Shown: in pieces, positions 1 through 64,000 of the stretch
How positions within the stretch are numbered: the stretch's first letter is position 1
Layout: every line of letters starts with the position of its first letter
DNA from: Burkholderia sp. Bp8992
Lineage (GTDB): Bacteria; Pseudomonadota; Gammaproteobacteria; Burkholderiales; Burkholderiaceae
Reading direction: 5' to 3'
NCBI RefSeq assembly: GCF_003853705.1
Contig: NZ_QTQI01000005.1
Coordinates: forward strand, 186,001-250,000
Length of the DNA: 64,000 nucleotides
Program-made: the position numbers and the translations under genes
Notes under the pieces: generated by a model
What the model saw: the letters and a program-made list of their open reading frames with translations, nothing else
Told to the model about the DNA's origin: nothing
The model's database searches: none

Positions 1-1
1 T

Positions 2-1201
2 ACGTGGCGTGAAATCGAGGCCGGCATGCCGCACACCGGCCTTGCCGCGGGTGGCTGCGCCGGCTGGGTCGAGGGCGTCACCATCGACCCGGCCAATCGC
101 GATCACGTCATGCACGTCCACGGCGGCGGTATCTGCGAAACCATGAACGCGTCGTCGCCGACGCCCACCTGGAGCGCCAAGGTCGACAACCTCGAGGAAA
201 CCGTGACGCTGGCGCTCGTCACGGCGCCGCCCGGTGCGTCGTACAAGTTCATCAACAGCGCCGGCGACATCGGCACGTGGGTCAATACGGATCTCTCGAC
301 GAGGCCGACGAAAGGCCCTTTGAACACATGGAGCAGCGGCAATTCGGCCGACATGTCGTGGTCCGATCCGACGTACATCGCCGCCGCGGGCGTCGACAAC
401 GCCAACGGCCATGCCACCAAGGGCTTCTGGTCGGGCGACAGCGGCAACAGCTGGGCGACGTTCGCGTCGCTGCCCAACGGCGCCGCGGCCAGCCAGAGCA
501 ACGTGGGCAACCTGGTCGTCCCGTCCCGCAACAACGTGACCTGGGCACCGCCGGACTCGGTGCCGTCGTACACGACAAACAATGGCGCCAGCTGGACCGC
601 GACCAACCTGCCGGCGTTCAGTGCGACCTGGAACGGCTTCCAGCGTGCCTATCGCCTGGCCGCGGACCGCAAGAACCCGAAGAAGGTCTATGCGTACGAC
701 TCCGGCGGCGCATCGTGGAGCTGGCAGCGCGGCAAGATCTACGTGTCGAACGACGGCGGCCACACGTTCACGCTGAGCCAGGGCTCGGTGAACGCGAACC
801 TGGCCTGGAATTCGTGGCGCGATACGTCGATGGCGGTCAATCCGAACGCCGAGGGCGACCTCTGGCTGGCCGACGGCACGGCCGTGTACCACTCGGTGGA
901 CTCGGGCGCGACCTGGACGAAACTCGGCGCCTTTGCGTCGACCAGCAACACACCGGGCGCCACCGTGATCGCGCTGGGCAGGGCGCCGACCGGTTCGCCA
1001 TACTCGGCCGCGGTCTACGTGGAAGGCACGATGAACGGCGTCTGGGGCATCTACCATTCCGACGACGGCGGTGCAACGTGGTCGCGCTTCAACGATGACG
1101 CGCACCAATTCGGCGACTCCGGCGTGATGGCCGGCGACTGGAACACCTATGGCCGGATTTACGTCAATGGCGCCGCTCGCGGTCTGATCTTCAGCAATTG
1201 A
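2..1201 (+). CDS. GH74-like Asp-box (BNR) glycoside hydrolase, 3' part
   Basis: The reading frame is open to the left window edge, so the N-terminus lies outside. The visible ~399 residues carry at least five Asp-box signatures of the S-x-D-x-G-x-[ST]-W/F type (SGDSGNSW, TTNNGASW, SNDGGHTF, SVDSGATW, SDDGGATW), which sit in the blade turns of beta-propeller hydrolases. A segment near the start, LEETVTLALV followed by APPGA and SAGDIG, resembles the family GH74 xyloglucanase core, where a similar stretch precedes GDIGGF. The likely role is secreted endo-glucanase/xyloglucanase-type polysaccharide cleavage. The propeller fold is well supported. The substrate is inferred from family resemblance only, and other Asp-box hydrolases such as sialidase-like proteins remain possible. 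Confidence 0.75.
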   Translation, partial: TWREIEAGMPHTGLAAGGCAGWVEGVTIDPANRDHVMHVHGGGICETMNASSPTPTWSAKVDNLEETVTLALVTAPPGASYKFINSAGDIGTWVNTDLSTRPTKGPLNTWSSGNSADMSWSDPTYIAAAGVDNANGHATKGFWSGDSGNSWATFASLPNGAAASQSNVGNLVVPSRNNVTWAPPDSVPSYTTNNGASWTATNLPAFSATWNGFQRAYRLAADRKNPKKVYAYDSGGASWSWQRGKIYVSNDGGHTFTLSQGSVNANLAWNSWRDTSMAVNPNAEGDLWLADGTAVYHSVDSGATWTKLGAFASTSNTPGATVIALGRAPTGSPYSAAVYVEGTMNGVWGIYHSDDGGATWSRFNDDAHQFGDSGVMAGDWNTYGRIYVNGAARGLIFSN

Positions 1202-1219
1202 GGTTGATCGACCTGTCGA

Positions 1220-1248
1220 CCGTCCGGTTGCGGTTTGCAACCGGACGG
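1220..1248 (+). terminator. Perfect 12-bp hairpin after the GH74-like gene
   Basis: CCGTCCGGTTGC at 1220-1231 pairs perfectly with GCAACCGGACGG at 1237-1248 across a 5-nt loop, 18 bases after the stop codon. There is no strong T-run, so it could terminate transcription or protect the 3' end. Confidence 0.55.
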
Positions 1249-1325
1249 AGAGGAATCCAAGCCGGAAATCTCCACTTCCGACCGGGACCCGTTCCGGTTC
1301 AGCGTCAGTGGCAGCGTAGACACCG

Positions 1326-1404
1326 TGCTTTAAAAAGTAAAGCAGAAGAGAGGCTCGGTTCAGGCGATTGACTCTGCCTGCCGATTGCTTTAAAAAGTAA
1401 AGCA
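1326..1404. promoter_or_regulatory. Twin 19-bp palindromic operator
   Basis: The 19-mer TGCTTTAaaaagTAAAGCA occurs twice without mismatch, at 1326-1344 and 1386-1404, exactly 60 bp apart. Each copy has 7-bp inverted arms around a 5-bp AT-rich centre. The second copy ends on the A of the ATG of the following winged-helix regulator. Two identical dyads on the same face of the helix that cover the promoter and start codon are what an autorepressor site would look like. Binding by the adjacent regulator is inferred. Confidence 0.7.
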
Positions 1405-1772
1405 TGACGACACCAAGAATCGGACAACGCGTTCGCGGATCGACGACGGGGCGGCCCATCATGGTCGTGCTGGATCTGCTCGGGCGCCGCACCGCGCTGC
1501 GCATCCTGTGGGAGCTGCGAGGCGCGCCGCTCACGTTCCGCGCATTGCAGGAAGCCTGCGAAACGAACGCGCGCCTGCTCAACACGCGGCTGGCCGAGCT
1601 CAAGGCGTCGGGCCTCGTCGAGCACGGGGAGGGCGGTTATTGCATGACCGCCGAAGGCCGGCGGCTCGAAGCGGCGCTGCAGCCGTTGCTGGGATGGGCA
1701 AGACAGTGGGCGAAGCGCGACCCGGAGGGGCTGGACGCGGCCGATCGCGAGCAATCGGGCCAGGCGCGTTGA
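1404..1772 (+). CDS. HxlR/MarR-like winged-helix transcriptional regulator
   Basis: The 122-residue protein is essentially one winged helix-turn-helix domain. Residues ~20-95 follow the HxlR pattern: a LLGRRTALRILWELRGAPLTFR helix pair (split here only for description), a recognition helix around NARLLNTRLAEL, and a wing ending in GGYCMTAEGRRL. It lacks the N-terminal cysteine typical of redox-sensing HxlR members. The start codon lies inside a perfect palindrome that is repeated 60 bp upstream, suggesting autoregulation. A HAD phosphatase, an MFS transporter and a secreted hydrolase follow on the same strand and may form its target operon. The DNA-binding role is firm; the ligand is unknown. 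Confidence 0.8.
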   Translation: MTTPRIGQRVRGSTTGRPIMVVLDLLGRRTALRILWELRGAPLTFRALQEACETNARLLNTRLAELKASGLVEHGEGGYCMTAEGRRLEAALQPLLGWARQWAKRDPEGLDAADREQSGQAR

Positions 1773-1854
1773 TCGTCCGCGCCCGGTGCGCCTCGCGACA
1801 TCGTTCCGGGTCACGCGTCGAGCGTGATCCATTTTTTGTTTGCGGAGTCCTTGC

Positions 1855-2547
1855 ATGTCTGTCCGGGCCGTCATCTTCGACTTCGACCTGACGCTAGCGG
1901 ATTCGTCCGCGGCGATCATCGAGTGCACGGAATACGCGTTGCGTCAGCTCGGCGCGGCACGCGCGACGCCGGCGCAGATCGCCGCCGTGATCGGGCTGCC
2001 GCTGCCGCAGATGTTCCGCGCGTTGACGGACGAAACGGAACCGGCGCGGGCGGAAGCGTTCGCACGGCACTTCGTCGCGCGTGCCGACGAGATCATGGTG
2101 CCCGGTACGCGCATCTATCCCGAGGTGCCTTCGCTGCTTGCGCGGTTGCGCGAGCAGGGGCTCGCCGTTGCGATCGTGTCGTCCAAGTTTCGCTACCGGA
2201 TCGACGCGATTCTCGAACGCAACAACCTGCGACCGCTGGTCGACGTGTTGATCGGCGCGGAAGACGTGCAGCGTCACAAGCCGGATCCCGAGGGGCTCGT
2301 ACAGGCATTGGCGCGGCTCGGTCTGCCGGCCCGCGCGGCGATCTACGTCGGCGACCACGCGGTGGACGCGCAGGCGGCCGAGCGCGCCGGCGTGCCGTTC
2401 GTCGGCGCGGTGACCGGCATGACGTCGTTCGATGCGTGGGCGCGCGCCGGCAAGCAGGCAGTATCCACGCATATCGGCGAACTGGCCGCGCTCGTGCAGC
2501 GGATGCAGTGCGAACCGGGCCGGGCGTCCGGCCCGCACGACGCCTGA
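1855..2547 (+). CDS. HAD-superfamily hydrolase, phosphoglycolate-phosphatase-like
   Basis: The 230-residue protein has all four HAD motifs. Motif I is FDFDLTLAD with nucleophile Asp9 and acid/base Asp11. Motif II is in AIVSSKF, the motif III lysine is in HKPDPEG, and motif IV is GDHAVDAQAAERAG. An alpha-helical cap lies between residues ~15 and 90, as in Gph and PGMB-type phosphatases. It probably removes phosphate from a small organic phosphate in the cytosol. The ATG at 1855 is preferred over an in-frame TTG at 1840, because family members start about eight residues before the first Asp. It lies 82 bp after the winged-helix regulator and 22 bp before the MFS gene, so cotranscription is likely. 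The exact substrate cannot be read from the sequence. Confidence 0.85.
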   Translation: MSVRAVIFDFDLTLADSSAAIIECTEYALRQLGAARATPAQIAAVIGLPLPQMFRALTDETEPARAEAFARHFVARADEIMVPGTRIYPEVPSLLARLREQGLAVAIVSSKFRYRIDAILERNNLRPLVDVLIGAEDVQRHKPDPEGLVQALARLGLPARAAIYVGDHAVDAQAAERAGVPFVGAVTGMTSFDAWARAGKQAVSTHIGELAALVQRMQCEPGRASGPHDA

Positions 2548-2569
2548 CGGCCGATCCGGGAGCCACACG

Positions 2570-3934
2570 ATGCCGCGCCACGTGAACCATCTCCGCTGGA
2601 CGATCGTTGCGTTTCTGGTCGCGCCGCTGACCTTCGTGATGACGCTCGATCGCGCGGCGATGGCCGTGGCCGCACCGACGATCCAGGGCGAACTCGGCCT
2701 GTCGATCGTCGAGATGTCGATGATCCTGACGATCTACTTCTGGGCCTATGCGATCGGCCAGATTCCGGCCGGTCGCGCGGCCGAGCGCTTCGGATCGCGC
2801 CGCGTGCTGTTCGGCACGAGCACGCTGTGGTCGCTGATGATGATCGTCACGCCGCTCGGCGGTTCGTTCGCCTGGCTGTTCGGTTGCCGGCTGGTGCTCG
2901 GCGGCGCGCAGTCGGCCGACTGGTCGAGCAGCGTCGTCGCGCTCAAGCGCTGGTTTCCGGCCGGCGAGCGCGCGAAAGGCAACGCGGTGCTGCTCGCGGG
3001 GCTGTATCTGGGCCCGATCGTGTCGGCGCCGCTCACGGCCTGGACGATCGTCCATTTCGGCTGGCATGCCGTCTTCTACGGATTCGGCGCGCTTGGCCTG
3101 CTGCTCGGTGCGATCTGGTGGTTCGGCTACCGCGATGCGCCGGCGTCGCATCCGCTCATCACGCGGGCCGAGGCGGACTACATCGCGGCCGGCCAGCCGC
3201 CCGGCCACGCGGCCGCGTCGGGTTCGCTCGTGCGTTGCCTGCGGTTGGGGCGCTTCTGGATCTTCGGCATCCAGTATTTCCTGCTCGTGCTGATCCAGAG
3301 CTTCTACACGACGTGGCTGCCGACTTACCTGATGCGCGCACGCGGGCTGTCGTTGAAGGCGATGGGGATATACGCGTCGCTGCCGTGGGTTGCCGTGTTC
3401 GTGGCGGTATTCGTCGCGGGCGCCGTCAGCGACCGGCTGCTGAGGAAAACGGGCTCGATCTACTGGGCGCGCACGCCGGTCGCGATCGCGGGATTCGTCG
3501 TGAGCGCGCTGGCACTCGTCGCCGCGTCGCGCGCGGAGGCGATCGCCGCGGTCATCGCGCTGCTGTGCCTGTCGTTTGCGGCCGTCGGGTTCGTGCAGGT
3601 CGTCGTATGGTCGGCCGCGCAGGATCTCGGGCGGCCGTTCGCCGGCGTGATGTCGGGCTGGACCAACGTGTGGGGCGCGCTGTCGAACGTCGCGGGGCCG
3701 ATGGCGCTCGCGCTCGTCGTCAAGGTCACCGGCAGCTGGGGCAGCGGGATGGTCGTGATCGGCGCCGCGGCGGCCTGTGGCGCGGTGCTGTGGCTGTTCG
3801 TGCATCCCGAGCGCCCGTTGCTCGCCGTGGCGGCGGGCGGCGTGCCGCCGGCGGCCGGGGGCCGGAACGCGCGGCGCGGCGACGCGCGCCAAACCCGAGC
3901 CGACGCCGGGCAGGTTTCCGAGCCGGCCGACTGA
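2570..3934 (+). CDS. MFS transporter, anion:cation symporter (ACS) type
   Basis: This is a 454-residue inner-membrane carrier with about 12 hydrophobic helices. The N-terminus (LDRAAMAVAAPTIQGELGLS) matches the D-R-x2-[IL]-[SA]-x-A-x-P pattern of the ACS family (glucarate, galactonate, phthalate and related organic-anion carriers). The loop between helices 2 and 3 has GRAAERFGSRRVL, the usual MFS G-x3-D-R-x-G-R-[RK] motif in degenerate form. The ATG at 2570 follows a GGGAG sequence by about 8 bases and starts 22 bp after the HAD phosphatase. The C-terminal tail is unusually Arg/Ala-rich and probably cytoplasmic. Substrate: likely a sugar acid or aromatic acid, inferred from family only. Confidence 0.85.
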   Translation: MPRHVNHLRWTIVAFLVAPLTFVMTLDRAAMAVAAPTIQGELGLSIVEMSMILTIYFWAYAIGQIPAGRAAERFGSRRVLFGTSTLWSLMMIVTPLGGSFAWLFGCRLVLGGAQSADWSSSVVALKRWFPAGERAKGNAVLLAGLYLGPIVSAPLTAWTIVHFGWHAVFYGFGALGLLLGAIWWFGYRDAPASHPLITRAEADYIAAGQPPGHAAASGSLVRCLRLGRFWIFGIQYFLLVLIQSFYTTWLPTYLMRARGLSLKAMGIYASLPWVAVFVAVFVAGAVSDRLLRKTGSIYWARTPVAIAGFVVSALALVAASRAEAIAAVIALLCLSFAAVGFVQVVVWSAAQDLGRPFAGVMSGWTNVWGALSNVAGPMALALVVKVTGSWGSGMVVIGAAAACGAVLWLFVHPERPLLAVAAGGVPPAAGGRNARRGDARQTRADAGQVSEPAD

Positions 3935-4019
3935 CCCGGGTTTCGCAACGGGCCGGCAGCGCGCGACGGATTCTGCGACCATCGCCGTTAAAACGATATC
4001 CGCCACTCGATCTGCCGCC

Positions 4020-5216
4020 ATGTCCCTCATTTCCGTTGCCTTTGCAAGCGTCCGGCGCTCACGCGTGCTGCCGGCCGCCCGATTCCTGTCGTTTGCGATT
4101 CCGCTCGCCGCGGCCATCGGCGTCCTGGGTGGCGCGCACCGGGTCGAAGCCGCGACGCCCACCCAGCGCGAACGTCTCGACGCGCCGGTGAAGGCCGTCG
4201 CCGACCAGCGTCTGGCCGTCGACACGCCGCAGGGCAGCGCGATGCTGCCCGTGTATGCCGACCATCCGGTCGACAAGGCTGCACCCGACGTCACGCGCGT
4301 GTTCATCGTGATTCACGGCACGCTGCGCAATGCCGACGGTTACTACGCGTCGGGGCGCAAGGTCGTCGAGAAGGCCGGCGCGGCCGGCAACGGCACGATG
4401 GTCGTCGCGCCGCAGTTCCTGACACGTGCCGATACGCGTGCTTTCTCGTTGCCCGCCTCGACGCTCGCGTGGACCCAGGAAGGATGGAAGGGCGGCGAAC
4501 CCGCGCGCCAGCCGGGCCCGGTCAGCTCGTTTGCCGCGCTCGACGCGCTGCTCGCGCATTTCGCCGACCGCGGCCTGTATCCGTCACTGACGACGGTCGT
4601 CGTGATCGGCCACTCCGCCGGCGCGCAGTTGCTGCAGCGTTACGCAGTGGCCGGTCGCGAAGGCGACGCGCTCGCACGGGCCGGCATCGCCGTGCGCTAC
4701 GTGGTCGCGAATCCGTCGAGCTACCTGTACTTCGACGACGAACGTCCGAATGCCGACGCGATCGCGGGCGGCACCTGCCCGCGCGCGACGGAATGGAAAT
4801 ACGGGCTGAAGTCGGCGCCGCCTTACGTTGCGTCGCAGGACGTGCGCGAACTCGAAACACGCTACGTCGCGCGCCATGTCGTGTATCTGCTCGGGCAGGC
4901 CGACACGAACCCGACCACGCATTTCATCGACCGTTCGTGTGCGGCGATGGCGCAGGGCCCGTACCGGCTCGCGCGCGGGCTTGCCTATTTCGATTACCTG
5001 AAGAAGCGGCACCCGGACGATCTCGCGCAGCAGGTCGTCGAAGTGCCGGGCGTCGGGCACGACGGGCTCGGCATGCTCACGTCTGCTTGCGGGCTGGCCG
5101 TGCTGTTCGGGCAGGCATTGCCGCAGTCGTGTCCGGTAGTGGCCGGCACCGCGGCGGACTTGCAGGCGCCCGACGAAAATCGATCGATCAGAAAAATGCA
5201 GGAGTCGGCAAGATAA
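4020..5216 (+). CDS. Exported alpha/beta-hydrolase
   Basis: The 398-residue protein begins with a basic stretch and a hydrophobic segment ending near HRVEAA, consistent with a Sec signal peptide. The mature part is an alpha/beta-hydrolase: a strand ending in FIVIHGTLRNADGYY (the oxyanion HG motif) and a nucleophile elbow GHSAG with Ser199. A catalytic His is likely in VPGVGHDGLGM near the C-terminus. Conserved cysteines (GGTCP, RSCAAM, SACGLA, SCPVV) suggest periplasmic disulphides. It lies 85 bp after the MFS gene. It is probably a periplasmic esterase or similar serine hydrolase. The substrate is unknown. Confidence 0.75.
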   Translation: MSLISVAFASVRRSRVLPAARFLSFAIPLAAAIGVLGGAHRVEAATPTQRERLDAPVKAVADQRLAVDTPQGSAMLPVYADHPVDKAAPDVTRVFIVIHGTLRNADGYYASGRKVVEKAGAAGNGTMVVAPQFLTRADTRAFSLPASTLAWTQEGWKGGEPARQPGPVSSFAALDALLAHFADRGLYPSLTTVVVIGHSAGAQLLQRYAVAGREGDALARAGIAVRYVVANPSSYLYFDDERPNADAIAGGTCPRATEWKYGLKSAPPYVASQDVRELETRYVARHVVYLLGQADTNPTTHFIDRSCAAMAQGPYRLARGLAYFDYLKKRHPDDLAQQVVEVPGVGHDGLGMLTSACGLAVLFGQALPQSCPVVAGTAADLQAPDENRSIRKMQESAR

Positions 5217-5275
5217 ATTCATTTCCCTGCGTGGCGTTCGCGGTTCAGGATGACGGCGTTCCCAGGAGCGTCCCC

Positions 5276-5587
5276 ATGAACATCACGATCGTCGACGATG
5301 ACCTCAAGCCGGATGGGCAGCCGATCCACGTAGTGCCCCCGGACGTACCCGAGCGTGAAGCGGCTTCGATCGAGCCGTTGATCCTCGACCTGCTCGAATG
5401 GATCGGGGCTGGCGCGCGGCCGTATGCCGAGGTGATCGACGCGTGGCGCACGTCGTGCCCGCGCCTGCCGGTGTGGGAGGAGGCCTGCGCGCGCGGCTAC
5501 GTGGTCCGCCATCATGCGCCGGGCGGCGTGGCCGAGGTCGAAGTGAGCGAGGCCGGTCGCGCGCATGTCCGGGCCGCGCGCGCCTGA
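5276..5587 (+). CDS. Small conserved-type hypothetical protein
   Basis: This 103-residue acidic protein has no signal peptide or membrane segment. A central helical part reads EPLILDLLEWIGAG, then RPYAEVIDAWRTSCPRLPVWEEA, followed by RGYVVRHH and a short C-terminal strand VAEVEVSEAGRAHV. The layout of a helix pair followed by a wing ending in V-x-E-A-G resembles a small winged-helix fold. I do not recognise a family and infer no function. The ATG is preceded by AGGAGCG. It is 59 bp after the exported hydrolase on the same strand, so it may be the last gene of that run. Confidence 0.6.
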   Translation: MNITIVDDDLKPDGQPIHVVPPDVPEREAASIEPLILDLLEWIGAGARPYAEVIDAWRTSCPRLPVWEEACARGYVVRHHAPGGVAEVEVSEAGRAHVRAARA

Positions 5588-5627
5588 CCGTGCGGGGCAG
5601 TCGGCGCGTGGTGGTGCTTCCCGCGCG

Positions 5628-6767
5628 TCATGCCGTTTTTTCCGCGATCGGCGGGGCATCCGGATCGAACACCGTCAAGCCTTCCGTCGGGTCCATCGGC
5701 AGGTTCCACGGCCGGGCGGCGATGGCCCGTTTCGCCGCGTCGTAGCCGGCCTGCCGGCGGGCCGCGATGCCGGCCGGCGTGAAATCGATATCCTTCAGCT
5801 GATTGTCGCCGTCGAGCCGCGGCGCGGCGAGCTTGATCAGGTGCATCGTGGTTTCGCATCCCCACGCGGCGAGCCGGCGCACGGCCGGCGACGCACGATC
5901 GGCTTCCGGCACGTGCCGGACCAGTTCGCGGATCACGTGACGCAGCCGGTGAATCTGCTGCTGGCGCGCGATGTGGCTGTCGGTGCGGCTCGCGTACTGG
6001 ATGTCCTTTTGTCGTTCCGACACCTGCCAGATGCTCTCGGGCTCGGGGCCGGCCGGATTCCACATCTGCACCGAGAAGATGATCGAGCTGCGGCGCGGGT
6101 TGTCGTCGAGCACGACCTCGACCGGCGTATTCGAATACACGCCGCCGTCCCAGTACGGCGCGCCGTCGATCCGGATCGCCGGGAACGCGGGCGGCAGCGC
6201 GCCCGAGCTCATGATGTGCTCGATGCCGAGCCGCGTATCGCGCGAATCGAAATAGCGCATCGTCCCCGTGCAGGCATTGACCGCGCTGACGGTCAGGCGC
6301 GGCTCGCCCGCGTTCAGCAGGTCGGGTTCGATCAGCGACGCCAGCGTGTCGCGCAGCGGCGCGATCCGGTAGTACGACGCGCGATCGACGCCGAGCCGCA
6401 CCATCGGCCCGAGCCACGACGCCGGATTGGGCTGGAAGAAGCCCGCGATGCCGCCGCCGATGATCATCAGTTCGGCCAGTGCCCGGTCCCAGCCAGGCAT
6501 CAGCGGTGGGACGTCGAAGCGCGTCCGTTCGGTCACGCGATGCCAGAACGCCGACAGTTTCTCGTAGCGCCGTTCCGGCGGATTCCCGGCGATCAGCGCC
6601 GCGTTGATTGCGCCGATCGACGTGCCGACCACCCAGTCGGGCCGGATCCCCGCTTCATCCATCGCCTGGAATACACCGAGCTGGAACGCGCCCAGGGCGC
6701 CGCCGCCCTGGAGCACGAGCACGACTTGCCCTGGGAGGTCCATTCGTGCCGGCTGGCTCGCGGTCAT
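5628..6767 (-). CDS. Patatin-like phospholipase (with DUF3734-type C-terminus)
   Basis: The 379-residue cytosolic protein starts with the patatin core. The oxyanion loop is GGGALGAFQLG (residues 21-31), the nucleophile motif is GTSIG with Ser50, and the catalytic-dyad aspartate sits in YWDGGVYSNTP. These are the defining Ser/Asp dyad elements of bacterial patatins. The C-terminal ~130 residues (mixed charge, ending in a stretch rich in R/A) match the extra domain seen in a subfamily with DUF3734. The expected activity is acyl-ester hydrolysis of phospholipids or poly-hydroxyalkanoate-related lipids; which one is not decidable here. It is transcribed away from the upstream operon, and a small cupin gene follows on the same strand side. 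Confidence 0.88.
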   Translation of the reverse strand: MTASQPARMDLPGQVVLVLQGGGALGAFQLGVFQAMDEAGIRPDWVVGTSIGAINAALIAGNPPERRYEKLSAFWHRVTERTRFDVPPLMPGWDRALAELMIIGGGIAGFFQPNPASWLGPMVRLGVDRASYYRIAPLRDTLASLIEPDLLNAGEPRLTVSAVNACTGTMRYFDSRDTRLGIEHIMSSGALPPAFPAIRIDGAPYWDGGVYSNTPVEVVLDDNPRRSSIIFSVQMWNPAGPEPESIWQVSERQKDIQYASRTDSHIARQQQIHRLRHVIRELVRHVPEADRASPAVRRLAAWGCETTMHLIKLAAPRLDGDNQLKDIDFTPAGIAARRQAGYDAAKRAIAARPWNLPMDPTEGLTVFDPDAPPIAEKTA

Positions 6768-6917
6768 GGCTTGCCTCGCTGCGTGTGACGGTGGGTCGGA
6801 ACCGAACAGTTCGATTCAGTTTAGGCGATCGACGGCGCGGGACCACCCGCTGTGCGCTGCCTGCCGCGCCGGTCGCTTCCGGCCCTTTGAAGCGGCGGGC
6901 CGGCCCGGCGACGGACG

Positions 6918-7379
6918 TCACGCGTCCGGGTAGGGCGTGCCGTCCTTGTGCAGGAACCGGCCGTCGCGGCTCGGGCTCATCATGTCGATGTCGGGGCAGG
7001 TGATCACGTCGTCCGGTGAGCGCGAGCCCACTTCGAGATAGACGGCGACCGCATCCGACCGGTTGACGAGGTGATGCCCGTTGCCCGAGTTCTTCGGAAA
7101 CGCCGCGCAGTCGCCCGTGCGCAGCACGGTTTCGCCATCGTCCTCGATCATCACGAGTTCGCCTTCGAGCACATAGACGAATTCGTCCTCGTCGGAATGC
7201 CAGTGGCGCTGGGCTGACCAGCCGCCGGGCGGCACGCGCATCAGGTTGACGCCGAAATCGTGCAGCCCGCCGGCGTCGCCGAGACGCTGGCGGATGCGCT
7301 GCGCGCACGGCGCGTCGAACGGCCGCGGATAGCCGCTGCCGCGGCGTTCGGGCACGGTGCTGAGGTCGATCCTGGGCAT
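6918..7379 (-). CDS. Cupin-domain protein
   Basis: The 153-residue single-domain cupin has a clear first cupin motif with likely metal ligands His59, His61 and Glu66 (HWHSDEDEF), followed by VYVLEGELVMIEDDGE. The second motif, around GDCAAFPKNSGNGHHLVN, carries the last His. These proteins often bind Fe, Mn or Zn and act as small dioxygenases, isomerases or sensors. No substrate is evident. About 150 bp separates it from the patatin gene, so cotranscription is possible but not compelling. Confidence 0.82.
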   Translation of the reverse strand: MPRIDLSTVPERRGSGYPRPFDAPCAQRIRQRLGDAGGLHDFGVNLMRVPPGGWSAQRHWHSDEDEFVYVLEGELVMIEDDGETVLRTGDCAAFPKNSGNGHHLVNRSDAVAVYLEVGSRSPDDVITCPDIDMMSPSRDGRFLHKDGTPYPDA

Positions 7380-7473
7380 GGACGGCTCCGTCTGCCACGC
7401 GGGCGAATGGGACGGCGATCATTGTAGGCCGCTGCCGTCCGCCGTTCGTCCGCGCGTTGCAGCGCGGGCCGCG

Positions 7474-7815
7474 TCATTCGACGGTGATCGTCTCCTTCAT
7501 GTACGGGTGAATCCCGCAGAACACCTTGTAGACGCCCGGCTTGTCGAAGCGGAACGAGTACGTCTCGTCCTGGTCGAGCGCCTTCGAATGGAAGATGCCG
7601 GCGTCGTTGACGACGGTGTGCGGCTCCCCGTCGAGGTTCTTCCACGTGATCGTCGTGCCGGCCTTGATCGTGGTCGACATCGGCGAAAACATGAAATTGC
7701 GGATCGTCACGAGCGGGCCGTCCGGACCCTGCGCGAACGCGGCGAGCGGCGTACCGGCGGTCGCCGCGCACAGGATCAGTGCCGCGCTGATTCGGGATGG
7801 CTTGAAGCGGATCAT
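7474..7815 (-). CDS. Periplasmic cupredoxin (plastocyanin/amicyanin-like)
   Basis: This 113-residue exported blue-copper-type protein has a signal peptide ending at AFAQ (residues 26-29). The mature chain shows the full type-1 copper ligand set: His66 in EPHTVV, Cys100 and His103 in FCGIH, and Met106 in PYM. The start at 7815 (MIRFKP) was chosen because it begins the signal peptide; the longer frame adds an implausible acidic leader. It lies 19 bp downstream of a Tat-exported phosphoesterase on the same strand, so the pair is probably one operon. It likely shuttles electrons to or from a periplasmic redox partner, which is not identifiable in the window. Confidence 0.88.
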   Translation of the reverse strand: MIRFKPSRISAALILCAATAGTPLAAFAQGPDGPLVTIRNFMFSPMSTTIKAGTTITWKNLDGEPHTVVNDAGIFHSKALDQDETYSFRFDKPGVYKVFCGIHPYMKETITVE

Positions 7816-7834
7816 GTCGGTCTCCTCATATTGG

Positions 7835-8779
7835 TCAGGCGAGCGTCGCATCGTGCAGCGACGACGCGGCCGGATGGCCGGCGAATTCGACGGTCGTCAC
7901 GCCGAGCATCGACGGCAGCCGGTCGTGCGGCACCGTGAGCGGCACGGGGCCCGGGCCGTTGCCGGCCGTCGGCTGCGGGAACGCGGTCGAGCGCGCGGTG
8001 TGGAACGTCACGTTGCCCTCGACCTTCGACACGATCTGGTGGATGTGCCCGTTCAGCACCGTGACCGAGCCGAAGCGGCGCAGCAGCGCCATCGTCTGAG
8101 GCGCGTCGCCGGTACCCCAGCCCCACGGCTCGTAGATGGTCCACATCGGCATGTGCGAGAACACGACGATCGGCGTGCTCGACGAACGCCCCTTCAGATC
8201 CTGCGCGAGCCACGCGAGCTGCTCGTCGCCGAAGCTGCCGAGCCCGTTCGGCTTGAAATGCATCACGTTGACGAGGCCGATGAAATGCACGCCCGCGTGA
8301 TCGAAGCTGTAATAGCCGCGGTTGTCCGATGCCTTGCCGAACCGGCCGAAATATTCGGCACCCGAACCGTCGGTGACGTCGTGTTCGCCGGGGACCGTGT
8401 GCAGCTCCGGCACGCGCAGCGCGGACAGCAGCTGCGATGCGTGGTCGAATTCCTCCGGCTTGGACAGGTGCGTGATGTCGCCCGTATGGATGGCCAGCGC
8501 GGGCATCGCGGGCATCCCGTTGACGAGTTCGATCGTCTGCTTCAGCGTGGCCGACACGTCGGGATTCGCGTCCTTGTTGAAGCCGATGTGCGTATCGCTG
8601 ATCTGCACGAACAGCGGCTTGCCCGCATCGGCCGGGCGCGCGTCGCCGGTCTGCGCGAGCGCGAGGTCGAACGGCGTCAGGATGCCGCCGGACAGCGTAA
8701 ACAGCGTGCCGAGGCCGCCGAAGGCCATGCATTGCAGGGCTTTGCGGCGCGACGGGCGGGTAGGGGTCGATGAAGACAT
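7835..8779 (-). CDS. Tat-exported calcineurin-like metallophosphoesterase
   Basis: The 314-residue protein has a twin-arginine leader (SRRKALQ, then a hydrophobic stretch ending at LALAQ). The metal site follows the calcineurin pattern: SDTHIG with Asp62 and His64, HTGDITH, GEHDV, FSHMPMW and NGHIHQ. In the usual GNHD motif the bridging Asn is replaced by Glu, a deviation that may tune the metal centre. Expected activity is periplasmic hydrolysis of a phosphomono- or diester. It is cotranscribed with the cupredoxin. It is divergent from a PiT phosphate transporter across an intergenic region holding Pho-box-like repeats, which fits a phosphate-scavenging role. The start at 8779 gives the complete Tat signal without the basic, low-complexity extension upstream. 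Confidence 0.87.
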   Translation of the reverse strand: MSSSTPTRPSRRKALQCMAFGGLGTLFTLSGGILTPFDLALAQTGDARPADAGKPLFVQISDTHIGFNKDANPDVSATLKQTIELVNGMPAMPALAIHTGDITHLSKPEEFDHASQLLSALRVPELHTVPGEHDVTDGSGAEYFGRFGKASDNRGYYSFDHAGVHFIGLVNVMHFKPNGLGSFGDEQLAWLAQDLKGRSSSTPIVVFSHMPMWTIYEPWGWGTGDAPQTMALLRRFGSVTVLNGHIHQIVSKVEGNVTFHTARSTAFPQPTAGNGPGPVPLTVPHDRLPSMLGVTTVEFAGHPAASSLHDATLA

Positions 8780-8946
8780 GTGAGCCTCGCAATCGTATGA
8801 CGAAACCGGACGGCCGGATCGTCCTGGAATAAGCCGGCGCCTTCGCATGCCATACCGGCGAAGCGGCGGATTTATTCCCGCGCGTGACAAGGTCGAACAC
8901 CCGTGTTTTCGGCTTGGCGGGCGACGTGCGATGCCTCGAGGATGAC

Positions 8947-8990
8947 CTGTCAATGTCCTGTAAGTGACACGTCACATTTGCGTCACGACC
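8947..8990. promoter_or_regulatory. Pho-box-like array of four 11-bp-phased repeats
   Basis: Between the divergent phosphoesterase and PiT genes, heptamers recur every 11 bp: CTGTCAA at 8947, CTGTAAG at 8958, ACGTCAC at 8969 and GCGTCAC at 8980. PhoB binds direct repeats of CTGTCAT-type heptamers with 11-bp spacing. The first two units fit best and the other two are degenerate. The array is ~45-90 bp upstream of the PiT start and ~170 bp upstream of the phosphoesterase start, so it could serve either or both. PhoB control is inferred from motif and gene content. Confidence 0.6.
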
Positions 8991-9034
8991 GATCGATAGC
9001 CTGCCACTCCGAGTCACCTCTCCGGAGCCCCTTC

Positions 9035-10624
9035 ATGCCGAATCTCGCGGCAACGGAAACCAGCGGTGCGGTCAGCCATCGCACGCGCACCATCAGCCTT
9101 GCGCTGTTTTTCCTGATCATTGCCTGCGGCATCGTCTATGTCGGTGTTCATCTCAGCGCCGATCTCAGTCCCGTCAAGGAAAGCTCGGCCCTCCCGTTCC
9201 TGCTGCTGATCGTCGCGCTGCTGATCGCGCTCGGCTTCGAGTTCGTGAACGGCTTTCACGACACCGCGAACGCGGTCGCCACCGTCATCTATACGCATTC
9301 GCTCGACCCGCACCTCGCGGTCGTCTGGTCGGGCCTCTGGAACCTGTTCGGCGTGCTCGTGTCGAGCGGTGCGGTCGCGTTCGGCATCCTGCAGTTGCTG
9401 CCGGTCGAATTGATCCTGCAGGTCGGCAGCGGCTCGGGCTTCGCGATGGTGTTCGCGCTGCTGATCGCGGCCGTCACGTGGAACCTCGCGACCTGGTATT
9501 TCGGCCTGCCGTCGTCGAGTTCGCACACGCTCGTCGGCTCGATCATCGGCGTCGGCCTGATGAACCAGATCGTCAGCGGCCCGTCGGGCACGAGCGGCGT
9601 CGACTGGAACCAGGCACTCGGCGTCGGCAAGGCGCTGCTGTTCTCGCCGCTGATCGGCTTCGTGCTGTCCGCGCTCGTATTGCTGTTGCTGAAGGCGCTC
9701 GTGCGCGTGCCGGCGCTGTACCAGGAGCCGAAGGGCAACAAGCCGCCGCCGTTCTGGATTCGCCTGCTGCTGATCCTGACCTGCACGGGCGTGTCGTTCG
9801 CGCACGGCTCGAACGACGGGCAGAAGGGCATGGGCCTGATCATGCTGATCCTGATCGGCGTGATGCCGACCGCCTACGCGCTGAACAAGGCCGTGACGCC
9901 GGACCAGACGAGCACGTTCGTCGCGGTCGCGCGCCACGCATCGACGACGCTCGTCAAGTACGCGGACCCGGCCGTGCAGTCCGCCAACCCGCGTGCCGAG
10001 GTCGAAGCCTACGTGCGCACGCACAAGCTGACGCCCGCGACGATTCCGGCGCTGGGCAAGCTTACCGACACGATCGCCGACCAGGTCGCGCAAGCAGGCG
10101 GCATTTCGAGCGTGCCGCAGAACCTCGTCGACAACGTGCGCAACAACATGTACGTCGCGTCCGAGGCGATCCGCCTGATGGAGAAGGCGAAGACGCCGGC
10201 GTTCCCGATCGAGGATGCGAGCGCGCTCGAAGCGTTCAAGAAGCAGATGGACCGCGCGACGAAATTCATCCCGACGTGGGTGAAGGTCGCGGTCGCGATT
10301 GCGCTCGGCCTCGGCACGATGGTCGGCTGGAAGCGGATCGTCGTGACGGTCGGCGAGAAGATCGGCAAGTCGCATCTCACCTACGGGCAGGGCGCGTCGG
10401 CCGAAGCCGTCGCGATGCTGACGATCGGGATGGCCGACGCGTACGGGCTGCCGGTATCGACGACGCACGTGCTCGCGTCGGGCGTGGCCGGCACGATGAC
10501 GGCGAGCGGCGCGGGCCTGCGCTGGGATACCGTGCGCAACCTCGTGCTCGCGTGGGTGCTGACGCTGCCCGCGTCGATCGCGCTGTCGGCCGTCCTGTAC
10601 TGGGCGCTGCACGGGCTGTTCTGA
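9035..10624 (+). CDS. PiT-family inorganic phosphate transporter
   Basis: The 529-residue inner-membrane protein carries both PiT signature repeats: FVNGFHDTANAVATVI in the N-terminal half and FAHGSNDGQKGMGLIM in the second. A long cytoplasmic loop separates the halves (residues ~310-440, rich in A/T/V with KYADPAVQ), and a C-terminal membrane block follows. These low-affinity carriers import phosphate or metal-phosphate with protons. The ATG at 9035 was chosen because it follows CGGAGCC and gives the expected short cytoplasmic N-terminus. The upstream region has Pho-box-like repeats, although pit genes in other bacteria are often PhoB-independent or repressed, so the direction of control is open. 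Confidence 0.92.
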   Translation: MPNLAATETSGAVSHRTRTISLALFFLIIACGIVYVGVHLSADLSPVKESSALPFLLLIVALLIALGFEFVNGFHDTANAVATVIYTHSLDPHLAVVWSGLWNLFGVLVSSGAVAFGILQLLPVELILQVGSGSGFAMVFALLIAAVTWNLATWYFGLPSSSSHTLVGSIIGVGLMNQIVSGPSGTSGVDWNQALGVGKALLFSPLIGFVLSALVLLLLKALVRVPALYQEPKGNKPPPFWIRLLLILTCTGVSFAHGSNDGQKGMGLIMLILIGVMPTAYALNKAVTPDQTSTFVAVARHASTTLVKYADPAVQSANPRAEVEAYVRTHKLTPATIPALGKLTDTIADQVAQAGGISSVPQNLVDNVRNNMYVASEAIRLMEKAKTPAFPIEDASALEAFKKQMDRATKFIPTWVKVAVAIALGLGTMVGWKRIVVTVGEKIGKSHLTYGQGASAEAVAMLTIGMADAYGLPVSTTHVLASGVAGTMTASGAGLRWDTVRNLVLAWVLTLPASIALSAVLYWALHGLF

Positions 10625-10645
10625 TTCGCGCCGGGGGCGCGACGC

Positions 10646-10668
10646 CCGGCCGCGCGGCACGCGGCCGG
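10646..10668 (+). terminator. GC-rich 9-bp hairpin between PiT and ABC genes
   Basis: CCGGCCGCG at 10646-10654 pairs with CGCGGCCGG at 10660-10668 over a 5-nt loop. It has no T-run. It may attenuate read-through from the phosphate transporter into the ABC permease gene. Confidence 0.4.
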
Positions 10669-10704
10669 ACCCATCGATTTTCAATTCAACACAAGACGCT
10701 ACCG

Positions 10705-12459
10705 ATGGATATCAGTTTCTTCGATCCGAATCGCACCGCCAACGCGTCCGCGTGGCGCGTGCTGCCCAACCGCTGGGACGTGGTCGCGTTTCCGCTGATC
10801 ATCGGCATACTCGCGATGGCGATCGTCGGCTTCCACCAGACGATGGCGCCGATCGGCGTGCTGCAGACGCAGAAGATCTCGCTCGATCCGTCGAACCTGC
10901 CCGAATACGCGTTGCGCACCACGCTGCGGATGCTGGCCGCGATGGTCGCGTCGCTCGCGTTCACGCTCGTCTACGGCACGCTCGCGGCCAAGAGCCGCCG
11001 CGCGGGCATGGTCCTGATCCCGATCCTCGACATCCTGCAGTCGGTGCCGGTGCTCGGCTATATCTCGTTCACCGTCACGTTCTTCCTCGCGCTGTTTCCG
11101 GGCCGCGTGCTCGGCGCCGAGCTCGCGGCGATCTTCGCGATCTTCACGAGCCAGGCATGGAACATGACGTTCAGCTTCTACCAGTCGCTGCGCACGGTGC
11201 CGCGCGACCTGAGCGAAGTGTCGCGCGGCTTCCACCTGACGCCGTGGCAGCGCTTCTGGAAGCTCGAGGTGCCGTTCTCGATGCCGGGCCTGATCTGGAA
11301 CATGATGATGTCGATGTCGGGCGGCTGGTTCTTCGTCGTCGCGTCCGAGGCGATCACCGTCGGCAACCAGACCATCACGCTGCCGGGCATCGGCGCGTAT
11401 CTCGCGCAGGCGATCTCGGACAAGAACCTCGGTGCCGTCGGCTGGGTGATCGTCGCGATGTCGGTCGTGATCCTGGCCTATGACCAGTTCCTGTTCCGCC
11501 CGCTCGTCGCATGGGCCGACAAGTTCCGGATGGAGAACACCGCGTCGGGCGATGCGCCGCAGTCCTGGCTGCTCGACATGATGCGCCGCACGCACCTGAT
11601 CCATCAGCTGCTCGTGCCGGCCGGCTGGCTGCTGTCGCAGGCCGCGCGGATTCCGTTGCGCCTGCCGTCGCTGCAGGGCACGCGCTCGCGCGGTGCGTCG
11701 GCGCGCCGTTCGTCGCGCATCGGCGACATCGTGTGGGGGGCGTTCGTGATCCTGCTGACGGTGTACGTCGTGTGGCGTGTCGTCAGCTTCGTGTCGACCG
11801 GCGTGACGATGGGCGAGGTCGGCCACGTGCTCGTGCTCGGGCTCATCACGCTGCTGCGCGTGCTGATCCTGATCGCGATCGCGTCGGTGATCTGGGTGCC
11901 GCTCGGCGTGCTGATCGGGCTGCGCCCGGCGCTGGCCGAGAAGATCCAGCCGCTCGCGCAGTTCCTCGCCGCGTTCCCGGCGAACCTGCTGTTCCCGGTG
12001 TTCGTGATCGTGATCGTCCACTTCCACCTGAACGCGGACATCTGGCTGTCGCCGCTGATCGTGCTCGGCACGCAGTGGTACATCCTGTTCAACGTGATCG
12101 CGGGCGCGATGTCCTATCCGAACGACTACAAGGAAGCGACGAAGAATTTTCGCATCCGCGGCTGGCAGTGGTGGCGGCAGGCGATCCTGCCCGGCATCTT
12201 CCCGTACTACGTGACCGGTGCGATCACCGCGTCGGGCGGCGCGTGGAACGCGAGCATCGTGTCCGAGTTCGTGCAGTGGGGCGACACGAAGGTCGTCGCG
12301 CACGGCCTTGGCTCGTACATCGCGCAGACCACGGCCGCCGGCGATTTCCCGAAGATCATCCTGGGCATCGCCGTGATGTCCCTGTTCGTCACCCTGTTCA
12401 ACCGTCTGCTGTGGCGTCCGATGTATGCCTACGCGGAATCCCGGCTCCGTCTCGATTGA
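10705..12459 (+). CDS. Fused two-domain ABC transporter permease (NitT/TauT-like)
   Basis: The 584-residue protein contains two BPD_transp_1 permease modules in one chain. The first (residues ~70-270) has an EAA-type loop around LTPWQRFWKLEVPFSMPGLIWN. The second (~370-580) has one around GWQWWRQAILPGIFPYYVTG. Residues ~290-345 form a basic cytoplasmic linker (RSRGASARRSSR). Normally these permeases are separate ~250-residue homodimer subunits, so one chain can form the whole pore. The ATPase gene follows after 11 bp. No periplasmic binding-protein gene is adjacent, which leaves the substrate undefined. Nitrate/sulfonate/taurine-type transporters are the nearest class by sequence pattern. Confidence 0.88.
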   Translation: MDISFFDPNRTANASAWRVLPNRWDVVAFPLIIGILAMAIVGFHQTMAPIGVLQTQKISLDPSNLPEYALRTTLRMLAAMVASLAFTLVYGTLAAKSRRAGMVLIPILDILQSVPVLGYISFTVTFFLALFPGRVLGAELAAIFAIFTSQAWNMTFSFYQSLRTVPRDLSEVSRGFHLTPWQRFWKLEVPFSMPGLIWNMMMSMSGGWFFVVASEAITVGNQTITLPGIGAYLAQAISDKNLGAVGWVIVAMSVVILAYDQFLFRPLVAWADKFRMENTASGDAPQSWLLDMMRRTHLIHQLLVPAGWLLSQAARIPLRLPSLQGTRSRGASARRSSRIGDIVWGAFVILLTVYVVWRVVSFVSTGVTMGEVGHVLVLGLITLLRVLILIAIASVIWVPLGVLIGLRPALAEKIQPLAQFLAAFPANLLFPVFVIVIVHFHLNADIWLSPLIVLGTQWYILFNVIAGAMSYPNDYKEATKNFRIRGWQWWRQAILPGIFPYYVTGAITASGGAWNASIVSEFVQWGDTKVVAHGLGSYIAQTTAAGDFPKIILGIAVMSLFVTLFNRLLWRPMYAYAESRLRLD

Positions 12460-12470
12460 GAGTAAGCGCG

Positions 12471-13820
12471 ATGCAACAAAATTCGACTGTTATCAACGCT
12501 CCCGCCAAGACGTCCCAGCCGCTGCAGCCGCCGCGTCTCGGCGAGGAAATCCTGCGCGTCGAGCACGTGAACCGCGGCTTCAACAAGTCGCAGGGCGAAC
12601 TGCTCGTGCTCGACGATGCGAACCTGTCGCTGCGCGAAGGCGAGATCGTCGGGCTGCTCGGCCGGTCCGGCTCGGGCAAGTCGACGCTGCTGCGCATCAT
12701 CGCCGGCCTGATCGAGCCGACCGGCGGCGAAGTGACCTACCTCGGCAAGCCGCTGAGCGGCCCGGCCGAAGGTGTCGCGATGGTGTTCCAGACCTTCGCG
12801 CTGTTCCCGTGGCTCACCGTGCTGCAGAACGTGGAAGCCGGGCTGGAGGCGCTCGGTGTCGGCGCACGCGAGCGGCGCGAGCGTGCGCTCGCGGCGATCG
12901 ACCTGATCGGCCTCGACGGTTTCGAGAACGCGTACCCGCGCGAACTGTCGGGCGGCATGCGCCAGCGCGTGGGCTTTGCGCGCGCGCTCGTCGTCGACCC
13001 GACGATCCTGCTGATGGACGAGCCGTTCTCCGCACTCGACGTGCTGACGGCCGAGACGCTGCGTACCGATCTGCTCGACCTGTGGACGCAGGGCCGCATG
13101 CCGATCAAGTCGGTACTGATCGTCACGCACAACATCGAGGAAGCGGTGTTCATGTGCGACCGGATCCTCGTGCTGTCGTCGAACCCGGGCCGCGTGATCG
13201 CCGAGATCAAGGTGCCGTTCAAGCATCCGCGCAACCGGCTCGACACCGATTTCCGCAAGCTCGTCGACGACATCTACGCGAAGATGACCGCGCGCCAGAC
13301 CGGCGAGGCGACGAAGAAGGGGCTCGAGCTTGGCAGCTGGATGCCGCGCGTGTCGACCAACCTGATGGCCGGCCTGATCGAGACGCTTGCGATGGCGCCG
13401 TACCACGGCCGTGCGGACATGCCGGAAATCGCGCGCACGCTGCATCTGGAGGTCGACGAACTGTTTCCGATCGCGGAAGTGCTGCAGTACCTCGGCTTCG
13501 CGGACGTGCGCGAAGGCGACGTGTTCCTGACGCCGCCCGCCCGCGTGTTCGCGGAATTCGGCACGCAGGAGCGCAAGCTGATGTTCGCCGACCATCTGCT
13601 GAAGCACGTGCCGCTGGCTGCCCGGATCAGGAAGGTGCTGAACGAGCGTCCGGGCCATCGCGCGCCGCGCGTGCGCTTCGAGCAGGAGCTGGAGGATTTC
13701 CTGTCCGACGAAGCGGCCGAGGAAACGCTCGATGCGGTGATCGACTGGGGGCGGTACGGGGAGGTCTTCTCGTACAACGACAAGACGGAAGTGTTCAGTC
13801 TGGAGGACGTCGAGAGCTGA
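12471..13820 (+). CDS. ABC transporter ATP-binding protein with C-terminal AAA-associated domain
   Basis: In this 449-residue protein residues ~26-270 form a NitT/TauT-type ATPase: Walker A GRSGSGKS (64-71), Q-loop VFQTFALFPW, signature LSGGMRQR, Walker B ILLMDEPFSALD and switch His in VTHNIEEA. The remaining ~170 residues form a separate helical domain (LAMAPYHGRADMPEIARTL and onward), of the kind called AAA-associated C-terminal domain; it is absent from standard transport ATPases and may sense a ligand or regulate. It starts 11 bp after the fused permease gene and surely works with it. The substrate is unknown. Confidence 0.9.
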   Translation: MQQNSTVINAPAKTSQPLQPPRLGEEILRVEHVNRGFNKSQGELLVLDDANLSLREGEIVGLLGRSGSGKSTLLRIIAGLIEPTGGEVTYLGKPLSGPAEGVAMVFQTFALFPWLTVLQNVEAGLEALGVGARERRERALAAIDLIGLDGFENAYPRELSGGMRQRVGFARALVVDPTILLMDEPFSALDVLTAETLRTDLLDLWTQGRMPIKSVLIVTHNIEEAVFMCDRILVLSSNPGRVIAEIKVPFKHPRNRLDTDFRKLVDDIYAKMTARQTGEATKKGLELGSWMPRVSTNLMAGLIETLAMAPYHGRADMPEIARTLHLEVDELFPIAEVLQYLGFADVREGDVFLTPPARVFAEFGTQERKLMFADHLLKHVPLAARIRKVLNERPGHRAPRVRFEQELEDFLSDEAAEETLDAVIDWGRYGEVFSYNDKTEVFSLEDVES

Positions 13821-13847
13821 CGCCTGCGCCCGGATGGCGAGCGATCG

Positions 13848-14726
13848 TCATTCGGGCAGATCGCGCCGGCTCATATCCCACTCGGTTCCGTCCGCATTGA
13901 GCCGCTCGATCTTCTCCATCCGCTGCCGCGCCAGCTCCGGCAACTGGTTCGTCACGCCGATCACCAGCGCTTCGGCGAGCGCCAGCGCCGGTACGTTGGT
14001 CTGCAGCATCGCGAACGGGCGCCCCTGGATCCGCAGCACGATCTCCGCGAACTCGCTGATCGGGGAGCGCCATTCGTCGGTGATCAGCAGGATCCGCGCG
14101 CCGAGCCGGTGCGCGGCCCGCGCGAAGCGGATGCTGTCCTTCTGGTAGCGGCGAAGGTCGAAGATCACGAGCACGTCGTCACGCCCCATGTCGGCCAGCG
14201 CGACCGACGCGAGATTCACGTTCGGCTCGACGTACTGCACCTGCGGCCGCGTATAGGCGAGCATGAACGAGAACAGCGACGCGAGCGGCGCCGTATAGCG
14301 CCCGCCACCGCAAAACACGCGAACATCCGGATCGGCCAGCACCGCCACGGCTGCGTCGAACGCGGCCGCGTCGAGCCCTTCGATCGTGGTCGCGAGCGAT
14401 TCGGACAGCCGCTGGAAGATCGCCGAATGACTGTCGCGCGTGCCCGTTTCCGAATGGAACGCGTCCATCCGCGCGAGCGGTGAATTCATCGCAGTGTCGA
14501 TCTCGTCGTGCAGCGCCTGCTGGAACGACGAGTAATTCGGAAAACCGATCCGGACGACGAAGCGGAATACGGTCGGGTCGCTGACTTCCGCCTGCTTCGC
14601 AAACTGCGCGATCGGGCCCAGCCCGAGACTGGGATAGCGATCCAGCAACGCCTGTGCAACCTTTTGTTCCGACGGCGTGAAGCTATCCATCTGGGATAAC
14701 AGCAACGCCCTGATGCTCGTCCCCAT
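13848..14726 (-). CDS. MurR/RpiR-family transcriptional regulator
   Basis: The 292-residue protein has an N-terminal RpiR helix-turn-helix domain (residues ~1-77; FTPSEQKVAQALLD, then FAKQAEVSDPTVFRFV as the recognition region). A C-terminal SIS domain (~120-260; VRVFCGGGRYTAPLA and ALAEALVIGV) normally binds a phosphosugar, although some members respond to amino-acid or organic-acid ligands. The start at 14726 (MGTSIRALL) matches the family N-terminus; the longer frame adds about 21 unlikely residues. The gene is divergent from gamma-glutamyltransferase, and the shared intergenic region carries inverted TGTAATAAAACA-type motifs, so it is a good candidate regulator of ggt. Confidence 0.88.
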   Translation of the reverse strand: MGTSIRALLLSQMDSFTPSEQKVAQALLDRYPSLGLGPIAQFAKQAEVSDPTVFRFVVRIGFPNYSSFQQALHDEIDTAMNSPLARMDAFHSETGTRDSHSAIFQRLSESLATTIEGLDAAAFDAAVAVLADPDVRVFCGGGRYTAPLASLFSFMLAYTRPQVQYVEPNVNLASVALADMGRDDVLVIFDLRRYQKDSIRFARAAHRLGARILLITDEWRSPISEFAEIVLRIQGRPFAMLQTNVPALALAEALVIGVTNQLPELARQRMEKIERLNADGTEWDMSRRDLPE

Positions 14727-14875
14727 CGGGCACTCCAGCTCTCTTATCTGTATGACAAACGGCAGACCGCAATCTGCCGACGACTCCACGCATGTTAGCC
14801 GATTGACGTACGGCGGGCCGAGTACGTCCCGGTATTAGAGGGACGCATCGCCCTGCCGCCTGCTTCGTGCATCGA

Positions 14876-15007
14876 TGTAATAAAACAAACATATGTCGGT
14901 CGTCGTCTCGGCGGATCATCGCTCATAATTGAGTAATAACCCTAGTTTTTGACGCAAAAAGACGAGTGTTATGATCGCGGCCTTGCGGGAATGTATTGTT
15001 TATTACA
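14876..15007. promoter_or_regulatory. Inverted TGTAATAAA(A)CA motifs in the rpiR-ggt intergenic region
   Basis: TGTAATAAAACA at 14876-14887 and, on the opposite strand, TGTAATAAACA (read as TGTTTATTACA at 14997-15007) flank a 109-bp AT-richer region between the divergent RpiR gene and ggt. Known RpiR/HexR-type operators have TGTAAT/ATTACA half-sites. I propose these as operator halves; this is inference. The remainder of the 364-bp gap holds no gene I can see. Confidence 0.45.
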
Positions 15008-15090
15008 TGTCCGGATGCGCTGCGTCGGCACACGATTGCACGGTCGCGCAGCCCGGCCCGGCCCGGTTTATTTGTCTGGAGGATTCCGTC

Positions 15091-16842
15091 ATGAGGCGGC
15101 TCGTAGTACTCACCCTGTTGTCGGCCCTGAGCGTGAGCGCGTTCGCTGCGTCGACCCCCGCGGTCGAAGCGAAGAACGGCATGGTCGTGTCGTCGCAGCA
15201 CTTTGCGTCGCAAATCGGCGTCGACATCCTGAAGGAAGGCGGCAACGCGGTGGACGCCGCGGTGGCGGTCGGCTATGCGCAGGCCGTGACCAACTCCTGC
15301 TGCGGCAACATCGGCGGCGGCGGTTTCATGACCGTCCACCTGGCCGACGGCCGCGACCGCTTCATCAACTTCCGCGAGACCGCGCCGGCCGCGGCGTCCG
15401 CGAACATGTATCTCGATGCGGCAGGGAACGTCATTCCGGACGAAAGCCTGTACGGCTATCGCGCGGTCGGCGTGCCGGGCACGGTGGCGGGCCTCGATCT
15501 CGCGCAGCGCAAGTACGGCAAGCTGACGCGCAAGCAGGTGATGGCGCCGGCGATCCGGCTGGCGCGCGACGGCTTCGTGCTGACGCGCGGCGACACGGAC
15601 ATCCTCGACACAACGGTCGACCGCTTCAAGAAGGACCCGGAAGCCGCGCGCATCTTCCTGCGCCCGGACGGTACGCCGCTGCAACCGGGCGACCGCCTGG
15701 TGCAGAAGGACCTGGCCCGCACGCTCGAGCGCATCGCGGAGCAGGGGCCCGACGCGTTCTATCACGGCGAGATCCCGAAGATCGTCGAGGCCGCGGCCAA
15801 GCGCGGCGGCGGCGTGATCACGGCCGCCGACTTCGCGTCCTACCGCGCGCAGGACATGGCGCCGCTGACGTGCACGTATCGCGGTTACGAGTTCGTGTCG
15901 GCGCCGCCGCCGAGTTCGGGCGGCGTGACGATGTGCGAGACGCTGAACATCCTCGAGGGGTACGACCTGCGCAAGCTCGGCTACCAGTCGGCCGCGGTGG
16001 TGCACTACATGACCGAGGCGATGCGGCACGCGTACGAGGACCGCAACACGCTGCTGGGCGATCCGAACTTCATCGACAATCCGGTCGCGAAGCTGACGAG
16101 CAAGCAATATGCGGCCGAGCTTCGCAAGCAGATCAGCGGCGACATGGCGACCGCATCGGTCGACGTGCAGCCGGGCGTCGGCGTGCACGAGAAGCCGGAA
16201 ACGACGCACTATTCGATCATCGACCGCGATGGCAATGCGGTGTCGACGACCTATACGGTCAACGGCCGCTTCGGCGCCGTGGTGATCGCGCCGGGCACGG
16301 GCTTCTTCCTGAACGACGAGATGGACGACTTCACGGTGAAGGTCGGTGCGCAGAACCTGTTCGGCCTCGTGCAGGGCACGCGCAACTCGATCGCACCGGG
16401 CAAGCGTCCGCTGTCGTCGATGGCGCCGACCATCGTGAAGAAGGACGGCAAGGTGTTCATGGTGGTCGGCTCGCCGGGCGGGTCGCGCATCATCACGATC
16501 ACGCTGCAGACCGTGCTGAACGTGATCGACTACGGGATGACGCCGCAGGATGCGGTCGATGCGCCGCGCGTCCACCATCAGTGGCTGCCCGACACGGTCT
16601 ACTACGAGACGCGCGGCCTGTCGCCCGACACGCTCGCGATCCTGCGCAACATGGGCTACAAGATGGTCGAGCAGACGCCCTGGGGCGCGGCCGAGCTGAT
16701 CATGGTCGGCCTGCCCGGCACCGAAGCGGCGAGCCGCCAGAGTTCCGGCAACGATTCGTCGGTGTCCGGCAACGTGCGCGTCGGCTACGTCTACGGCGTC
16801 AACGATCCGCGCCGTCCGGCCGGCTCCGCGATCGGCTACTGA
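15091..16842 (+). CDS. ggt: Gamma-glutamyltransferase (periplasmic)
   Basis: The 583-residue precursor of a heterodimeric Ntn-hydrolase has a signal peptide ending at SAFA (residues 16-19). The self-cleavage site is at the TTHYS motif with the predicted nucleophile Thr371, preceded by KPE, as in characterised GGTs. The substrate-binding GGSRIITI motif is near residues 468-475, and the lid/NDEMDDF region follows the nucleophile. The enzyme cleaves the gamma-glutamyl bond of glutathione and related compounds in the periplasm, or transfers the glutamyl group. The ATG at 15091 is preceded by TGGAGGA about 8 bp upstream and starts the signal peptide. The next gene on the strand is a glutamate/dicarboxylate symporter, suggesting uptake of released glutamate. 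Confidence 0.95.
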   Translation: MRRLVVLTLLSALSVSAFAASTPAVEAKNGMVVSSQHFASQIGVDILKEGGNAVDAAVAVGYAQAVTNSCCGNIGGGGFMTVHLADGRDRFINFRETAPAAASANMYLDAAGNVIPDESLYGYRAVGVPGTVAGLDLAQRKYGKLTRKQVMAPAIRLARDGFVLTRGDTDILDTTVDRFKKDPEAARIFLRPDGTPLQPGDRLVQKDLARTLERIAEQGPDAFYHGEIPKIVEAAAKRGGGVITAADFASYRAQDMAPLTCTYRGYEFVSAPPPSSGGVTMCETLNILEGYDLRKLGYQSAAVVHYMTEAMRHAYEDRNTLLGDPNFIDNPVAKLTSKQYAAELRKQISGDMATASVDVQPGVGVHEKPETTHYSIIDRDGNAVSTTYTVNGRFGAVVIAPGTGFFLNDEMDDFTVKVGAQNLFGLVQGTRNSIAPGKRPLSSMAPTIVKKDGKVFMVVGSPGGSRIITITLQTVLNVIDYGMTPQDAVDAPRVHHQWLPDTVYYETRGLSPDTLAILRNMGYKMVEQTPWGAAELIMVGLPGTEAASRQSSGNDSSVSGNVRVGYVYGVNDPRRPAGSAIGY

Positions 16843-17026
16843 CCTGATCGCTTCATGCCGAACCGCTGCCGCCGGCGTTCGCGTCTGCGCGAATGCCGTA
16901 GCCGCGGCAGCGCGTCCGTTCGCGGACATCCGCAAGCCTGACCGGCGCGCCGCGCGCGCGTCGTGGCACGGCGCGGGGCGCGCGTCTTTCATCCGTCAAC
17001 TCTTTCACCGTGCGGTGAATTCCGTC

Positions 17027-18355
17027 ATGAACAAACGAATGTCTGCGGCAGGCTGGATCCTGCTCGCGATGGCGGCCGGCATCCTCATCGGCTACCTGAT
17101 CTACACGCAGCTTCCGGACAAGCAATCGGCCGCCGAAATCGCCGGCTACATCTCGCTCGTGTCCGACGTGTTCCTGCGGCTGATCAAGATGGTGATCGGC
17201 CCGCTGGTGTTCTCGACGCTCGTCGTCGGCATTGCACACATGGGCGACGCGTCGTCGGTCGGGCGCGTGTTCGTGAAGGCGCTCGGCTGGTTCGTCACCG
17301 CGTCGCTGGTCTCGCTGCTGCTCGGCCTGCTGATGGCGAACCTGCTGCGACCGGGCGAGAACCTCGGCCTGCCGCTGCCGGACATCGGCGCGTCCGCGCA
17401 TCTGGCGACGTCCAAGTTCACGCTGAAGGATTTCGTCGGCCACATGGTGCCGAAGTCGTTCGCGGAGGCGATGGCGAACAACGAGATCCTGCAGATCGTC
17501 GTGTTCTCGATGTTCTTCGGCGTCGCGCTGTCGGCGCTCGGCGAGCGCGGCAAGATCCTCGTCGCCGCGATCGACCAGCTCGCGCACGTGATGCTGAAGA
17601 TCACCGGCTACGTGATGAAGCTCGCGCCGCTCGCGGTGATGGCCGCGATGGCGTCGACCGTCGCGATCAACGGGCTGTCGATCCTGCTGAAGTTCGCGGT
17701 ATTCATGGGCGATTTCTACGTGAGCCTCGTGCTGCTGTGGGCCACGCTCGTCGCCGCCGGGCTGCTGTTCCTCGGCCGCCGCGTGTTCAGGCTGCTCGTG
17801 CTGATCAAGGAAGCGTTCATGCTGTCGTTCGCGACCGCGAGCTCGGAAGCCGCGTACCCGAAGATCCTCGACGCGCTCGACCGTTTCGGTGTGCGGCGCA
17901 AGATCTCGAGCTTCGTGATGCCGATGGGTTATTCGTTCAACCTCGACGGTTCGATGATGTACTGCACGTTCGCGTCGCTGTTCATCGCGCAGGCTTACAA
18001 CATCCACCTGTCGCTCGGCACGCAGGTCACGATGCTGCTGATCCTGATGCTGACGTCGAAGGGGATGGCCGGCGTGCCGCGCGCGTCGCTCGTCGTGATC
18101 GCGGCGACGCTTCACCAGTTCAACATCCCGGAAGCCGGGCTGCTGCTGATTCTCGGTGTCGACACGTTCCTCGACATGGGCCGCTCGGCCACGAACGCGG
18201 TGGGCAACTCGATCGCCAGCGCGGTGGTGGCGAAGTGGGAAGGCGCGCTGATGCCGGAAGCGGAAGCCGAAGCGAATGCGGCGCGGCTGGATGCGGAAGC
18301 CGAAGCACGCATGAACGAGGCGGTTCGCGATACGGATCGCGTCACTACGGCCTGA
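17027..18355 (+). CDS. Dicarboxylate/amino acid:cation symporter (DAACS, GltP/DctA type)
   Basis: The 442-residue inner-membrane carrier of the glutamate-transporter fold has the serine-rich hairpin FATASSEAAYPKIL, the NLDGSMMY motif (variant of NMDGT) in helix 7, and VDTFLDMGRSATNAVGN in helix 8. The latter contains the conserved Asp and Arg/Asn ligands for substrate and cation. The tail after residue ~410 is acidic and Ala/Glu-rich. ATG 17027 is used; an in-frame GTG lies 12 bp upstream. Substrates in this family are glutamate, aspartate or C4-dicarboxylates. Following ggt on the same strand (184-bp gap), glutamate is an attractive guess. Confidence 0.9.
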   Translation: MNKRMSAAGWILLAMAAGILIGYLIYTQLPDKQSAAEIAGYISLVSDVFLRLIKMVIGPLVFSTLVVGIAHMGDASSVGRVFVKALGWFVTASLVSLLLGLLMANLLRPGENLGLPLPDIGASAHLATSKFTLKDFVGHMVPKSFAEAMANNEILQIVVFSMFFGVALSALGERGKILVAAIDQLAHVMLKITGYVMKLAPLAVMAAMASTVAINGLSILLKFAVFMGDFYVSLVLLWATLVAAGLLFLGRRVFRLLVLIKEAFMLSFATASSEAAYPKILDALDRFGVRRKISSFVMPMGYSFNLDGSMMYCTFASLFIAQAYNIHLSLGTQVTMLLILMLTSKGMAGVPRASLVVIAATLHQFNIPEAGLLLILGVDTFLDMGRSATNAVGNSIASAVVAKWEGALMPEAEAEANAARLDAEAEARMNEAVRDTDRVTTA

Positions 18356-18392
18356 AGCGGATTCCCGGGTCGAATCACGGGCTTTCAGGCCG
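18348..18392. terminator. Inverted repeat between convergent genes
   Basis: CGGCCTGAA at 18348-18356 pairs with TTCAGGCCG at 18384-18392, with a further CCCG/CGGG pairing inside the loop. The repeat spans the 3' ends of the convergent symporter and DUF3331 genes, so it can act for both strands. Confidence 0.45.
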
Positions 18393-18783
18393 CTTCGGCG
18401 GGGCGGGCCGCGTCGATGCACGCGGCCAGCACCATCGCGGCGGCGTTGCCCGGTGCCGAGCCGAGCAATTGTGGCGCGTAGACGCTGTCGCCAATCTCGA
18501 TCGGCCGCCCCGACAGCGCGCACACACCGCGCTTGCGCGTGGTGAACAGCCGCCACTTCTGATAACCGTAGTGCCCCGTGCACGCGTCGCGCCATGAAAT
18601 CATCACGGTGTCGGCCGTGGGCCGCTCGAGCACGCTGATCGACGGCTTGCTCGTCGCGTCCCACGACGGCAGCCGGTCGCGCGTGATGCTGCGCCGACGC
18701 GGCACGCCCCACGAGACGGACGGCATGTCGAAGCTGCTGATTGCTGCGACGGTCACGAGCCAGGGCGCTAAACGGTTGTTCAT
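18385..18783 (-). CDS. DUF3331-type small protein
   Basis: The 132-residue protein has the signature block of the Burkholderia-enriched DUF3331 family. A tryptophan-led strand is followed by ACTGHYGYQKW, a charged turn and RGVCALSGRPIEIGDSVYAP, which has a Cys-x4-Gly-centred zinc-ribbon-like or cysteine turn, and then a hydrophobic helix AMVLAACI. No signal peptide or catalytic residues are evident. The family has no established function. It is monocistronic and convergent with the symporter. Confidence 0.7.
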   Translation of the reverse strand: MNNRLAPWLVTVAAISSFDMPSVSWGVPRRRSITRDRLPSWDATSKPSISVLERPTADTVMISWRDACTGHYGYQKWRLFTTRKRGVCALSGRPIEIGDSVYAPQLLGSAPGNAAAMVLAACIDAARPAEAA

Positions 18784-18827
18784 GTCAGTTTTCCTCTAAA
18801 CGTTACGCGACACCGCCAAGCGCGGCA

Positions 18828-20120
18828 TCACGACAGGCGGATGCGCGGCTGCACCCAGCCGTTGATCCGTTCGGCGATCCACAGCAGGGTCGCCTTGGAG
18901 AAGCCGTGCAGCGCCTGCTGGTGCCGCCGGTAGAGCATCAGGTGGCTGAACTGCGCGAAACGCCCCTGGATGAAGCCGCCGCGAAAGAACCCGAACTGCC
19001 CGAGCGTGCCGAATGCGTCGTAGTCGCTGATCGACACGAGCGCGCCGAAATCGTGGAACGCGAACGGCGGAATCGGCGTGCCGTCGAGCCACGCGGGCAG
19101 GTGCTTCGCGAGATGCTCGGCCTGCTGCGTCGCGACCTGCGCGGTGGGCGGCAGCGGCCGTTCCTGGCCGTCGAGCTGCAGGCTCGCGCAATCGCCGATC
19201 GCGAACACGTGCGCGTCGCCCGTTGCCTGCAGCGTGGGCCCGACGACGACCTGGTTCGCGCGGTTCGTGTCGAGTCCGCCGAGTGCCTGCATGAAATCGG
19301 ACGCCTTCACGCCGGCGGCCCAGACCATCAGGTCCGCTTCGGCAAACGAACCGTCGCCGTAATGGAAACCGTTGGCGTCGGCCGACGTGACGCGCGTCGA
19401 CGTCAGCACGTGAAAGCCGATCTGTTCAAGGCGCCGCTGCGCCGACGCGGAAATCCGCGGCGGAAACGCATTCAGGATGCGCGGGCCGCTTTCGAGCAGC
19501 GTGAGCTGCAACCGCTCGCGCACCGTCTCGTCGCCGTAGGCCTGCGCGACTTCCAGCAGGCGGCTGAGCTCCGCCGCGAGTTCCACGCCCGTCGCGCCCG
19601 CGCCGACGATCGCGACGCGGAACGGCTCGTCGCGCGCGATGCTGCGGAACACGCGCATCCGCAACGCTTCGTTGAAGGTCTCGGCCTGCTGCTGGCTGTC
19701 GATGAAGTAGCAGTGCTCGCGCACGCCCGGCACGCCGAAGTCGTTGGCCTGGCTGCCGAGCGCGAGGATCAGCACTTCGTATTCGAGCTCGCGCGCCTCG
19801 ATTACCACCTCGCCGTCCTGCGAGCGGATCTCGCCGAGCTGCACGCGGCGGCGCGCGCGATCGAGCCCTTTCAGTTCGCCGGGTTGGTATGTGTAGCCGT
19901 GGTCGCGGGCATGGGCGAGGAAGATCACCTGCTGCTGCTGGACGTCGCGCGTTCCGGCCGCGATCGTGTGCAGCATCGGCTTCCAGATGTGGGTCGGACT
20001 GCGGTCGACGACGGTGACCTGGGCCCGGCCGGACCGGCCGAGACGCTCACCCAGGCGGGTGGCGAGCTGCAATCCGGCGATCCCGCCGCCGACGATGACG
20101 ATGCGCGTAGGGGTTGTCAT
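18828..20120 (-). CDS. ndh: Type II NADH dehydrogenase
   Basis: The 430-residue flavoprotein has an N-terminal FAD site (IVGGGIAGLQ, residues ~8-17) and an NAD(P)H site (VAIVGAGATGVELAAEL near residue 168). A later FAD-contacting VFAIGDCAS motif is present, and the C-terminus is amphipathic/hydrophobic as needed for monotopic membrane attachment. The early VVDRSPTHIWKPMLH block is typical of NDH-2 enzymes. It oxidises NADH and reduces quinone without proton pumping. A TetR regulator is divergent, and a 14-bp palindrome lies 8 bp upstream of the start codon, so repression by that TetR protein is likely. Confidence 0.9.
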   Translation of the reverse strand: MTTPTRIVIVGGGIAGLQLATRLGERLGRSGRAQVTVVDRSPTHIWKPMLHTIAAGTRDVQQQQVIFLAHARDHGYTYQPGELKGLDRARRRVQLGEIRSQDGEVVIEARELEYEVLILALGSQANDFGVPGVREHCYFIDSQQQAETFNEALRMRVFRSIARDEPFRVAIVGAGATGVELAAELSRLLEVAQAYGDETVRERLQLTLLESGPRILNAFPPRISASAQRRLEQIGFHVLTSTRVTSADANGFHYGDGSFAEADLMVWAAGVKASDFMQALGGLDTNRANQVVVGPTLQATGDAHVFAIGDCASLQLDGQERPLPPTAQVATQQAEHLAKHLPAWLDGTPIPPFAFHDFGALVSISDYDAFGTLGQFGFFRGGFIQGRFAQFSHLMLYRRHQQALHGFSKATLLWIAERINGWVQPRIRLS

Positions 20121-20127
20121 GGATAAA

Positions 20128-20141
20128 TCATCACGTGATGA
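20128..20141. promoter_or_regulatory. 14-bp perfect palindrome upstream of ndh
   Basis: TCATCACGTGATGA is a perfect palindrome starting 8 bases upstream of the ndh start codon, within the 149-bp divergent region shared with a TetR-family gene. Its size and symmetry suit a TetR-type dimer. The position would block ndh translation-start-proximal transcription. Binding is inferred. Confidence 0.65.
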
Positions 20142-20269
20142 ATAAGGTATGATCCTAGCGCTTCCCGGCTCCGCGTGTCAACGGAGCAGGGCGAGCCATC
20201 CCATTCCGGGGAAATGAAACCGGGGCCCGGACACGGGCATTCGAACCATTCAAAGGGGAGCAGGAAAAC

Positions 20270-20923
20270 GTGGCTGAAGTCACTGAGCGCGAGCCGTCGA
20301 AGCGACGTACGCGCGGGCGGCCGCTGGCGGATGCGTCCGTCGGTCCGGACGTGATATTGCGGGCCGCGCGCCGCACCTTCGCGAAGCGTGGCTACGACGC
20401 GACGAGCGTGCGCGAAGTCGCGCGCGAGCTGGGCATCGACGCGGCGCTGATCGCCCATCATTTCGGCACGAAGGAAACGCTGTGGCTGGCTGTCGTCGAG
20501 CAGATCGTCGAGCTAGCCGAGCCGATGTTCGACGCGCTGCGCAAGCTGCACCTGTCGTCGCTGCCGCATCGCGACCGCGTGCGGCGCGCGTTCGAGCTAT
20601 GCGTCGATCACGAGTTCGCGGAGCCGGATATCGGCATGTTCTTCTCGACCGCGGCGACCGAGGAGGGCGCACGGCTCGACCGGCTGCAGGAGCGGATCGT
20701 GCGCCCCTATCACGATGCGATGTTGCCGCTGCTGACGGAGGCGGTCGAGGCCGGTGCGATCCGCCCGGTCGATCCGAACCTGCTGTTCTTCATGATCGCG
20801 AGCGCGATCGGCACCACGGTGTCGTACAGCCACATGATGCTGGAGTACACGTCGCTGCCCACGCGGCCGGAGGCATTCCGGCAGGCCGTGCTCGCGGTCG
20901 TGCGTACCGTGATCGCCGACTGA
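20270..20923 (+). CDS. TetR/AcrR-family transcriptional regulator
   Basis: The 217-residue protein has a TetR helix-turn-helix at residues ~26-72: ILRAARRTFAKRGYDATSVREVA, broken here as helix 1 and helix 2, and recognition helix IDAALIAHHFGTKETLW. The all-helical ligand domain ends in a helix with FRQAVLAVVRTVI. The start is GTG at 20270 behind a GGGGAG Shine-Dalgarno-like sequence. It is divergent from ndh with a palindromic operator in between. The usual TetR logic is ligand-released repression. The ligand is unknown. Confidence 0.88.
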   Translation: MAEVTEREPSKRRTRGRPLADASVGPDVILRAARRTFAKRGYDATSVREVARELGIDAALIAHHFGTKETLWLAVVEQIVELAEPMFDALRKLHLSSLPHRDRVRRAFELCVDHEFAEPDIGMFFSTAATEEGARLDRLQERIVRPYHDAMLPLLTEAVEAGAIRPVDPNLLFFMIASAIGTTVSYSHMMLEYTSLPTRPEAFRQAVLAVVRTVIAD

Positions 20924-20929
20924 GCGCCG

Positions 20930-20950
20930 CCGCGCGCGCAACGCGCGCGG
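20930..20950 (+). terminator. GC hairpin after the TetR gene
   Basis: CCGCGCGCG at 20930-20938 and CGCGCGCGG at 20942-20950 form a perfect 9-bp stem with a 3-nt loop, 6 bases after the stop codon. No T-run follows. The next 200 bases up to the soxR stop codon hold no gene I can support. Confidence 0.4.
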
Positions 20951-21158
20951 TCGCGTCGCGGCAACCGGCGCCAGTTCGGTCGCCGCGTTTCGCGCGGTTC
21001 CGCACGGCGCATCGACGAGCGGTGACGCGCGTGCGGCAAGCGATCGCCGGCTCGTACGCAAGCAGGCTGCCCGCGTCATTCAGTTCGCACAACGTAATGC
21101 CATGCGGTGGCGCGTCGGGTGATGCGCACCGCGCCAGCGGCGGGCGCGGGTTAGCCCG

Positions 21159-21638
21159 TCACTCCGGATCCGTCGGCGGCTTGTCGCCGAGCCAGCGCCG
21201 CGCGCCGGGCCCGTTGCGGCCCGCGCGGTCTTCCGGATTGGTCAGCTTGCAGCGCTTCAGCGACAGGCAGCCGCAGCCGATGCATTCGTCGAGGTTGATG
21301 TAGAGCCGCTGCAGCTCCTCGATCCGGCTCGCGACGCGCTGCTTCCAGCCGCGCGACAGCCGCTGCCAGTCCTTGTTGCTCGGCGCGGTGTCCTCGGGGA
21401 GGCTGACGAGCTGCTCGGCGATTTCGTCGAGCGAATAGCCGATCTTCTGCGCGAACACGATGAATGCGATCAGCCGCAGCACCGCACGCGAATAGTGGCG
21501 ATGGCTCGAGCCGTTCCGGTGCGACTTGATGAGCCCGCGCGTCTCGTAGAACCGCAGCGTCGACGCCGGCACGCCGCTGCGCGCGGCCACTTCGCGGATC
21601 GACATCAGCGGCCATTTCGATTCTTCCGGGGTACCCAT
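21159..21638 (-). CDS. soxR: Redox-sensitive transcriptional activator SoxR
   Basis: This is a 159-residue MerR-family protein. The N-terminal winged helix (SIREVAARSGVPASTLRFYE) is followed by a dimerisation helix. The [2Fe-2S] ligand set Cys119, Cys122, Cys124 and Cys130 (in CIGCGCLSLKRC) has exactly the spacing of characterised SoxR proteins. Oxidation of the cluster by redox-cycling compounds activates transcription. The gene is divergent from an RND efflux operon. The 81-bp intergenic region holds a SoxR-type palindrome inside a promoter with a 19-bp spacer oriented towards the pump, which fits the non-enteric pattern in which SoxR directly controls efflux genes rather than soxS. Confidence 0.95.
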   Translation of the reverse strand: MGTPEESKWPLMSIREVAARSGVPASTLRFYETRGLIKSHRNGSSHRHYSRAVLRLIAFIVFAQKIGYSLDEIAEQLVSLPEDTAPSNKDWQRLSRGWKQRVASRIEELQRLYINLDECIGCGCLSLKRCKLTNPEDRAGRNGPGARRWLGDKPPTDPE

Positions 21639-21658
21639 GACGTTCTCCGGGGGAAAGC

Positions 21659-21689
21659 TTGACTTGAAGTTAACTTCAACTTTTATGCT
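21659..21689 (+). promoter_or_regulatory. SoxR-controlled promoter of the RND operon
   Basis: -35 TTGACT at 21659-21664 and -10 TATGCT at 21684-21689 are separated by 19 bp. The perfect palindrome TTGAAGTTAACTTCAA (21664-21679) is centred in the spacer. Overlong 19-bp spacers with a central dyad are the hallmark of MerR-family activated promoters, and the dyad resembles the SoxR consensus core AAGTTAACTT. The RND adaptor gene starts 31 bp downstream. Confidence 0.8.
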
Positions 21690-21719
21690 ACGCGGCAGTT
21701 TAACCCGTCGCGAGGCACC

Positions 21720-22922
21720 ATGCTCTCCTTATCCCTACGCAGGACGTCGCCTTTGGGCGCCGCCTGCGCACTGTTGCTGGCGTTGTCCGGCTGTCACGAC
21801 GGCAAAGGCGCAGCGTCGGCCCAGCCCCTTCCCGAAGTCGGCGTCGCCGCCGTCGCGCCGCGCACGGTCCGCCTCGCGGACGAATTCAACGGGCGCGTCG
21901 AAGCGGTCGACGCGGTGGAGTTGCGGCCGCGCGTGAGCGGCTATCTGCAGCGCGTGGCCTACAAGGAAGGCGACCTCGTCGCGCAGGGCGCGCTGCTGTT
22001 CGAGATCGACCCGCGTCCGTACCGGATCGCGCTCGACCGTGCCAACGCGCAGCAGCAGCGGGCCCGTGCGGCCGCGAGCCTCGCTCAGGTGCAGCTCAAG
22101 CGCGTGCAGACGCTGATCGATGCGCATGCGACGTCGCAGGAAGAACTCGACAACGCGCGCGCCACCGCCGAGCAGGCCCGCGCGGACCTGCAGGCCGCCG
22201 ACGCGGCCGTCGCGGACGCGAAGCTCAATCTCGGCTTCACCGAAGTGCGCGCGCCGATCGCGGGCCGTGTCGGCCGCGCGGTCGCGACCGTCGGCAACCT
22301 CGCGCGCGCGGACGACACGCTGCTGACGACCGTCGTCTCTCAGGACCCCGTCTACGTGTACTTCGACTGCGACGAGCAGAGCTACCTGCGCTACAACGCG
22401 CGCCGTGCCGATCCGAAGCATCGCGCGATCGGCGCCGATCCGGTGCGCGTGGGCCTCGCGAACGAGACGGGCTTCCCGCACGCGGGCACCGTCGATTTCC
22501 TCGACAACCGGCTCGACCCGCAAACCGGCACGATCCGGGCGCGCGTGCGGCTGCAGAATGCGGACCATGCGTTTACGCCGGGGTTGTATGCGCGCGTGCA
22601 GCTCGTCAGCGGCCGCGACCAGGACGCGCTGCTCGTCGACGACAAGGCCGTGCTGACCGACCAGGACCGCAAGTACGTGTACGTGATCGGCCCCGGCGAC
22701 AAGGCGCTGCGCCGCGACGTGACGATCGGCCGCGAGATGCAAGGCGAGCGGATCGTCGAGAAGGGGCTGCAGGCGGGCGATCGCGTGGTCGTCGACGGCG
22801 TGCAGCGGATCTACTATCCGGGCGCGCAGGTGAAGCCGAAGGCGCTGCCCGCGCGCGCCGATGCAGGTGGCGGCAACGGCACGCAGGCCGTGGCCGATGC
22901 CGGCGCGCCTGCCGCGCAGTGA
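21720..22922 (+). CDS. RND efflux periplasmic adaptor lipoprotein
   Basis: The 400-residue AcrA/MexA-type membrane-fusion protein has a lipobox LSGC with lipid-modified Cys25, so it is anchored to the inner membrane. A lipoyl half-motif (VELRPRVSGYLQRVAYKEGDLV, described in two parts) precedes the helical hairpin (residues ~100-165, NAQQQRARAAASLAQ). The second lipoyl half is LNLGFTEVRAPIAGRVG, and beta-barrel and membrane-proximal domains follow. It links the RND pump to the outer-membrane channel. It is the first gene of a three-gene operon under a SoxR-type promoter, 13 bp before the pump gene. Confidence 0.92.
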   Translation: MLSLSLRRTSPLGAACALLLALSGCHDGKGAASAQPLPEVGVAAVAPRTVRLADEFNGRVEAVDAVELRPRVSGYLQRVAYKEGDLVAQGALLFEIDPRPYRIALDRANAQQQRARAAASLAQVQLKRVQTLIDAHATSQEELDNARATAEQARADLQAADAAVADAKLNLGFTEVRAPIAGRVGRAVATVGNLARADDTLLTTVVSQDPVYVYFDCDEQSYLRYNARRADPKHRAIGADPVRVGLANETGFPHAGTVDFLDNRLDPQTGTIRARVRLQNADHAFTPGLYARVQLVSGRDQDALLVDDKAVLTDQDRKYVYVIGPGDKALRRDVTIGREMQGERIVEKGLQAGDRVVVDGVQRIYYPGAQVKPKALPARADAGGGNGTQAVADAGAPAAQ

Positions 22923-22935
22923 CGGGAGAGACGCA

Positions 22936-25900
22936 ATGGATTTCTCCCGATTCTTCATCGACCGGCCGATCTTCGCGGTCGTGCTGTCGATCGTCATCTT
23001 CGCGATCGGCCTGATCTCGATTCCGATGCTGCCGGCCGGCGAATACCCGGAAGTCGTGCCGCCGAGCGTCGTCGTGCGTGCGACGTATCCGGGCGCGAAC
23101 CCGAAGGAAATCGCCGAATCGGTCGCCGAACCGCTGGAAGAGGCGATCAACGGTGTCGAAGGCATCATGTACATGAAGTCGGTCGCCGGGTCGGACGGCA
23201 GCCTGCAGGTCGTCGTCACGTTCCTGCAGGGCGTCGACCCCGACACGGCTGCCGTGCGCGTGCAGAACCGCGTGAGCCAGGCGCTCTCGCGCCTGCCCGA
23301 CGAGGTGCGGCAGTACGGCGTGACCACGCAGAAGCAGTCGCCGACGCCGCTGATGTACGTGAGCCTCTACTCGCCGGACAACAGCCGCGATTCGCTGTAC
23401 CTGCGCAACTACCTGACGCTGCACGTGAAGGACGAGCTGTCGCGGCTCACCGGCATCGGCGACGTCGGCGTGTATGGTTCGGGCGACTACGCGATGCGGC
23501 TGTGGCTCGACCCGAACCGGCTCGCGTCGCGTGGGCTCACCGCGAGCGACGTGATCGCGGCCGTGCGCGAGCAGAACGTGCAGGTGTCGGCCGGCCAGCT
23601 CGGCGCGGAACCGTCGCCGAAGAAAAACGACTTTCTCGTGTCGATCAACGTGCGCGGCCGCCTGCGCACGGTGCAGGAGTTCAGCGACATCGTGCTGCGC
23701 AACGGCGACGACGGCCAGGTCGTGAAGCTGTCCGACGTCGCGCGCATCGAGCTCGGCGCCGGCGACTACACGCTGCGCTCGTACTTCAACGACAAGCATT
23801 CGGCCGTGGTCGGCATCTTCCTGTCGCCCGGCGCGAACGCGCTCGACGTCGCGAAGTCGGTGTACGCGAAGCTCGACGAGCTGTCGAAACGGTTCCCGCC
23901 CGGCGTTGCGTATCGCCCGGTGTGGGACCCGACGGTGTTCGTGCGCGAATCGATCCGCGCGGTGCAGCACACGCTGATCGAGGCCGTCGTGCTGGTCGTG
24001 CTCGTCGTGATCCTGTTCCTGCAGACCTGGCGCGCGTCGATCATTCCGCTCGTCGCGGTGCCCGTGTCGGTGGTCGGCACGTTCGCGTGGCTCTACCTGC
24101 TCGGCTATTCGATCAATACGCTGACGCTGTTCGGGCTCGTGCTCGCGATCGGGATCGTCGTCGACGATGCGATCGTCGTCGTCGAGAACGTCGAGCGCAA
24201 CATCGCGCAGGGCTTGAGCCCGCGCGATGCCGCGCACCAGGCGATGCGCGAGGTGTCGGGGCCGATCGTCGCGATCGCGCTCGTGCTGTGCGCGGTGTTC
24301 GTGCCGATGGCGTTCATGTCGGGCGTCACGGGCCAGTTCTACAGGCAGTTCGCGGTGACGATCGCGATTTCGACGGTGATCTCCGCGATCAACTCGCTGA
24401 CGCTGTCGCCCGCACTCGCCGCGAAGCTGCTGCGCCCGCACGGCGCGCCGAAGGATGCACTGACGCGCGCGCTCGATCGCGCATTCGGCTGGCTGTTCCA
24501 TCCGTTCAACCGTTTCTTCGAGCGCAGCTCCGACCGCTATCACGGCGTCGTCGGCCGTACGCTGAAGCGGCGCGGTGTGGTGTTCGCGGTCTATGCGGCG
24601 CTGCTCGCGGCGACCGCGCTGCTGTTCAACGCGGTGCCGGGCGGCTTCATCCCGGTTCAGGACAAGCTGTACCTATTCGCGGGCGCAAAGCTGCCGGAAG
24701 GCGCGTCGCTCGCGCGTACCAGCGCGGTGACCGAGCAGATGACGAAGATCGCGCTCGGCACCGACGGCGTCGAGATGGTGCCGGCGTTCGCGGGGCTGAA
24801 TGCGCTGCAGGCCGTGAACACGCCGAACATCACGAACTCGTACGTGATCCTGAAGCCGTTCGACCAGCGTCACCGCAGCGCCGCGCAGATCAACGCGGAC
24901 CTGAACGCGCGCTTCGCGGCGATCGGCGGCGGCATCACCTACGCGCTGATGCCGCCGCCGATCCAGGGCCTCGGCAACGGTTCGGGCTATTCGCTGTACC
25001 TCGAGGATCGCGGCGGCCTCGGCTACGGAGAGTTGCAGAAGGCGCTGTCGGCGTTCCAGGCCGCGGTCGCGAAGACGCCGGGGATGAGCTATCCCGTCAG
25101 CTCGTACCAGGCGAACATCCCGCAGCTCGAGGTGAAGGTCGACCGGCTGAAGGCGAAGGCGCAGGGCGTCGCGTTAACCGACCTGTTCAATACGCTGCAG
25201 GTGTATCTCGGCTCGATGTACGTGAACGACTTCAACCTCTTCGGCCGCGTGTATCGCGTGATGGCGCAGGCCGATGCCGGCCATCGGCAGACGGCCGCCG
25301 ACATCGCGAACCTGCGCACGCGCAATGCCAAGGGCGAGATGGTGCCGATCGGCTCGATGGTGACGGTGGGGCCGGCGTACGGGCCCGATCCGGTCGTTCG
25401 CTACAACGGCTATCCGGCCGCCGACCTGATCGGCGATGCCGATCCGAAGGTGATGTCGTCGTCGCAGGCGATCGCGAAGCTCCAGCAGATCGCGAAGGAG
25501 GTATTGCCGCCCGGCATCACGCTCGAATGGACCGATCTCAGCTACCAGCAGGTCACGCAGAGCAATGCGGCGATCGTCGTGTTCCCGCTGGCCGTGATGC
25601 TCGTGTTCCTCGTGCTCGCGTCGTTGTATGAAAGCTGGACGCTGCCGCTTGCGGTGATCCTGATCGTGCCGGTGTGCATGTGCGCGGCGTTGTTCGGCGT
25701 ATGGCTGTCCGGCGGCGACAACAATGTGTTCGTGCAGGTCGGCCTCGTCGTGCTGATGGGGCTCGCGTGCAAGAACGCGATCCTGATCGTCGAATTCGCG
25801 CGCGAACTCGAAATCCAGGGCAAGGGCGCGATCGAGGCGGCGCTCGAGGCATGCAAGCTGCGGCTGCGCCCGATCGTGATGACGTCGGTCGCGTTCATCG

Positions 25901-26109
25901 CGGGCTCGGTGCCGCTGCTGATCGGCAGCGGCGCGGGCAGCGAGGTGCGTGCGGCCACCGGCGTCACCGTGTTCGCGGGGATGCTCGGCGTCACGCTGTT
26001 CGGGCTGTTCCTGACGCCCGTGTTCTATGTGGCGATCCGCAAGCTCGCGGGCGGCACGCCGGCCGTCTGGAGCGAACAGCACGGCACCCTCGAAGGAGAA
26101 AACCGATGA
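22936..26109 (+). CDS. RND efflux pump, HAE1 family inner-membrane transporter
   Basis: The 1057-residue protein has the usual length and layout: a helix at the N-terminus (FFIDRPIFAVVLSIVIFAI), two large periplasmic loops and 12 transmembrane helices. The proton-relay acidic pair is in helix 4, in GIVVDDAIVVVENVE. The sequence is closest in pattern to MexF/BpeF-like pumps. It exports drugs or redox-active compounds using the proton gradient. Start codon 22936 is preceded by GGGAGAG. Its stop codon overlaps the next gene's start (ATGA), implying translational coupling with the outer-membrane channel. SoxR control suggests that redox-cycling toxins such as phenazines are physiological substrates (inference). 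Confidence 0.93.
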   Translation: MDFSRFFIDRPIFAVVLSIVIFAIGLISIPMLPAGEYPEVVPPSVVVRATYPGANPKEIAESVAEPLEEAINGVEGIMYMKSVAGSDGSLQVVVTFLQGVDPDTAAVRVQNRVSQALSRLPDEVRQYGVTTQKQSPTPLMYVSLYSPDNSRDSLYLRNYLTLHVKDELSRLTGIGDVGVYGSGDYAMRLWLDPNRLASRGLTASDVIAAVREQNVQVSAGQLGAEPSPKKNDFLVSINVRGRLRTVQEFSDIVLRNGDDGQVVKLSDVARIELGAGDYTLRSYFNDKHSAVVGIFLSPGANALDVAKSVYAKLDELSKRFPPGVAYRPVWDPTVFVRESIRAVQHTLIEAVVLVVLVVILFLQTWRASIIPLVAVPVSVVGTFAWLYLLGYSINTLTLFGLVLAIGIVVDDAIVVVENVERNIAQGLSPRDAAHQAMREVSGPIVAIALVLCAVFVPMAFMSGVTGQFYRQFAVTIAISTVISAINSLTLSPALAAKLLRPHGAPKDALTRALDRAFGWLFHPFNRFFERSSDRYHGVVGRTLKRRGVVFAVYAALLAATALLFNAVPGGFIPVQDKLYLFAGAKLPEGASLARTSAVTEQMTKIALGTDGVEMVPAFAGLNALQAVNTPNITNSYVILKPFDQRHRSAAQINADLNARFAAIGGGITYALMPPPIQGLGNGSGYSLYLEDRGGLGYGELQKALSAFQAAVAKTPGMSYPVSSYQANIPQLEVKVDRLKAKAQGVALTDLFNTLQVYLGSMYVNDFNLFGRVYRVMAQADAGHRQTAADIANLRTRNAKGEMVPIGSMVTVGPAYGPDPVVRYNGYPAADLIGDADPKVMSSSQAIAKLQQIAKEVLPPGITLEWTDLSYQQVTQSNAAIVVFPLAVMLVFLVLASLYESWTLPLAVILIVPVCMCAALFGVWLSGGDNNVFVQVGLVVLMGLACKNAILIVEFARELEIQGKGAIEAALEACKLRLRPIVMTSVAFIAGSVPLLIGSGAGSEVRAATGVTVFAGMLGVTLFGLFLTPVFYVAIRKLAGGTPAVWSEQHGTLEGENR

Positions 26110-27623
26110 GCGCCGCTTTTCGTCTTTCCGCGCTCGCGATGTCGGTGACGCTTGCCGCGTGCGCGGTGGGCCCCGATTTCCAGCGGCCCGATACGGCCAC
26201 GGCCGCGCGGTTCGCGCGTGACGGGCATCCGGCGACGCAGCACGACGCGTCGCCGTCCGCTACGCCGCCCGATGCATCGGCCGCCGCCGATGCGACGTTC
26301 TGGCGCGGCTTCGGCGATCCGGTGCTGACGCAGTTGATCGATGCGGCGCTCGCGGCCAACCAGGATCTGCAGGTCGCGGTGTCGCGCTACGATGCATCGA
26401 ATGCGCTGCTGTCGCAGGCAACCTTCGATCGCTATCCGACGCTCACCGCAAGCGGCCGGATCGGCCACCAGCTGATGAGCAAGGACCAGGCGTTCGGCGC
26501 GCCGCGCAGCCAGCGCGATGCACCGACGTCGAGCGTCGGGATCAATGCCGCGTGGGAACTCGACCTGTTCGGCCGCGTGCGTCGTTCGATCGAGTCGCAG
26601 CGCGCCGAAACCGCGGCGAGTGCGGCCGACGTGCGCGCGGTACGCGTCGCGATCGCCGGCGAAGTGGCGAGCACGTACGTCGACCTGCGCGGCTCGCAGG
26701 AGCGGCTGCGGATCGCCCGCGAGAACGCCGACAACCAGAAGCAGACGCTTGCGCTGATCAATGCGCGCGTCGGTGCGGGGCGAGGGTCCGAACTCGATGC
26801 GGCGCGTGCACGTGCGCAGTACGAATCGACGACGTCGCGGATTGCCGTATACGAAGCCGCGATCGGCGTCGACGAGCATCGACTCGCGGTGCTGACGGGG
26901 CAGACGCCCGATGCGTTGATCGGCCGCTTCGATCCGCCGACAACCGGCATGCCGCCGGGCAAGCCCATCCCGCTGCCGGCGCTGGCTGCCGACATCGATC
27001 CCGGCACGCCGGGCGACCTGCTGCGCCGGCGCCCCGATGTCGCGGCGGCGGAGGCCAGGCTGCACGCGGCGACCGCGCGCGTCGGCGTCGCGACGGCCGA
27101 CCTGTTCCCGCGCTTCACGCTGTCGGGGCTGCTCGGCAGTGCGACGAGCAGCTACGGGTTCTTCCGCGCCGGCAGCGACACGAACCTGATCGCGCTCGGC
27201 ATCGACTGGTCGTTCCTCGATGTCGGCCGCGTGCGTGCGCGGATCGCCGCGAGCGACGCGGAAGCGGCCGGCCAGCTCGCGCAGTACCGGCAGACCGTGC
27301 TCGGCGCACTGGAGGAAACCGAGAACGCGCTGCTGCGTGTCGCGCGTACGCGTGACGAGACCACGCACCTCGTGCGCGCGGCGGACGACAGCGCGCGCGC
27401 CGCGCAGCTCGCGCAGACACGCTTCTCGGCCGGTGCGATCGACTACTACGAAGTGCTCGACGCGCAACGGATGCTGCTGCAGGCGCAGGACGCGGCGGCC
27501 GACGGACGCATGCGCAGCGCGGCGTCGACGGTCGCGCTGTACAAGGCGCTCGCGGGCGGCTGGCCGTCGGGCGCGGAGCAGGGCGTACAGGCACCGCTCG
27601 CGCAGTCGCAGTCGCAGCCGTAG
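26106..27623 (+). CDS. RND outer-membrane channel lipoprotein (NodT/OprM family)
   Basis: This 505-residue outer-membrane efflux protein has a lipobox LAAC with Cys19, then AVGPDFQRPDT, the classic start of NodT-type channels. Two structural repeats of the TolC fold follow (around FWRGFGDPVLTQLIDAALAANQDLQ, given here in part, and RRRPDVAAAEARLHAATARVGVA). It starts inside the pump gene's stop codon. It completes the tripartite SoxR-linked efflux operon. Confidence 0.92.
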   Translation: MSAAFRLSALAMSVTLAACAVGPDFQRPDTATAARFARDGHPATQHDASPSATPPDASAAADATFWRGFGDPVLTQLIDAALAANQDLQVAVSRYDASNALLSQATFDRYPTLTASGRIGHQLMSKDQAFGAPRSQRDAPTSSVGINAAWELDLFGRVRRSIESQRAETAASAADVRAVRVAIAGEVASTYVDLRGSQERLRIARENADNQKQTLALINARVGAGRGSELDAARARAQYESTTSRIAVYEAAIGVDEHRLAVLTGQTPDALIGRFDPPTTGMPPGKPIPLPALAADIDPGTPGDLLRRRPDVAAAEARLHAATARVGVATADLFPRFTLSGLLGSATSSYGFFRAGSDTNLIALGIDWSFLDVGRVRARIAASDAEAAGQLAQYRQTVLGALEETENALLRVARTRDETTHLVRAADDSARAAQLAQTRFSAGAIDYYEVLDAQRMLLQAQDAAADGRMRSAASTVALYKALAGGWPSGAEQGVQAPLAQSQSQP

Positions 27624-27637
27624 CGCGGGCGGCGCCG

Positions 27638-27669
27638 CGCGGCAGGCCGGAGGGAGCGTGCCTGCCGCG
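27638..27669 (+). terminator. Stem-loop after the RND operon
   Basis: CGCGGCAGGC at 27638-27647 pairs with GCCTGCCGCG at 27660-27669 around a 12-nt loop, 15 bases after the operon's last stop codon. Confidence 0.5.
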
Positions 27670-27710
27670 TCGCGATGCAATCGTGTCGCGGGCGGTAGCA
27701 TCGCGGTAAG

Positions 27711-27734
27711 ATTTAATTGCAACTGCAATTAAAT
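27711..27734. promoter_or_regulatory. MarR operator dyad
   Basis: ATTTAATTGCA at 27711-27721 and its exact reverse complement TGCAATTAAAT at 27724-27734 are separated by only 2 bp, giving a 24-bp dyad that ends 17 bp before the MarR gene. The size is typical for MarR dimers, so autorepression is likely. Related TTGCAA repeats occur before the downstream glutathione S-transferase gene. Confidence 0.75.
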
Positions 27735-27751
27735 GAGAGGAATGACCTGAC

Positions 27752-28207
27752 ATGAGCGCACCTGAACCCGATCTGTGGTTTTCGTTCGTCCGCGCGCACC
27801 GGACGATGATTCGCGAGATCGAGCGCCGTCTCGCGGATGCCGGCCTGCCTGCATACGCGTGGTACGACGCGTTGTGGGGGCTTGAAAGCGGGCCCGAAGG
27901 CACGCGCCGCATGCACGAACTGGCCGACGTGCTCGTGATCGAGCGCTACAACCTCACGCGGCTCGTCGACCGGCTCGAACACGAGGGGCTCGTCGCGCGC
28001 ACCCGTTCGGCGGACGACGGCCGTGCCGCATACGCAAGCATTACCGACAAGGGGCGGATGCTGCGCAAAAAGATGTGGAAGGTGTATCAAACGACGGTCG
28101 CGGAGCTATTTCTCGACCAGTTCACCAGCAAGGACCGGGCGGCGATGGTCGCCGCGCTTGACCGTGCGACCGCTGCCGCGCGCGACGCGGCAGCCGACGT
28201 GAAGTAA
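27752..28207 (+). CDS. MarR-family transcriptional regulator
   Basis: In this 151-residue protein a central winged helix (residues ~45-105; MHELADVLVIERYNLTRLVDRL as two helices, then wing TRSADDGRAAYASITDKG) is flanked by dimerisation helices. The wing's D-x-R and the ITDKG turn are typical of MarR. The start follows AGAGGAATG spacing and a strong 24-bp palindrome. The glutathione S-transferase gene 250 bp downstream is preceded by similar half-sites and may be part of the same regulon. Confidence 0.88.
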   Translation: MSAPEPDLWFSFVRAHRTMIREIERRLADAGLPAYAWYDALWGLESGPEGTRRMHELADVLVIERYNLTRLVDRLEHEGLVARTRSADDGRAAYASITDKGRMLRKKMWKVYQTTVAELFLDQFTSKDRAAMVAALDRATAAARDAAADVK

Positions 28208-28402
28208 CGGTATCCGGCACACGGCGCGTCGAGCGCAGACGTCGCGCGCCCGGCGGCGCGAGCCGCCGCGTCGTCAGCCGTTCGAGGCAGGCCGTGGCGG
28301 CGCGGCGGGTGTCGGGCGTCCGCACGGGCGGACCGGGTCGCGCAGCCGTATGCCCCTCCTTCGAGTACTGGCATGTCGCCGGTGCCATCGGTTTCGGCAT
28401 AG

Positions 28403-28432
28403 GATTGCAATTGCAACGATTGCAGTTGCAAC
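28403..28432 (+). promoter_or_regulatory. Tandem 15-bp GATTGCARTTGCAAC repeats upstream of GST gene
   Basis: GATTGCAATTGCAAC (28403-28417) is followed directly by GATTGCAGTTGCAAC (28418-28432), differing at one base. Each contains TTGCAA half-sites that also form the core of the MarR dyad upstream. The repeats end 24 bp before the GST start codon. They are probably operator sites for the MarR protein (inference). Confidence 0.6.
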
Positions 28433-28456
28433 GATAATCCGACGACAAGGACCGAC

Positions 28457-29107
28457 ATGACCTCGAATCACTCTCTCACGTTCTATACGGCAGACACCCC
28501 GAACGGGCACAAGATCGCGATCTACCTGGAAGAGGCCGCGATCGCGCACGACCTCGTGCACGTGAACCTGTCCGCCGGCGAGCAGCGCAGCCCGGCGTTC
28601 CTCGCGATCAACCCGAACGGCAAGATCCCGGCCATCGTCGACCACGATACCGGGCTGGCCGTGTTCGAATCCGGCGCGATCCTCAGCTATCTCGCCGCGA
28701 AGACGGGTTGCCTGCATCCGGACACGCTCGCCGAGCGCACGGCGGTCCAGCAGTGGCTGCACTTCCAGATCGGCGGGATCGGGCCGATGCTCGGCCAGCT
28801 CTGGTGGTTCCTGCGTGCATCGAAGACGGCCAATGCGGAAGCGATCGACCGCTACCGGAAGGAGGCCACGCGCCTCTACGGGGTCGTGAACGGCCGATTG
28901 TCCGAATCGGCGTACCTCGCATCGCCGCGGTATTCGATCGCCGACATCGCGGCGTTCCCGTGGCTGCGCTCGGCAGCCGAGCTCGATATCGACGTCGCCG
29001 GCTTCCCGCACGTCGAGCGCTGGCTTGCCGACATCGCCGCGCGGCCGGCCGTTCAGCGGGGCCTGATCGCCTGCCGCGCGCCGGCGGCGGCAGCGGCGGC
29101 GCACTGA
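28457..29107 (+). CDS. Glutathione S-transferase
   Basis: The 216-residue soluble protein has an N-terminal thioredoxin-like domain with the cis-Pro segment NPNGKIPAIVD and the glutathione gamma-glutamyl contact motif VFESGAIL. The all-helical C-terminal domain has the N-capping/SIADIAAFPWL motif. The early TADTPNGHKIAIYLEE segment matches the YfcG/YghU-like group, which use Thr/Asn at the active site rather than Tyr. The likely role is glutathione-dependent detoxification or disulphide-bond reduction. Regulation by the upstream MarR gene is suggested by shared TTGCAA motifs. Confidence 0.88.
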   Translation: MTSNHSLTFYTADTPNGHKIAIYLEEAAIAHDLVHVNLSAGEQRSPAFLAINPNGKIPAIVDHDTGLAVFESGAILSYLAAKTGCLHPDTLAERTAVQQWLHFQIGGIGPMLGQLWWFLRASKTANAEAIDRYRKEATRLYGVVNGRLSESAYLASPRYSIADIAAFPWLRSAAELDIDVAGFPHVERWLADIAARPAVQRGLIACRAPAAAAAAH

Positions 29108-29309
29108 CGTCGCATCGCCCGCGCCGCACGGGCGGCGCGGAATCCGGCCGGTTGCCCGCCCGGAAACATTGTTCCCCATCGTCGTAAACGTCTCGAATGC
29201 GTGATATTTGCGCCGCGCGATCCGGTTTAGAGTGGCCGCGAATCGATGACGATGTGTCGTATGGCCGCAGCCCCGGGCCGTACAGGTGCACCAGAGGAGT
29301 GGGAGACAA

Positions 29310-30827
29310 ATGGGTGAAGGCAGGATTACGCAGGTCGAGTCGTTCGGTTTCGAGCGCATTCCCGATGCATCGCGCTACGCGCGGCCGATCGATCTGTTCC
29401 GGTTGCTGTTCGGCGGCTGCAATACGTTTTCCACATCGGTGCTCGGCAGCTTTCCGGTGCTGGTCGGACTGTCGTTCAAGGCGGGTGTCTGCGCGATCGT
29501 GCTCGGCGTGCTCGCCGGCACGTGCATCCTCGCGCCGATGAGCCTGTTCGGCCCGCGCAACGGCACGAGCGACCCCGTGTCGTCCGGCGCGCATTTCGGC
29601 ATCCATGGCCGGATCGTCGGCTCGTTTCTCGCGCTGCTCACGTCGATCGCGTTCTTCTCGCTCGCGGTGTGGAGCTCCGGCGATGCGCTCGTCGGCGGCG
29701 CGCACGACATGGTCGGCGTGCCCGTCAACGGCGTCACGCTCGGCGCGGCCTACATGGTGTTCGCGGTGCTCGTGCTGATCGTCTGCATCTACGGTTTCCG
29801 CTTCATGTTGTGGGTCAACAAGATCGCCGTGTGGGCCGCGAGCGTGCTGTTCGTCGCGGGCCTGTTCGCATTCGCCGGCCTGTTCGACATCAACTATGCG
29901 GGCACGCTGCAGCCGGGCGGCGCAGGTTTCTGGGCCGCGTTCGTCGGCGCGGTGCTGGTTGCGCTGAGCAACCCGGTATCGTTCGCGTCGACGCTCGGTG
30001 ACTGGGCGCGCTACATTCCGCAGCACACGCCGAAGCATCGCGTGATGGGCGCCGTGTTCGCCGCGCAGGTCGCGACGTTCGTGCCGTTCTTCTTCGGCCT
30101 CGCGACCGCGACGATCATCGCGGCGAAGGCGCCCGCGTTCATCGCATCGAACGACTACGTCGGCGGGCTGCTTGCGATTTCGCCGCGCTGGTTCCTGCTG
30201 CCGATGTGCCTGATCGCGATCATCGGCGGGATGTCGACCGGCACGACCGCGCTGTACGGCACCGGGCTCGACGTGTCGAGCATGTTTCCGCGCTTCCTGA
30301 ACCGCGTGCGTGCGACGCTGCTGATCGGCACGATCGCGATCGCGTTCATCTTCGTCGGCCGCTTCTGGTTCAACCTCGTCGAAAGCGTCGCGACGTTCTC
30401 GACGCTGATCGACACGTTCAGCTGCCCGTGGATGGCGATCATGGTGATCGGCTACGTGACGCGCCGCGGCTACTATCTCGCCGACGACCTGCAGGTGTTC
30501 AACCGCGGCCTGCACGGCGGCCATTACTGGTTCACGCACGGCTGGAACGTGCGCGCGATGGGCGCATGGCTACCGGCCGCGTTCACCGGGTTCGCGTTCG
30601 TGAACCTGCCGGGCCAGTTCGTCGGGCCGCTCGGTCACCTCGCGGGCGGGCTCGACCTGAGCGTGCCGGTATCGCTGGCGGTGGGCGGGCTGCTGTACTT
30701 CGTGCTGCTGACTTTGTATCCGGAGCCGGACGGCGTGTACGGCCCGTACGGGCGCCGCTTCGTGCGCGGCGGCAAGCAGGGTGCGCGCGGAGCCGGTGCG
30801 CCGGCGATCCAGCCGAAGGGGTATTGA
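29310..30827 (+). CDS. NCS1-family nucleobase/cation permease
   Basis: The 505-residue membrane protein is of the NCS1 (CodB/Mhp1-like) family with about 12 helices. The N-terminus ESFGFERIPDASRYARP followed by DLFRLLFGGCNTFSTSVLG is typical of the cytoplasmic leader and unwound first helix. A conserved WARYIP motif is present. Substrates of the family are cytosine, allantoin, hydantoins, thiamine or related compounds. No salvage enzyme is adjacent, so the substrate is open. ATG 29310 follows GGGAG; the gene is monocistronic. Confidence 0.85.
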   Translation: MGEGRITQVESFGFERIPDASRYARPIDLFRLLFGGCNTFSTSVLGSFPVLVGLSFKAGVCAIVLGVLAGTCILAPMSLFGPRNGTSDPVSSGAHFGIHGRIVGSFLALLTSIAFFSLAVWSSGDALVGGAHDMVGVPVNGVTLGAAYMVFAVLVLIVCIYGFRFMLWVNKIAVWAASVLFVAGLFAFAGLFDINYAGTLQPGGAGFWAAFVGAVLVALSNPVSFASTLGDWARYIPQHTPKHRVMGAVFAAQVATFVPFFFGLATATIIAAKAPAFIASNDYVGGLLAISPRWFLLPMCLIAIIGGMSTGTTALYGTGLDVSSMFPRFLNRVRATLLIGTIAIAFIFVGRFWFNLVESVATFSTLIDTFSCPWMAIMVIGYVTRRGYYLADDLQVFNRGLHGGHYWFTHGWNVRAMGAWLPAAFTGFAFVNLPGQFVGPLGHLAGGLDLSVPVSLAVGGLLYFVLLTLYPEPDGVYGPYGRRFVRGGKQGARGAGAPAIQPKGY

Positions 30828-30852
30828 GCGGCGCTTGCTCCTTGCCGCAAAG

Positions 30853-30895
30853 CGCCAACGCCGCCGTGCGGATCGAGCCGCCGGCGGCGTTGGCG
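30853..30895. terminator. 13-bp perfect stem between convergent genes
   Basis: CGCCAACGCCGCC at 30853-30865 is the exact reverse complement of GGCGGCGTTGGCG at 30883-30895, with a 17-nt loop. It lies between the convergent permease and SDR genes, so it is probably a bidirectional terminator or RNA-stabilising hairpin. Confidence 0.5.
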
Positions 30896-30921
30896 TTGCC
30901 GTTGCCGGCTGGCGCGGTGGC

Positions 30922-31677
30922 TCAGTGGAACGTGCTGCCCGCGAGCAACCCGCCGTCGACGATGAATTCCGCCCCCGTGCAATACGCCGATTCGTCGGAC
31001 GCGAGGAACAGCACGAGGCTGGCCACTTCGTCGGGTTTGCCGATGCGTGCGATCGGCAGGCCGCTGTAGATCGACGACGGATCGAAATCCGCGAACTCGG
31101 GCGGGCGCGCCATCACCGTGTCGATGCCGCCCGGATGCACCGAGTTCACGCGAATGCCGTAGCGGCCGAATTCGAGCGCGGCTGCCTTCGTCATCCCGCG
31201 CACCGCGAACTTGCTCGATACGTATGCGCTGCCGCCCGCGACGCCCTCCATCCCGGCCGTCGACGACACGTTGACGATCGAGCCGCCGCCGGCTTCCTTC
31301 AGCGCGGCCACGGCCGATTTCATGCCGAGCCAGCAGCCGACCTGGTTCACGTCGATCACCTTGCGATAGTCGTCGAGCGAACACGATTCGATCGGCACGA
31401 GCTTCAGGATCGCCGCGTTGTTCACGAGGACGTCGAGCCGGCCGAACTGCGCGAGCGTCGCTTGGACGGCCGCCTGCCAGTCGGCTTCGCTCGTGACGTC
31501 GAGATGCTGGAATCGTGCGGCGTCGCCGAGTTCGGCCGCGACACGCCGGCCGGCGTCGTCCAGCACGTCGGCGATCACCACGCGCGCGCCTTCGGCGACG
31601 AACCGGCGTGCTTCCGCTTCGCCCTGGCCGCGGGCGCCGCCCGTGATCAGCGCCACCTTGCCTTCGAGTCGTTTCAT
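30922..31677 (-). CDS. Short-chain dehydrogenase/reductase (SDR)
   Basis: This 251-residue classical SDR has the cofactor motif TGGARGQG (residues 12-19), NNAA, the catalytic Ser in VSSTAG, and the YVSSK Tyr/Lys pair. The C-terminal GG(L/I)LAG follows the usual VDGG. An acidic residue after the second strand (IADV) suggests NAD rather than NADP. The family resembles 3-alpha/20-beta-hydroxysteroid and cyclopentanol-type dehydrogenases, but the substrate cannot be assigned. A VOC-family gene lies 43 bp upstream on the same strand, and the two are probably cotranscribed. Confidence 0.88.
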   Translation of the reverse strand: MKRLEGKVALITGGARGQGEAEARRFVAEGARVVIADVLDDAGRRVAAELGDAARFQHLDVTSEADWQAAVQATLAQFGRLDVLVNNAAILKLVPIESCSLDDYRKVIDVNQVGCWLGMKSAVAALKEAGGGSIVNVSSTAGMEGVAGGSAYVSSKFAVRGMTKAAALEFGRYGIRVNSVHPGGIDTVMARPPEFADFDPSSIYSGLPIARIGKPDEVASLVLFLASDESAYCTGAEFIVDGGLLAGSTFH

Positions 31678-31720
31678 TCTGCTTGCTCCTGTGAGTGAGA
31701 GGGGGCGCGCGCGGGGCCGC

Positions 31721-32257
31721 TCATGCGGAGGCGTCCGCCGCGTCGACGATGCGAACCGGATCGGTGCCGTCCCAGGCGTGTGCTTCGGCGATGCCGTGCG
31801 CGATCATGTCGCGCATGCCCGCGCCTTCGATTACTTCGACGCGCACGCCGGGATCGTCGGCGTCGTCGAGATACGCGAGGCGCGTGGCCGGGTTGCACGC
31901 TTCGAACACGATGCGCAGGCCGAGCGCGGTGAGCCGTGCGACCGCCGCATCGAGATCGTCGACGACCCACGCGACGTGATGCAGGCCCGCGAGCGGTTGC
32001 CCGTGCCCATCGCGGTACGGCGACGGCGCGTCGTTCGTTACGTGGATCAGTTCGATCTGCAGATCGCCGCGATACGCGAGGCCGACGTCCATCGTGACCG
32101 TCACCGGTTCGCCGAGATACCGGCCGTCGAGGCGGACGTTGCGGAATACGGTCCACGGGCCGACATCGTGGCGGGCGCGCCAGCGCGCGATGCTGCGGTC
32201 GAGGTCGGCGACCACGTAGCCGATCTGGTCGACGGGGCCGGGGAGTGGGGCGTTCAT
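31721..32257 (-). CDS. VOC-superfamily (glyoxalase-like) protein
   Basis: The 178-residue protein is built from two beta-alpha-beta3 vicinal-oxygen-chelate modules. The first is VDQIGYVVADLDRSIARW and the second LHHVAWVVDDLDAAVARL, followed by RVEVIEGAG. The module ends carry the His/Glu metal-ligand positions typical of glyoxalase/dioxygenase-type enzymes (His in LHHVAW and Glu in VEVIEG). The start at 32257 was chosen because it begins the first strand, and upstream codons give a Cys/Arg-rich unlikely leader. It lies directly upstream of the SDR gene and may act with it on a common small molecule. Confidence 0.82.
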   Translation of the reverse strand: MNAPLPGPVDQIGYVVADLDRSIARWRARHDVGPWTVFRNVRLDGRYLGEPVTVTMDVGLAYRGDLQIELIHVTNDAPSPYRDGHGQPLAGLHHVAWVVDDLDAAVARLTALGLRIVFEACNPATRLAYLDDADDPGVRVEVIEGAGMRDMIAHGIAEAHAWDGTDPVRIVDAADASA

Positions 32258-32502
32258 GTCGTCTCCGTGGCGGACGCATCGATGCGTGCCGCGCGATGAA
32301 TGACGGCCATGATCGCAACAAAGCGCGTGCTCCGTGCCGTCCAAACGGACGAGTACGCGTGGGCTGCGCCGGCGACCCATCGGCGCGGGCGGCATGGCGG
32401 GTATCGGCACGGCCGATGGTTAGCATCGCGGGCGGCGGCCTACCGCGGCCGCCGCACGGTCATTACGCTTGGGCGATCATCCACTCCGTCCGGAAGGTCC
32501 CC

Positions 32503-33753
32503 ATGTCCCGTCTCGACTACAGGTTGCTCGGCCCCTGCCTGCTCGCCATCGCGCTCGACGCGATGGGGTTCGGGCTCGTCTACCCGATGATGTCCGCGAT
32601 CTTCAGCGATCCGCACGCGGGCATCCTGCCGGCCGACGCCGGCGAGCACGCGCGCAATTTCTATCTCGGTCTCGGCTACGGAATCTACCCGCTGTGCATG
32701 TTCTTCGGCTCGTCGCTGATGGGCGAACTGTCCGATCGCTACGGCCGCCGCCGCATACTGCTGCTGTGCGTGCTCGGTCTCGCGGCCGGCTACGCGATGA
32801 TGGCGGCCGGCGCGTGGCACGCCAGCATCGCGCTGCTGCTGGCCGGGCGCGGGCTCACCGGCCTGATGGCCGGTTGCCAGGGCATCGCGCAGGCGGCGAT
32901 CACCGACCTGAGCACGCCCGAGAACAAGGCGTACAACATGAGCATCATGTCGCTCGCGTTCAGCGCGGGCGTGATCGTCGGTCCGGTGCTCGGCGGCGTC
33001 ACGTCCGACCGGACGATCTCGCCGCTGTTCGACTACGGCACGCCGTTCGTGCTGGTCGCCGTGCTGTCGCTCGCCTGCGCGTTCTGGACGTGGGCGTCGT
33101 ATCGCGACTCGGCCGCGCCGCGCGGCGACACGCGCATCGATCCGCTGCTGCCGCTGCGGATCATCTGGGAGGCCGCGCGCCAGCGCAACGTCGCGTTCCT
33201 GTCGGTGGTGTTCTTCCTGATGCAGGTCGGCTACGGGCTGTACCTGCAGACCATCATGCTGCTGCTGCAGGCGAAATTCGGTTATACGAGCGCGCGGCTC
33301 GGGCTGTTCAGCGGCGTGATCGGCATCTGCTTCGTGTTCGGCCTGCTGTTCGTCGTGCGGCTGATGCTGCGCGTGTGGCGCGTGATCGACATCGCGAAGA
33401 CGGGCTTGCTCGTCGCCGGGCTGGGCCAGGTCCTGTCGGCGTTGTTCCCGCACGAACCGGTGCTGTGGGCGCTCGCGATGGTCGTCGGCTGTTTCGACAT
33501 GATTGCGTACACGACGATGTATACGGCGTTCTCCGACGCCGTCAGCGAGGACCGGCAAGGCTGGGCGCTCGGCGTCGCGGGCTCGGTGATGGCGGTCGCG
33601 TGGGTCGTGACGGGCGCGCTGACGAACCTGCTGCCGGTGTTCGGCGAGACCGGCCTGCTGCTGATCGGCGGTGCGGGCTTCCTGCTCAGCTTCGCGATGA
33701 TGGTCGCGTACGGGCGGACGCGGCCGGGCGCCCGTACGGCCGCGCTGTCGTAA
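32503..33753 (+). CDS. MFS transporter, TetA/drug:H+ antiporter-like
   Basis: The 416-residue 12-helix carrier shows an early LDAMGFGLVYPMM, matching the drug-antiporter start in helix 1, and the GELSDRYGRRRILL loop between helices 2 and 3. VGPVLGG in helix 5 is the antiporter motif C and points to an exporter. A short periplasmic loop after helix 1 (SDPHAGILPADAGEHAR) is longer than usual. It is divergent from the VOC/SDR pair. The substrate is unknown. Confidence 0.85.
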   Translation: MSRLDYRLLGPCLLAIALDAMGFGLVYPMMSAIFSDPHAGILPADAGEHARNFYLGLGYGIYPLCMFFGSSLMGELSDRYGRRRILLLCVLGLAAGYAMMAAGAWHASIALLLAGRGLTGLMAGCQGIAQAAITDLSTPENKAYNMSIMSLAFSAGVIVGPVLGGVTSDRTISPLFDYGTPFVLVAVLSLACAFWTWASYRDSAAPRGDTRIDPLLPLRIIWEAARQRNVAFLSVVFFLMQVGYGLYLQTIMLLLQAKFGYTSARLGLFSGVIGICFVFGLLFVVRLMLRVWRVIDIAKTGLLVAGLGQVLSALFPHEPVLWALAMVVGCFDMIAYTTMYTAFSDAVSEDRQGWALGVAGSVMAVAWVVTGALTNLLPVFGETGLLLIGGAGFLLSFAMMVAYGRTRPGARTAALS

Positions 33754-33932
33754 GCGGCCCGTGCGCACGTTGGCCCGATCCTGTCGGACGTTGTCCCGCG
33801 CGCCGCTGTCGCGCACGGCCGCGCGGCCCGACACTGGCGCCTCGCGGCCGGTGAAGGATCGGGCCGCGTCCGGCGGCGCCGGCAAGCCCGGCGCGCCGTC
33901 CGATCGATGTGCGAACCGAAAGAGAGCGACCC

Positions 33933-34544
33933 ATGCAACACCCGACCATCCGTACCCTGGCCGGCGCGACCGCGCCGACGTCGATCGACGCCGCCCGCAG
34001 CGCGCTGCTGGTGATCGATTTCCAGAACGAGTACTTCAGCGGCCGCCTGCCGATTCCGGAAGGGCCACGCGCGCTGGGCAATGCGCGGCGCGTGATCGCA
34101 TTCGCCGACCGCGCGGGCATTCCGGTGTTTCACGTCCAGCACGTCGATACGGCCGACAGCCCGATCTTCGCCGAAGGCAGCGACGGCTTCCGCTTCCACG
34201 CGGAGCTACAGCCGGCGCCGCACCACGCGGTCGTGAAGAAGACGTCGGTCAGCGTGTTCCCGACGACGGACCTCGATGCGCGCCTGAAGGCGGCCGGCAT
34301 CGACACGCTGATCGTCACGGGCCTGATGACGCATGCGTGCGTGGCCGGCGCGGCACGCGACGCGGTGCCGCTCGGCTATGCGGTGATCGTCGTCGACGAC
34401 GCGTGCGCGACGCGCGACCTCGACGTCGCGGACGGCGGGACGGTGCCGCACCGCGACCTCCATCGCGCGACGCTGGCCGCGCTGTCGGACACGTTCGGCG
34501 ACGTGCTGACGACCGAGCAGGTACTGGCGCTCGGCGTCGCCTGA
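33933..34544 (+). CDS. Isochorismatase-family cysteine hydrolase
   Basis: The 203-residue alpha/beta protein carries the complete catalytic triad of the family: Asp29 (LVIDFQNEY), Lys102 (AVVKKTS) and Cys136 (MTHACVAGAARDA), together with a cis-peptide region at VTGLM. Family activities include nicotinamidase, N-carbamoylsarcosine amidase, ureidoacrylate amidase and isochorismatase. I cannot discriminate among them. ATG 33933 is preceded by AGAGAG. It is convergent with an amidohydrolase gene. Confidence 0.88.
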   Translation: MQHPTIRTLAGATAPTSIDAARSALLVIDFQNEYFSGRLPIPEGPRALGNARRVIAFADRAGIPVFHVQHVDTADSPIFAEGSDGFRFHAELQPAPHHAVVKKTSVSVFPTTDLDARLKAAGIDTLIVTGLMTHACVAGAARDAVPLGYAVIVVDDACATRDLDVADGGTVPHRDLHRATLAALSDTFGDVLTTEQVLALGVA

Positions 34545-34553
34545 CGACGGCCC

Positions 34554-34574
34554 GGGCCGACGCTCAGTCGGCCC
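34554..34574. terminator. 8-bp hairpin between convergent hydrolase genes
   Basis: GGGCCGAC at 34554-34561 pairs with GTCGGCCC at 34567-34574 over a 5-nt loop. It overlaps the end of the amidohydrolase gene and lies 10 bp after the isochorismatase-like gene. Confidence 0.45.
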
Positions 34575-36189
34575 AGCCCGGCGCGGCGTGCACGACTTCG
34601 CCGCGGAAGCACGTCTCGATCACGCGGGCCTGCGCGAACGTCTCGACCGGGTGCGCGAACGGATTGCGGTCGAGGATCGCGAAGCTTGCATCCTTGCCCG
34701 CTTCGAGCGAACCCGTGCAGTCGTCGAATCGCAGCGCGTACGCGGTGTTGACCGTATAGGCCTCGAGCATCGTGAGCAGGTCGAGCCGTTCGTGCGGATT
34801 CCACGGCGGGCTGTCGGGCTGGTCGATCAGCAGATGCGTGACGCCCGTCTGGATGATCTGCATCGGGTCCATCGTGCTGACCGACCAGTCGGAACCGGCC
34901 GCGAGCATCGCGCCCGCGTTGCGCAGGCTGCGGAACGGATAGTTGCGCGCGGTGCGCTCGTCGCCGAGCAGGTCGCGGTAAAGCTGTTGCTGCTCGTCGC
35001 GGGCGGCCGTCCACAGCGTCTGCACGCTCGCGATCGCGCCGAGCCGGTTGAAGCGGCTCATGTCGGCCGGATCGACGAGCTGCAGGTGCGCAAGCTGCGC
35101 GCGCCGGTCGCGCATGCCGTTGCGGCGCTGGATGTGTTCGAGCGCGTCGAGCGTCATGCGCACCGCGCGGTCGGCGAGCGTATGGAAGTGCAGGTCGAAG
35201 CCGGCCGTATCGGCGAGCAGGCAGATGTCGTTCAGCGCGTCCTGGCTCCAAAGCGCGAGGCCGCAGTCGTCGGTGCCCGCGTACGGTTCGAGCAACGCGG
35301 CGGTTTTCGATTCCGGCACGCCGTCGACGAAGATCTTCACCGTATGCAGGCGCAGGTTGTCGCGTTCGTATTCGCGACGCCAGGCGACGAAGCGTTCGAC
35401 CTGCTCGCGTGGGTCGCGGCGCGGGTTCGCGTACAGGCCCGCGCTCATGTACGCCTTCAGCGTACCCGCACGCTGCGCATCGGCATAGGCCTTGAGCTGG
35501 TCTTCCTCGACGCGGGCATCGAACCAGCCGGTGATGCCGTAGCCGTGCGCCATCGCGTGCGCCTTGGAGAGCGACTTCGGGTAGCCGGCCGGGCTCAGTT
35601 GGGGAATGATCGGGCACACGCGGTAGAACGCCGCTTCGTGTACGACGCCGGTCGGCGCGCCCGACGCATCACGCTCGATCACGCCGCCCGACGGATTGGG
35701 CGTGTCGGCCTGGATGCCGGCCGCCTCGAGCCCCTTCGTGTTGAGGCAGCCGCTGTGCACGTCGAAGCCGACCACGAGCAGCGGCCGGTCGGGCACGACG
35801 CGGTCGAGCAGCGCGCGGGTCGGATATGCGCCGAACGCAGCGAGGTTCGCGCCGCCGAGGTAGACCCACGGCTCGTTCGGCGTCGCGTCGGCACACGCAC
35901 GGATGCGTTGCAGGATCGTCTCGGGATCGTTGATGCCGGACAGGTCGAAGTCGCCGAGGATCTGATGGCCTTCGAGCGGATGCACGTGACCGTCGATCAG
36001 GCCCGGCAGCATCAGGCGGCCGGCGAGATCGACCATCCGCGTCGCGGGGCCGGCCAGCGGGCGGATGTCGTCGTCGCGGCCGACCGCGACGATCTTGCCG
36101 TCCTGGGTGGCGAGCGCCTGCGCGAAGCGGCGCTGCGCGTCGCCCGTGTAAAGCAGGCCGTTCAGATAGACGGTATCGGCGTATTGCAT
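34564..36189 (-). CDS. YtcJ-like amidohydrolase
   Basis: This 541-residue metal-dependent amidohydrolase has the metal motif DGHVHP near residue 66, later histidines in FHTLADRA and AHLQLVD, and catalytic Asp in GSDWSVSTMDP. The N- and C-terminal strands form the small beta-sandwich domain (GLLYTGDAQRRF; DCTGSLEAGKDASFAILD). The HVHP-to-FHTLADRA arrangement and length match the YtcJ/N-substituted formamide deformylase-like group. It hydrolyses amide or imine-type bonds; the substrate is not assigned. No signal peptide is present, so it is cytosolic. Confidence 0.88.
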   Translation of the reverse strand: MQYADTVYLNGLLYTGDAQRRFAQALATQDGKIVAVGRDDDIRPLAGPATRMVDLAGRLMLPGLIDGHVHPLEGHQILGDFDLSGINDPETILQRIRACADATPNEPWVYLGGANLAAFGAYPTRALLDRVVPDRPLLVVGFDVHSGCLNTKGLEAAGIQADTPNPSGGVIERDASGAPTGVVHEAAFYRVCPIIPQLSPAGYPKSLSKAHAMAHGYGITGWFDARVEEDQLKAYADAQRAGTLKAYMSAGLYANPRRDPREQVERFVAWRREYERDNLRLHTVKIFVDGVPESKTAALLEPYAGTDDCGLALWSQDALNDICLLADTAGFDLHFHTLADRAVRMTLDALEHIQRRNGMRDRRAQLAHLQLVDPADMSRFNRLGAIASVQTLWTAARDEQQQLYRDLLGDERTARNYPFRSLRNAGAMLAAGSDWSVSTMDPMQIIQTGVTHLLIDQPDSPPWNPHERLDLLTMLEAYTVNTAYALRFDDCTGSLEAGKDASFAILDRNPFAHPVETFAQARVIETCFRGEVVHAAPGWAD

Positions 36190-36579
36190 GTGTCTGCTCC
36201 GGTAGGGAGATCGACGGACGCACGTGTCCGGCAGGCGGGCCGTATGGCTCGTCCGGTCGCGTGAACCCGGTCGGGTTGGAAGGGGATAGGGGCGTTACGT
36301 GCCGGCGCTGCGCGGCCCGGGCGGCGCAGCGCCGTGCCGGACGCCGGCTATGGTTGCCGGAGCGTCATGCCGGTTTCGCCGATGAATTCGTATCGGCGAA
36401 TCGAGGGGCGACGGGCGCGCGGCCGCGCGGGCCGGCGTCGAACCGGTATTCGGCATTCCGTATCTCCGTGGTATCCGACGCGCTGCGGCGCTCGGGTGAG
36501 TCAGATACTAGGAGCGGGGCGGGCGGCTGTCTGTCATTGTTTTGAGGACAACGCGCGACAAAGGCGGTGGGGGCGGCGC
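36190..36579. other. 390-bp gap with no gene seen
   Basis: The gap lies between the amidohydrolase start and the LuxR gene end. It contains GC-rich sequence, short CCGGTATTCGG-type stretches and no open frame with a plausible start signal. The amidohydrolase promoter should lie at its left end; I see no clear -35/-10 pair. Confidence 0.4.
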
Positions 36580-37395
36580 CTACTGGCTGCGGTCTTCCGG
36601 CGCGGCTTCTTCGGCCACGCACCACGCGAACAGCCCGGCGCGGTTCGCGACGCCGAGCTTCGCGAGCGCACGCCCGAGATAGGTGCGCACGCTGCTCGGC
36701 TTGAGCGCGAGCGTGTCGGCGATCTGCGGCACGGGCTGCCCTTGCAGCACCGCGCGGCAGACGAGCCGCTCGCGCTGCGACAGCGCCGCACCGCTGGCCG
36801 CCAGCCGCTGTTCGAAGCGCCGCAGCAGCGCGCCGTCGTCCGAGCGCGGCGTCAGGCGGGCGAGCCGCGCGTGCTGGATCAGCAGCGGCAGCACGAAATC
36901 GCCGAGCTGCCGCAGCAGCGCCAGTTCGGCCAGCGTATAGGACGGCTGGCCGCGTCGGCGGAACAGCGAGAACGCGTAGACATAGTCGCGCTCGCTGCCG
37001 AGCAGCGTGCAGTCCTCGCCGAGATCGCCGAGCGCGAACTGGCGGCCGTACTCGGTGGCCGTGTCGATGTCCTCGTTGCAGGAGAACACGAGCTGCGAAT
37101 CGGTAGCGCGCTCGATATGCGGGAGCAGCGTGTCGGTGCGCCAGTCGCCCCGTGTATACAGATCGAGTGCATGGCGCGTGCCGTCAGGATCGTCGCCGCC
37201 GGCGAAGAACAGCACGTCGACGCTGTCGACCGAATGCGACGGCGCGTCACGCCGGTAGCGTGTCGCGACGCTGTAATGGGATTGCGGATCGACGGTTTCG
37301 CGCAGCCACGCCCAAAGCCGGGCGGGAAACTGCGGACTGCCGAGGCTGGCGACCAGGTCGCCGGCGCTGCTCAGGGAAATATGGGCGGGGCTCAT
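36580..37395 (-). CDS. LuxR-family transcriptional regulator
   Basis: The 271-residue protein has a C-terminal LuxR/GerE helix-turn-helix (residues ~207-262; LSQRERLVCRAVLQG, then QIADTLALKPSSVRTYLGRALAKLG given as separate helices). The N-terminal ~190 residues show a PAS/GAF-like sensing region without a recognisable receiver Asp or acyl-homoserine-lactone motif, so it is a solo LuxR-type regulator of unknown signal. ATG 37395 is preferred to an in-frame GTG three codons upstream. It has no obvious operon partner. Confidence 0.82.
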   Translation of the reverse strand: MSPAHISLSSAGDLVASLGSPQFPARLWAWLRETVDPQSHYSVATRYRRDAPSHSVDSVDVLFFAGGDDPDGTRHALDLYTRGDWRTDTLLPHIERATDSQLVFSCNEDIDTATEYGRQFALGDLGEDCTLLGSERDYVYAFSLFRRRGQPSYTLAELALLRQLGDFVLPLLIQHARLARLTPRSDDGALLRRFEQRLAASGAALSQRERLVCRAVLQGQPVPQIADTLALKPSSVRTYLGRALAKLGVANRAGLFAWCVAEEAAPEDRSQ

Positions 37396-37521
37396 CGTTG
37401 ACACCGTCTGCGCGAACGGCCGCCGGTGCGGGCCGTGCTTCGCCTGCGCCGGAGCGGCGGCGAAGCACGATTGTAGGAGACTTCGCCGGCGCCGGGCATC
37501 CGCGCTTGCCCGGCGCGCGCG

Positions 37522-37998
37522 TCAGAACATCGTGTTCCCGTTCGCGGCCGTCTCGGGCACGGGCTGGATCACGTCCCAGTGCTCGACGATCTTGCCGTCC
37601 TTCACGCGGAAGATGTCGACCACCGCTTCGCCGCGATCGCCCGGACGCTCGGTCGCATGCACGTGCAGGTATACGAGGTCACCGTCGGTCGCGCTGCGGA
37701 CGATGCGTGCGCGCGATGCCGGGTTTTTCTGGAACGCGCCGACGAAATACGACACGAATGGCTTCTTGCCGTCCGGTACGTGCGGGTTGTGCTGTTTGTA
37801 GTCGTCCGCGACGACGGCGGCGGCTTCGACCGCTTCGTGCTTGTTGAAGAAGCGGTCGTAGAACGTCAGCACGAGCTGGCGGTTGGCTTCCTCGGCGGCC
37901 AGGTCGCGGGTGGCCGGGCCGGCAGCCGGCGCGGCCGTCGATGCGGCCAGCAGCACGCATGCGGCAACGGCGCGAGCGGGGGAGCGGAACAATGACAT
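37522..37998 (-). CDS. Exported SnoaL/NTF2-like protein
   Basis: In this 158-residue protein a signal peptide (LFRSPARAVAACVLLAASTAAPAAG) precedes a SnoaL-like alpha+beta cone: FYDRFFNKHE, YKQHNPHVPDGKKPFVSYF, then VDIFRVKDGKIVEHWDVIQP. This layout is common in polyketide-cyclase-like and predicted periplasmic binding or isomerase proteins. His/Asp positions in the pocket suggest small-molecule binding or catalysis, but the function is unknown. The start at 37998 gives the complete signal peptide. It is divergent from an HxlR regulator, which may control it. Confidence 0.8.
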   Translation of the reverse strand: MSLFRSPARAVAACVLLAASTAAPAAGPATRDLAAEEANRQLVLTFYDRFFNKHEAVEAAAVVADDYKQHNPHVPDGKKPFVSYFVGAFQKNPASRARIVRSATDGDLVYLHVHATERPGDRGEAVVDIFRVKDGKIVEHWDVIQPVPETAANGNTMF

Positions 37999-38274
37999 GT
38001 AGCGGTTTCCTTGACTGACGGTTCGTGGGGACGCACGACGCGCGATATGCGACTGCGGGGCGGCGCAGATCGTGACGCGTGGCGGCCCGCGGCGCGAAAC
38101 TGCCGGCACGCGTGCGGTCCCGATGCGAAGGATTCGCCGCAACGCATGTGTCGTCGCTGCGGCCGATACGCCGACGCCGCGCGTCATCGTCATGTTTCGT
38201 TGAACTGGCGAATCGTGACGGCTGTCGGGCCGATCGAATGGTACAGTTGCCGCGAACCCGTCACAAGAAGTCAC

Positions 38275-38299
38275 CGCGGTGTGAACAGGTCACACCGCG
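38275..38299. promoter_or_regulatory. HxlR operator dyad
   Basis: CGCGGTGTGA at 38275-38284 and its reverse complement TCACACCGCG at 38290-38299 are separated by 5 bp, ending 35 bp before the HxlR start codon. Flanking GTCAC elements recur at 38260 and 38270. It lies in the 336-bp divergent region shared with the SnoaL-like gene. The rest of that gap holds no gene. Confidence 0.65.
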
Positions 38300-38334
38300 A
38301 TGACCGTGCGTTGCCCGTGAAAGAGAATCCAGTC

Positions 38335-38721
38335 ATGCCGTTGCCGTCTGCCGACGAATCCGTCGAACTCGACCAGCCGTGCCCGATCCGCGATGTGCTC
38401 GACCGCATCGGCGACCAGTGGAGCCTGCTCGTGCTCGAAGCGCTGTCCGGCGGAACGATGCGTTTCAACGAACTCGGTCGCGCGATCGGCGATGTGTCGA
38501 ACCAGATGCTGTCGCGTACGCTGAAGCGGCTCGAGCAGGACGGCTTCGTCAGCCGCGCGCTGTTTGCCGAAGTGCCGCCGCGCGTCGAATATGCGCTGAC
38601 CGATCTCGGGCGCTCGTTCCTGACGCCGATGCAGGCGATGATCCGGTGGGCCGACGAACACCATCGCGCGATCTGCGCGGCGCGTCGTCGTGCGCGGGAA
38701 CCGGCGGGCGACGGGCGTTGA
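38335..38721 (+). CDS. HxlR-family transcriptional regulator
   Basis: The 128-residue protein follows the HxlR pattern closely. Cys16 lies in CPIRDVLDRIGDQWSLLVLEAL (described in parts), followed by RFNELGRAIGDVSNQMLSRTL as the recognition region, a wing with PRVEYALTDLG, and terminal MIRWADEH. Cys16 is the position used for thiol or aldehyde sensing in characterised members. Upstream is a 25-bp dyad. A redox or electrophile response controlling the divergent SnoaL-like gene is plausible but unproven. Confidence 0.9.
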   Translation: MPLPSADESVELDQPCPIRDVLDRIGDQWSLLVLEALSGGTMRFNELGRAIGDVSNQMLSRTLKRLEQDGFVSRALFAEVPPRVEYALTDLGRSFLTPMQAMIRWADEHHRAICAARRRAREPAGDGR

Positions 38722-39013
38722 GCAGCGCGCACTGACCGCTTCGCCGGTGCACGGCGTACCGAAGATGACGCGCGATGGGATGGCGCACGGCCGGATGCGT
38801 TCGCATCGGCATCGATTGATTTTGTTATCCGAAGGATCCCGTCACGACGAAGCGCTGCGATGATGCGCCGAGGTGTTCGGCGCGGAGCCGGCAGGGCGCT
38901 GGTGCAACGACGCGCCGACGGCGGCCACGCATCCTGATGCAACGGCGCGAACGGCGCCGCTACCCGCGCGCCGTCCGGCTCCGGACCTTCATCGGCCGGA
39001 GCCGGGCGGCGGC

Positions 39014-39385
39014 TTATCGCCACGAACCGTCCACGTAGACCCACACCGGCCCCTGACGGCGCCAGTAGCCGGGTACCCAGCGACGGCCGGGGCGCCGTGC
39101 GACCCAGCGGCCGGACACCCATATATAGCGGCCGCGCTGCCAGCGCCAGTAGCCGTCCGTCCATATATAGCCGTGTGGCCGGGGCGGCGGCGGCCGGCGA
39201 TCGTGCCGGGCTGCCGGCGGCCCGGCGCGCGGGCGATCGTCGTAGGGCGGCCCGCCGGGCACGCGGTTCGGGCCGGACGGCCGGTACACGGGCGGCGCGG
39301 GCTGAGCCGAGGCGGCGCGCAGCCAGCCGGTGCCGGCGAAGGCGGCGGTCAATCCGATGGCGCGCAACAACGAGCGTCGATTCAT
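39014..39385 (-). CDS. YXWGXW-repeat exported protein
   Basis: This 123-residue protein starts with a twin-arginine-like or Sec signal (NRRSLLRAIG, then AAFAGTGWLRAASAQ). A Pro/Arg-rich linker follows, then a C-terminal half of aromatic repeats (GYIWTDGYWRWQRGRYIWVSG, split here; then VPGYWRRQGPVWVYVDGSW). Such Y-x-W-x-x-G/W repeats define small surface or periplasmic proteins common in Burkholderia. The function is unknown. It is monocistronic. Confidence 0.8.
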   Translation of the reverse strand: MNRRSLLRAIGLTAAFAGTGWLRAASAQPAPPVYRPSGPNRVPGGPPYDDRPRAGPPAARHDRRPPPPRPHGYIWTDGYWRWQRGRYIWVSGRWVARRPGRRWVPGYWRRQGPVWVYVDGSWR

Positions 39386-39962
39386 GGCGTGTCCTGTTCA
39401 GTATCGAAGGCTGCCTTACATTAGCCTGCCGGTGCGCCGGCCGGGTTACGCGAGCGGTTAAGGCTGTTACTGCGCGTCACGGCAGGCGGCCGACGCCCGT
39501 TCCTTTCTGTCGGCTGACGGAGACGTCGCCCGAGGCGGCCTGTTTACTGATGGGCGAGTGCGTTTTAGGCGTCCGACACCGGGGAATCGAGGCTGAAATA
39601 GGTACAAATTACCGATTTCGGGGTGCTGAGCCAGATCCGTTTGTTGTTTCTATGCAACCGTCAAGACGATGACATGTAAGAATGGTGCGATGAATGCCTC
39701 CAAAATGCCGTCGTCAAGAAGTCAAAAACAAACGTTAAAACAAATACTTATGAACGACCCCCACTTTCATTATTTCTAGTTCTGGAAAAGCTTATTTCTT
39801 TATTTGCGGATCGCTCCCCTAGGGTACACCCCTAAACTCACGGTTCCCAAACGGGCAACTATCCGGGCGTCGCCAGCAGGACCGATGGCACTCCCGGGCG
39901 GTTGCAGACCGTTTATGAACAAGGTCGCGAGACCTGCCTCTTTTTAGAAGGGAGCTCCACGA
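39386..39962. other. 577-bp porin upstream region
   Basis: No gene is supported here. GC content drops clearly between ~39640 and 39810, with A/T-rich stretches such as AACAAACGTTAAAACAAATA. This is followed by a C/A-rich segment and the porin's AAGGGAG Shine-Dalgarno at ~39950. It probably holds the porin promoter and a long, regulated 5' leader. Confidence 0.5.
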
Positions 39963-41045
39963 ATGAACAAGACTCTGATCGTTGCAGCAGCTGCAGCATC
40001 GTTCGCAACCGTCGCTCACGCGCAAAGCAGCGTCACGCTGTACGGCGTGCTGGACGCAGGCATCACCTACCAAAGCAACGTCGCCAGCAAGTCGCTGTGG
40101 TCGATGGGCTCGGGTATCGACCAGAGCCGTTTCGGCCTGCGTGGTTCGGAAGACCTCGGTGGCGGCCTGAAGGCAATCTTCACGTTGGAAAGCGGCTTCG
40201 GCATCGGTAACGGCAAGCTGGGCAACAACGGCGGCATGTTCAACCGTCAAGCATTTGTCGGCCTGTCGAGCCAGTACGGCACGGTCACGCTGGGCAAGCA
40301 GTACGACGCAACGCAAGACTACCTGGCGCCGCTGACGGCAACGGGCACGTGGGGCGGCACGTACTTCGCGCACCGCGGCAACAACGACCGTCTCAGCACG
40401 AACGGCGACGTCGCACTGAACAACTCGATCAAGTACACGAGCGCTAACTACGCTGGCCTGCAATTCGGCGGCACGTACTCGTTCTCGAACAACCAGAACT
40501 TCGGCAACAACCGTGCGTACAGCGCTGGTGCGTCGTACCAGTTCCAAGGCCTGAAGCTGGGTGCAGCGTACTCGCAAGCTAACCTGGGCGACGGCACGAA
40601 CGCAAACGGCGCGACGAACATCGCTTCGCAAGGTCGCGTCCGCACGTACGGTGCTGGTGCTGGCTACGCATTCGGCCCGGCACAAGTCGGCGCTGCATGG
40701 ACGCAATCGCGTATCGACAACGTTCCGGGTCAAGCTGGTGCGTTCCGTACGGACAACTACGAAGTCAACGCAAAGTACAACCTGACGCCGGCTCTCGGCC
40801 TGGGCGCAGCATACACGTACACGAACACGAAGGCAGACGGTGGCAGCTCGCACTGGAACCAGTTCGGCGTGCAAGCTGACTACGCTCTGTCGAAGCGCAC
40901 CGACGTGTACGCACAAGCTGTGTACCAGCGCGGCGCGAAGGGCAATGCGTTCGGCACGTCGATCTACAACGGCGACAACACGACGGCAGCGAGCTCGTCG
41001 ATCAACCAAACCGCAGCAACGGTTGGTCTGCGTCACCGCTTCTAA
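39963..41045 (+). CDS. Outer-membrane general porin (Opc/OmpC-like)
   Basis: The 360-residue 16-strand porin has a signal peptide ending in VAHA and a mature start QSSVTLYGVLDAGITY, the hallmark of betaproteobacterial porins. A PEFG-type loop equivalent is FTLESGFGIGNG, and the last strand ends ATVGLRHRF with the terminal Phe needed for outer-membrane assembly. Codon usage departs visibly from its neighbours (many GCA, GCT, CAA and GGT codons). This is typical of a very highly expressed gene rather than of transfer. A strong Shine-Dalgarno and a strong terminator flank it. Confidence 0.95.
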   Translation: MNKTLIVAAAAASFATVAHAQSSVTLYGVLDAGITYQSNVASKSLWSMGSGIDQSRFGLRGSEDLGGGLKAIFTLESGFGIGNGKLGNNGGMFNRQAFVGLSSQYGTVTLGKQYDATQDYLAPLTATGTWGGTYFAHRGNNDRLSTNGDVALNNSIKYTSANYAGLQFGGTYSFSNNQNFGNNRAYSAGASYQFQGLKLGAAYSQANLGDGTNANGATNIASQGRVRTYGAGAGYAFGPAQVGAAWTQSRIDNVPGQAGAFRTDNYEVNAKYNLTPALGLGAAYTYTNTKADGGSSHWNQFGVQADYALSKRTDVYAQAVYQRGAKGNAFGTSIYNGDNTTAASSSINQTAATVGLRHRF

Positions 41046-41080
41046 GCGTGACGGCGGGGTAACCCGCTTCGCAGCATCGA

Positions 41081-41108
41081 AAAAGGCGCCTTCGGGCGCC
41101 TTTTTTTC
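41081..41108 (+). terminator. Rho-independent terminator of the porin gene
   Basis: AAAAGGCGCC, loop TTCG, then GGCGCC and eight Ts. The stem GGCGCC/GGCGCC lies at 41085-41090 and 41095-41100. It is 36 bases after the porin stop codon, a textbook intrinsic terminator. Confidence 0.92.
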
Positions 41109-41150
41109 GTCTGCGGAATGCAATGGCGACGATTCGGGTCGCCCGGATGC

Positions 41151-41181
41151 AAAAAAAGCGAGGCCGGTGCCTCGCTTTTTT
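41151..41181. terminator. Bidirectional intrinsic terminator before rnk end
   Basis: An A-run, GCGAGGC (41158-41164), loop CGGT, GCCTCGC (41169-41175) and a T-run. The A and T tracts on both sides let it work for the porin read-through on one strand and for rnk on the other. Confidence 0.88.
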
Positions 41182-41226
41182 AATTCTGCGCCCGTGTCGA
41201 ACGTGGCGCGGGCTGCAGATGTGACG

Positions 41227-41625
41227 TCAGCGCGTGTATTCACCGTTGGCTTCCGGCTGGAACACGATCGCGGAGACCTTCATCAGCTTTTCGGCGCCGC
41301 TCGGCTGCATCACCTTGACCATCTGGCCACGCTGCGTGCCCAGCAGCGCCATGCCGACAGGCGAGAAGACGTTCAGGCGGCCGAGTTCGAGATTGGCGGC
41401 GTCCGGATAAACGATCGTCCAGGTGGCCTGTTCCTGGGTCGCCTCGTCGAGCAGCGTGATCTGCGAGTTCATCGTGACGACATTGGCCTTGATGGCGTCG
41501 GGCTGGACGATGTCGGCACGCTCGAGCAGCGTGTCGAGCATGGCCTGGAAGCGCGGGTTGTGTTCGGCGTGCTTTTCGAGGCGTGCAACGTCGAGTTCAG
41601 TCAACTGGTAAAGGCGTTGTTTCAT
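41227..41625 (-). CDS. rnk: Nucleoside diphosphate kinase regulator (Rnk-like, GreA/B C-domain)
   Basis: This 132-residue protein has a short N-terminal helical part (LTELDVARLEKHAEHN) and a C-terminal GreA/GreB-type beta domain (VTMNSQITLLDE, then VYPDAANLELGRLNVFSPVGMALLG). This is the Rnk layout, with a coiled-coil far shorter than in Gre factors. Rnk binds RNA polymerase and affects NDP-kinase and alginate-related regulation in pseudomonads. The start at 41625 was chosen because it begins the canonical MKQRLYQLTELD sequence and follows a GGAGAA on the minus strand. Confidence 0.85.
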   Translation of the reverse strand: MKQRLYQLTELDVARLEKHAEHNPRFQAMLDTLLERADIVQPDAIKANVVTMNSQITLLDEATQEQATWTIVYPDAANLELGRLNVFSPVGMALLGTQRGQMVKVMQPSGAEKLMKVSAIVFQPEANGEYTR

Positions 41626-42136
41626 GGCAGTTCTCCAAATGATCGGCAAGGGCAGGCGTGGCGTGCCTATGGGATCGCCCGGAGCCTGTCTGACCTGGCT
41701 CCGGGAGGAGGCCGAGCCGTCAGATCAGGCGCCGGGCAGGGGCGAGCGGCGCCTGGGCCGTGCGTCGAGCGAGGGGATGCGCCGGATGGCCGGCGTGCGC
41801 GCGCACGCCGGCCGGGCCGGACGGCGAAACCGAAAGGGGCGTGAGCGCGTACATGGTGGATGGGATATCGACTGGCGAATAAAACCTTACGATTCTACAA
41901 CACAACCTTCGGGATAGGTGATTCGGCTGTCGGCGTTTCGTCAGCAATTGTTGTGCAGATGAAGCAAGTCGCAAGAGCTGCGCCCAGAAACACGCGACGA
42001 TTTTTTCCAAAATCGCAACGCTGTATGTTCAAACTAAGGGTTTCCCCTTGGAATGGCGAGCACTACACTGGACTCAATCGCTTCAGACAGTCCTGCCGAG
42101 GCGACGTCAAAAGAGAACATATTCCGGAGGTAAATC
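41626..42136. other. 511-bp divergent gap, no gene
   Basis: The gap lies between divergent rnk and the DUF4148 gene. Its left half is GC-rich and the right half (41870-42060) is markedly AT-richer, including ATAAAACCTTACGATTCTAC-type sequence and a TTTTTTCC run. It must hold both promoters. No open frame there has supporting signals. Confidence 0.4.
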
Positions 42137-42466
42137 ATGAAGTCGATCATCTACGCAGCCATCGCCGCATCCGTCCTTGCCGCACCGATCGCATCGTTTG
42201 CACAGTCCGAGCAGGGGCTGACGCGCGACCAGGTCAAGGCTGAACTCGTGCAACTCGAACAGAACGGCTACAAGCCGCTGGCGAGCGATTCGCAGTACCC
42301 GAACGACATCCAGGCAGCCGAACAGCGGGTCCAGCCGAACCAGCCGACGCTCGCGCAGGCCGATACGAGCGGCTACGGTGCCGTGGCGACGGGTGCCGGC
42401 CAGGCAGGCCGCCGCGTCACGCATGACGCGCCGAACCCCGTGAACTCGGTCTACTTCGGCAACTAA
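42137..42466 (+). CDS. DUF4148 exported protein
   Basis: The 109-residue secreted protein has a signal peptide ending in ASFA, then the DUF4148 core LTRDQVKAELVQLEQNGYKP and YPNDIQAAEQRV, a pattern shared by many small Burkholderia periplasmic proteins. The C-terminal part is Gly/Ala/Asn-rich. The start codon follows a perfect GGAGGT. The function is unknown; several paralogues per genome are usual. Confidence 0.88.
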   Translation: MKSIIYAAIAASVLAAPIASFAQSEQGLTRDQVKAELVQLEQNGYKPLASDSQYPNDIQAAEQRVQPNQPTLAQADTSGYGAVATGAGQAGRRVTHDAPNPVNSVYFGN

Positions 42467-42581
42467 TCGAACGTCCCCGGTCTGCCCGAGCGCACCATTC
42501 AATCGACGACACGCGCGCCATGTGCGCGCGTCGTTCGCCCGCAGGAGCAGAACCTCCGTCGCCGCATGTCGGCGGCTTTCC

Positions 42582-42611
42582 GCCCAGACGCTGACGCGTT
42601 TGGGCCTTTTT
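42582..42611 (+). terminator. Intrinsic terminator downstream of the DUF4148 gene
   Basis: GCCCAGACG (42582-42590) pairs with CGTTTGGGC (42597-42605) with one G-T pair, followed by C and five Ts. It lies just before the convergent CBS-domain gene end. Confidence 0.75.
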
Positions 42612-42623
42612 CGCTGGGGCGAA

Positions 42624-43082
42624 TCAGGTGGAAGCGACCGGCGTGCCGTGAATGTAGTGTTCGAGCTGGCTGATCGTGAACTGCTGATCGGCAATCACGC
42701 TCTTCACGAGGTCGCCGATCGAGATGAGGCCGACCAGCTTGCCGCCGTCGAGGACGGGCAGGTGGCGCATCCGGTGTTCGGTCATCAGCGCCATGCACTC
42801 GTCGGTGGATTGCGACGGTTCGACGTAGCGCACCTTTGCCGTCATGATTTCCTCGACGCGGGTGGCTTTCGATGAACGGTCCTGCAGGACGACCTTGCGC
42901 GCATAGTCGCGCTCGGTGACGATGCCCGCGATGTCGTCGCCGTCCACGACCAGCAACGCGCCGATCCCCTTTTCCGCCATCAGCTTGATGGCGTCGTAGA
43001 CGAAATCGGTCTTCGTGACGGTGTAGATCGTGCGGCCGGAATCCGGCTTGGCCTTGAGAATCTGCGCGACAGTCGTGCTCAT
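42624..43082 (-). CDS. Two-CBS-domain protein
   Basis: The 152-residue protein is composed of a tandem CBS pair (Bateman module) only. CBS1 is about TVTKTDFVYDAIKLMAEKGIGALLV, split here at residues ~20-70, ending in GIVTERDYARKV. CBS2 is VEEIMTAKVRYVEPSQSTDECMALM, ending in HRMRHLPVLDGGKLVGLISIGDLVK. Such stand-alone pairs bind adenine nucleotides or NAD and act as energy sensors. The start at 43082 begins the family N-terminus. It is divergent from ribA across ~180 bp. Confidence 0.88.
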   Translation of the reverse strand: MSTTVAQILKAKPDSGRTIYTVTKTDFVYDAIKLMAEKGIGALLVVDGDDIAGIVTERDYARKVVLQDRSSKATRVEEIMTAKVRYVEPSQSTDECMALMTEHRMRHLPVLDGGKLVGLISIGDLVKSVIADQQFTISQLEHYIHGTPVAST

Positions 43083-43260
43083 TCGCTTTCTCCGTGTGCA
43101 GGTCGATACAGGGAAGGCTGGGGGTTGGTGCGCGACACCCGATAAGCCCAGTATAGCCGGGCAGGCAGCGGCAGTCGCGTGACGTTTCCAGATTAGCGGT
43201 AAACTCCCGTCACGCACTATCCACACAACTCCTACATTCCTGAACGTTTCGATTGAATTC

Positions 43261-43911
43261 ATGATGTCTTCGCGTCCCCAATCGCCCATGCCGGGCAATG
43301 ACCAGGCCGACGAGTGCGTGACGCTCGTCGCCACCGCGTCGCTGCCAACGCGCTACGGTACGTTCAAGTCATACGCGTTTCGCGTATCGGGCAGCGATGC
43401 CGAACATCTCGCGCTCGTGATGGGCGACGTGGCCGGCGAGCAGTCCGTGCTGACGCGGCTGCATTCCGAATGCCTGACCGGCGACGTGTTCGGCTCGTAT
43501 CGCTGCGATTGCGGCGAGCAGCTCGACCTCGCGTTGCGCTACATCGCGGCAGAAGACCGCGGCGTGCTGCTGTACCTGCGCGGCCATGAGGGGCGCGGGA
43601 TCGGCCTGAGCAACAAGATTCGCGCTTACGCGCTGCAGGAGCAGGGGCGCGACACCGTCGAGGCGAACCTCGACCTCGGCCTGCCCGATGACGCCCGCGA
43701 ATACGATTCGGCCGCCGCGATCCTGCGGATCCTCGGCGTGACGTCGGTGCGGCTGATGAGCAACAACCCGGAGAAGTTCGACACGCTCGCGAAGCACGGC
43801 ATTCCCGTCTGCGAACGCGTGGCGCTGGCCGTGCCCGTGCGCGAGGAAAACGAGCGTTATATCCGCACGAAGCAGACGAAGTTCGGGCATTACTTCGAGG
43901 AGAACGAATAG
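43261..43911 (+). CDS. ribA: GTP cyclohydrolase II
   Basis: The 216-residue enzyme opens GTP to 2,5-diamino-6-ribosylamino-4(3H)-pyrimidinone 5'-phosphate, the first step of riboflavin synthesis. Visible hallmarks are the zinc cysteines in [20 protein letters not shown] (Cys, then Cys-x-Cys after ten residues), [19 protein letters not shown], and the C-terminal SNNPEKF motif binding the guanine. It is a stand-alone RibA, not fused to RibB. The ATG at 43261 has a second ATG immediately after; either may be used. The downstream sequence changes character and leads into an integrase. Confidence 0.93.
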
Positions 43912-44050
43912 GGGAAATTTCGGACTCGTCCGAGATGGTCTGCGTCGATCCGGGAAGATCTTTAAGTAATTGAAATATAACGATAATTGAAGGTATTCTC
44001 GCGTTCCTGTTGCTGCTTCGACGCTTGTCTCCGCTTAGCTAAACTTGCCG

Positions 44051-44129
44051 CCTCGGCGTAGGTTTATGTGGTGTTGTGCGGGAAACCTACGCCGCGTATG
44101 CTTTTCTCGGGAAAAAACCTACGCCGAGG
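44051..44129. repeat. Triple repeat upstream of the integrase (recombination/operator sites)
   Basis: CCTCGGCGTAGGTTT at 44051-44065 is the exact inverse of AAACCTACGCCGAGG at 44115-44129. A shorter direct copy, AAACCTACGCCG, lies at 44083-44094. The last copy ends 5 bp before the integrase start codon. Spaced copies of this kind serve as integrase arm-binding sites, as excisionase sites or as an autoregulatory operator. Function is inferred. Confidence 0.65.
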
Positions 44130-44134
44130 GAAGA

Positions 44135-45409
44135 ATGCGCTTTGATGCCCGTATCGTCGCCAAGCTGCCGAGCGGCGAGCACATGACCTTTGAGGGGTTT
44201 CCCGGGCTTCGCCTTCAGGCCACGGCGAGTCGCAAATCGTGGACGTATCGCTACAAGTCGCCGGTCGACGGCCGCATGCGGCAGGTGAAGCTCGGCGAGT
44301 GGCCCGCGATGGCATTTGCTACAGCGATCTCCGCGTGGGAAAAGAGTCGCGCCGAGCGCGATTCTGGCGCCGAGCTTTCCGTTCCACGTCGAAAACGGGA
44401 AGAGGCGGCTGCTCGTCCGTCACCGACCAGCTACACCGTCAGGGAACTGTGCCGCGACTATCTGGAAGGCCACGTAGAACCAAATCGGAAGACGAAGGGA
44501 GCAGTCGAGGTCGCCCGTATATTCAAGGCGATGCTAGGGCCTATTGCGGACGCCAGCGCTGCGACCATCACACGTGCCCAGGCGTTCGATTTCCTCGATT
44601 CATATCGGTCGACGCCGGTGCTCGCCGCGCGCCTTCGCATGGAGCTTGGTGGTGCCTGGAACTACGCGCTTGATGCCGGGCGCCTTCCCGACACCACTGC
44701 GAATTGGTGGAAGGATGTTTTAAGAGGGCGATTGAAGAGCAAAGGGCGCAAGGTCGAGGGGAAATACACAGGGACGCAGAAACGAGTGCTCTCGGTGGAC
44801 GAACTCGGCACATTGATCCGGTGGTTGCCGAATTTCAGTTTGACTATTGCTGATGCGCTGACGCTCTATCTTTGGACCGGCACGAGGGGCGGCGAGATCG
44901 TCGCTATGGAGAGTTCTGAGGTGACGGAGGAAGCGGACGGCCTTTGGTGGACTATCCCGAAACACAAAACCAAGGGGCTGCAAAACGAGAGGGCAACGGA
45001 TCTGCGCGTACCGCTCATAGGTCGTGCTGAGGTTGTTGTGCGACGGCGCCTCGATCAGGCTAAGGAAACCTTTTTGTTTCCTTCGTCGCGCGGAACGTCG
45101 ATGGACCAGACGGTGGTCCAGCACGGCGTCTATTATCATCAACCATATTGCAAGATCGCGCCGAAACATGACCGGCCGCGTTTGCCTGTCACGCACTGGT
45201 CAGCCCATGATCTTCGACGTACAACGCGGACTCTGCTTGCAATGCTGGGATGTCCCAATGAAATCGCCGAGGCAGTCCTCGGTCATGTACAGCCTGGAAT
45301 CATCGGCGTCTATAACCGACACACGTATGACGGCGAACGGCGCGAGTGGCTCATGCAGTTGTCGCTTCGATTGGAATCTATCGCTGCGACGTATCCGGCG
45401 AAGAAGTAG
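44135..45409 (+). CDS. Tyrosine recombinase / phage-type integrase
   Basis: In this 424-residue protein an N-terminal DUF4102-like and SAM-like region (residues ~1-200, LGEWPAMAFATAISA) precedes the catalytic domain. Catalytic residues visible are Arg251 in TGTRGGEI, a Lys in PKHKTKG, His358 and Arg361 in HDLRR, His384 in VLGHV and the nucleophilic Tyr in GVYNRHTY (Tyr393 preferred). It belongs to the P4-like island integrases. GC content and codon use are lower and more mixed than flanking chromosomal genes, a sign of transfer. ATG 44135 follows GAGGGAAGA. No tRNA gene, the usual target, is adjacent within the window. Confidence 0.92.
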   Translation: MRFDARIVAKLPSGEHMTFEGFPGLRLQATASRKSWTYRYKSPVDGRMRQVKLGEWPAMAFATAISAWEKSRAERDSGAELSVPRRKREEAAARPSPTSYTVRELCRDYLEGHVEPNRKTKGAVEVARIFKAMLGPIADASAATITRAQAFDFLDSYRSTPVLAARLRMELGGAWNYALDAGRLPDTTANWWKDVLRGRLKSKGRKVEGKYTGTQKRVLSVDELGTLIRWLPNFSLTIADALTLYLWTGTRGGEIVAMESSEVTEEADGLWWTIPKHKTKGLQNERATDLRVPLIGRAEVVVRRRLDQAKETFLFPSSRGTSMDQTVVQHGVYYHQPYCKIAPKHDRPRLPVTHWSAHDLRRTTRTLLAMLGCPNEIAEAVLGHVQPGIIGVYNRHTYDGERREWLMQLSLRLESIAATYPAKK

Positions 45410-45561
45410 GCCCGCGATGCTGATTGTAGTGGCTCGTGTTCGACGATGGCTGCGATTGACTATCGGGCGCTTGCATCACGCCGAGACCTCGCGCGTGAAT
45501 CCGGTGATGCCGGGCCTGACATAGGAGCTGATTTTCGCGACCAAGTCTCGGGACGTTGACT

Positions 45562-45900
45562 TCAGCGAATAATCTCGACAGTCGAGTAGCAACTGCGTCC
45601 AGCGATATCGCGACAAGTAAGACGCGAAACTGCGTTTGTCCCCTGACACACCGTGCCTATAGGATTTCCGTCGTCCTTGAATCGAAAAGGATCAACGCCA
45701 AGGAGCAGGACTGCAAGGAAGTTTGACTCAGCGTCTTTGGGTAGAGGACTACAACGGAACTTCGAGGAAACCCATCGTCCAATGGACGCACCGCCAAACA
45801 GAATTTGGTTCCTATGAGTGCGTTTGCTGCGCGTGATATTACCCATTAAATTTGAATTTGCGTGGTCAATCGTAAGCATGAAAGGCTTGCCGTACATCAT
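45562..45900 (-). CDS. Small hypothetical protein in the insertion
   Basis: The 112-residue frame sits between the integrase and an AlpA-like gene. The sequence is unlike a shadow frame of a GC-rich gene: it has balanced codon use and no long Arg/Ala runs. A stretch FLAVLLLGVDPFRFKDDGNPIG looks like a folded core, split here at the Val-Asp. I recognise no family. Internal ATGs allow a start at 45879. It may be a genuine accessory gene of the mobile element or a decayed one. Confidence 0.4.
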   Translation of the reverse strand: MMYGKPFMLTIDHANSNLMGNITRSKRTHRNQILFGGASIGRWVSSKFRCSPLPKDAESNFLAVLLLGVDPFRFKDDGNPIGTVCQGTNAVSRLTCRDIAGRSCYSTVEIIR

Positions 45901-45979
45901 CGACTCCCCTGTTGTTCATGTTGACAACGCCGCCGCGCAGACAAGGAATCGAGGGCATTGAGCTAAAGGCGACGTCGCG

Positions 45980-46195
45980 ATGAAGATCTGTTTCTCGCTG
46001 AAAGAAGTGGCAGAGGCGCTCTCGCTATCACCGGCGACGGTACAGAAGCTTGTACGTGAGAAGACCTTCCCTGAACCGCGACTGCTATCGGGCCGAAGGG
46101 TGGGATGGCTCGTACATGAGGTTCAGACGTGGGCGGAGACTCGCCCGGTTGCTGACCTGCTGCCACCAGAGAATACGGGGGGCAGAAAGCGGTAA
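45980..46195 (+). CDS. AlpA-family excisionase/regulator
   Basis: This 71-residue small MerR-like helix-turn-helix protein reads FSLKEVAEALSLSPATVQKLV, then FPEPRLLSGRRVGWLVHEVQTWAETRP, the AlpA/MerR-excisionase pattern in which a wing-like turn ends at W-x3-E-[VI]-x2-W. Such proteins control or direct excision of P4-like islands and prophages. It lies on the same strand as the integrase, 570 bp downstream, supporting a common mobile element. Confidence 0.8.
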   Translation: MKICFSLKEVAEALSLSPATVQKLVREKTFPEPRLLSGRRVGWLVHEVQTWAETRPVADLLPPENTGGRKR

Positions 46196-47070
46196 GTCCA
46201 TCGAGATGCCCAGGCAAATTAAAAACTTGGAATGGCGATACATCTGCGGCAGCGTGTACTGCGCCTGCGACATCGAAGAGCTCAATCGCGAGAACTGAAG
46301 GGGAACATATTAAGGGCTATGTTGCCCTTCATTGCGGGACATAGGCAAAGCCCCGCGTGCGCGGTACTCCCCGTAGGGAATTGCGCGCTCCCACCGCCGC
46401 GAGCGAAAAGCGGTGCCGTCACCGTTTCGGCGCCCCTGTATTTCTGGCGCCGGCGACGAAGTGCCGGTGGGTGGGTTCATTGGGCATTGCGTCACCCGCG
46501 GGTCTGGGGCTTCGATCAGGGCAGGGCGGCTGGAGAGGCGCTTCGTCTCAGGCGGCGCTGAAGCTCAATTGCGAGCGCCCATATTTTGCGCGGTGAGAGG
46601 CGAAGGGTCCCAGCGGGCAGGTGGCTGAATTCTCTCCGCGGTGCGGAGAGAATTGGGGGCGCCCGATGGTTTCTGCGCCTCACGCGGGTTGGACTGGAAG
46701 TCGCGCCGGCAATAGAAGCCGCGCCCGGCGTCAGCTTCACAGATGGCATCACGCGAACCATTTCGCTGCTGGCCGCGGGTGCGCGGCGGATTTACTATCA
46801 GCGGGCGGGCACAGGCTTTCGATGTCAATCGACGGCGGTGAGGCTGCCCTGCCTGCATGCGATTTCTGATGCAGCCGGCCGTCGGCCGAGTAGCGAAACG
46901 GCGATCCACTTTACGTCTGTCGCTTGCCTTACGGGTGGCGGGCGCATAGGGTATGTCTTGTTCTGTCGGTATCGCGAACCGGTAGCCCGCGAATTTTGAA
47001 TGCAGTACAGTCTTCAGATAGGCTTTCGAGCCAGGTTGTCACAAAGCACGCGCCCCCTGGAGACTTCACG
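46196..47070. other. 875-bp accessory stretch without a convincing gene
   Basis: Between the AlpA-like gene and the LysR gene several short overlapping + strand frames exist (around 46232-46628). One reads PRAKSGAVTVSAP, reminiscent of the ash-type leader proteins found beside alpA in P4-like islands, but none has a good start signal. The remainder up to 47070 appears non-coding and must contain the LysR promoter. Confidence 0.35.
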
Positions 47071-47982
47071 TTGCCCACGCCCCGCAAGCGGTTGCCACCG
47101 CTCAATACGATCTCTGCTTTCGAGGCTTCGGCGCGGTTGATGAGCTTCACCAAGGCAGCTGACGAACTCCATCTTTCGCAGGGTGCGGTGAGCCGGCAGA
47201 TCCAGGTGCTGGAGGAGCGGATGGGCGTGCCGCTTTTCACGCGGCGGCACAAGGAGATCCAGTTGACGCGTGCCGGCCTCATCTTCCAGCAGGCCATCGC
47301 ACAGAGCCTGAATACGATTCGCCGGGCGGTGACGATGATCGAAGCGCTGGATACCAGCACGGTCACCATTGCCGCGAGCAATGCGATGGCGAACTTCTGG
47401 CTGATGCCCGCCATCTTCGAGTTCCGCACGCAGCACCCGAACATCGACATTCGCGTGCTTGCCAGCAATACGCCGGTCGACCCGTGGCATGAACCGGTCG
47501 ATCTCGCGATTCGATACGGCGACGGACACTGGCCGAACCTCGCGAAGGTCAAGCTGTTCGAAGAAGAGATCTTTCCGGTGTGCGCACCGTCGTATCGACA
47601 AGCGCACGAGATCGAGACGGTGCAGGACCTGATGGATTGCGAATTGATCGAATACGCGTCGGACAGCGCGGATTCCAATTCGTGGGATACGTGGCTGGAG
47701 CACGCTGGCGTCCAGCATGGCGCGGTGCGCAAGAACCTCACGCTGTCGAACTACGACCTCGTCTATCGCGCGGCCTGCAGCGGCAAGGGCGTCGCGCTGG
47801 CGTGGGCATATGGCGTTCCGGAAGAAGACCGCGGCGCGCTCCTCGTCCGGCCGCTCGATGTTTCCGTCAAGACTGGATTGTGCGAATACATCGTGTATGC
47901 CGACACCGAAGAACTCAGCGCGCCCGCGAAGATCTTCCTGAGTTGGTTGATCGATTTCGCCAACCAGAGCCTGTGGTCGTAG
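47071..47982 (+). CDS. LysR-family regulator (GcvA/AmpR-like)
   Basis: The 303-residue protein has an N-terminal LTTR winged helix (PPLNTISAFEASARLMSFTKAADELHLSQGAVSRQI, described in parts) and a two-lobed inducer domain (VTIAASNAMANFWLMPAIFEF; DLAIRYGDGHWPNLAKVKL). The PLN-x-[IL]-x-AFEA start and DLAIRYG motif are typical of the GcvA group. The chosen start is TTG at 47071, preceded by TGGAGA at the right spacing; no ATG fits. It is the only regulator in the catabolic locus, convergent with the reductase gene. It is therefore the likely activator of the divergent Rieske/formaldehyde dehydrogenase operons. Confidence 0.88.
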   Translation: MPTPRKRLPPLNTISAFEASARLMSFTKAADELHLSQGAVSRQIQVLEERMGVPLFTRRHKEIQLTRAGLIFQQAIAQSLNTIRRAVTMIEALDTSTVTIAASNAMANFWLMPAIFEFRTQHPNIDIRVLASNTPVDPWHEPVDLAIRYGDGHWPNLAKVKLFEEEIFPVCAPSYRQAHEIETVQDLMDCELIEYASDSADSNSWDTWLEHAGVQHGAVRKNLTLSNYDLVYRAACSGKGVALAWAYGVPEEDRGALLVRPLDVSVKTGLCEYIVYADTEELSAPAKIFLSWLIDFANQSLWS

Positions 47983-47994
47983 CCGCTTGCGCGG

Positions 47995-49029
47995 CTAGAA
48001 CTCGATGGTGACGTCCGACACCGGCACCGAGCAGCACGGCAGGATGTAGCCTTCGTCGATTTCCTCATCGGTGATGCCACCGGCGTGATTCATGTCGACT
48101 TGCCCCTCCAGCTTGCGCAGCTTGCACGTTCCGCACACGCCCGACCGACATGCATTGGGAATTCTCGGGCCGTTCGGCAGCGCGTGGAGTGCGTCGAGAA
48201 TGGCCGTCCCGGGCGCACAGTCGACCTCGACGCGCGACTGCGACAAGCGCAGCCGCGACACGCCGAGCGAAGCCGGTACATGCGCGGGCACCTGTTCTGG
48301 CAGTTGAAACCGCTCCTGATGGAAGCGGGATTCGGCGCCGCCGTTCTCCAGAAACAGCGTGCGCATCGCGGACATGAACGGGTCCGGCCCGCAGCACAGT
48401 ATTTGTCGCGCGGTCCAGTCAGGCGTCGTGCGGTCGAGCACCGCCTTCGACAGCACCGCGGATGGAAAATCCGCGCTCGCTTCGTCGGACGTATAGAAGT
48501 GCGGCGTGATGCCGCGCGATGCGTGCGCCATGCGCAGCAACTCGTCATGAAACAGCATGTCGCGGGGCGTGCGGACGAACTGCAGGAACCGGATGTCGGC
48601 GCGCCCGCCACGCGCGTGCACCGCGCGTGCCATCGCCATCAGCGGGGTGATGCCGACGCCGCCCGCGGCGAACAGCAGGGGCTCATCGGGATTCGCCGGC
48701 AATACGAAGTCGCCGGCCGGTCGCGACACCTGCACGCGGTTGCCGACGGCGAGCCGATCGTGGAGCCATGGCGACACCGCGCCGCTCGGCGAACGCTTGA
48801 CTGTGATGTCGAACGTTGCATCGCCGTGCGCGCCCGGTGCGGACGAAATGGTGTAGCAGCGGTAAAGCGTGTCGCTGCCGGTGTCCACGCCCAGCGTCAC
48901 GTACTGCCCGGGCTGGAAGCTCGTTTGTGCTTCAGGGTGTGCGAGCGAAAACCGGAAGGTCTTGACGTTCCAGTTCTCGCGTACGATATCCACGCAAATG
49001 GCTTCGGTGAAAGCGCTGCCGTTCATCAT
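47995..49029 (-). CDS. Oxygenase reductase (GbcB-like, FNR domain plus 2Fe-2S ferredoxin)
   Basis: In this 344-residue protein residues ~10-100 form a ferredoxin-NADP reductase-like flavin domain (FQPGQYVTL, RCYTISSAP). Residues ~110-240 form the NAD(P)H-binding domain (LLFAAGGVGITPLMAM, LCCGPDPFM). The C-terminal ~90 residues are a plant-type [2Fe-2S] domain with CRSGVCGTC and a distal CC. This hybrid arrangement is that of GbcB, the electron-transfer partner of glycine-betaine Rieske oxygenases. Its ATG overlaps the stop of the Rieske gene (ATGA), proving tight coupling. It is probably shared by both Rieske oxygenases of the locus, since no second reductase is present. Confidence 0.92.
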   Translation of the reverse strand: MMNGSAFTEAICVDIVRENWNVKTFRFSLAHPEAQTSFQPGQYVTLGVDTGSDTLYRCYTISSAPGAHGDATFDITVKRSPSGAVSPWLHDRLAVGNRVQVSRPAGDFVLPANPDEPLLFAAGGVGITPLMAMARAVHARGGRADIRFLQFVRTPRDMLFHDELLRMAHASRGITPHFYTSDEASADFPSAVLSKAVLDRTTPDWTARQILCCGPDPFMSAMRTLFLENGGAESRFHQERFQLPEQVPAHVPASLGVSRLRLSQSRVEVDCAPGTAILDALHALPNGPRIPNACRSGVCGTCKLRKLEGQVDMNHAGGITDEEIDEGYILPCCSVPVSDVTIEF

Positions 49030-50270
49030 GCCATGCACTCCACGGGAATGACCCTCGGTGCGCCGGCCAGCTCCGACTTGAGCGTGCCGAGGTACCAATC
49101 GACGAACTCCGTGACGCCGCGCTCGACGAGCGGCGAGTAGGGGCCGGGCTGATAGCCCTTCGAGTTGATGCCTTGCTGGTTGGCTTCGACGAGGCGCTGG
49201 TCCTGGGCGTTGGTGGCTTTCCACACGGCCGTGAGATCGTCGAGGTCGTAGTCTTCGCCTTCGACGGCGTCCTTGTTCACGAGCCACCACGTCGTCACTT
49301 GCGTCTCCGTCGCGCTCAGCGGCAGCAGCCGGAACGCGATCGCGTGATCGGACAGTACATGGTTCCACGTATTCGGGAAGCGCAGCAGGCGCAACGAGCC
49401 GACGTCCGCATCCTGGTTGGTACCAAGCAGCTTCCTGCACGCGAGCTCGCCGCTCAGCGTGAACGACAGTCCGCGTTCCATCGCGGCACGCACCATCCGA
49501 TAGCCATCGGAAGTTTCGATCGGCTTGAACGGCAATCCGGCCGCGGCCCAGCGTGCTTCATCCATTTCGCACTTCGCCGCATAGTCGCCGCCGAAGCGCG
49601 GGTCCGTCGGGCCGTCGAACTCGGAAATCGTACGCAGCAGTTCGGGATGGCTTGCCGAGCAGTGATAGCACTCGCGATTGTTCTCGAGTACGAGCTTCCA
49701 GTTGCCCTTTTCGATGATGGTCGACTCGAACGCGACCTTCGCGTTGTCGAGCCCGTGCGGGCGGATATACGGCGACACCTGCTCGCGGAACGCGTCGAAC
49801 GGGCTCGGCATGCGAGCGAGCGAGATGAAGATGTAGCCCTCGACCGATTCGCAATGCACGGGCTTGAGCGCGTATTGCGACGCATCGAATTCGGCGCCCA
49901 TCTCCTTGGCGAACATCAGTTTGCCGTCAAGGCCGTAGGTCCACTGGTGATACGGGCACACGAGCGTGGCAGACGAGCCCTTGTCGCCGGCGCAGATGCG
50001 CGATCCGCGATGGCGGCACGTGTTGTAGAAAGCCCGGATCGCGTGGCTCCGGTCGCGAATCACGACGATCGAACTGGCGCCCACCTCCAGCGTGAACCAG
50101 TTGCCGGGCTTCGGAATCTGGGCCGACACGCCGGCGAAGATCCATTGGCGTTCCCAGATCAGTTCGAGGTCGCGTTCGTACACCGCCTGGTCGGTATAGA
50201 ACGGCTGCGGCAGCGACCGGCCCGCCACGCGGGACTCGATGAGCGAAGTGAGTTGACTGTTCGACAGCAT
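49026..50270 (-). CDS. Rieske N-demethylase, GbcA-like (copy 1)
   Basis: This 414-residue oxygenase subunit has a Rieske [2Fe-2S] site Cys85/His87 (TCRHRGSRIC) and Cys105/His108 (CPYHQW). The mononuclear iron ligands are His203 and His208 in ECYHCSASHPEL, followed by the C-terminal catalytic domain with FPNTWNH. The pattern matches glycine-betaine and proline-betaine (stachydrine) demethylases, which oxidise an N-methyl group of a quaternary amine and release formaldehyde. The start at 50270 is chosen because it aligns without gaps for at least 210 residues with the second copy; a longer frame begins at 50315. It forms a two-gene operon with the reductase. Confidence 0.92.
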   Translation of the reverse strand: MLSNSQLTSLIESRVAGRSLPQPFYTDQAVYERDLELIWERQWIFAGVSAQIPKPGNWFTLEVGASSIVVIRDRSHAIRAFYNTCRHRGSRICAGDKGSSATLVCPYHQWTYGLDGKLMFAKEMGAEFDASQYALKPVHCESVEGYIFISLARMPSPFDAFREQVSPYIRPHGLDNAKVAFESTIIEKGNWKLVLENNRECYHCSASHPELLRTISEFDGPTDPRFGGDYAAKCEMDEARWAAAGLPFKPIETSDGYRMVRAAMERGLSFTLSGELACRKLLGTNQDADVGSLRLLRFPNTWNHVLSDHAIAFRLLPLSATETQVTTWWLVNKDAVEGEDYDLDDLTAVWKATNAQDQRLVEANQQGINSKGYQPGPYSPLVERGVTEFVDWYLGTLKSELAGAPRVIPVECMA

Positions 50271-50664
50271 GGTGATGTTCGATAGGGTTTCGGATGCGTC
50301 TCGGAATGAATGCATGAGGCGATTGAACCTGCTTGGCCACGCGCTCGCAACCGATGAAAACTGATGAGTTGCATGAAGTTTTGATGGTCAAACGCGACAT
50401 GGATGTCTAAACAGCGGTAGATGTCATTCAAAAAATCATTCATCGTCATAAAGTCCGTGGCGAAAACTGCCCGTAACGCCGCGTACATCCGATGGATGCA
50501 GATTTGCATGCGTTAGATCAGAAAAACTGCTTTGACGCGTGATTTCGCGGCTCCGATGATTCGGGACATCGGTCGCATCGCATTGCTTTCGCAACGCCGC
50601 GAATCAGAACCGTCGTTACGAAGACGACGTCCGATCTGAAGCGACAACAACAATCGGAGACGCC
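50271..50664. promoter_or_regulatory. Divergent control region, Rieske copy 1 / fdhA
   Basis: This AT-richer 394-bp region contains no gene. It holds the small dyad ATGCAgattTGCAT at 50496-50509, and TTGCATG at 50368-50374. Similar TGCAT elements occur upstream of Rieske copy 2, suggesting a shared binding protein, plausibly the LysR regulator. The two divergent promoters must lie here. Confidence 0.5.
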
Positions 50665-51867
50665 ATGTCAGGAAATCGTGGAGTGGTTTATGTCGGGCCC
50701 GGGAAAGTCGAGGTGCGCAATATCGCCTTCCCCGAGCTTTCGGAGCCGTCGGGTCGCAAGGCTGGTCATGGCGTGATCCTTCGTGTCGTGGCGACCAACA
50801 TTTGCGGTTCCGACCAGCATATGGTGCGCGGCAGGACCACGGCGCCAGCTGGACTCGTGCTGGGCCACGAGATCACGGGTGAAGTGATCGAAGTCGGCTC
50901 CGACGTGCTCACGCTCAAGAAGGGCGATCTCGTGTCGGTGCCGTTCAACGTCGCGTGCGGACGCTGTCCGATGTGCAAGGCGCAGAACACCGGGGTCTGC
51001 CTCGGCGTGAATCCGGCGCGCGCCGGCGGCGCGTACGGCTATGTCGACATGGGCGGCTGGATCGGCGGGCAGGCCGAATTTGTGATGGTACCGTATGCGG
51101 ACTTCAACCTGCTCAAGTTTCCCGACCGCGATCGGGCCATGGCGAAAATCTGCGATCTCACCTGCTTGTCCGACATTCTCCCCACCGGTTATCACGGTGC
51201 AGTCACCGCCGGCGTCGGGCCGGGCAGCACCGTGTATATCGCGGGTGCCGGCCCGGTTGGCCTCGCCGCGGCCGCTTCCGCGCGGCTGCTCGGTGCGGCG
51301 GTGACCATCATCGGCGACGTGAATCCGCAGCGGCTCGAGCATGCGCGGCGCGTCGGTTTCGAGACGGTCGACCTTTCCAGGGACGCGTCGCTGGCCGACC
51401 AGATTGCCGGCGTGCTCGGCGAGCCGGAGGTCGATTGCGCGATCGATTGCGTCGGCTTCGAAGCGCGCGGACACGGGCACGCCGGCTCACAGGCCGAAGC
51501 GCCGGCAACCGTGTTGAACTCGCTGATGGAAGTGACGCGCGCCGCCGGCAAGATCGGCATTCCCGGTTTGTACGTGACGGACGATCCCGGTGCGGACGAT
51601 GCCGCGGCACGCAAGGGCAATCTGTCGGTTCGGTTCGGGCTTGGCTGGGCGAAGTCGCATTCGTTCTTCACCGGGCAGACACCGGTGATGAAGTACAACC
51701 GAAGCCTGATGCAGGCGATCCTCTGGGATCGTCTCGACATCGCGAACGTCGTGAACGTCAACGTGATCGACCTGGATCAGGCGCCGGCCGGATACGCGGA
51801 ATTCGACGCAGGCGTTCCGAAGAAATTCGTTATCGATCCGCACGGCGCATTCAAGACCGCTTCGTGA
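50665..51867 (+). CDS. fdhA: Glutathione-independent formaldehyde dehydrogenase
   Basis: The 400-residue zinc alcohol-dehydrogenase-fold enzyme matches Pseudomonas putida FdhA nearly throughout. Evidence includes the start MSGNRGVVYVGPGKVEV, catalytic-zinc Cys47 (NICGSD) and His68 (LGHE), structural-zinc Cys98, Cys101, Cys104 and Cys112, the NAD site AGAGPVGLAAA, and the C-terminal EFDAGVPKKFVIDP block. It oxidises formaldehyde to formate with NAD and no glutathione. Beside two N-demethylases that release formaldehyde, the role is clear detoxification. Start codon and family length agree. It heads a + strand run leading to the tryptophan dioxygenase. Confidence 0.96.
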   Translation: MSGNRGVVYVGPGKVEVRNIAFPELSEPSGRKAGHGVILRVVATNICGSDQHMVRGRTTAPAGLVLGHEITGEVIEVGSDVLTLKKGDLVSVPFNVACGRCPMCKAQNTGVCLGVNPARAGGAYGYVDMGGWIGGQAEFVMVPYADFNLLKFPDRDRAMAKICDLTCLSDILPTGYHGAVTAGVGPGSTVYIAGAGPVGLAAAASARLLGAAVTIIGDVNPQRLEHARRVGFETVDLSRDASLADQIAGVLGEPEVDCAIDCVGFEARGHGHAGSQAEAPATVLNSLMEVTRAAGKIGIPGLYVTDDPGADDAAARKGNLSVRFGLGWAKSHSFFTGQTPVMKYNRSLMQAILWDRLDIANVVNVNVIDLDQAPAGYAEFDAGVPKKFVIDPHGAFKTAS

Positions 51868-51959
51868 TCCGTTCGATCCGGAGCCGGTAAGTACGACTGC
51901 GGTGTCGACCGCCGGATCGTGCGTCGGCCAACCGGAATTTAAGCAATCAGGAGTACACA

Positions 51960-52829
51960 ATGGGATGTCCATTCTCGGGACATGAACCGGCAACGGAATC
52001 CGCTATCGATGCAAGCTGGCACGACGCGCAACTGGATTTTTCCAGGTCGATGAGTTACGGAGACTACCTGCACCTCGATGCGATCCTCGGCGCGCAACAT
52101 CCGCTGTCGCCAGAACACAACGAGATGCTGTTCGTCGTTCAGCATCAGACATCCGAGCTGTGGATGAAACTGATGCTGCACGAGTTGCGCGCGGCCAGGA
52201 TAGGCGTTCGCGACGACGCACTGCAGCCGGTGTTCAAGATGCTCGCGCGCGTGTCGCGGATCATGGATCAACTCGTCCAGGCCTGGAGCGTGCTCGCGAC
52301 GATGACGCCGCCGGAGTACACGGCGATGCGGCCTTACCTCGGCCTGTCGTCGGGGTTCCAGTCCGCGCAATACCGCGAGATCGAGTTCATCCTCGGCAAC
52401 AAGAACGCGACGATGCTGCGCCCGCACGAGCATCGTCCGGACAGCGAGGCGCTGCTGCGCGACGCGCTCGCGGCACCGTCCTTGTATGACGAGAGCATCC
52501 GGCTGCTCGCGCGGTCCGGCTTGCCCGTTGACGTGGACCGCCTCGATGCGGACTGGACGCAGCCGACCCAGCACAACGCGTCCGTCGCTGCCGCGTGGCT
52601 GCAGGTCTATCGCGATCCGCAGACGTTCTGGAGCCTCTACCAGCTGGGCGAAAAGCTCGTGGATATCGAGGATTCTTTCCGCCAATGGCGTTTTCGCCAT
52701 CTAACGACGGTCGAGCGCGTGATTGGGTTCAAGCGCGGCACGGGCGGGACCGAAGGTGTCGGCTATCTGCGGAAGATGCTCGACGTCGTGTTGTTCCCCG
52801 AGCTCTGGCAGATACGGACCGAACTCTGA
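51960..52829 (+). CDS. kynA: Tryptophan 2,3-dioxygenase
   Basis: The 289-residue all-helical haem enzyme opens the indole ring of L-tryptophan to N-formylkynurenine. Residues known from the Xanthomonas enzyme are all kept with a constant +7 offset: Phe58, His62, Tyr120, Arg124 (carboxylate binding), proximal haem His247 and Thr261 (ammonium binding). The active site is therefore intact for free tryptophan. The gene lacks its usual kynU/kynB neighbours. Instead it lies 92 bp after fdhA and 57 bp before an aminotransferase, inside a betaine-type demethylation locus. It is probably a second, pathway-specific paralogue of the chromosomal kyn-operon enzyme. Confidence 0.94.
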
Positions 52830-52886
52830 TTCCGACGCGTCTCGAGACGCGATCAGATCCAAATAATTAATTCAGGATGACTTCAA

Positions 52887-54101
52887 ATGTTTAGAAACGT
52901 AGAAGCCTTCCCCGGCGATCCGATTCTGTCGTTGATGGAAGGGTTCGTCGCGGATTCCCGCCCCGAAAAGACCAATCTCGGCATCGGGCTCTATTACGAC
53001 GAAGCGGGGAGGATTCCGGTGCTGGCGTCGGTCAGGCAGGCCGCAGCGCTCGTCCGCGATGCGGGAAGGCCTCACACGTACCTGCCGATGGAAGGCGATG
53101 CGGCGTATCGCACGGCGGTCCAGCACATCGTCTTCGGCAGCGATTCGGAGGCGGTGACGTCGGGACGTATCGCGACGATTCAGTCGATTGGTGGGTCGGG
53201 TGCGATTCATATCGCGGCGCGCTTCTTGAAGGCCACGCTGCCGGACAGCCGTATCTGGATCAGCAACCCAACGTGGGACAACCACCGCGTCTTGCTCGAA
53301 TCCGCCGGCCTCAAGGTCGATACCTATCCGTACTTCGATAGCCGGACGAATTGCGTCGACTTCGACGGCATGCGGGCGACGCTCGACACGTTGCCCGAGC
53401 GCAGCATCGTGCTGCTGCAGCCGTCATGTCACAACCCGACCGGCGCGGATCTGTCGGCGGAACAGTTCGAGCAGGTCATCGACGTGCTGAAGCGCCGCAA
53501 CCTGTTGCCGTTCGTCGATATGGCCTACCAGGGATTCGGCCACGGGCTGGACGAAGACGCCGCGCCAATTCGCAGCATGGTCGACGCTGGGTTGCAGGTC
53601 GTCGTGTCGAACTCGTTCTCGAAGAACTTCTCGCTGTATGGTGAGCGCGTCGGTGCGCTGTCGATCGTATGCGCCGATGCGGAGACCGCTGCGCGCGTGC
53701 AGGGGCAACTGAAGGCAGCGGTCAGGAAGGTGTATTCGAGTCCGCCGGCGTTCGGTTCTCAACTGGTCGGCGCGATCCTGACCAGCCAGACGTTGTCGCG
53801 GCAATGGCAGCACGAGGTCGACGCGATGCAGCGGCGCATGAAGGCGATGCGGCAGAACCTGAGGGCCGCGCTCGAAGCGCTCGCGCCCGAGGTCGACGCG
53901 CGCTATCTGACGGATCAGCGCGGGATGTTCAGCTACACGGGCCTGACTGCGGCCGAGGTCGACGTGCTGCGCGAGCAGAAGTCGATCTACCTCGTTCAAT
54001 CGGGCCGAATGTGCGTCGCCGGGTTGAACGACGGCAACGTCGCGTATGTCGGCGAAGCGATCGCGGAGGTGCTCAGGCAGCGATCGGCCGTATTGAACTG
54101 A
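52887..54101 (+). CDS. Class I aminotransferase (AspC/TyrB-like)
   Basis: The 404-residue PLP enzyme matches the aspartate/aromatic aminotransferase subfamily. Evidence is the start MFRNVEAFPGDPILSLMEGF, the NPTWDNH and HNPTGAD motifs, the PLP-binding lysine in SNSFSKNFSLYGERVG and the late QRGMFSYTGL motif with Arg substrate contacts. It transfers amino groups between amino acids and 2-oxo acids. In this context it could act on tryptophan, kynurenine or another aromatic amino acid released by demethylation. It sits 57 bp after kynA and 53 bp before a RidA gene, so cotranscription is likely. Confidence 0.9.
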   Translation: MFRNVEAFPGDPILSLMEGFVADSRPEKTNLGIGLYYDEAGRIPVLASVRQAAALVRDAGRPHTYLPMEGDAAYRTAVQHIVFGSDSEAVTSGRIATIQSIGGSGAIHIAARFLKATLPDSRIWISNPTWDNHRVLLESAGLKVDTYPYFDSRTNCVDFDGMRATLDTLPERSIVLLQPSCHNPTGADLSAEQFEQVIDVLKRRNLLPFVDMAYQGFGHGLDEDAAPIRSMVDAGLQVVVSNSFSKNFSLYGERVGALSIVCADAETAARVQGQLKAAVRKVYSSPPAFGSQLVGAILTSQTLSRQWQHEVDAMQRRMKAMRQNLRAALEALAPEVDARYLTDQRGMFSYTGLTAAEVDVLREQKSIYLVQSGRMCVAGLNDGNVAYVGEAIAEVLRQRSAVLN

Positions 54102-54154
54102 TCGCCACTGCCGGCGCATTCCCGCCCTTCCTTCAACATCGAGATTCACTTGCC

Positions 54155-54538
54155 ATGATTCGTAAAACGATCGATACGGGTCTTCCCGCGCTGAACCAGC
54201 CTTTTTCGTGGGCCACCCGGGTCGGCTCGCTGCTTTTCACCGCGCACGGGCCCGTGACGATGGACGGTTCGATCGGCGGCGGGCCGATCGACGCACAGGC
54301 GCGACTGACCTTCTCGAATCTGCAGCGGGCGGTAGCCGCGGCAGGGGGCGCGATGCACGACGTTGCGCAGGTGCTCATTTATATGAAGGATGCGACTCAC
54401 ATGTCGACGATCGATCGCATTTACCGGGAATTTTTTACCGATCCGTATCCGAATCGCTCGAGCGTGGTCGTCGCCGGCTTCGTCCATCCGGAGATGCTCA
54501 TCGAGATCGTCGCGTATGTGGCGCTTTCCTGGAATTGA
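54155..54538 (+). CDS. RidA-family imine/enamine deaminase
   Basis: The 127-residue protein of the YjgF/YER057c/UK114 family has a core with LLFTAHGPVTMDG, AAGGAMHDVAQVLIYMKD and YPNRSSVVVAGFVHPEMLIEIVAY. The Arg in PNRSS and Glu in IEI are the conserved catalytic pair. RidA proteins hydrolyse reactive imines formed by amino-acid oxidases or PLP enzymes. A FAD amine oxidase and an aminotransferase in the same run give it an obvious job. The first ~15 residues are shorter than canonical RidA. Confidence 0.87.
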   Translation: MIRKTIDTGLPALNQPFSWATRVGSLLFTAHGPVTMDGSIGGGPIDAQARLTFSNLQRAVAAAGGAMHDVAQVLIYMKDATHMSTIDRIYREFFTDPYPNRSSVVVAGFVHPEMLIEIVAYVALSWN

Positions 54539-54568
54539 ATTCGAACGGTTTAATCCACGATTTTGAAT

Positions 54569-54907
54569 ATGAACGATTCTGCAACGACGGCGCTGACACG
54601 TGCCGATGACGCGGTGTGGGACATCCGTGAAGGCGCGCAAGAAGGCGGTGGCGGTATCGCGTGGGCCGTGCGCTCGACCGGGAATTCGCTCGCGTCCGGT
54701 TTCGGCCGGCTGAAGGCGGGCGAGACCCCAGCGAAGACCCTCGACTACGACGAAGTGATTCATGTGCTCAGCGGCACGTTCGGCGTGACGTGCGACGGCC
54801 GACAGTTGCTCGCGCAGGCCGGAGACGTGCTGTCACTGAGCCGGGGATCGGTCGTCACGTATTCCGGCCGCGACGCGGAATTCTTCTTCGTCGTCACGGC
54901 CGCCTGA
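54569..54907 (+). CDS. EutQ-like small cupin
   Basis: In this 112-residue protein the single cupin fold reads VIHVLSGTFGVTCDGRQ, then AGDVLSLSRGSVVTYSGRDAEFFFV. This pattern matches the cupin of ethanolamine-utilisation EutQ and betaine-locus cupins more than dioxygenase cupins. Typical metal His residues are largely missing, so it may be non-metal or sensory. ATG 54569 was selected over an in-frame TTG two codons earlier. It lies 30 bp after RidA and 31 bp before the FAD oxidase. Role in the pathway unknown. Confidence 0.75.
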   Translation: MNDSATTALTRADDAVWDIREGAQEGGGGIAWAVRSTGNSLASGFGRLKAGETPAKTLDYDEVIHVLSGTFGVTCDGRQLLAQAGDVLSLSRGSVVTYSGRDAEFFFVVTAA

Positions 54908-54938
54908 TGCACCCGCGGCCCTCAAATCGGATTGCAGC

Positions 54939-56273
54939 ATGAACGCTTCAGTATCTTCAGAGAAATTGCTCCCCGCCGACGACAACACGAACGGCTGGTC
55001 CGCGATCCTTCCGCCGCGCGTGCCGCGTGAACCGGTGCGGCAGTCGGCGAGTTTCGACTGGCTCGTGGTAGGCGCCGGCTATGCCGGGTTATCGGCAGCC
55101 CGGCGGCTTGCCATCTTGAACCCGTCCCATACGATTGCGCTCGTCGACGCCCAGGCAGTCGGTGAGGGCGCGCATGGCCGGAACGCCGGGTTCGCCATCG
55201 ACCTTCCGCACAACAACGATCACGACCCCGGCAACACGGAAAAGGGCTATCGTCACATGCAACTGAGTCGCTACGGGATCAATACGCTCGAGGAGCTGGT
55301 CCGCGTGCATGGGATCGAATGCCAGTGGAGCAGGCGGGGGCGCTACGATTGCGCCGTTTCCCCCGACATCTCGCGCAAGTTGCTGGCTGCAACGGCGGCC
55401 GAGCTCGACTCGCTGGGAGAGCCGTACGAAAGACTGCGCGGGGACGCGCTCCACGAACGGCTGGGCACGCGCTACTATGATTCCGCGATCTATACGCCTG
55501 GCACGCGGCTCCTGAATCCGGCTGCGCTGTCGCGCGGGCTGGCCGATTCCCTGCCGGCCAACGTGCAGTTGTTCGAGCATTCGCCGGTGCTAGACATAGC
55601 GCCGGGGTCGCCCGTGGTGGCGACGCTGCGCAATGGCGTACGGCTGTCCGCGCGAAAAGCCGTGCTCACCAACAACGCGTTCATCAACCGCTTCGGGTAT
55701 TTCGGCCGGAAATTGCTACCGTTCGTGCTGTTTGCAAGCCTGTCGCGGCCGTTGACGCCGGACGAGCGAGCCGGCCTCGGCGGCACGCACGATTGGGGCA
55801 TTACACCGGCTCACGGCATCGCAGGCGCCACGTTGCGATATACGCAGGACTTCCGGATCCTGTTCCGGTACGGGTTCCAGTTCGCGCCGACCTTGCGTTG
55901 CCCGGCGGCGCTGCGCGAGCGAATGAAGCGTACGCACCAGGCGCTTTTCAGGGCCCGCTTTCCGATGCTGGAGCACGTATCGCTCGAACATTTTTGGGCA
56001 GGTTACCTTTCGCTGAGCCACAACGGCGCGCCCGGCTGGGGGCAACTGTCGAAGAACGTGTACGCCGCGGTCAACTGCAACGGCGTTGGCATTGCCAAGC
56101 AGACGACAGCCGGCGCGCTCGTCGCCGAGCTGGCCTGCGATACCGGGCATCCGCTGATCGGCGACATGCTGGCCCTGGGGTCGCCCGACCTGCTTCCGCG
56201 ACGGCCGTTCCTGGACATCGGCGTAAGAAGTGTGCTCGCGGCCCAGAAATGGGCGGGCCGCTCCGAGAAGTAG
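54939..56273 (+). CDS. FAD-dependent amine/amino-acid oxidoreductase (DAO family)
   Basis: The 444-residue flavoprotein has an N-terminal dinucleotide-binding VVGAGYAGLSAARRL, the GRNAGF motif following HG in the substrate-side loop, and a C-terminal NGVGIAKQT motif. It resembles gamma-glutamylputrescine oxidase (PuuB), sarcosine oxidase and N-methyl-tryptophan oxidase-type enzymes, which dealkylate secondary or tertiary amines to release an aldehyde. In this locus the natural job is removal of N-methyl groups left after Rieske demethylation, feeding formaldehyde to FdhA. The exact substrate is inferred, not read from the sequence. An MFS transporter follows after 29 bp. Confidence 0.87.
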   Translation: MNASVSSEKLLPADDNTNGWSAILPPRVPREPVRQSASFDWLVVGAGYAGLSAARRLAILNPSHTIALVDAQAVGEGAHGRNAGFAIDLPHNNDHDPGNTEKGYRHMQLSRYGINTLEELVRVHGIECQWSRRGRYDCAVSPDISRKLLAATAAELDSLGEPYERLRGDALHERLGTRYYDSAIYTPGTRLLNPAALSRGLADSLPANVQLFEHSPVLDIAPGSPVVATLRNGVRLSARKAVLTNNAFINRFGYFGRKLLPFVLFASLSRPLTPDERAGLGGTHDWGITPAHGIAGATLRYTQDFRILFRYGFQFAPTLRCPAALRERMKRTHQALFRARFPMLEHVSLEHFWAGYLSLSHNGAPGWGQLSKNVYAAVNCNGVGIAKQTTAGALVAELACDTGHPLIGDMLALGSPDLLPRRPFLDIGVRSVLAAQKWAGRSEK

Positions 56274-56302
56274 CAGACTCGAGAAAGAGATATTAGACAG
56301 AC

Positions 56303-57640
56303 ATGAAGAGCGAGACACGGTATCAAGCAGCATCGACCGCACACGAAGGGCGCGCCACGAAATGGTGGGTGCTGTTTCTTCTGACGCTGGTCTACACGGT
56401 CAACATCGCAGATCGTTACGTGGTGTCGACCTTGATCGAACCCATCAAGCATGAATTCCGTCTCAGCGACAGCGAAGTCGGCTTCATGACCGGCACGGCC
56501 ATTGCGCTGTTCTACGTGACGCTGAGCCTGCCGCTCGGCTTGCTCGCGGACCGCGTGAACCGCAAGCGGATGATCAGCGTCGCACTGGCGGTCTGGTCTG
56601 GCTTCACGGTCCTGTGTGGCGCGAGCAGCACCGCACTCACGTTTTTCCTGTCGCGAATCGGCGTGGGGATCGGCGAGGCAGGCTGCATGCCGTGCGCGGT
56701 CTCTCTGCTGGCGGACAAATTCGCGCCGTCGATGCGCGGTACCGCGATGAGCCTCTTTTCCGTCGGCGCGGCCGTGGGTGCGCTGATGGGTTCAGCGGGC
56801 GGCGGCTGGATCGCCGAGCAGTACGGGTGGCGTGCGGTCCTGCTCGTGTTCGGGTGCCTCGGCATTCCGCTGGCCGGGATCCTGCTGCTCGGCTTTCGCG
56901 AACCGCTGCGCGGCGTGTTCGACAAGCCGGACAGCGCGACGAACCGCGCGGGCCTCAAGGAAACCCTGCGTCATATCCGAGACTGCAAGGCGCTATTCCA
57001 CGCAATCGCCGGCACGACCGTGCTGACGTTTTGGGGCTGGGGGCTGGTCTGGTGGACGCCGTCGTTTCTCGTCCGGAGTTTCCATCTCGGGGTCGGCGGC
57101 GCCGGCGAAATCCTCGGCGCGATTCACGGGATCGGCGGGGGCCTCGCGATGCTCGGCACCGCGCTGGTGCTGAGCAGGCCTCGCGCGGCGTCGAGCTTCG
57201 CGCAGGCGCGGCTCGTCGCGCTCGTGACCGCACTCGCGACGATCCCGTCGTTCGTCGCATACGCGTCCACGTCGCTTCCCGTCACGGATCTGATGCTGTG
57301 GGTGTTCGTTCCGACGATCTACGTGTATATCGGGCCTTCTGCGTCGATGGCGCAGAATCTCACGCCTGCCGCGATGCGCGGCCAGGTCATCGGGATCATC
57401 GTGTTCGTCACGAACGTCGCGAACCTCGTCATTGCGCCGCAAGCGATCGGGTTTCTGTCGGACGTGATCGCGCTGCATCTGTCGAACCCTTCGGAATCGT
57501 TGCGATATGTGCTCGTGCTGGTGTCACTGACTGGCTTGTGGGCCGCGTGGCATTTCCACCTGGCCGGGCGGCATATGCGTGCCGGTGAGGCCGACCGGTC
57601 TTCCGCGACGATCCACGGCACGCCGGTGCGCGGCTCCTGA
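56303..57640 (+). CDS. MFS transporter of the catabolic locus (Spinster-like)
   Basis: The 445-residue carrier has about 12 hydrophobic helices. LADRVNRKRMISVALAVWSG is the MFS loop 2-3 motif, split here, and IADRYVVSTLIEPIK follows helix 1, as in the Spinster/sugar-acid subfamily. An RIGVGIGEAGCMPCAVSLLAD segment is the characteristic helix 4 motif, split here. It likely imports or exports an organic pathway compound and is cotranscribed with the FAD oxidase. A strong terminator follows 7 bp after the stop codon, closing the operon that begins at fdhA. Confidence 0.87.
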   Translation: MKSETRYQAASTAHEGRATKWWVLFLLTLVYTVNIADRYVVSTLIEPIKHEFRLSDSEVGFMTGTAIALFYVTLSLPLGLLADRVNRKRMISVALAVWSGFTVLCGASSTALTFFLSRIGVGIGEAGCMPCAVSLLADKFAPSMRGTAMSLFSVGAAVGALMGSAGGGWIAEQYGWRAVLLVFGCLGIPLAGILLLGFREPLRGVFDKPDSATNRAGLKETLRHIRDCKALFHAIAGTTVLTFWGWGLVWWTPSFLVRSFHLGVGGAGEILGAIHGIGGGLAMLGTALVLSRPRAASSFAQARLVALVTALATIPSFVAYASTSLPVTDLMLWVFVPTIYVYIGPSASMAQNLTPAAMRGQVIGIIVFVTNVANLVIAPQAIGFLSDVIALHLSNPSESLRYVLVLVSLTGLWAAWHFHLAGRHMRAGEADRSSATIHGTPVRGS

Positions 57641-57647
57641 ACCGGGT

Positions 57648-57680
57648 TGCGCAGGGGACGCCCTGCGCACGTTTCCTTAT
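57648..57680 (+). terminator. Terminator of the fdhA-kynA-MFS run
   Basis: TGCGCAGGG (57648-57656), loop GACG and CCCTGCGCA (57661-57669) form a perfect 9-bp stem-tetraloop, followed by CGTTTCCTTAT, a moderately T-rich tail. It lies 7 bases after the MFS stop codon. Confidence 0.7.
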
Positions 57681-58024
57681 CCGCCGACGCGGCGCGGTTC
57701 CTTTCGGAATCGCGTCGCGTTTTGCTTTGAGCGCAGCGAGTCGCGAGCGATTTCCGCGATCACGCATGGCGGTGCGCAGACCGTCTCCTTCGCAATCGTA
57801 CATGGTCGCCCCCGCGTCCCTTTCCCGCCACGCAATTCGACGACCGGCGCCGCCTCGGTGCGAAACCGCTTTGTGTCGCAGCATCGTGCCTCCGATGCCG
57901 CTTCGCATGCACGTCTCCCGTTAAGGACTAACACCTACGCGGCGTGATCCTCCGGCAGCGGCCGGCGCTGCGCCGTGTGCGCACGTGCGTTGATCCACAA
58001 GCCTCAGCGTGGTCTGACGATAGT

Positions 58025-58044
58025 TGCATGTGAATTGTCATGCA
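58025..58044. promoter_or_regulatory. Operator-like dyad before Rieske copy 2
   Basis: TGCATGtgaattgtCATGCA is a perfect inverted repeat of 6-bp arms with an 8-bp AT-rich spacer, the size class of LysR-type sites. Related TGCAT elements lie in the divergent region of Rieske copy 1. This supports one regulator for both parts of the locus. Confidence 0.5.
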
Positions 58045-58166
58045 TCGAATCAGAAATAGTGGTTTGTCGAGCCGTTTATGTCGTCATGAAATCGTCTCAA
58101 CGACACGCCGGTGTCGCCGTGCCGCCGGCAACGAAGGCACGCAACGACTGAAGCACGAGACGTTCA

Positions 58167-59417
58167 ATGTTCGACTCACTGAAGCTTAAATCGCAGCTGG
58201 CCGCGTGTGTGCCAGGCCGCCCGCTACCACAGGCGTTCTACAAGGATGACGAACTGTTTGCAGCCGACATGGCGTTGATCTGGGAACGCCACTGGCTGTT
58301 CGCTGGCCTGTCGTGCGAGATCGGGAAGCCGGGCGACTGGTTCACGTTGATGATCGGCGAGACGTCGGTCGTCGTCGTGCGTGACCGTGACGGCACGATC
58401 CGGGCGTTCTACAACACCTGCAGGCATCGCGGGTCGCGTATCTGCGCGGGCGAGCGCGGCTCGTCGCGGATGCTCGCTTGCCCGTATCACCAGTGGACCT
58501 ACGGACTCGATGGCCGGCTCGCGTATGCCGGCAACATGGGCGAATCGTTCGATGCGTCCCGGCATGCATTGAAGCCCGTCGCGTGCGAGATCGTGGCCGG
58601 ATACATCTTCATCAGCCTCGCCGAAGAACCGCAGGACTTTTCGTCGTTCAGCCGTCGCGTGGCGCCTTATCTCGCACCGCACGGCTTCGACCATGCAAAG
58701 GTCGCGTTCGAATCGACCATCGTCGAGAAGGGCAACTGGAAGCTCGTGATCGAAAACAATCGCGAGTGTTATCACTGCTCCGCGAACCATCCGGAGCTGC
58801 TGCGGACGATTTCCGAGTACGACGGCCCGACCGATCCTCGCTACGGCAGCGACGGCATCGTGTTTGCCGAAAAGACCGCGCGTGACGAAGCGCGCTGGGC
58901 GGCTGCCGGATTGCCTTATGCGCCGGTCGAGGAGGCACCTGAGTACCGGTTGATTCGCGCAGCGATGGAGCGCGGCCTGTCGTTCACGATGTCGGGCGAG
59001 CCGGCCTGCACCCGGGTGATGGGCACGCTGCCGGAGCAGGACGTCGGCTCGCTGCGCCTGCTGCGTTTTCCCAACACGTGGAATCACGCGCTCGGCGATC
59101 ACGCGATCGCATTCCGGTTGCTGCCGCTGGGCCCGCGGGAAACGCAGGTCACGACCAAATGGCTCGTCCACGAGGACGCGGTCGAAGGCACCGACTACGA
59201 CCTCGACACGCTGACGGCCGTATGGAAGGCCACCAACGCGCAGGATCAGCGGCTCGTCGAGACGAATCAGCTCGGTATCAATTCCAGGGGGTACGAGCCG
59301 GGCCAGTATTCGCCGCTCGTCGAAAGCGGCGTGATGGCCTTCGTCGACTGGTACGTCGACGCGATGCGCGAAGGTCTCGCGCAGTCGCGCCAGACGTTGC
59401 CGGTCCAGGCGGCGTGA
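58167..59417 (+). CDS. Rieske N-demethylase, GbcA-like (copy 2)
   Basis: The 416-residue oxygenase subunit has the same architecture and residue numbering as copy 1: Rieske ligands Cys85/His87 and Cys105/His108, mononuclear iron ligands His203/His208, and FPNTWNHALGDHAI downstream. The two copies remain alignable along their whole length, with nearly identical cores such as ENNRECYHCSA and LLRTISE, yet differ in surface and pocket regions. This suggests specialisation for successive methylated intermediates or for related betaines. No second reductase exists, so it must share the GbcB-like protein. It heads the operon containing the betaine ABC importer. Confidence 0.92.
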   Translation: MFDSLKLKSQLAACVPGRPLPQAFYKDDELFAADMALIWERHWLFAGLSCEIGKPGDWFTLMIGETSVVVVRDRDGTIRAFYNTCRHRGSRICAGERGSSRMLACPYHQWTYGLDGRLAYAGNMGESFDASRHALKPVACEIVAGYIFISLAEEPQDFSSFSRRVAPYLAPHGFDHAKVAFESTIVEKGNWKLVIENNRECYHCSANHPELLRTISEYDGPTDPRYGSDGIVFAEKTARDEARWAAAGLPYAPVEEAPEYRLIRAAMERGLSFTMSGEPACTRVMGTLPEQDVGSLRLLRFPNTWNHALGDHAIAFRLLPLGPRETQVTTKWLVHEDAVEGTDYDLDTLTAVWKATNAQDQRLVETNQLGINSRGYEPGQYSPLVESGVMAFVDWYVDAMREGLAQSRQTLPVQAA

Positions 59418-59551
59418 CACTGATCGTGAATCCGTCGAATCGCGTCGAGTGATCGAGCCGTGGTCGACAGTCAGCAGCAAGCGTTACCCGGCCACGCCGC
59501 CGACGCGGTGTTAAGCCGGCCATCCATATCAATCATCGGGCGGAGTGAGAT

Positions 59552-60616
59552 ATGTTCCAACGGATTTTCAAGTTCAACGCGGCACGTACGCTGGCCGCAT
59601 GCGGCGTCGGTGCGGCAGCATTGCTGGGCACGCCTGCGCATGCGGCCGATGCGGCGCAATCGTCATGGTGCGCTGCGGCCAAACCGGTGAAGTTCGCCGA
59701 AATGGGCTGGGACAGCGCGAAATTCATGACCGAGGTGGTGCGCTACGTGCTCGAGAAGGGCTACGGCTGCAAGACCGAGCTGATGACCGCGACGAACGCG
59801 ATCGCGTTGCAGGCGATCACGACGGGCGACCTGAACGTGATGGTCGAGTATTGGGCCGGCCGGACGCCCGCCTACGAGAAGGCCGTGCAGGACGGGCGGG
59901 TCAAGATCGTCGGCTCGCTTGTCAACGGCGGCAGTGTCGAGGGCTACTACGTGCCGGAGTACGTGATCAAGGGCGACCCCGCCCGCGGCATCAAGCCGCT
60001 CGCGCCGGACCTGAAGAGCATCGCCGACCTGCCGCGATACAAATCCGTATTCGCCGATCCGGAAGATCCGTCGCGCGGCCGCCTGTACAACTGCCCGATC
60101 GGCTGGCAGTGCGAGTCTGACACCGAACAGAAGATGAAGGCCTACAAGATCGGCGCAGCGTACACGGACTTCCATCCCGGCTCGGGCCCGGCGCTCGACG
60201 CCGCAGTCGAATCCGCCTTCACCCGCGGCAAGCCGATCCTGTTCTATTACTGGGAGCCGTCGACCATCCTCGGTCGCTTCCGTGCGGTCAAGCTCGACGA
60301 GCCGGCTTACAACGCGACCTGCTGGAAGACCATCAACGGCAGCAAGGATCCGAATCCGTGCGGTTCCGCGTCGCCGCCGACGTCGCTGCGCGTCGTCGTG
60401 TCGAATTCGGTCGCCGACTCCGACCCGGCGCTGATGTCGCTGTTCGAGAAGGTGCAATTTTCGATCGGCGCGCTCAACGCGACCATCGCGCGCATGGCGA
60501 CCGACAAGTTGCAGCCGCGTCAGGCCGCGCTGGATTTCCTGAAGGCCAACCCGTCGCTCGTCGCTCAATGGGTGCCCGCTGCGGCCGCGCAAAAGGTGGC
60601 AGCCAGCCTGAAGTAA
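59552..60616 (+). CDS. Betaine-type ABC transporter substrate-binding protein (ProX/OpuAC-like)
   Basis: The 354-residue periplasmic protein has a signal peptide ending in PAHA. The mature sequence has the OpuAC/ProX pattern: VKFAEMGWDSAKF, VMVEYWAGRTPAYEK, and YYWEPSTILGRF near residue 230. The tryptophans and tyrosines of the ligand cage that holds the trimethylammonium group are expected in these motifs. It captures a quaternary-ammonium compound and delivers it to the permease/ATPase encoded next. Four or more cysteines (WCAAAK, GCKTE, NCPIGWQC, CWK, NPCG) probably form disulphides, an unusual feature for ProX-like proteins. Confidence 0.9.
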   Translation: MFQRIFKFNAARTLAACGVGAAALLGTPAHAADAAQSSWCAAAKPVKFAEMGWDSAKFMTEVVRYVLEKGYGCKTELMTATNAIALQAITTGDLNVMVEYWAGRTPAYEKAVQDGRVKIVGSLVNGGSVEGYYVPEYVIKGDPARGIKPLAPDLKSIADLPRYKSVFADPEDPSRGRLYNCPIGWQCESDTEQKMKAYKIGAAYTDFHPGSGPALDAAVESAFTRGKPILFYYWEPSTILGRFRAVKLDEPAYNATCWKTINGSKDPNPCGSASPPTSLRVVVSNSVADSDPALMSLFEKVQFSIGALNATIARMATDKLQPRQAALDFLKANPSLVAQWVPAAAAQKVAASLK

Positions 60617-60707
60617 AGCGTCGCGCCGCCGCCATGTGCGCACCGGCGCAATCGGGCTCCGCGCGCTGCCGGCGTGCGGAGCCAGCCTGAAATTGAAAGG
60701 AATCGAT

Positions 60708-61571
60708 GTGAACGGCATCTTTTATTCGCTCGACCTGGGCGATGCGATCAACCAGTTCTTCACCGGCGTCGTCGCGCGCTACGGCGACGTGTTTCATCAC
60801 GTCAGTGCGGTGCTGCTGCTGTACGCATTGAATCCCGTCGAAGCGCTGCTCAAGGCGACGCCTCCGCTCGCGGTCATCGCCGTCATCGGCGTGGTCGCAT
60901 GGCTCGGCGCGCGCCGAATCGGCCTGGCGGTGCTGCTGATGGCACTGACATACGTGATCGGCTGCCTCGGGCTCTGGGACAAGCTGATGGCGACGTGCGC
61001 GATCATGCTGACCGCGCTGATCCTGACGACGATCGTCGGCGTGCCGTCGGGCATCGCGATTTCGCGCAGCCCGGCCCTTGCACGTGTGTTCAATCCCGTA
61101 CTCGACATGATGCAGACGCTGCCGTCGTTCGTGTACCTGATCCCGGTCGTGATGTTGTTCGGGCTCGGTCGCGTGCCGGCGATTTTCGCGACGATGATCT
61201 ACGCGCTGCCGCCGCTGATTCGCCTGACGGACCTTGGCCTGCGTCAGGTTCCGGAGGACGTCGTCGAAGCCGCGCGTTCGTTCGGCGCGACGTCGTGGCA
61301 GCAACTGATCGCGGTCGAACTGCCGCTCGCGCTGCCGTCGATCATGGCGGGCGTCAATCAGGCCGTGATGATGTCGCTCGCGATGGTCGTCATTGCCTCG
61401 ATGATCGGCGCGCGCGGGCTCGGCGAAGACGTTCTGTCCGGCATCAACAACCTCGACATGGGGCAGGGCATCCTGGCCGGCGCCGCCATCGTCATTCTCG
61501 CGATCGTGTTCGACCGCATTACCCAGTCTTTCGGCGTGGGCAAGCGTGCACGCCGCCACGCACGGACGTAA
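60708..61571 (+). CDS. Betaine-type ABC transporter permease (ProW-like)
   Basis: This 287-residue inner-membrane permease has about six or seven helices and the EAA loop as [16 protein letters not shown]-like text ([22 protein letters not shown], split here) plus [12 protein letters not shown] before the core. It lacks the extra N-terminal domain of enteric ProW. The start is a GTG at 60708 behind AAAGGA, chosen because the upstream continuation has no membrane character or ATG. It functions with the upstream binding protein and the following ATPase. Confidence 0.9.
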
Positions 61572-61575
61572 TCAA

Positions 61576-62520
61576 ATGAATCATTCGACGCTCAGCAATA
61601 CGGGTACGTCCGTCGACGCGGAATCGAGCCGCGTATCGACCTGCGTCCACGCGGATCGCCGCGAACCCGAAGCCGTGCGCGGCGCTGTCGGTCGCGCGAC
61701 GGATGTGCCGATTCTCGAGCTGCGCCACCTGTACAAGGTGTTCAGCCCACACCGCGGCCGCATCGACGACGCGATCGCGATGGCCCGTAGCGGGATGCCG
61801 AAGGACGAGATCCTGCAGCAGACCGGTTGCAACGTCGCCGTGCGCGACGTGTCGCTGTCGATTCGTGAAGGCGAGATCTTCGTGATCATGGGATTGTCCG
61901 GGTCCGGGAAGTCGACGCTTGTGCGTCACTTCAACCGCCTGATCGAGCCCAATGCCGGCGAACTACTGTTTCGCGGGACCGACGTGCTGCAGCTCGGTTC
62001 GCGCGCGCTGCGCGAGATGCGCCGCCATCACATCGGCATGGTCTTTCAGAGCTTCGCGCTGCTGCCACACAAGACGGTGCTCGAGAATGTGGTGTTCGGC
62101 CGGTGGATTCGCGGCGACGCGAAGGCCGAGTCCGACAACGTCGCGCGCGACTGGATCAACGGCCGGCTCGGACTGAAGGGATACGAGCGGAAATACCCGG
62201 ATGAGCTATCGGGCGGGATGCGGCAACGCGTCGGCCTTGCACGGGCGCTCGTGTCCGAGCCTGACGTGCTGCTGATGGACGAAGCGTTCAGCGCGCTCGA
62301 TCCGCTGATTCGCTGTGAAATGCAGGACATCCTGCTGGAAATGCAGGCCGAACTGAAACGGACCATCGTGTTCATCACGCACGATCTCGACGAAGCGATG
62401 AAGATCGGCTCCAAGATCGCGATCATGAAGGACGGCGTGGTGATCCAGGTCGGCACGCCTGACGAGATTCGCAGCGCGCCGGCGAACGACTACGTCCGGC
62501 GGTTCGTGGAGGCAAGTTGA
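61576..62520 (+). CDS. Betaine-type ABC transporter ATPase (ProV-like, no CBS domains)
   Basis: The 314-residue ATPase carries the ProV-specific N-terminal [22 protein letters not shown] insert (split here), Walker [10 protein letters not shown], signature LSGGMRQR, Walker [12 protein letters not shown] and switch HDLDEAM. Unlike E. coli ProV it ends at ~314 residues, without the two C-terminal CBS osmosensing domains. This suggests a nutrient-uptake rather than osmoregulated transporter. It starts 4 bp after the permease stop codon. Confidence 0.92.
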
Positions 62521-62592
62521 TCGGGGCGTAAAACGAATTCGATGCACGTTAAGAAGGTTCGGTTCCATCACTCGATAATAGAGGAATCCATA

Positions 62593-63642
62593 ATGAAAAA
62601 GACAATGCTTGCAGTATCGTCCACGTTGATCTGCGGCGCGGCATGCGCGCAATCGTCCGTCACGCTGTACGGCCTGATCGACGCCGGCGTGACCTACACC
62701 AATCACGTGAACGATGCGTCCGGGAAAGGCGCGTCCCTTCAGTTCCAATCAGGGGTCGCCCAGTCGAGCCGATGGGGGATGCGCGGCACCGAAGACCTGG
62801 GTGGCGGGACGAAGGCGATCTTTACGCTCGAGAGTTCTTTCGACGTCGGCAACGGCAAGCTGCTCGGCGGCGGCGCGGAGTTCGGCCTCCAATCGTTTGT
62901 CGGCTTGAGCGGAAACTGGGGCACGGTGACGCTCGGTCGCCAGTACGATTTCATCGGCTATTACTTTCCCGCGTACGCGATTGCCGCCAATACGCCGGCC
63001 GGCTTGCTGGGCTGGAGCCTGCCTACCTACGCGTCGGGTGGATACGCGCTCGACAACCACGTGTGGGGCGACCTGATCAACAACGCGGTCAAATACGAGT
63101 CGCCCGTCATCGGCGGCTTCACGTTCGGCGCAATGTACGGCTTCGGCAATGTTGCAGGGTCACTGGGTCAGAACAGCTCCAGCAACTTCTACGTGAGCTA
63201 TGCGAACGGCCCGCTCAGCGCGGCACTCGCGTACCTGTCGATCCATAACGTGACGGCTTCGGCCAATTCCGTCGAATACGCAGCCGGTGCCGCGTACAAC
63301 ATCGGCAAGGCTCGGGTGTTCGGGTATGTCACCGACGTGCGGCTGTCGAGCGGCGACAAGGCCCGTGCGACCACCGTGGAAGGCGGCGTCAGCTATCTCG
63401 TGACGCCAGCGTTGTCGCTTGCGGGCGGCCTGCAGTATCAGGCCCGAAACAATAATGTGGGGAGCGCGAATCAGGTCATTCTGAGCGCCGACTACTTCCT
63501 GTCCAAGCGCACCGACGTTTATCTCGTCGGAACGCTGGCACACGATCATGGGTTCGGCACGCAGGCCGAGGCCGCGTTGGGTGCGTCGTCGAACACGAAT
63601 GTGCAGACTGCCGTACGCATCGCGATTCGGCACAAGTTCTGA
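62593..63642 (+). CDS. Porin associated with the catabolic locus
   Basis: The 349-residue betaproteobacterial porin has a signal peptide (MKKTMLAVSSTLICGAACA), mature start QSSVTLYGLIDAGVTY, the loop-3 motif FTLESSFDVGNGK, and terminal strand AVRIAIRHKF ending in Phe. It lies 72 bp after the ABC ATPase on the same strand. Its codon use is ordinary GC-rich, unlike the highly expressed porin elsewhere in the window. It is probably a substrate-induced channel that lets the betaine into the periplasm for the ProX-like binding protein. Confidence 0.9.
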   Translation: MKKTMLAVSSTLICGAACAQSSVTLYGLIDAGVTYTNHVNDASGKGASLQFQSGVAQSSRWGMRGTEDLGGGTKAIFTLESSFDVGNGKLLGGGAEFGLQSFVGLSGNWGTVTLGRQYDFIGYYFPAYAIAANTPAGLLGWSLPTYASGGYALDNHVWGDLINNAVKYESPVIGGFTFGAMYGFGNVAGSLGQNSSSNFYVSYANGPLSAALAYLSIHNVTASANSVEYAAGAAYNIGKARVFGYVTDVRLSSGDKARATTVEGGVSYLVTPALSLAGGLQYQARNNNVGSANQVILSADYFLSKRTDVYLVGTLAHDHGFGTQAEAALGASSNTNVQTAVRIAIRHKF

Positions 63643-64000
63643 GCGTGGAAGGCTGAAATGGCTGCGCGGCCTTGCAGCAAGCGCCAACTGTCCAGTGACG
63701 GCGTGCTGGTGCATGGTTCACGAAACCATACGGGCCGCCGGTAAAGCGGAGAAGGCGCGCTAAAGCAAGCCTTCTTTAGCCCACCCCTAGACGGGCAGTC
63801 CGGGAGAATTCCCCATCAACAAAAGCCACTCTTGGGACTACATTGGACATAGTTAAACAGCGACGCTGGAATGCATGCCGGTGAAGGGGGCGATCCAAAG
63901 TGTATTCTTGAAAATCGAAAGAACGCGTTGGCGCGCTGGGACAACGGGCATCGAGTTCTCGCAGCCCGGATAGGCAGGAAGCGCAATCAGCACGCACGAA
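63643..64000. other. Window-end stretch without a recognised gene
   Basis: The region after the second porin contains a 7-bp inverted repeat (GCTAAAG at 63759-63765 and CTTTAGC at 63774-63780, 8-nt spacer) that could be the porin terminator or an operator. From 63780 to the edge the sequence is AT-richer and non-repetitive. Short minus-strand frames exist but none has family features I recognise. It could be the edge of another accessory element. Confidence 0.35.

Follow-up and report, generated by a model that had tools for sequence, protein, structure and literature searches.

The window, by which we mean the whole analyzed stretch of 64,000 nt from Burkholderia sp. Bp8992 (NZ_QTQI01000005.1, positions 186,001-250,000; features are numbered within it), carries a mobile island. 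The chromosomal match of Burkholderia arboris to the window stops at 43907, and ribA (43261-43911) is directly followed by the tyrosine-recombinase integrase of the island (44135..45409, plus strand; PF00589 and PF13356) and then by an AlpA-type regulator of an integrative element (45980..46195, plus strand; PF05930, 38 bits versus a cut-off of 21). On this island lies a single contiguous block of about 15 genes (46.85-63.64 kb) shared with other genomes. Judged from the sequence comparisons given below, this block was probably acquired horizontally and travels as a single unit. The earlier note had placed in one locus an importer, a porin, two GbcA-like oxygenases, a GbcB-like reductase, a DAO-family oxidase, FdhA, RidA, a transaminase and tryptophan 2,3-dioxygenase (TDO), and this gene set was borne out by family matches and by frames that are all open, with high GC3. 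Its list omitted a LysR/GcvA-type regulator, a EutQ-type cupin and an MFS carrier.

The regulator (47071..47982, plus strand, TTG start) matches PF00126 and PF03466 and scores 256 bits with NF008352, below the cut-off of 288. The uptake genes, all on the plus strand, comprise the MFS transporter (56303..57640; PF07690, 143 bits), a ProX-type betaine-binding protein (59552..60616; PF04069, 188 bits; relatives 7yle and 1r9l), the ProW permease (60708..61571; PF00528) and ProV ATPase (61576..62520; PF00005), both with starts set by homology, and a Gram-negative porin (62593..63642; Porin_4, PF13609, 179 bits). ProX has the OpuAC domain (PF04069) and the three-tryptophan cage that define the betaine-binding family, its Trp 101, 185 and 234 aligning with the tryptophans of 1r9l that we take to form the betaine cage.

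Rieske demethylases and amino acid genes

Two Rieske oxygenases, GbcA1 (49026..50270, minus strand) and GbcA2 (58167..59417, plus strand), both contain Rieske and Ring_hydroxyl_A domains and belong to group Vb, the alpha-betaine N-demethylase type; a GbcB-like ferredoxin reductase with Fer2, FAD and NAD domains accompanies them (47995..49029, minus strand, start by homology; NF058606, 264 bits, below the cut-off of 500). In the ten-row alignment of the GbcA1 type, the Rieske ligands C85/H87 and C105/H108 and the iron-site residues H203, H208 and D357 are invariant, which gives the C-x-H ... C-x-x-H ligands and the 2-His-1-Asp iron site of the group. Both enzymes read ENNRECYHC where CntA has DNYMECYHC: an Asn replaces Tyr203 of CntA, and a Cys-x-x-Cys pair adjoins the iron, features ascribed to group Vb in PMC7948474 and PMC10952381. 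The glycine betaine monooxygenase model for GbcA (NF058607, cut-off 670) was missed by both window enzymes (548 bits for GbcA1 and 537 for GbcA2). This miss is not decisive, because enzymes from other betaine loci score even lower, namely the separate gbcA products of IMCC1007 (470) and G052 (471), Stc2 (498) and the Paracoccus enzyme (535); the score was consequently rejected as a substrate discriminator. The nearest solved structure is the stachydrine demethylase Stc2 (48% identity), and its locus in Sinorhizobium meliloti likewise combines a group Vb oxygenase, a reductase and a LysR-type neighbor. However, the amino acid downstream in the Stc2 system is proline, and no TDO, DAO oxidase, FdhA or ProXWV occurs among the 16 annotated features in 17 kb of that locus.

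The remaining genes, all on the plus strand, begin with the glutathione-independent formaldehyde dehydrogenase FdhA (50665..51867), which passes its family model (TIGR02819, 741 bits versus a cut-off of 637). An accessory-copy type of KynA (51960..52829) passes the TDO equivalog model (TIGR03036, 438 bits versus 391); it was aligned to 2nox and 2nw7, and it keeps the active-site His, Arg, Tyr and Thr of 2nw7, presumably the heme- and substrate-contacting residues. Then come a TyrB-like aromatic amino acid transaminase (52887..54101; NF006719, 551 bits versus 377; best solved relative 4wd2, TyrB), a RidA-family imine/enamine deaminase (54155..54538; PF01042, 70 bits), the EutQ-type cupin (54569..54907; PF06249, 41 bits) and the DAO-family FAD oxidase (54939..56273; PF01266, 136 bits). 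From fdhA to the MFS gene, the spacing is only 29-92 bp, which places kynA inside an apparent transcription unit. Family-model scans of the window proteins found neither kynB nor kynU in the locus, and no window protein scanned matched the HPPD or maiA models.

The FAD oxidase gave no match to the model of N-methyl-L-tryptophan oxidase SolA (NF008425) at E 0.001 while matching four other families, so its identity as SolA was rejected; by profile, its nearest solved relative is glycine oxidase (E 3e-11). The company of its relatives (48-51% alike) independently suggests an aromatic amino acid substrate: they adjoin AroP-type aromatic-amino-acid permeases in six of the ten loci read, one (L108) lies beside HPPD, and another (L105) near maiA and an aromatic transaminase. 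Two of the ten loci have TRAP carriers instead and two lack an AroP match.

Distribution of the block and its sister loci

The block occurs in three unrelated settings, termed K loci here: that of the window, one in Burkholderia sp. IMCC1007 and one in genome G455. The IMCC1007 copy matches the window gene for gene, as does that of G455 except for the missing GbcA2, a recurrence that argues for more than a chance juxtaposition. Purifying selection was detected in all 15 genes compared between the window and IMCC1007 (dN/dS 0.059-0.217; 0.106 for KynA). KynA is 88% and 81% alike to its counterparts in the other two K loci, and the three form a clade of their own (support 100/98). A kynB-kynU-kynA operon lies elsewhere in IMCC1007, which thus holds both kynA copies, and on sequence grounds the block in this genome shows paralogy to housekeeping copies. 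The window KynA meets the same TDO model as the operon type but belongs to a distinct clade and lies in a betaine locus lacking kynB and kynU.

The arrangement is rare. Among the best 80 kynA loci of at least 583 relatives, compared with flanks that reached 10 kb at most and were sometimes shorter, the GbcA/GbcB/ProXWV set was nearby in that of IMCC1007 (L001) alone. A Rieske match in L077 was weak (31%), and the GbcB-like (26-27%) or ProV-like (27-38%) matches of several loci were taken to be probably unrelated reductases and ABC ATPases. Scans of 398 genomes across the family with the oxidase and GbcA1, and of 329 genomes (largely the same sample) with GbcA2, yielded no K locus beyond IMCC1007, 117 genomes of the G455 genus yielded no further one, and a plasmid megablast with the whole block returned no record covering 80% of it. 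A Paraburkholderia graminis plasmid considered as a fourth K locus was rejected, as only kynA, the transaminase and RidA match; such a kynA-transaminase(-RidA) group without demethylases is also found in G039. Four Burkholderia genomes (G264, G299, G396 and G388) have a distant second kynA (41-56%) with no demethylase match in the 20 kb read.

Eight sister (S) loci combine related Rieske, ProXWV and LysR genes with DMGDH, Etf and SoxBDAG, and no kynA was present within the stretches read. Conversely, DMGDH and SoxBDAG had no match in the K loci of IMCC1007 and G455 or among the window proteins scanned, so the dimethylglycine/sarcosine demethylating genes that mark a glycine betaine catabolic locus are lacking from the K loci. 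The expected conservation of kynA beside the demethylases is therefore seen in all three K loci, without extending to the S loci as far as these were read. A separate gbcA was present in all nine genomes found with the window-type Rieske clade, which argues that the K block is not the housekeeping glycine betaine route. In IMCC1007 this gene lies with serine hydroxymethyltransferase, OYE-type dehydrogenase, Etf, purU and choline-sulfatase genes, and in the eight other genomes it is 84-88% alike to the IMCC1007 one. By analogy with these relatives, the window strain presumably has a housekeeping gbcA and kynBUA as well. G455 carries a K locus, an S locus and a separate gbcA.

The Rieske enzymes of K and S loci fall in common clades, those of the S loci being 77-83% alike to whichever window enzyme is closer. 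Comparison of three K with three S sequences (GbcA1 type) and of two K with five S sequences (GbcA2 type) gave 8 and 10 fixed differences, respectively, none of them, in either type, in the stretches next to the iron ligands, HPEL-DGPTDPR or LRLLRFPNTWNH; this comparison thus gave no sign of an altered Rieske pocket in the K loci near those ligands. In ProX, six of the eight S loci have the same three cage tryptophans as the K loci, and only G472 and G436 have Tyr at the third position.

Predicted pathway and alternative readings

The genes beyond the importer and the demethylases point to tryptophan, and these findings led us to propose that the block is probably a catabolic island for an N-methylated tryptophan, in the first place tryptophan betaine (hypaphorine). 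From gene content, we infer the following order of steps. The porin and ProXWV would import tryptophan betaine, and the MFS carrier perhaps a partly demethylated form. GbcA1 and GbcB, with GbcA2 where present, would release one or two of the N-methyl groups in the form of formaldehyde, the alpha-carboxylate of the substrate being held at the Rieske-enzyme iron as in Stc2, and FdhA would oxidize the formaldehyde. The DAO oxidase, RidA and the cupin may process the last N-methyl amino acid or deaminate the free one. Free L-tryptophan would have its indole ring opened by KynA, giving N-formylkynurenine for the host's own kynB and kynU products, and the transaminase might act on tryptophan or kynurenine.

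Alternatively, ProXWV and GbcA/B could serve to demethylate glycine betaine or another small betaine, which is also the presumed role of the S loci, the kynA, transaminase, RidA and oxidase genes being a merely co-travelling aromatic module. Near the iron ligands the Rieske enzymes are indeed indistinguishable from those of the eight DMGDH/SoxBDAG loci, most of which share the ProX cage, and the kynA-transaminase-RidA group stands alone on a plasmid. We nevertheless consider this unlikely: the nine genomes with this Rieske clade all have a separate gbcA, G455 would possess three glycine betaine systems, and kynA sits within the fdhA-to-MFS unit of a block common to three unrelated settings. 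Known glycine betaine loci, in which gbcAB accompany OYE-type dehydrogenase, Etf and purU or, in Paracoccus, FolD, Etf, FdhA and a BCCT carrier, resemble the K loci in the Rieske pair and, for Paracoccus, in the adjoining FdhA and betaine-type carrier. The K loci, however, lack dimethylglycine, sarcosine and folate one-carbon genes and have FdhA, KynA, the transaminase, RidA, the cupin and the FAD oxidase instead.

About equally unlikely is another N-methylated indole or aromatic substrate (N,N-dimethyltryptophan, abrine, hydroxylated hypaphorine, or tyrosine or phenylalanine betaine), in which case KynA and the transaminase would handle a mixture of aromatic products. The transaminase is of a general aromatic type, and HPPD and maiA near oxidase relatives recall tyrosine breakdown, but TDO is highly specific for L-tryptophan, and neither gene was matched among the window proteins scanned. 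That the betaine is a wholly different one and KynA and the transaminase act on an unrelated compound, e.g. to make kynurenate (which this transaminase family could form) or an indole signal, would fit the lack of kynB and kynU, but is very improbable given an operon-embedded kynA, FdhA and an importer, which argue for catabolism.

The N-methyltryptophan or hypaphorine assignment of the earlier note thus finds partial support, in a unit that moves as a block, group Vb N-demethylases with FdhA, a normal TDO and an oxidase whose relatives are often found with aromatic-amino-acid genes, but not in the Rieske surroundings of the iron or the ProX cage, which the K loci share with all or most S loci. 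According to PMC11143572, hypaphorine is present in legumes and was obtained from Pisolithus tinctorius, a fungus living in root symbiosis, and the title of a reference in PMC11805958 describes it as an inhibitor of root-hair elongation reversed by indole-3-acetic acid. The literature searches turned up no set of bacterial genes for degrading hypaphorine. We see about even chances that the block is the first, and mobile, cluster for complete hypaphorine breakdown, joining a betaine importer/Rieske front to a tryptophan-opening back, with the S loci, which have the front end in common, as modular variants whose substrates would include betaines besides glycine betaine. If so, root-zone bacteria would feed on a signal between plant and fungus, and the breakdown of betaines would be built from modules, a common demethylating front end being coupled to back ends that depend on which amino acid is freed.

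A related arrangement is seen in the DAO-cupin-AroP loci of Burkholderiaceae: their oxidases are the relatives described above, and their cupins are 45-54% alike to that of the window in the five loci where one matched. These loci showed no demethylase match, whereas the K loci have the MFS carrier and ProXWV in the place of the permease.

Gene content and island setting

All genes named in the earlier note were recovered; they form a single contiguous block and show the codon bias expected of true genes. They encode a GbcB-like reductase (47995-49029, minus strand; family match), the Rieske oxygenase GbcA1 (49026-50270, minus strand), FdhA (50665-51867; family match), tryptophan 2,3-dioxygenase KynA (51960-52829) and an aromatic transaminase (52887-54101), the last three above their model cut-offs, followed by RidA (54155-54538) and a DAO oxidase (54939-56273), both family matches, the Rieske oxygenase GbcA2 (58167-59417), and, again as family matches, ProX/ProW/ProV (59552-62520) and a porin (62593-63642). 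GbcA1 and GbcA2 scored 548 and 537 bits with the NCBIfam GbcA model, both below its cut-off of 670. A LysR regulator (47071-47982), an EutQ-type cupin (54569-54907) and an MFS carrier (56303-57640), none of which the earlier note lists, complete the block. Since neighbouring genes between fdhA and the MFS gene lie only 29-92 bp apart, kynA appears to be embedded in an operon.

The block is most likely the cargo of an integrative island, because a match to B. arboris breaks off where ribA ends, an integrase gene (44135-45409) and an AlpA-type regulator gene (45980-46195) follow directly, and the GC content shifts from 0.65-0.70 up to 38 kb, through about 0.62 at 40-44 kb, to 0.57-0.65 from 44 kb on. 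In a search of a plasmid collection, positions 20001-43907 of the window matched large Burkholderia records, of which the best, from B. arboris (99% covered, 92.6% identity), was the sole one covering at least 80%. A tRNA search of the window found none, and the far end of the element was not seen within it. The RND efflux permease gene at 22936-26034 is 73% alike in DNA to the enterobacterial plasmid gene oqxB and is also called adeF in Burkholderia records.

Copies of the block and sister loci

This is a real, mobile and selected catabolic block, present in three kynA-bearing loci (K loci). Among the best 80 of at least 583 kynA relatives on genome contigs, the rest of the block accompanied kynA in one locus only, that of Burkholderia sp. 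IMCC1007, a strain from maize root soil according to the abstract of PMC10293998. Its homology with the window spans 46853-63643, beyond which there are only short matches (150-301 bp) in transporter or porin genes. Between these two copies, dN/dS was 0.059-0.217 over 15 genes (KynA, 0.106), and among 65 genomes of its genus only IMCC1007 had a KynA more than 73% identical to that of the window. The third copy, in genome G455 (144 genomes searched, genus of G271), lacks GbcA2, is 71-92% alike over 14 genes and is homologous to the window over 46947-63643; between its flanks and those of IMCC1007 the only similarity consists of two ProV matches of 135 and 73 bp. No further K locus emerged from family-wide scans (398 and 329 genomes) or from a rescan of 117 genomes in the genus of G455, under strict E-value limits that leave more distant members outside these counts.

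The same Rieske clade, together with LysR, GbcB and ProXWV, occurs in eight sister loci (S loci; genomes G052, G202, G271, G444, G453, G455, G436 and G472), with Rieske enzymes 77-83% alike to whichever of the two window enzymes is closer. The linkage of kynA to the demethylases, which the earlier note had put forward, held in the three K loci but not in the eight S loci, where the roughly 20 to 47 kb read per locus contained no kynA. DMGDH, EtfA, SoxA, FolD and ProXWV were matched in every S locus; EtfB had no match in that of G444, and the stretch fetched for G271 stops short of soxB. The K locus is a variant of Rieske betaine-demethylation loci, not a new kind of system. As a type, the S loci (L120-L124, L166-L177) are presumably a second, non-housekeeping betaine locus of Burkholderiaceae, composed of Rieske, DMGDH, Etf, SoxBDAG, FolD, PurU and ProXWV genes.

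A separate gbcA, i.e. a glycine-betaine-type Rieske gene outside the K and S loci, matches that of IMCC1007 at 84% in G052, G202 and G271 and at 85-88% in the other five genomes. In IMCC1007 it is accompanied by genes for serine hydroxymethyltransferase, an OYE-type dehydrogenase, Etf, purU, choline-sulfatase and a carrier recognised by the model for TMAO permease, surroundings that we take to be the Pseudomonas-type glycine betaine arrangement. A separate soxA lay on the same contig as this gbcA in all four genomes searched.

Substrate of the front end

On balance, the block probably serves the breakdown of N-methylated tryptophan, hypaphorine (tryptophan betaine) first, as the earlier note had proposed. 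Among the papers listed in literature searches, with subscription papers mostly outside their reach, none described a gene cluster by which bacteria degrade hypaphorine. Both Rieske enzymes carry the Asn and the Cys pair characteristic of group Vb, and this Asn, according to PMC7948474, sets alpha-betaine demethylases (glycine betaine, stachydrine) apart from carnitine and choline enzymes. For Stc2, PMC7948474 and PMC10952381 describe a ligand held by its carboxylate and a doubly demethylated product; by this analogy a single Rieske enzyme may be enough for two demethylations. Such a view fits the K locus of G455, which has no GbcA2. The presence of FdhA agrees with formaldehyde release. Three tryptophans of ProX, which presumably form its cage, are kept in an alignment to 1r9l.

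If the front end were tuned to a bulky betaine, changes between K and S loci would be expected. Among GbcA1-type enzymes (3 K rows against 3 S rows) there are eight fixed differences, of which seven precede residue 150 and the eighth is at 274. Among GbcA2-type enzymes (2 K rows against 5 S rows) there are ten, with four in the catalytic half. In neither type does a fixed difference lie in the stretches beside the iron ligands or in LRLLRFPNTWNH. Six of the eight S loci preserve the ProX cage seen in the K loci, the exceptions being G472 and G436 with Tyr at the third place; the position after it has Gln for Glu in G052, G472 and G436. These shared features would suit a front end that serves a small betaine, with the tryptophan genes as fellow travellers, as would the occurrence of kynA and the transaminase without demethylases, together with RidA on the P. 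graminis plasmid pPHS1_P (74/68/68%) and as a pair in genome G039 (66/62%), where the transaminase has one stop. However, all nine genomes with this Rieske clade possess a separate gbcA, and G455 holds a K locus, an S locus and a separate gbcA together; we therefore favor the reading in which K and S loci accept the same betaines and diverge only at later steps.

Genes that suggest tryptophan

The family model and alignment to 2nox and 2nw7 indicated that KynA is a normal TDO, with the active-site residues kept, and the transaminase was assigned to the aromatic type by its family model and nearest solved relative. In a tree, the KynAs of the three K loci form one clade (support 100/98), apart from housekeeping copies. 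IMCC1007 carries kynB, kynU and kynA elsewhere in its genome, so that its island kynA is additional and the kynB and kynU absent from the block are at hand. The kynA-transaminase-RidA trio of Paraburkholderia graminis (L081:14907-17549) lies on a conjugative plasmid, downstream of a gene for a group II intron maturase and surrounded by insertion-sequence genes. A second, distant KynA (41-56%) occurs in other surroundings in four Burkholderia genomes (L101, L102, L103, L104).

Relatives of the DAO oxidase provide a line of evidence for an aromatic substrate that is independent of kynA. Ten loci with oxidases of 48-51% identity were read, seven besides IMCC1007 from the 398-genome family scan and three from 904 plasmid records. 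An AroP/PheP-type permease adjoins the oxidase in six (L099, L105, L107, L108, L109, L111) and a TRAP carrier lies by it in two (L082, L100), while no AroP match was found in L106 and L110. Four of the six permeases were compared with NCBIfam models; AroP ranked first for all four, at scores under its cut-off. In L108 the surroundings of the oxidase also include a RidA-like gene (34%) and one for 4-hydroxyphenylpyruvate dioxygenase; in L105 they include genes for maleylacetoacetate isomerase and an aromatic transaminase. The oxidase/AroP-type loci possibly form an oxidase-based route for aromatic amino acids that has not been described before. A cupin is usually present in these six loci.
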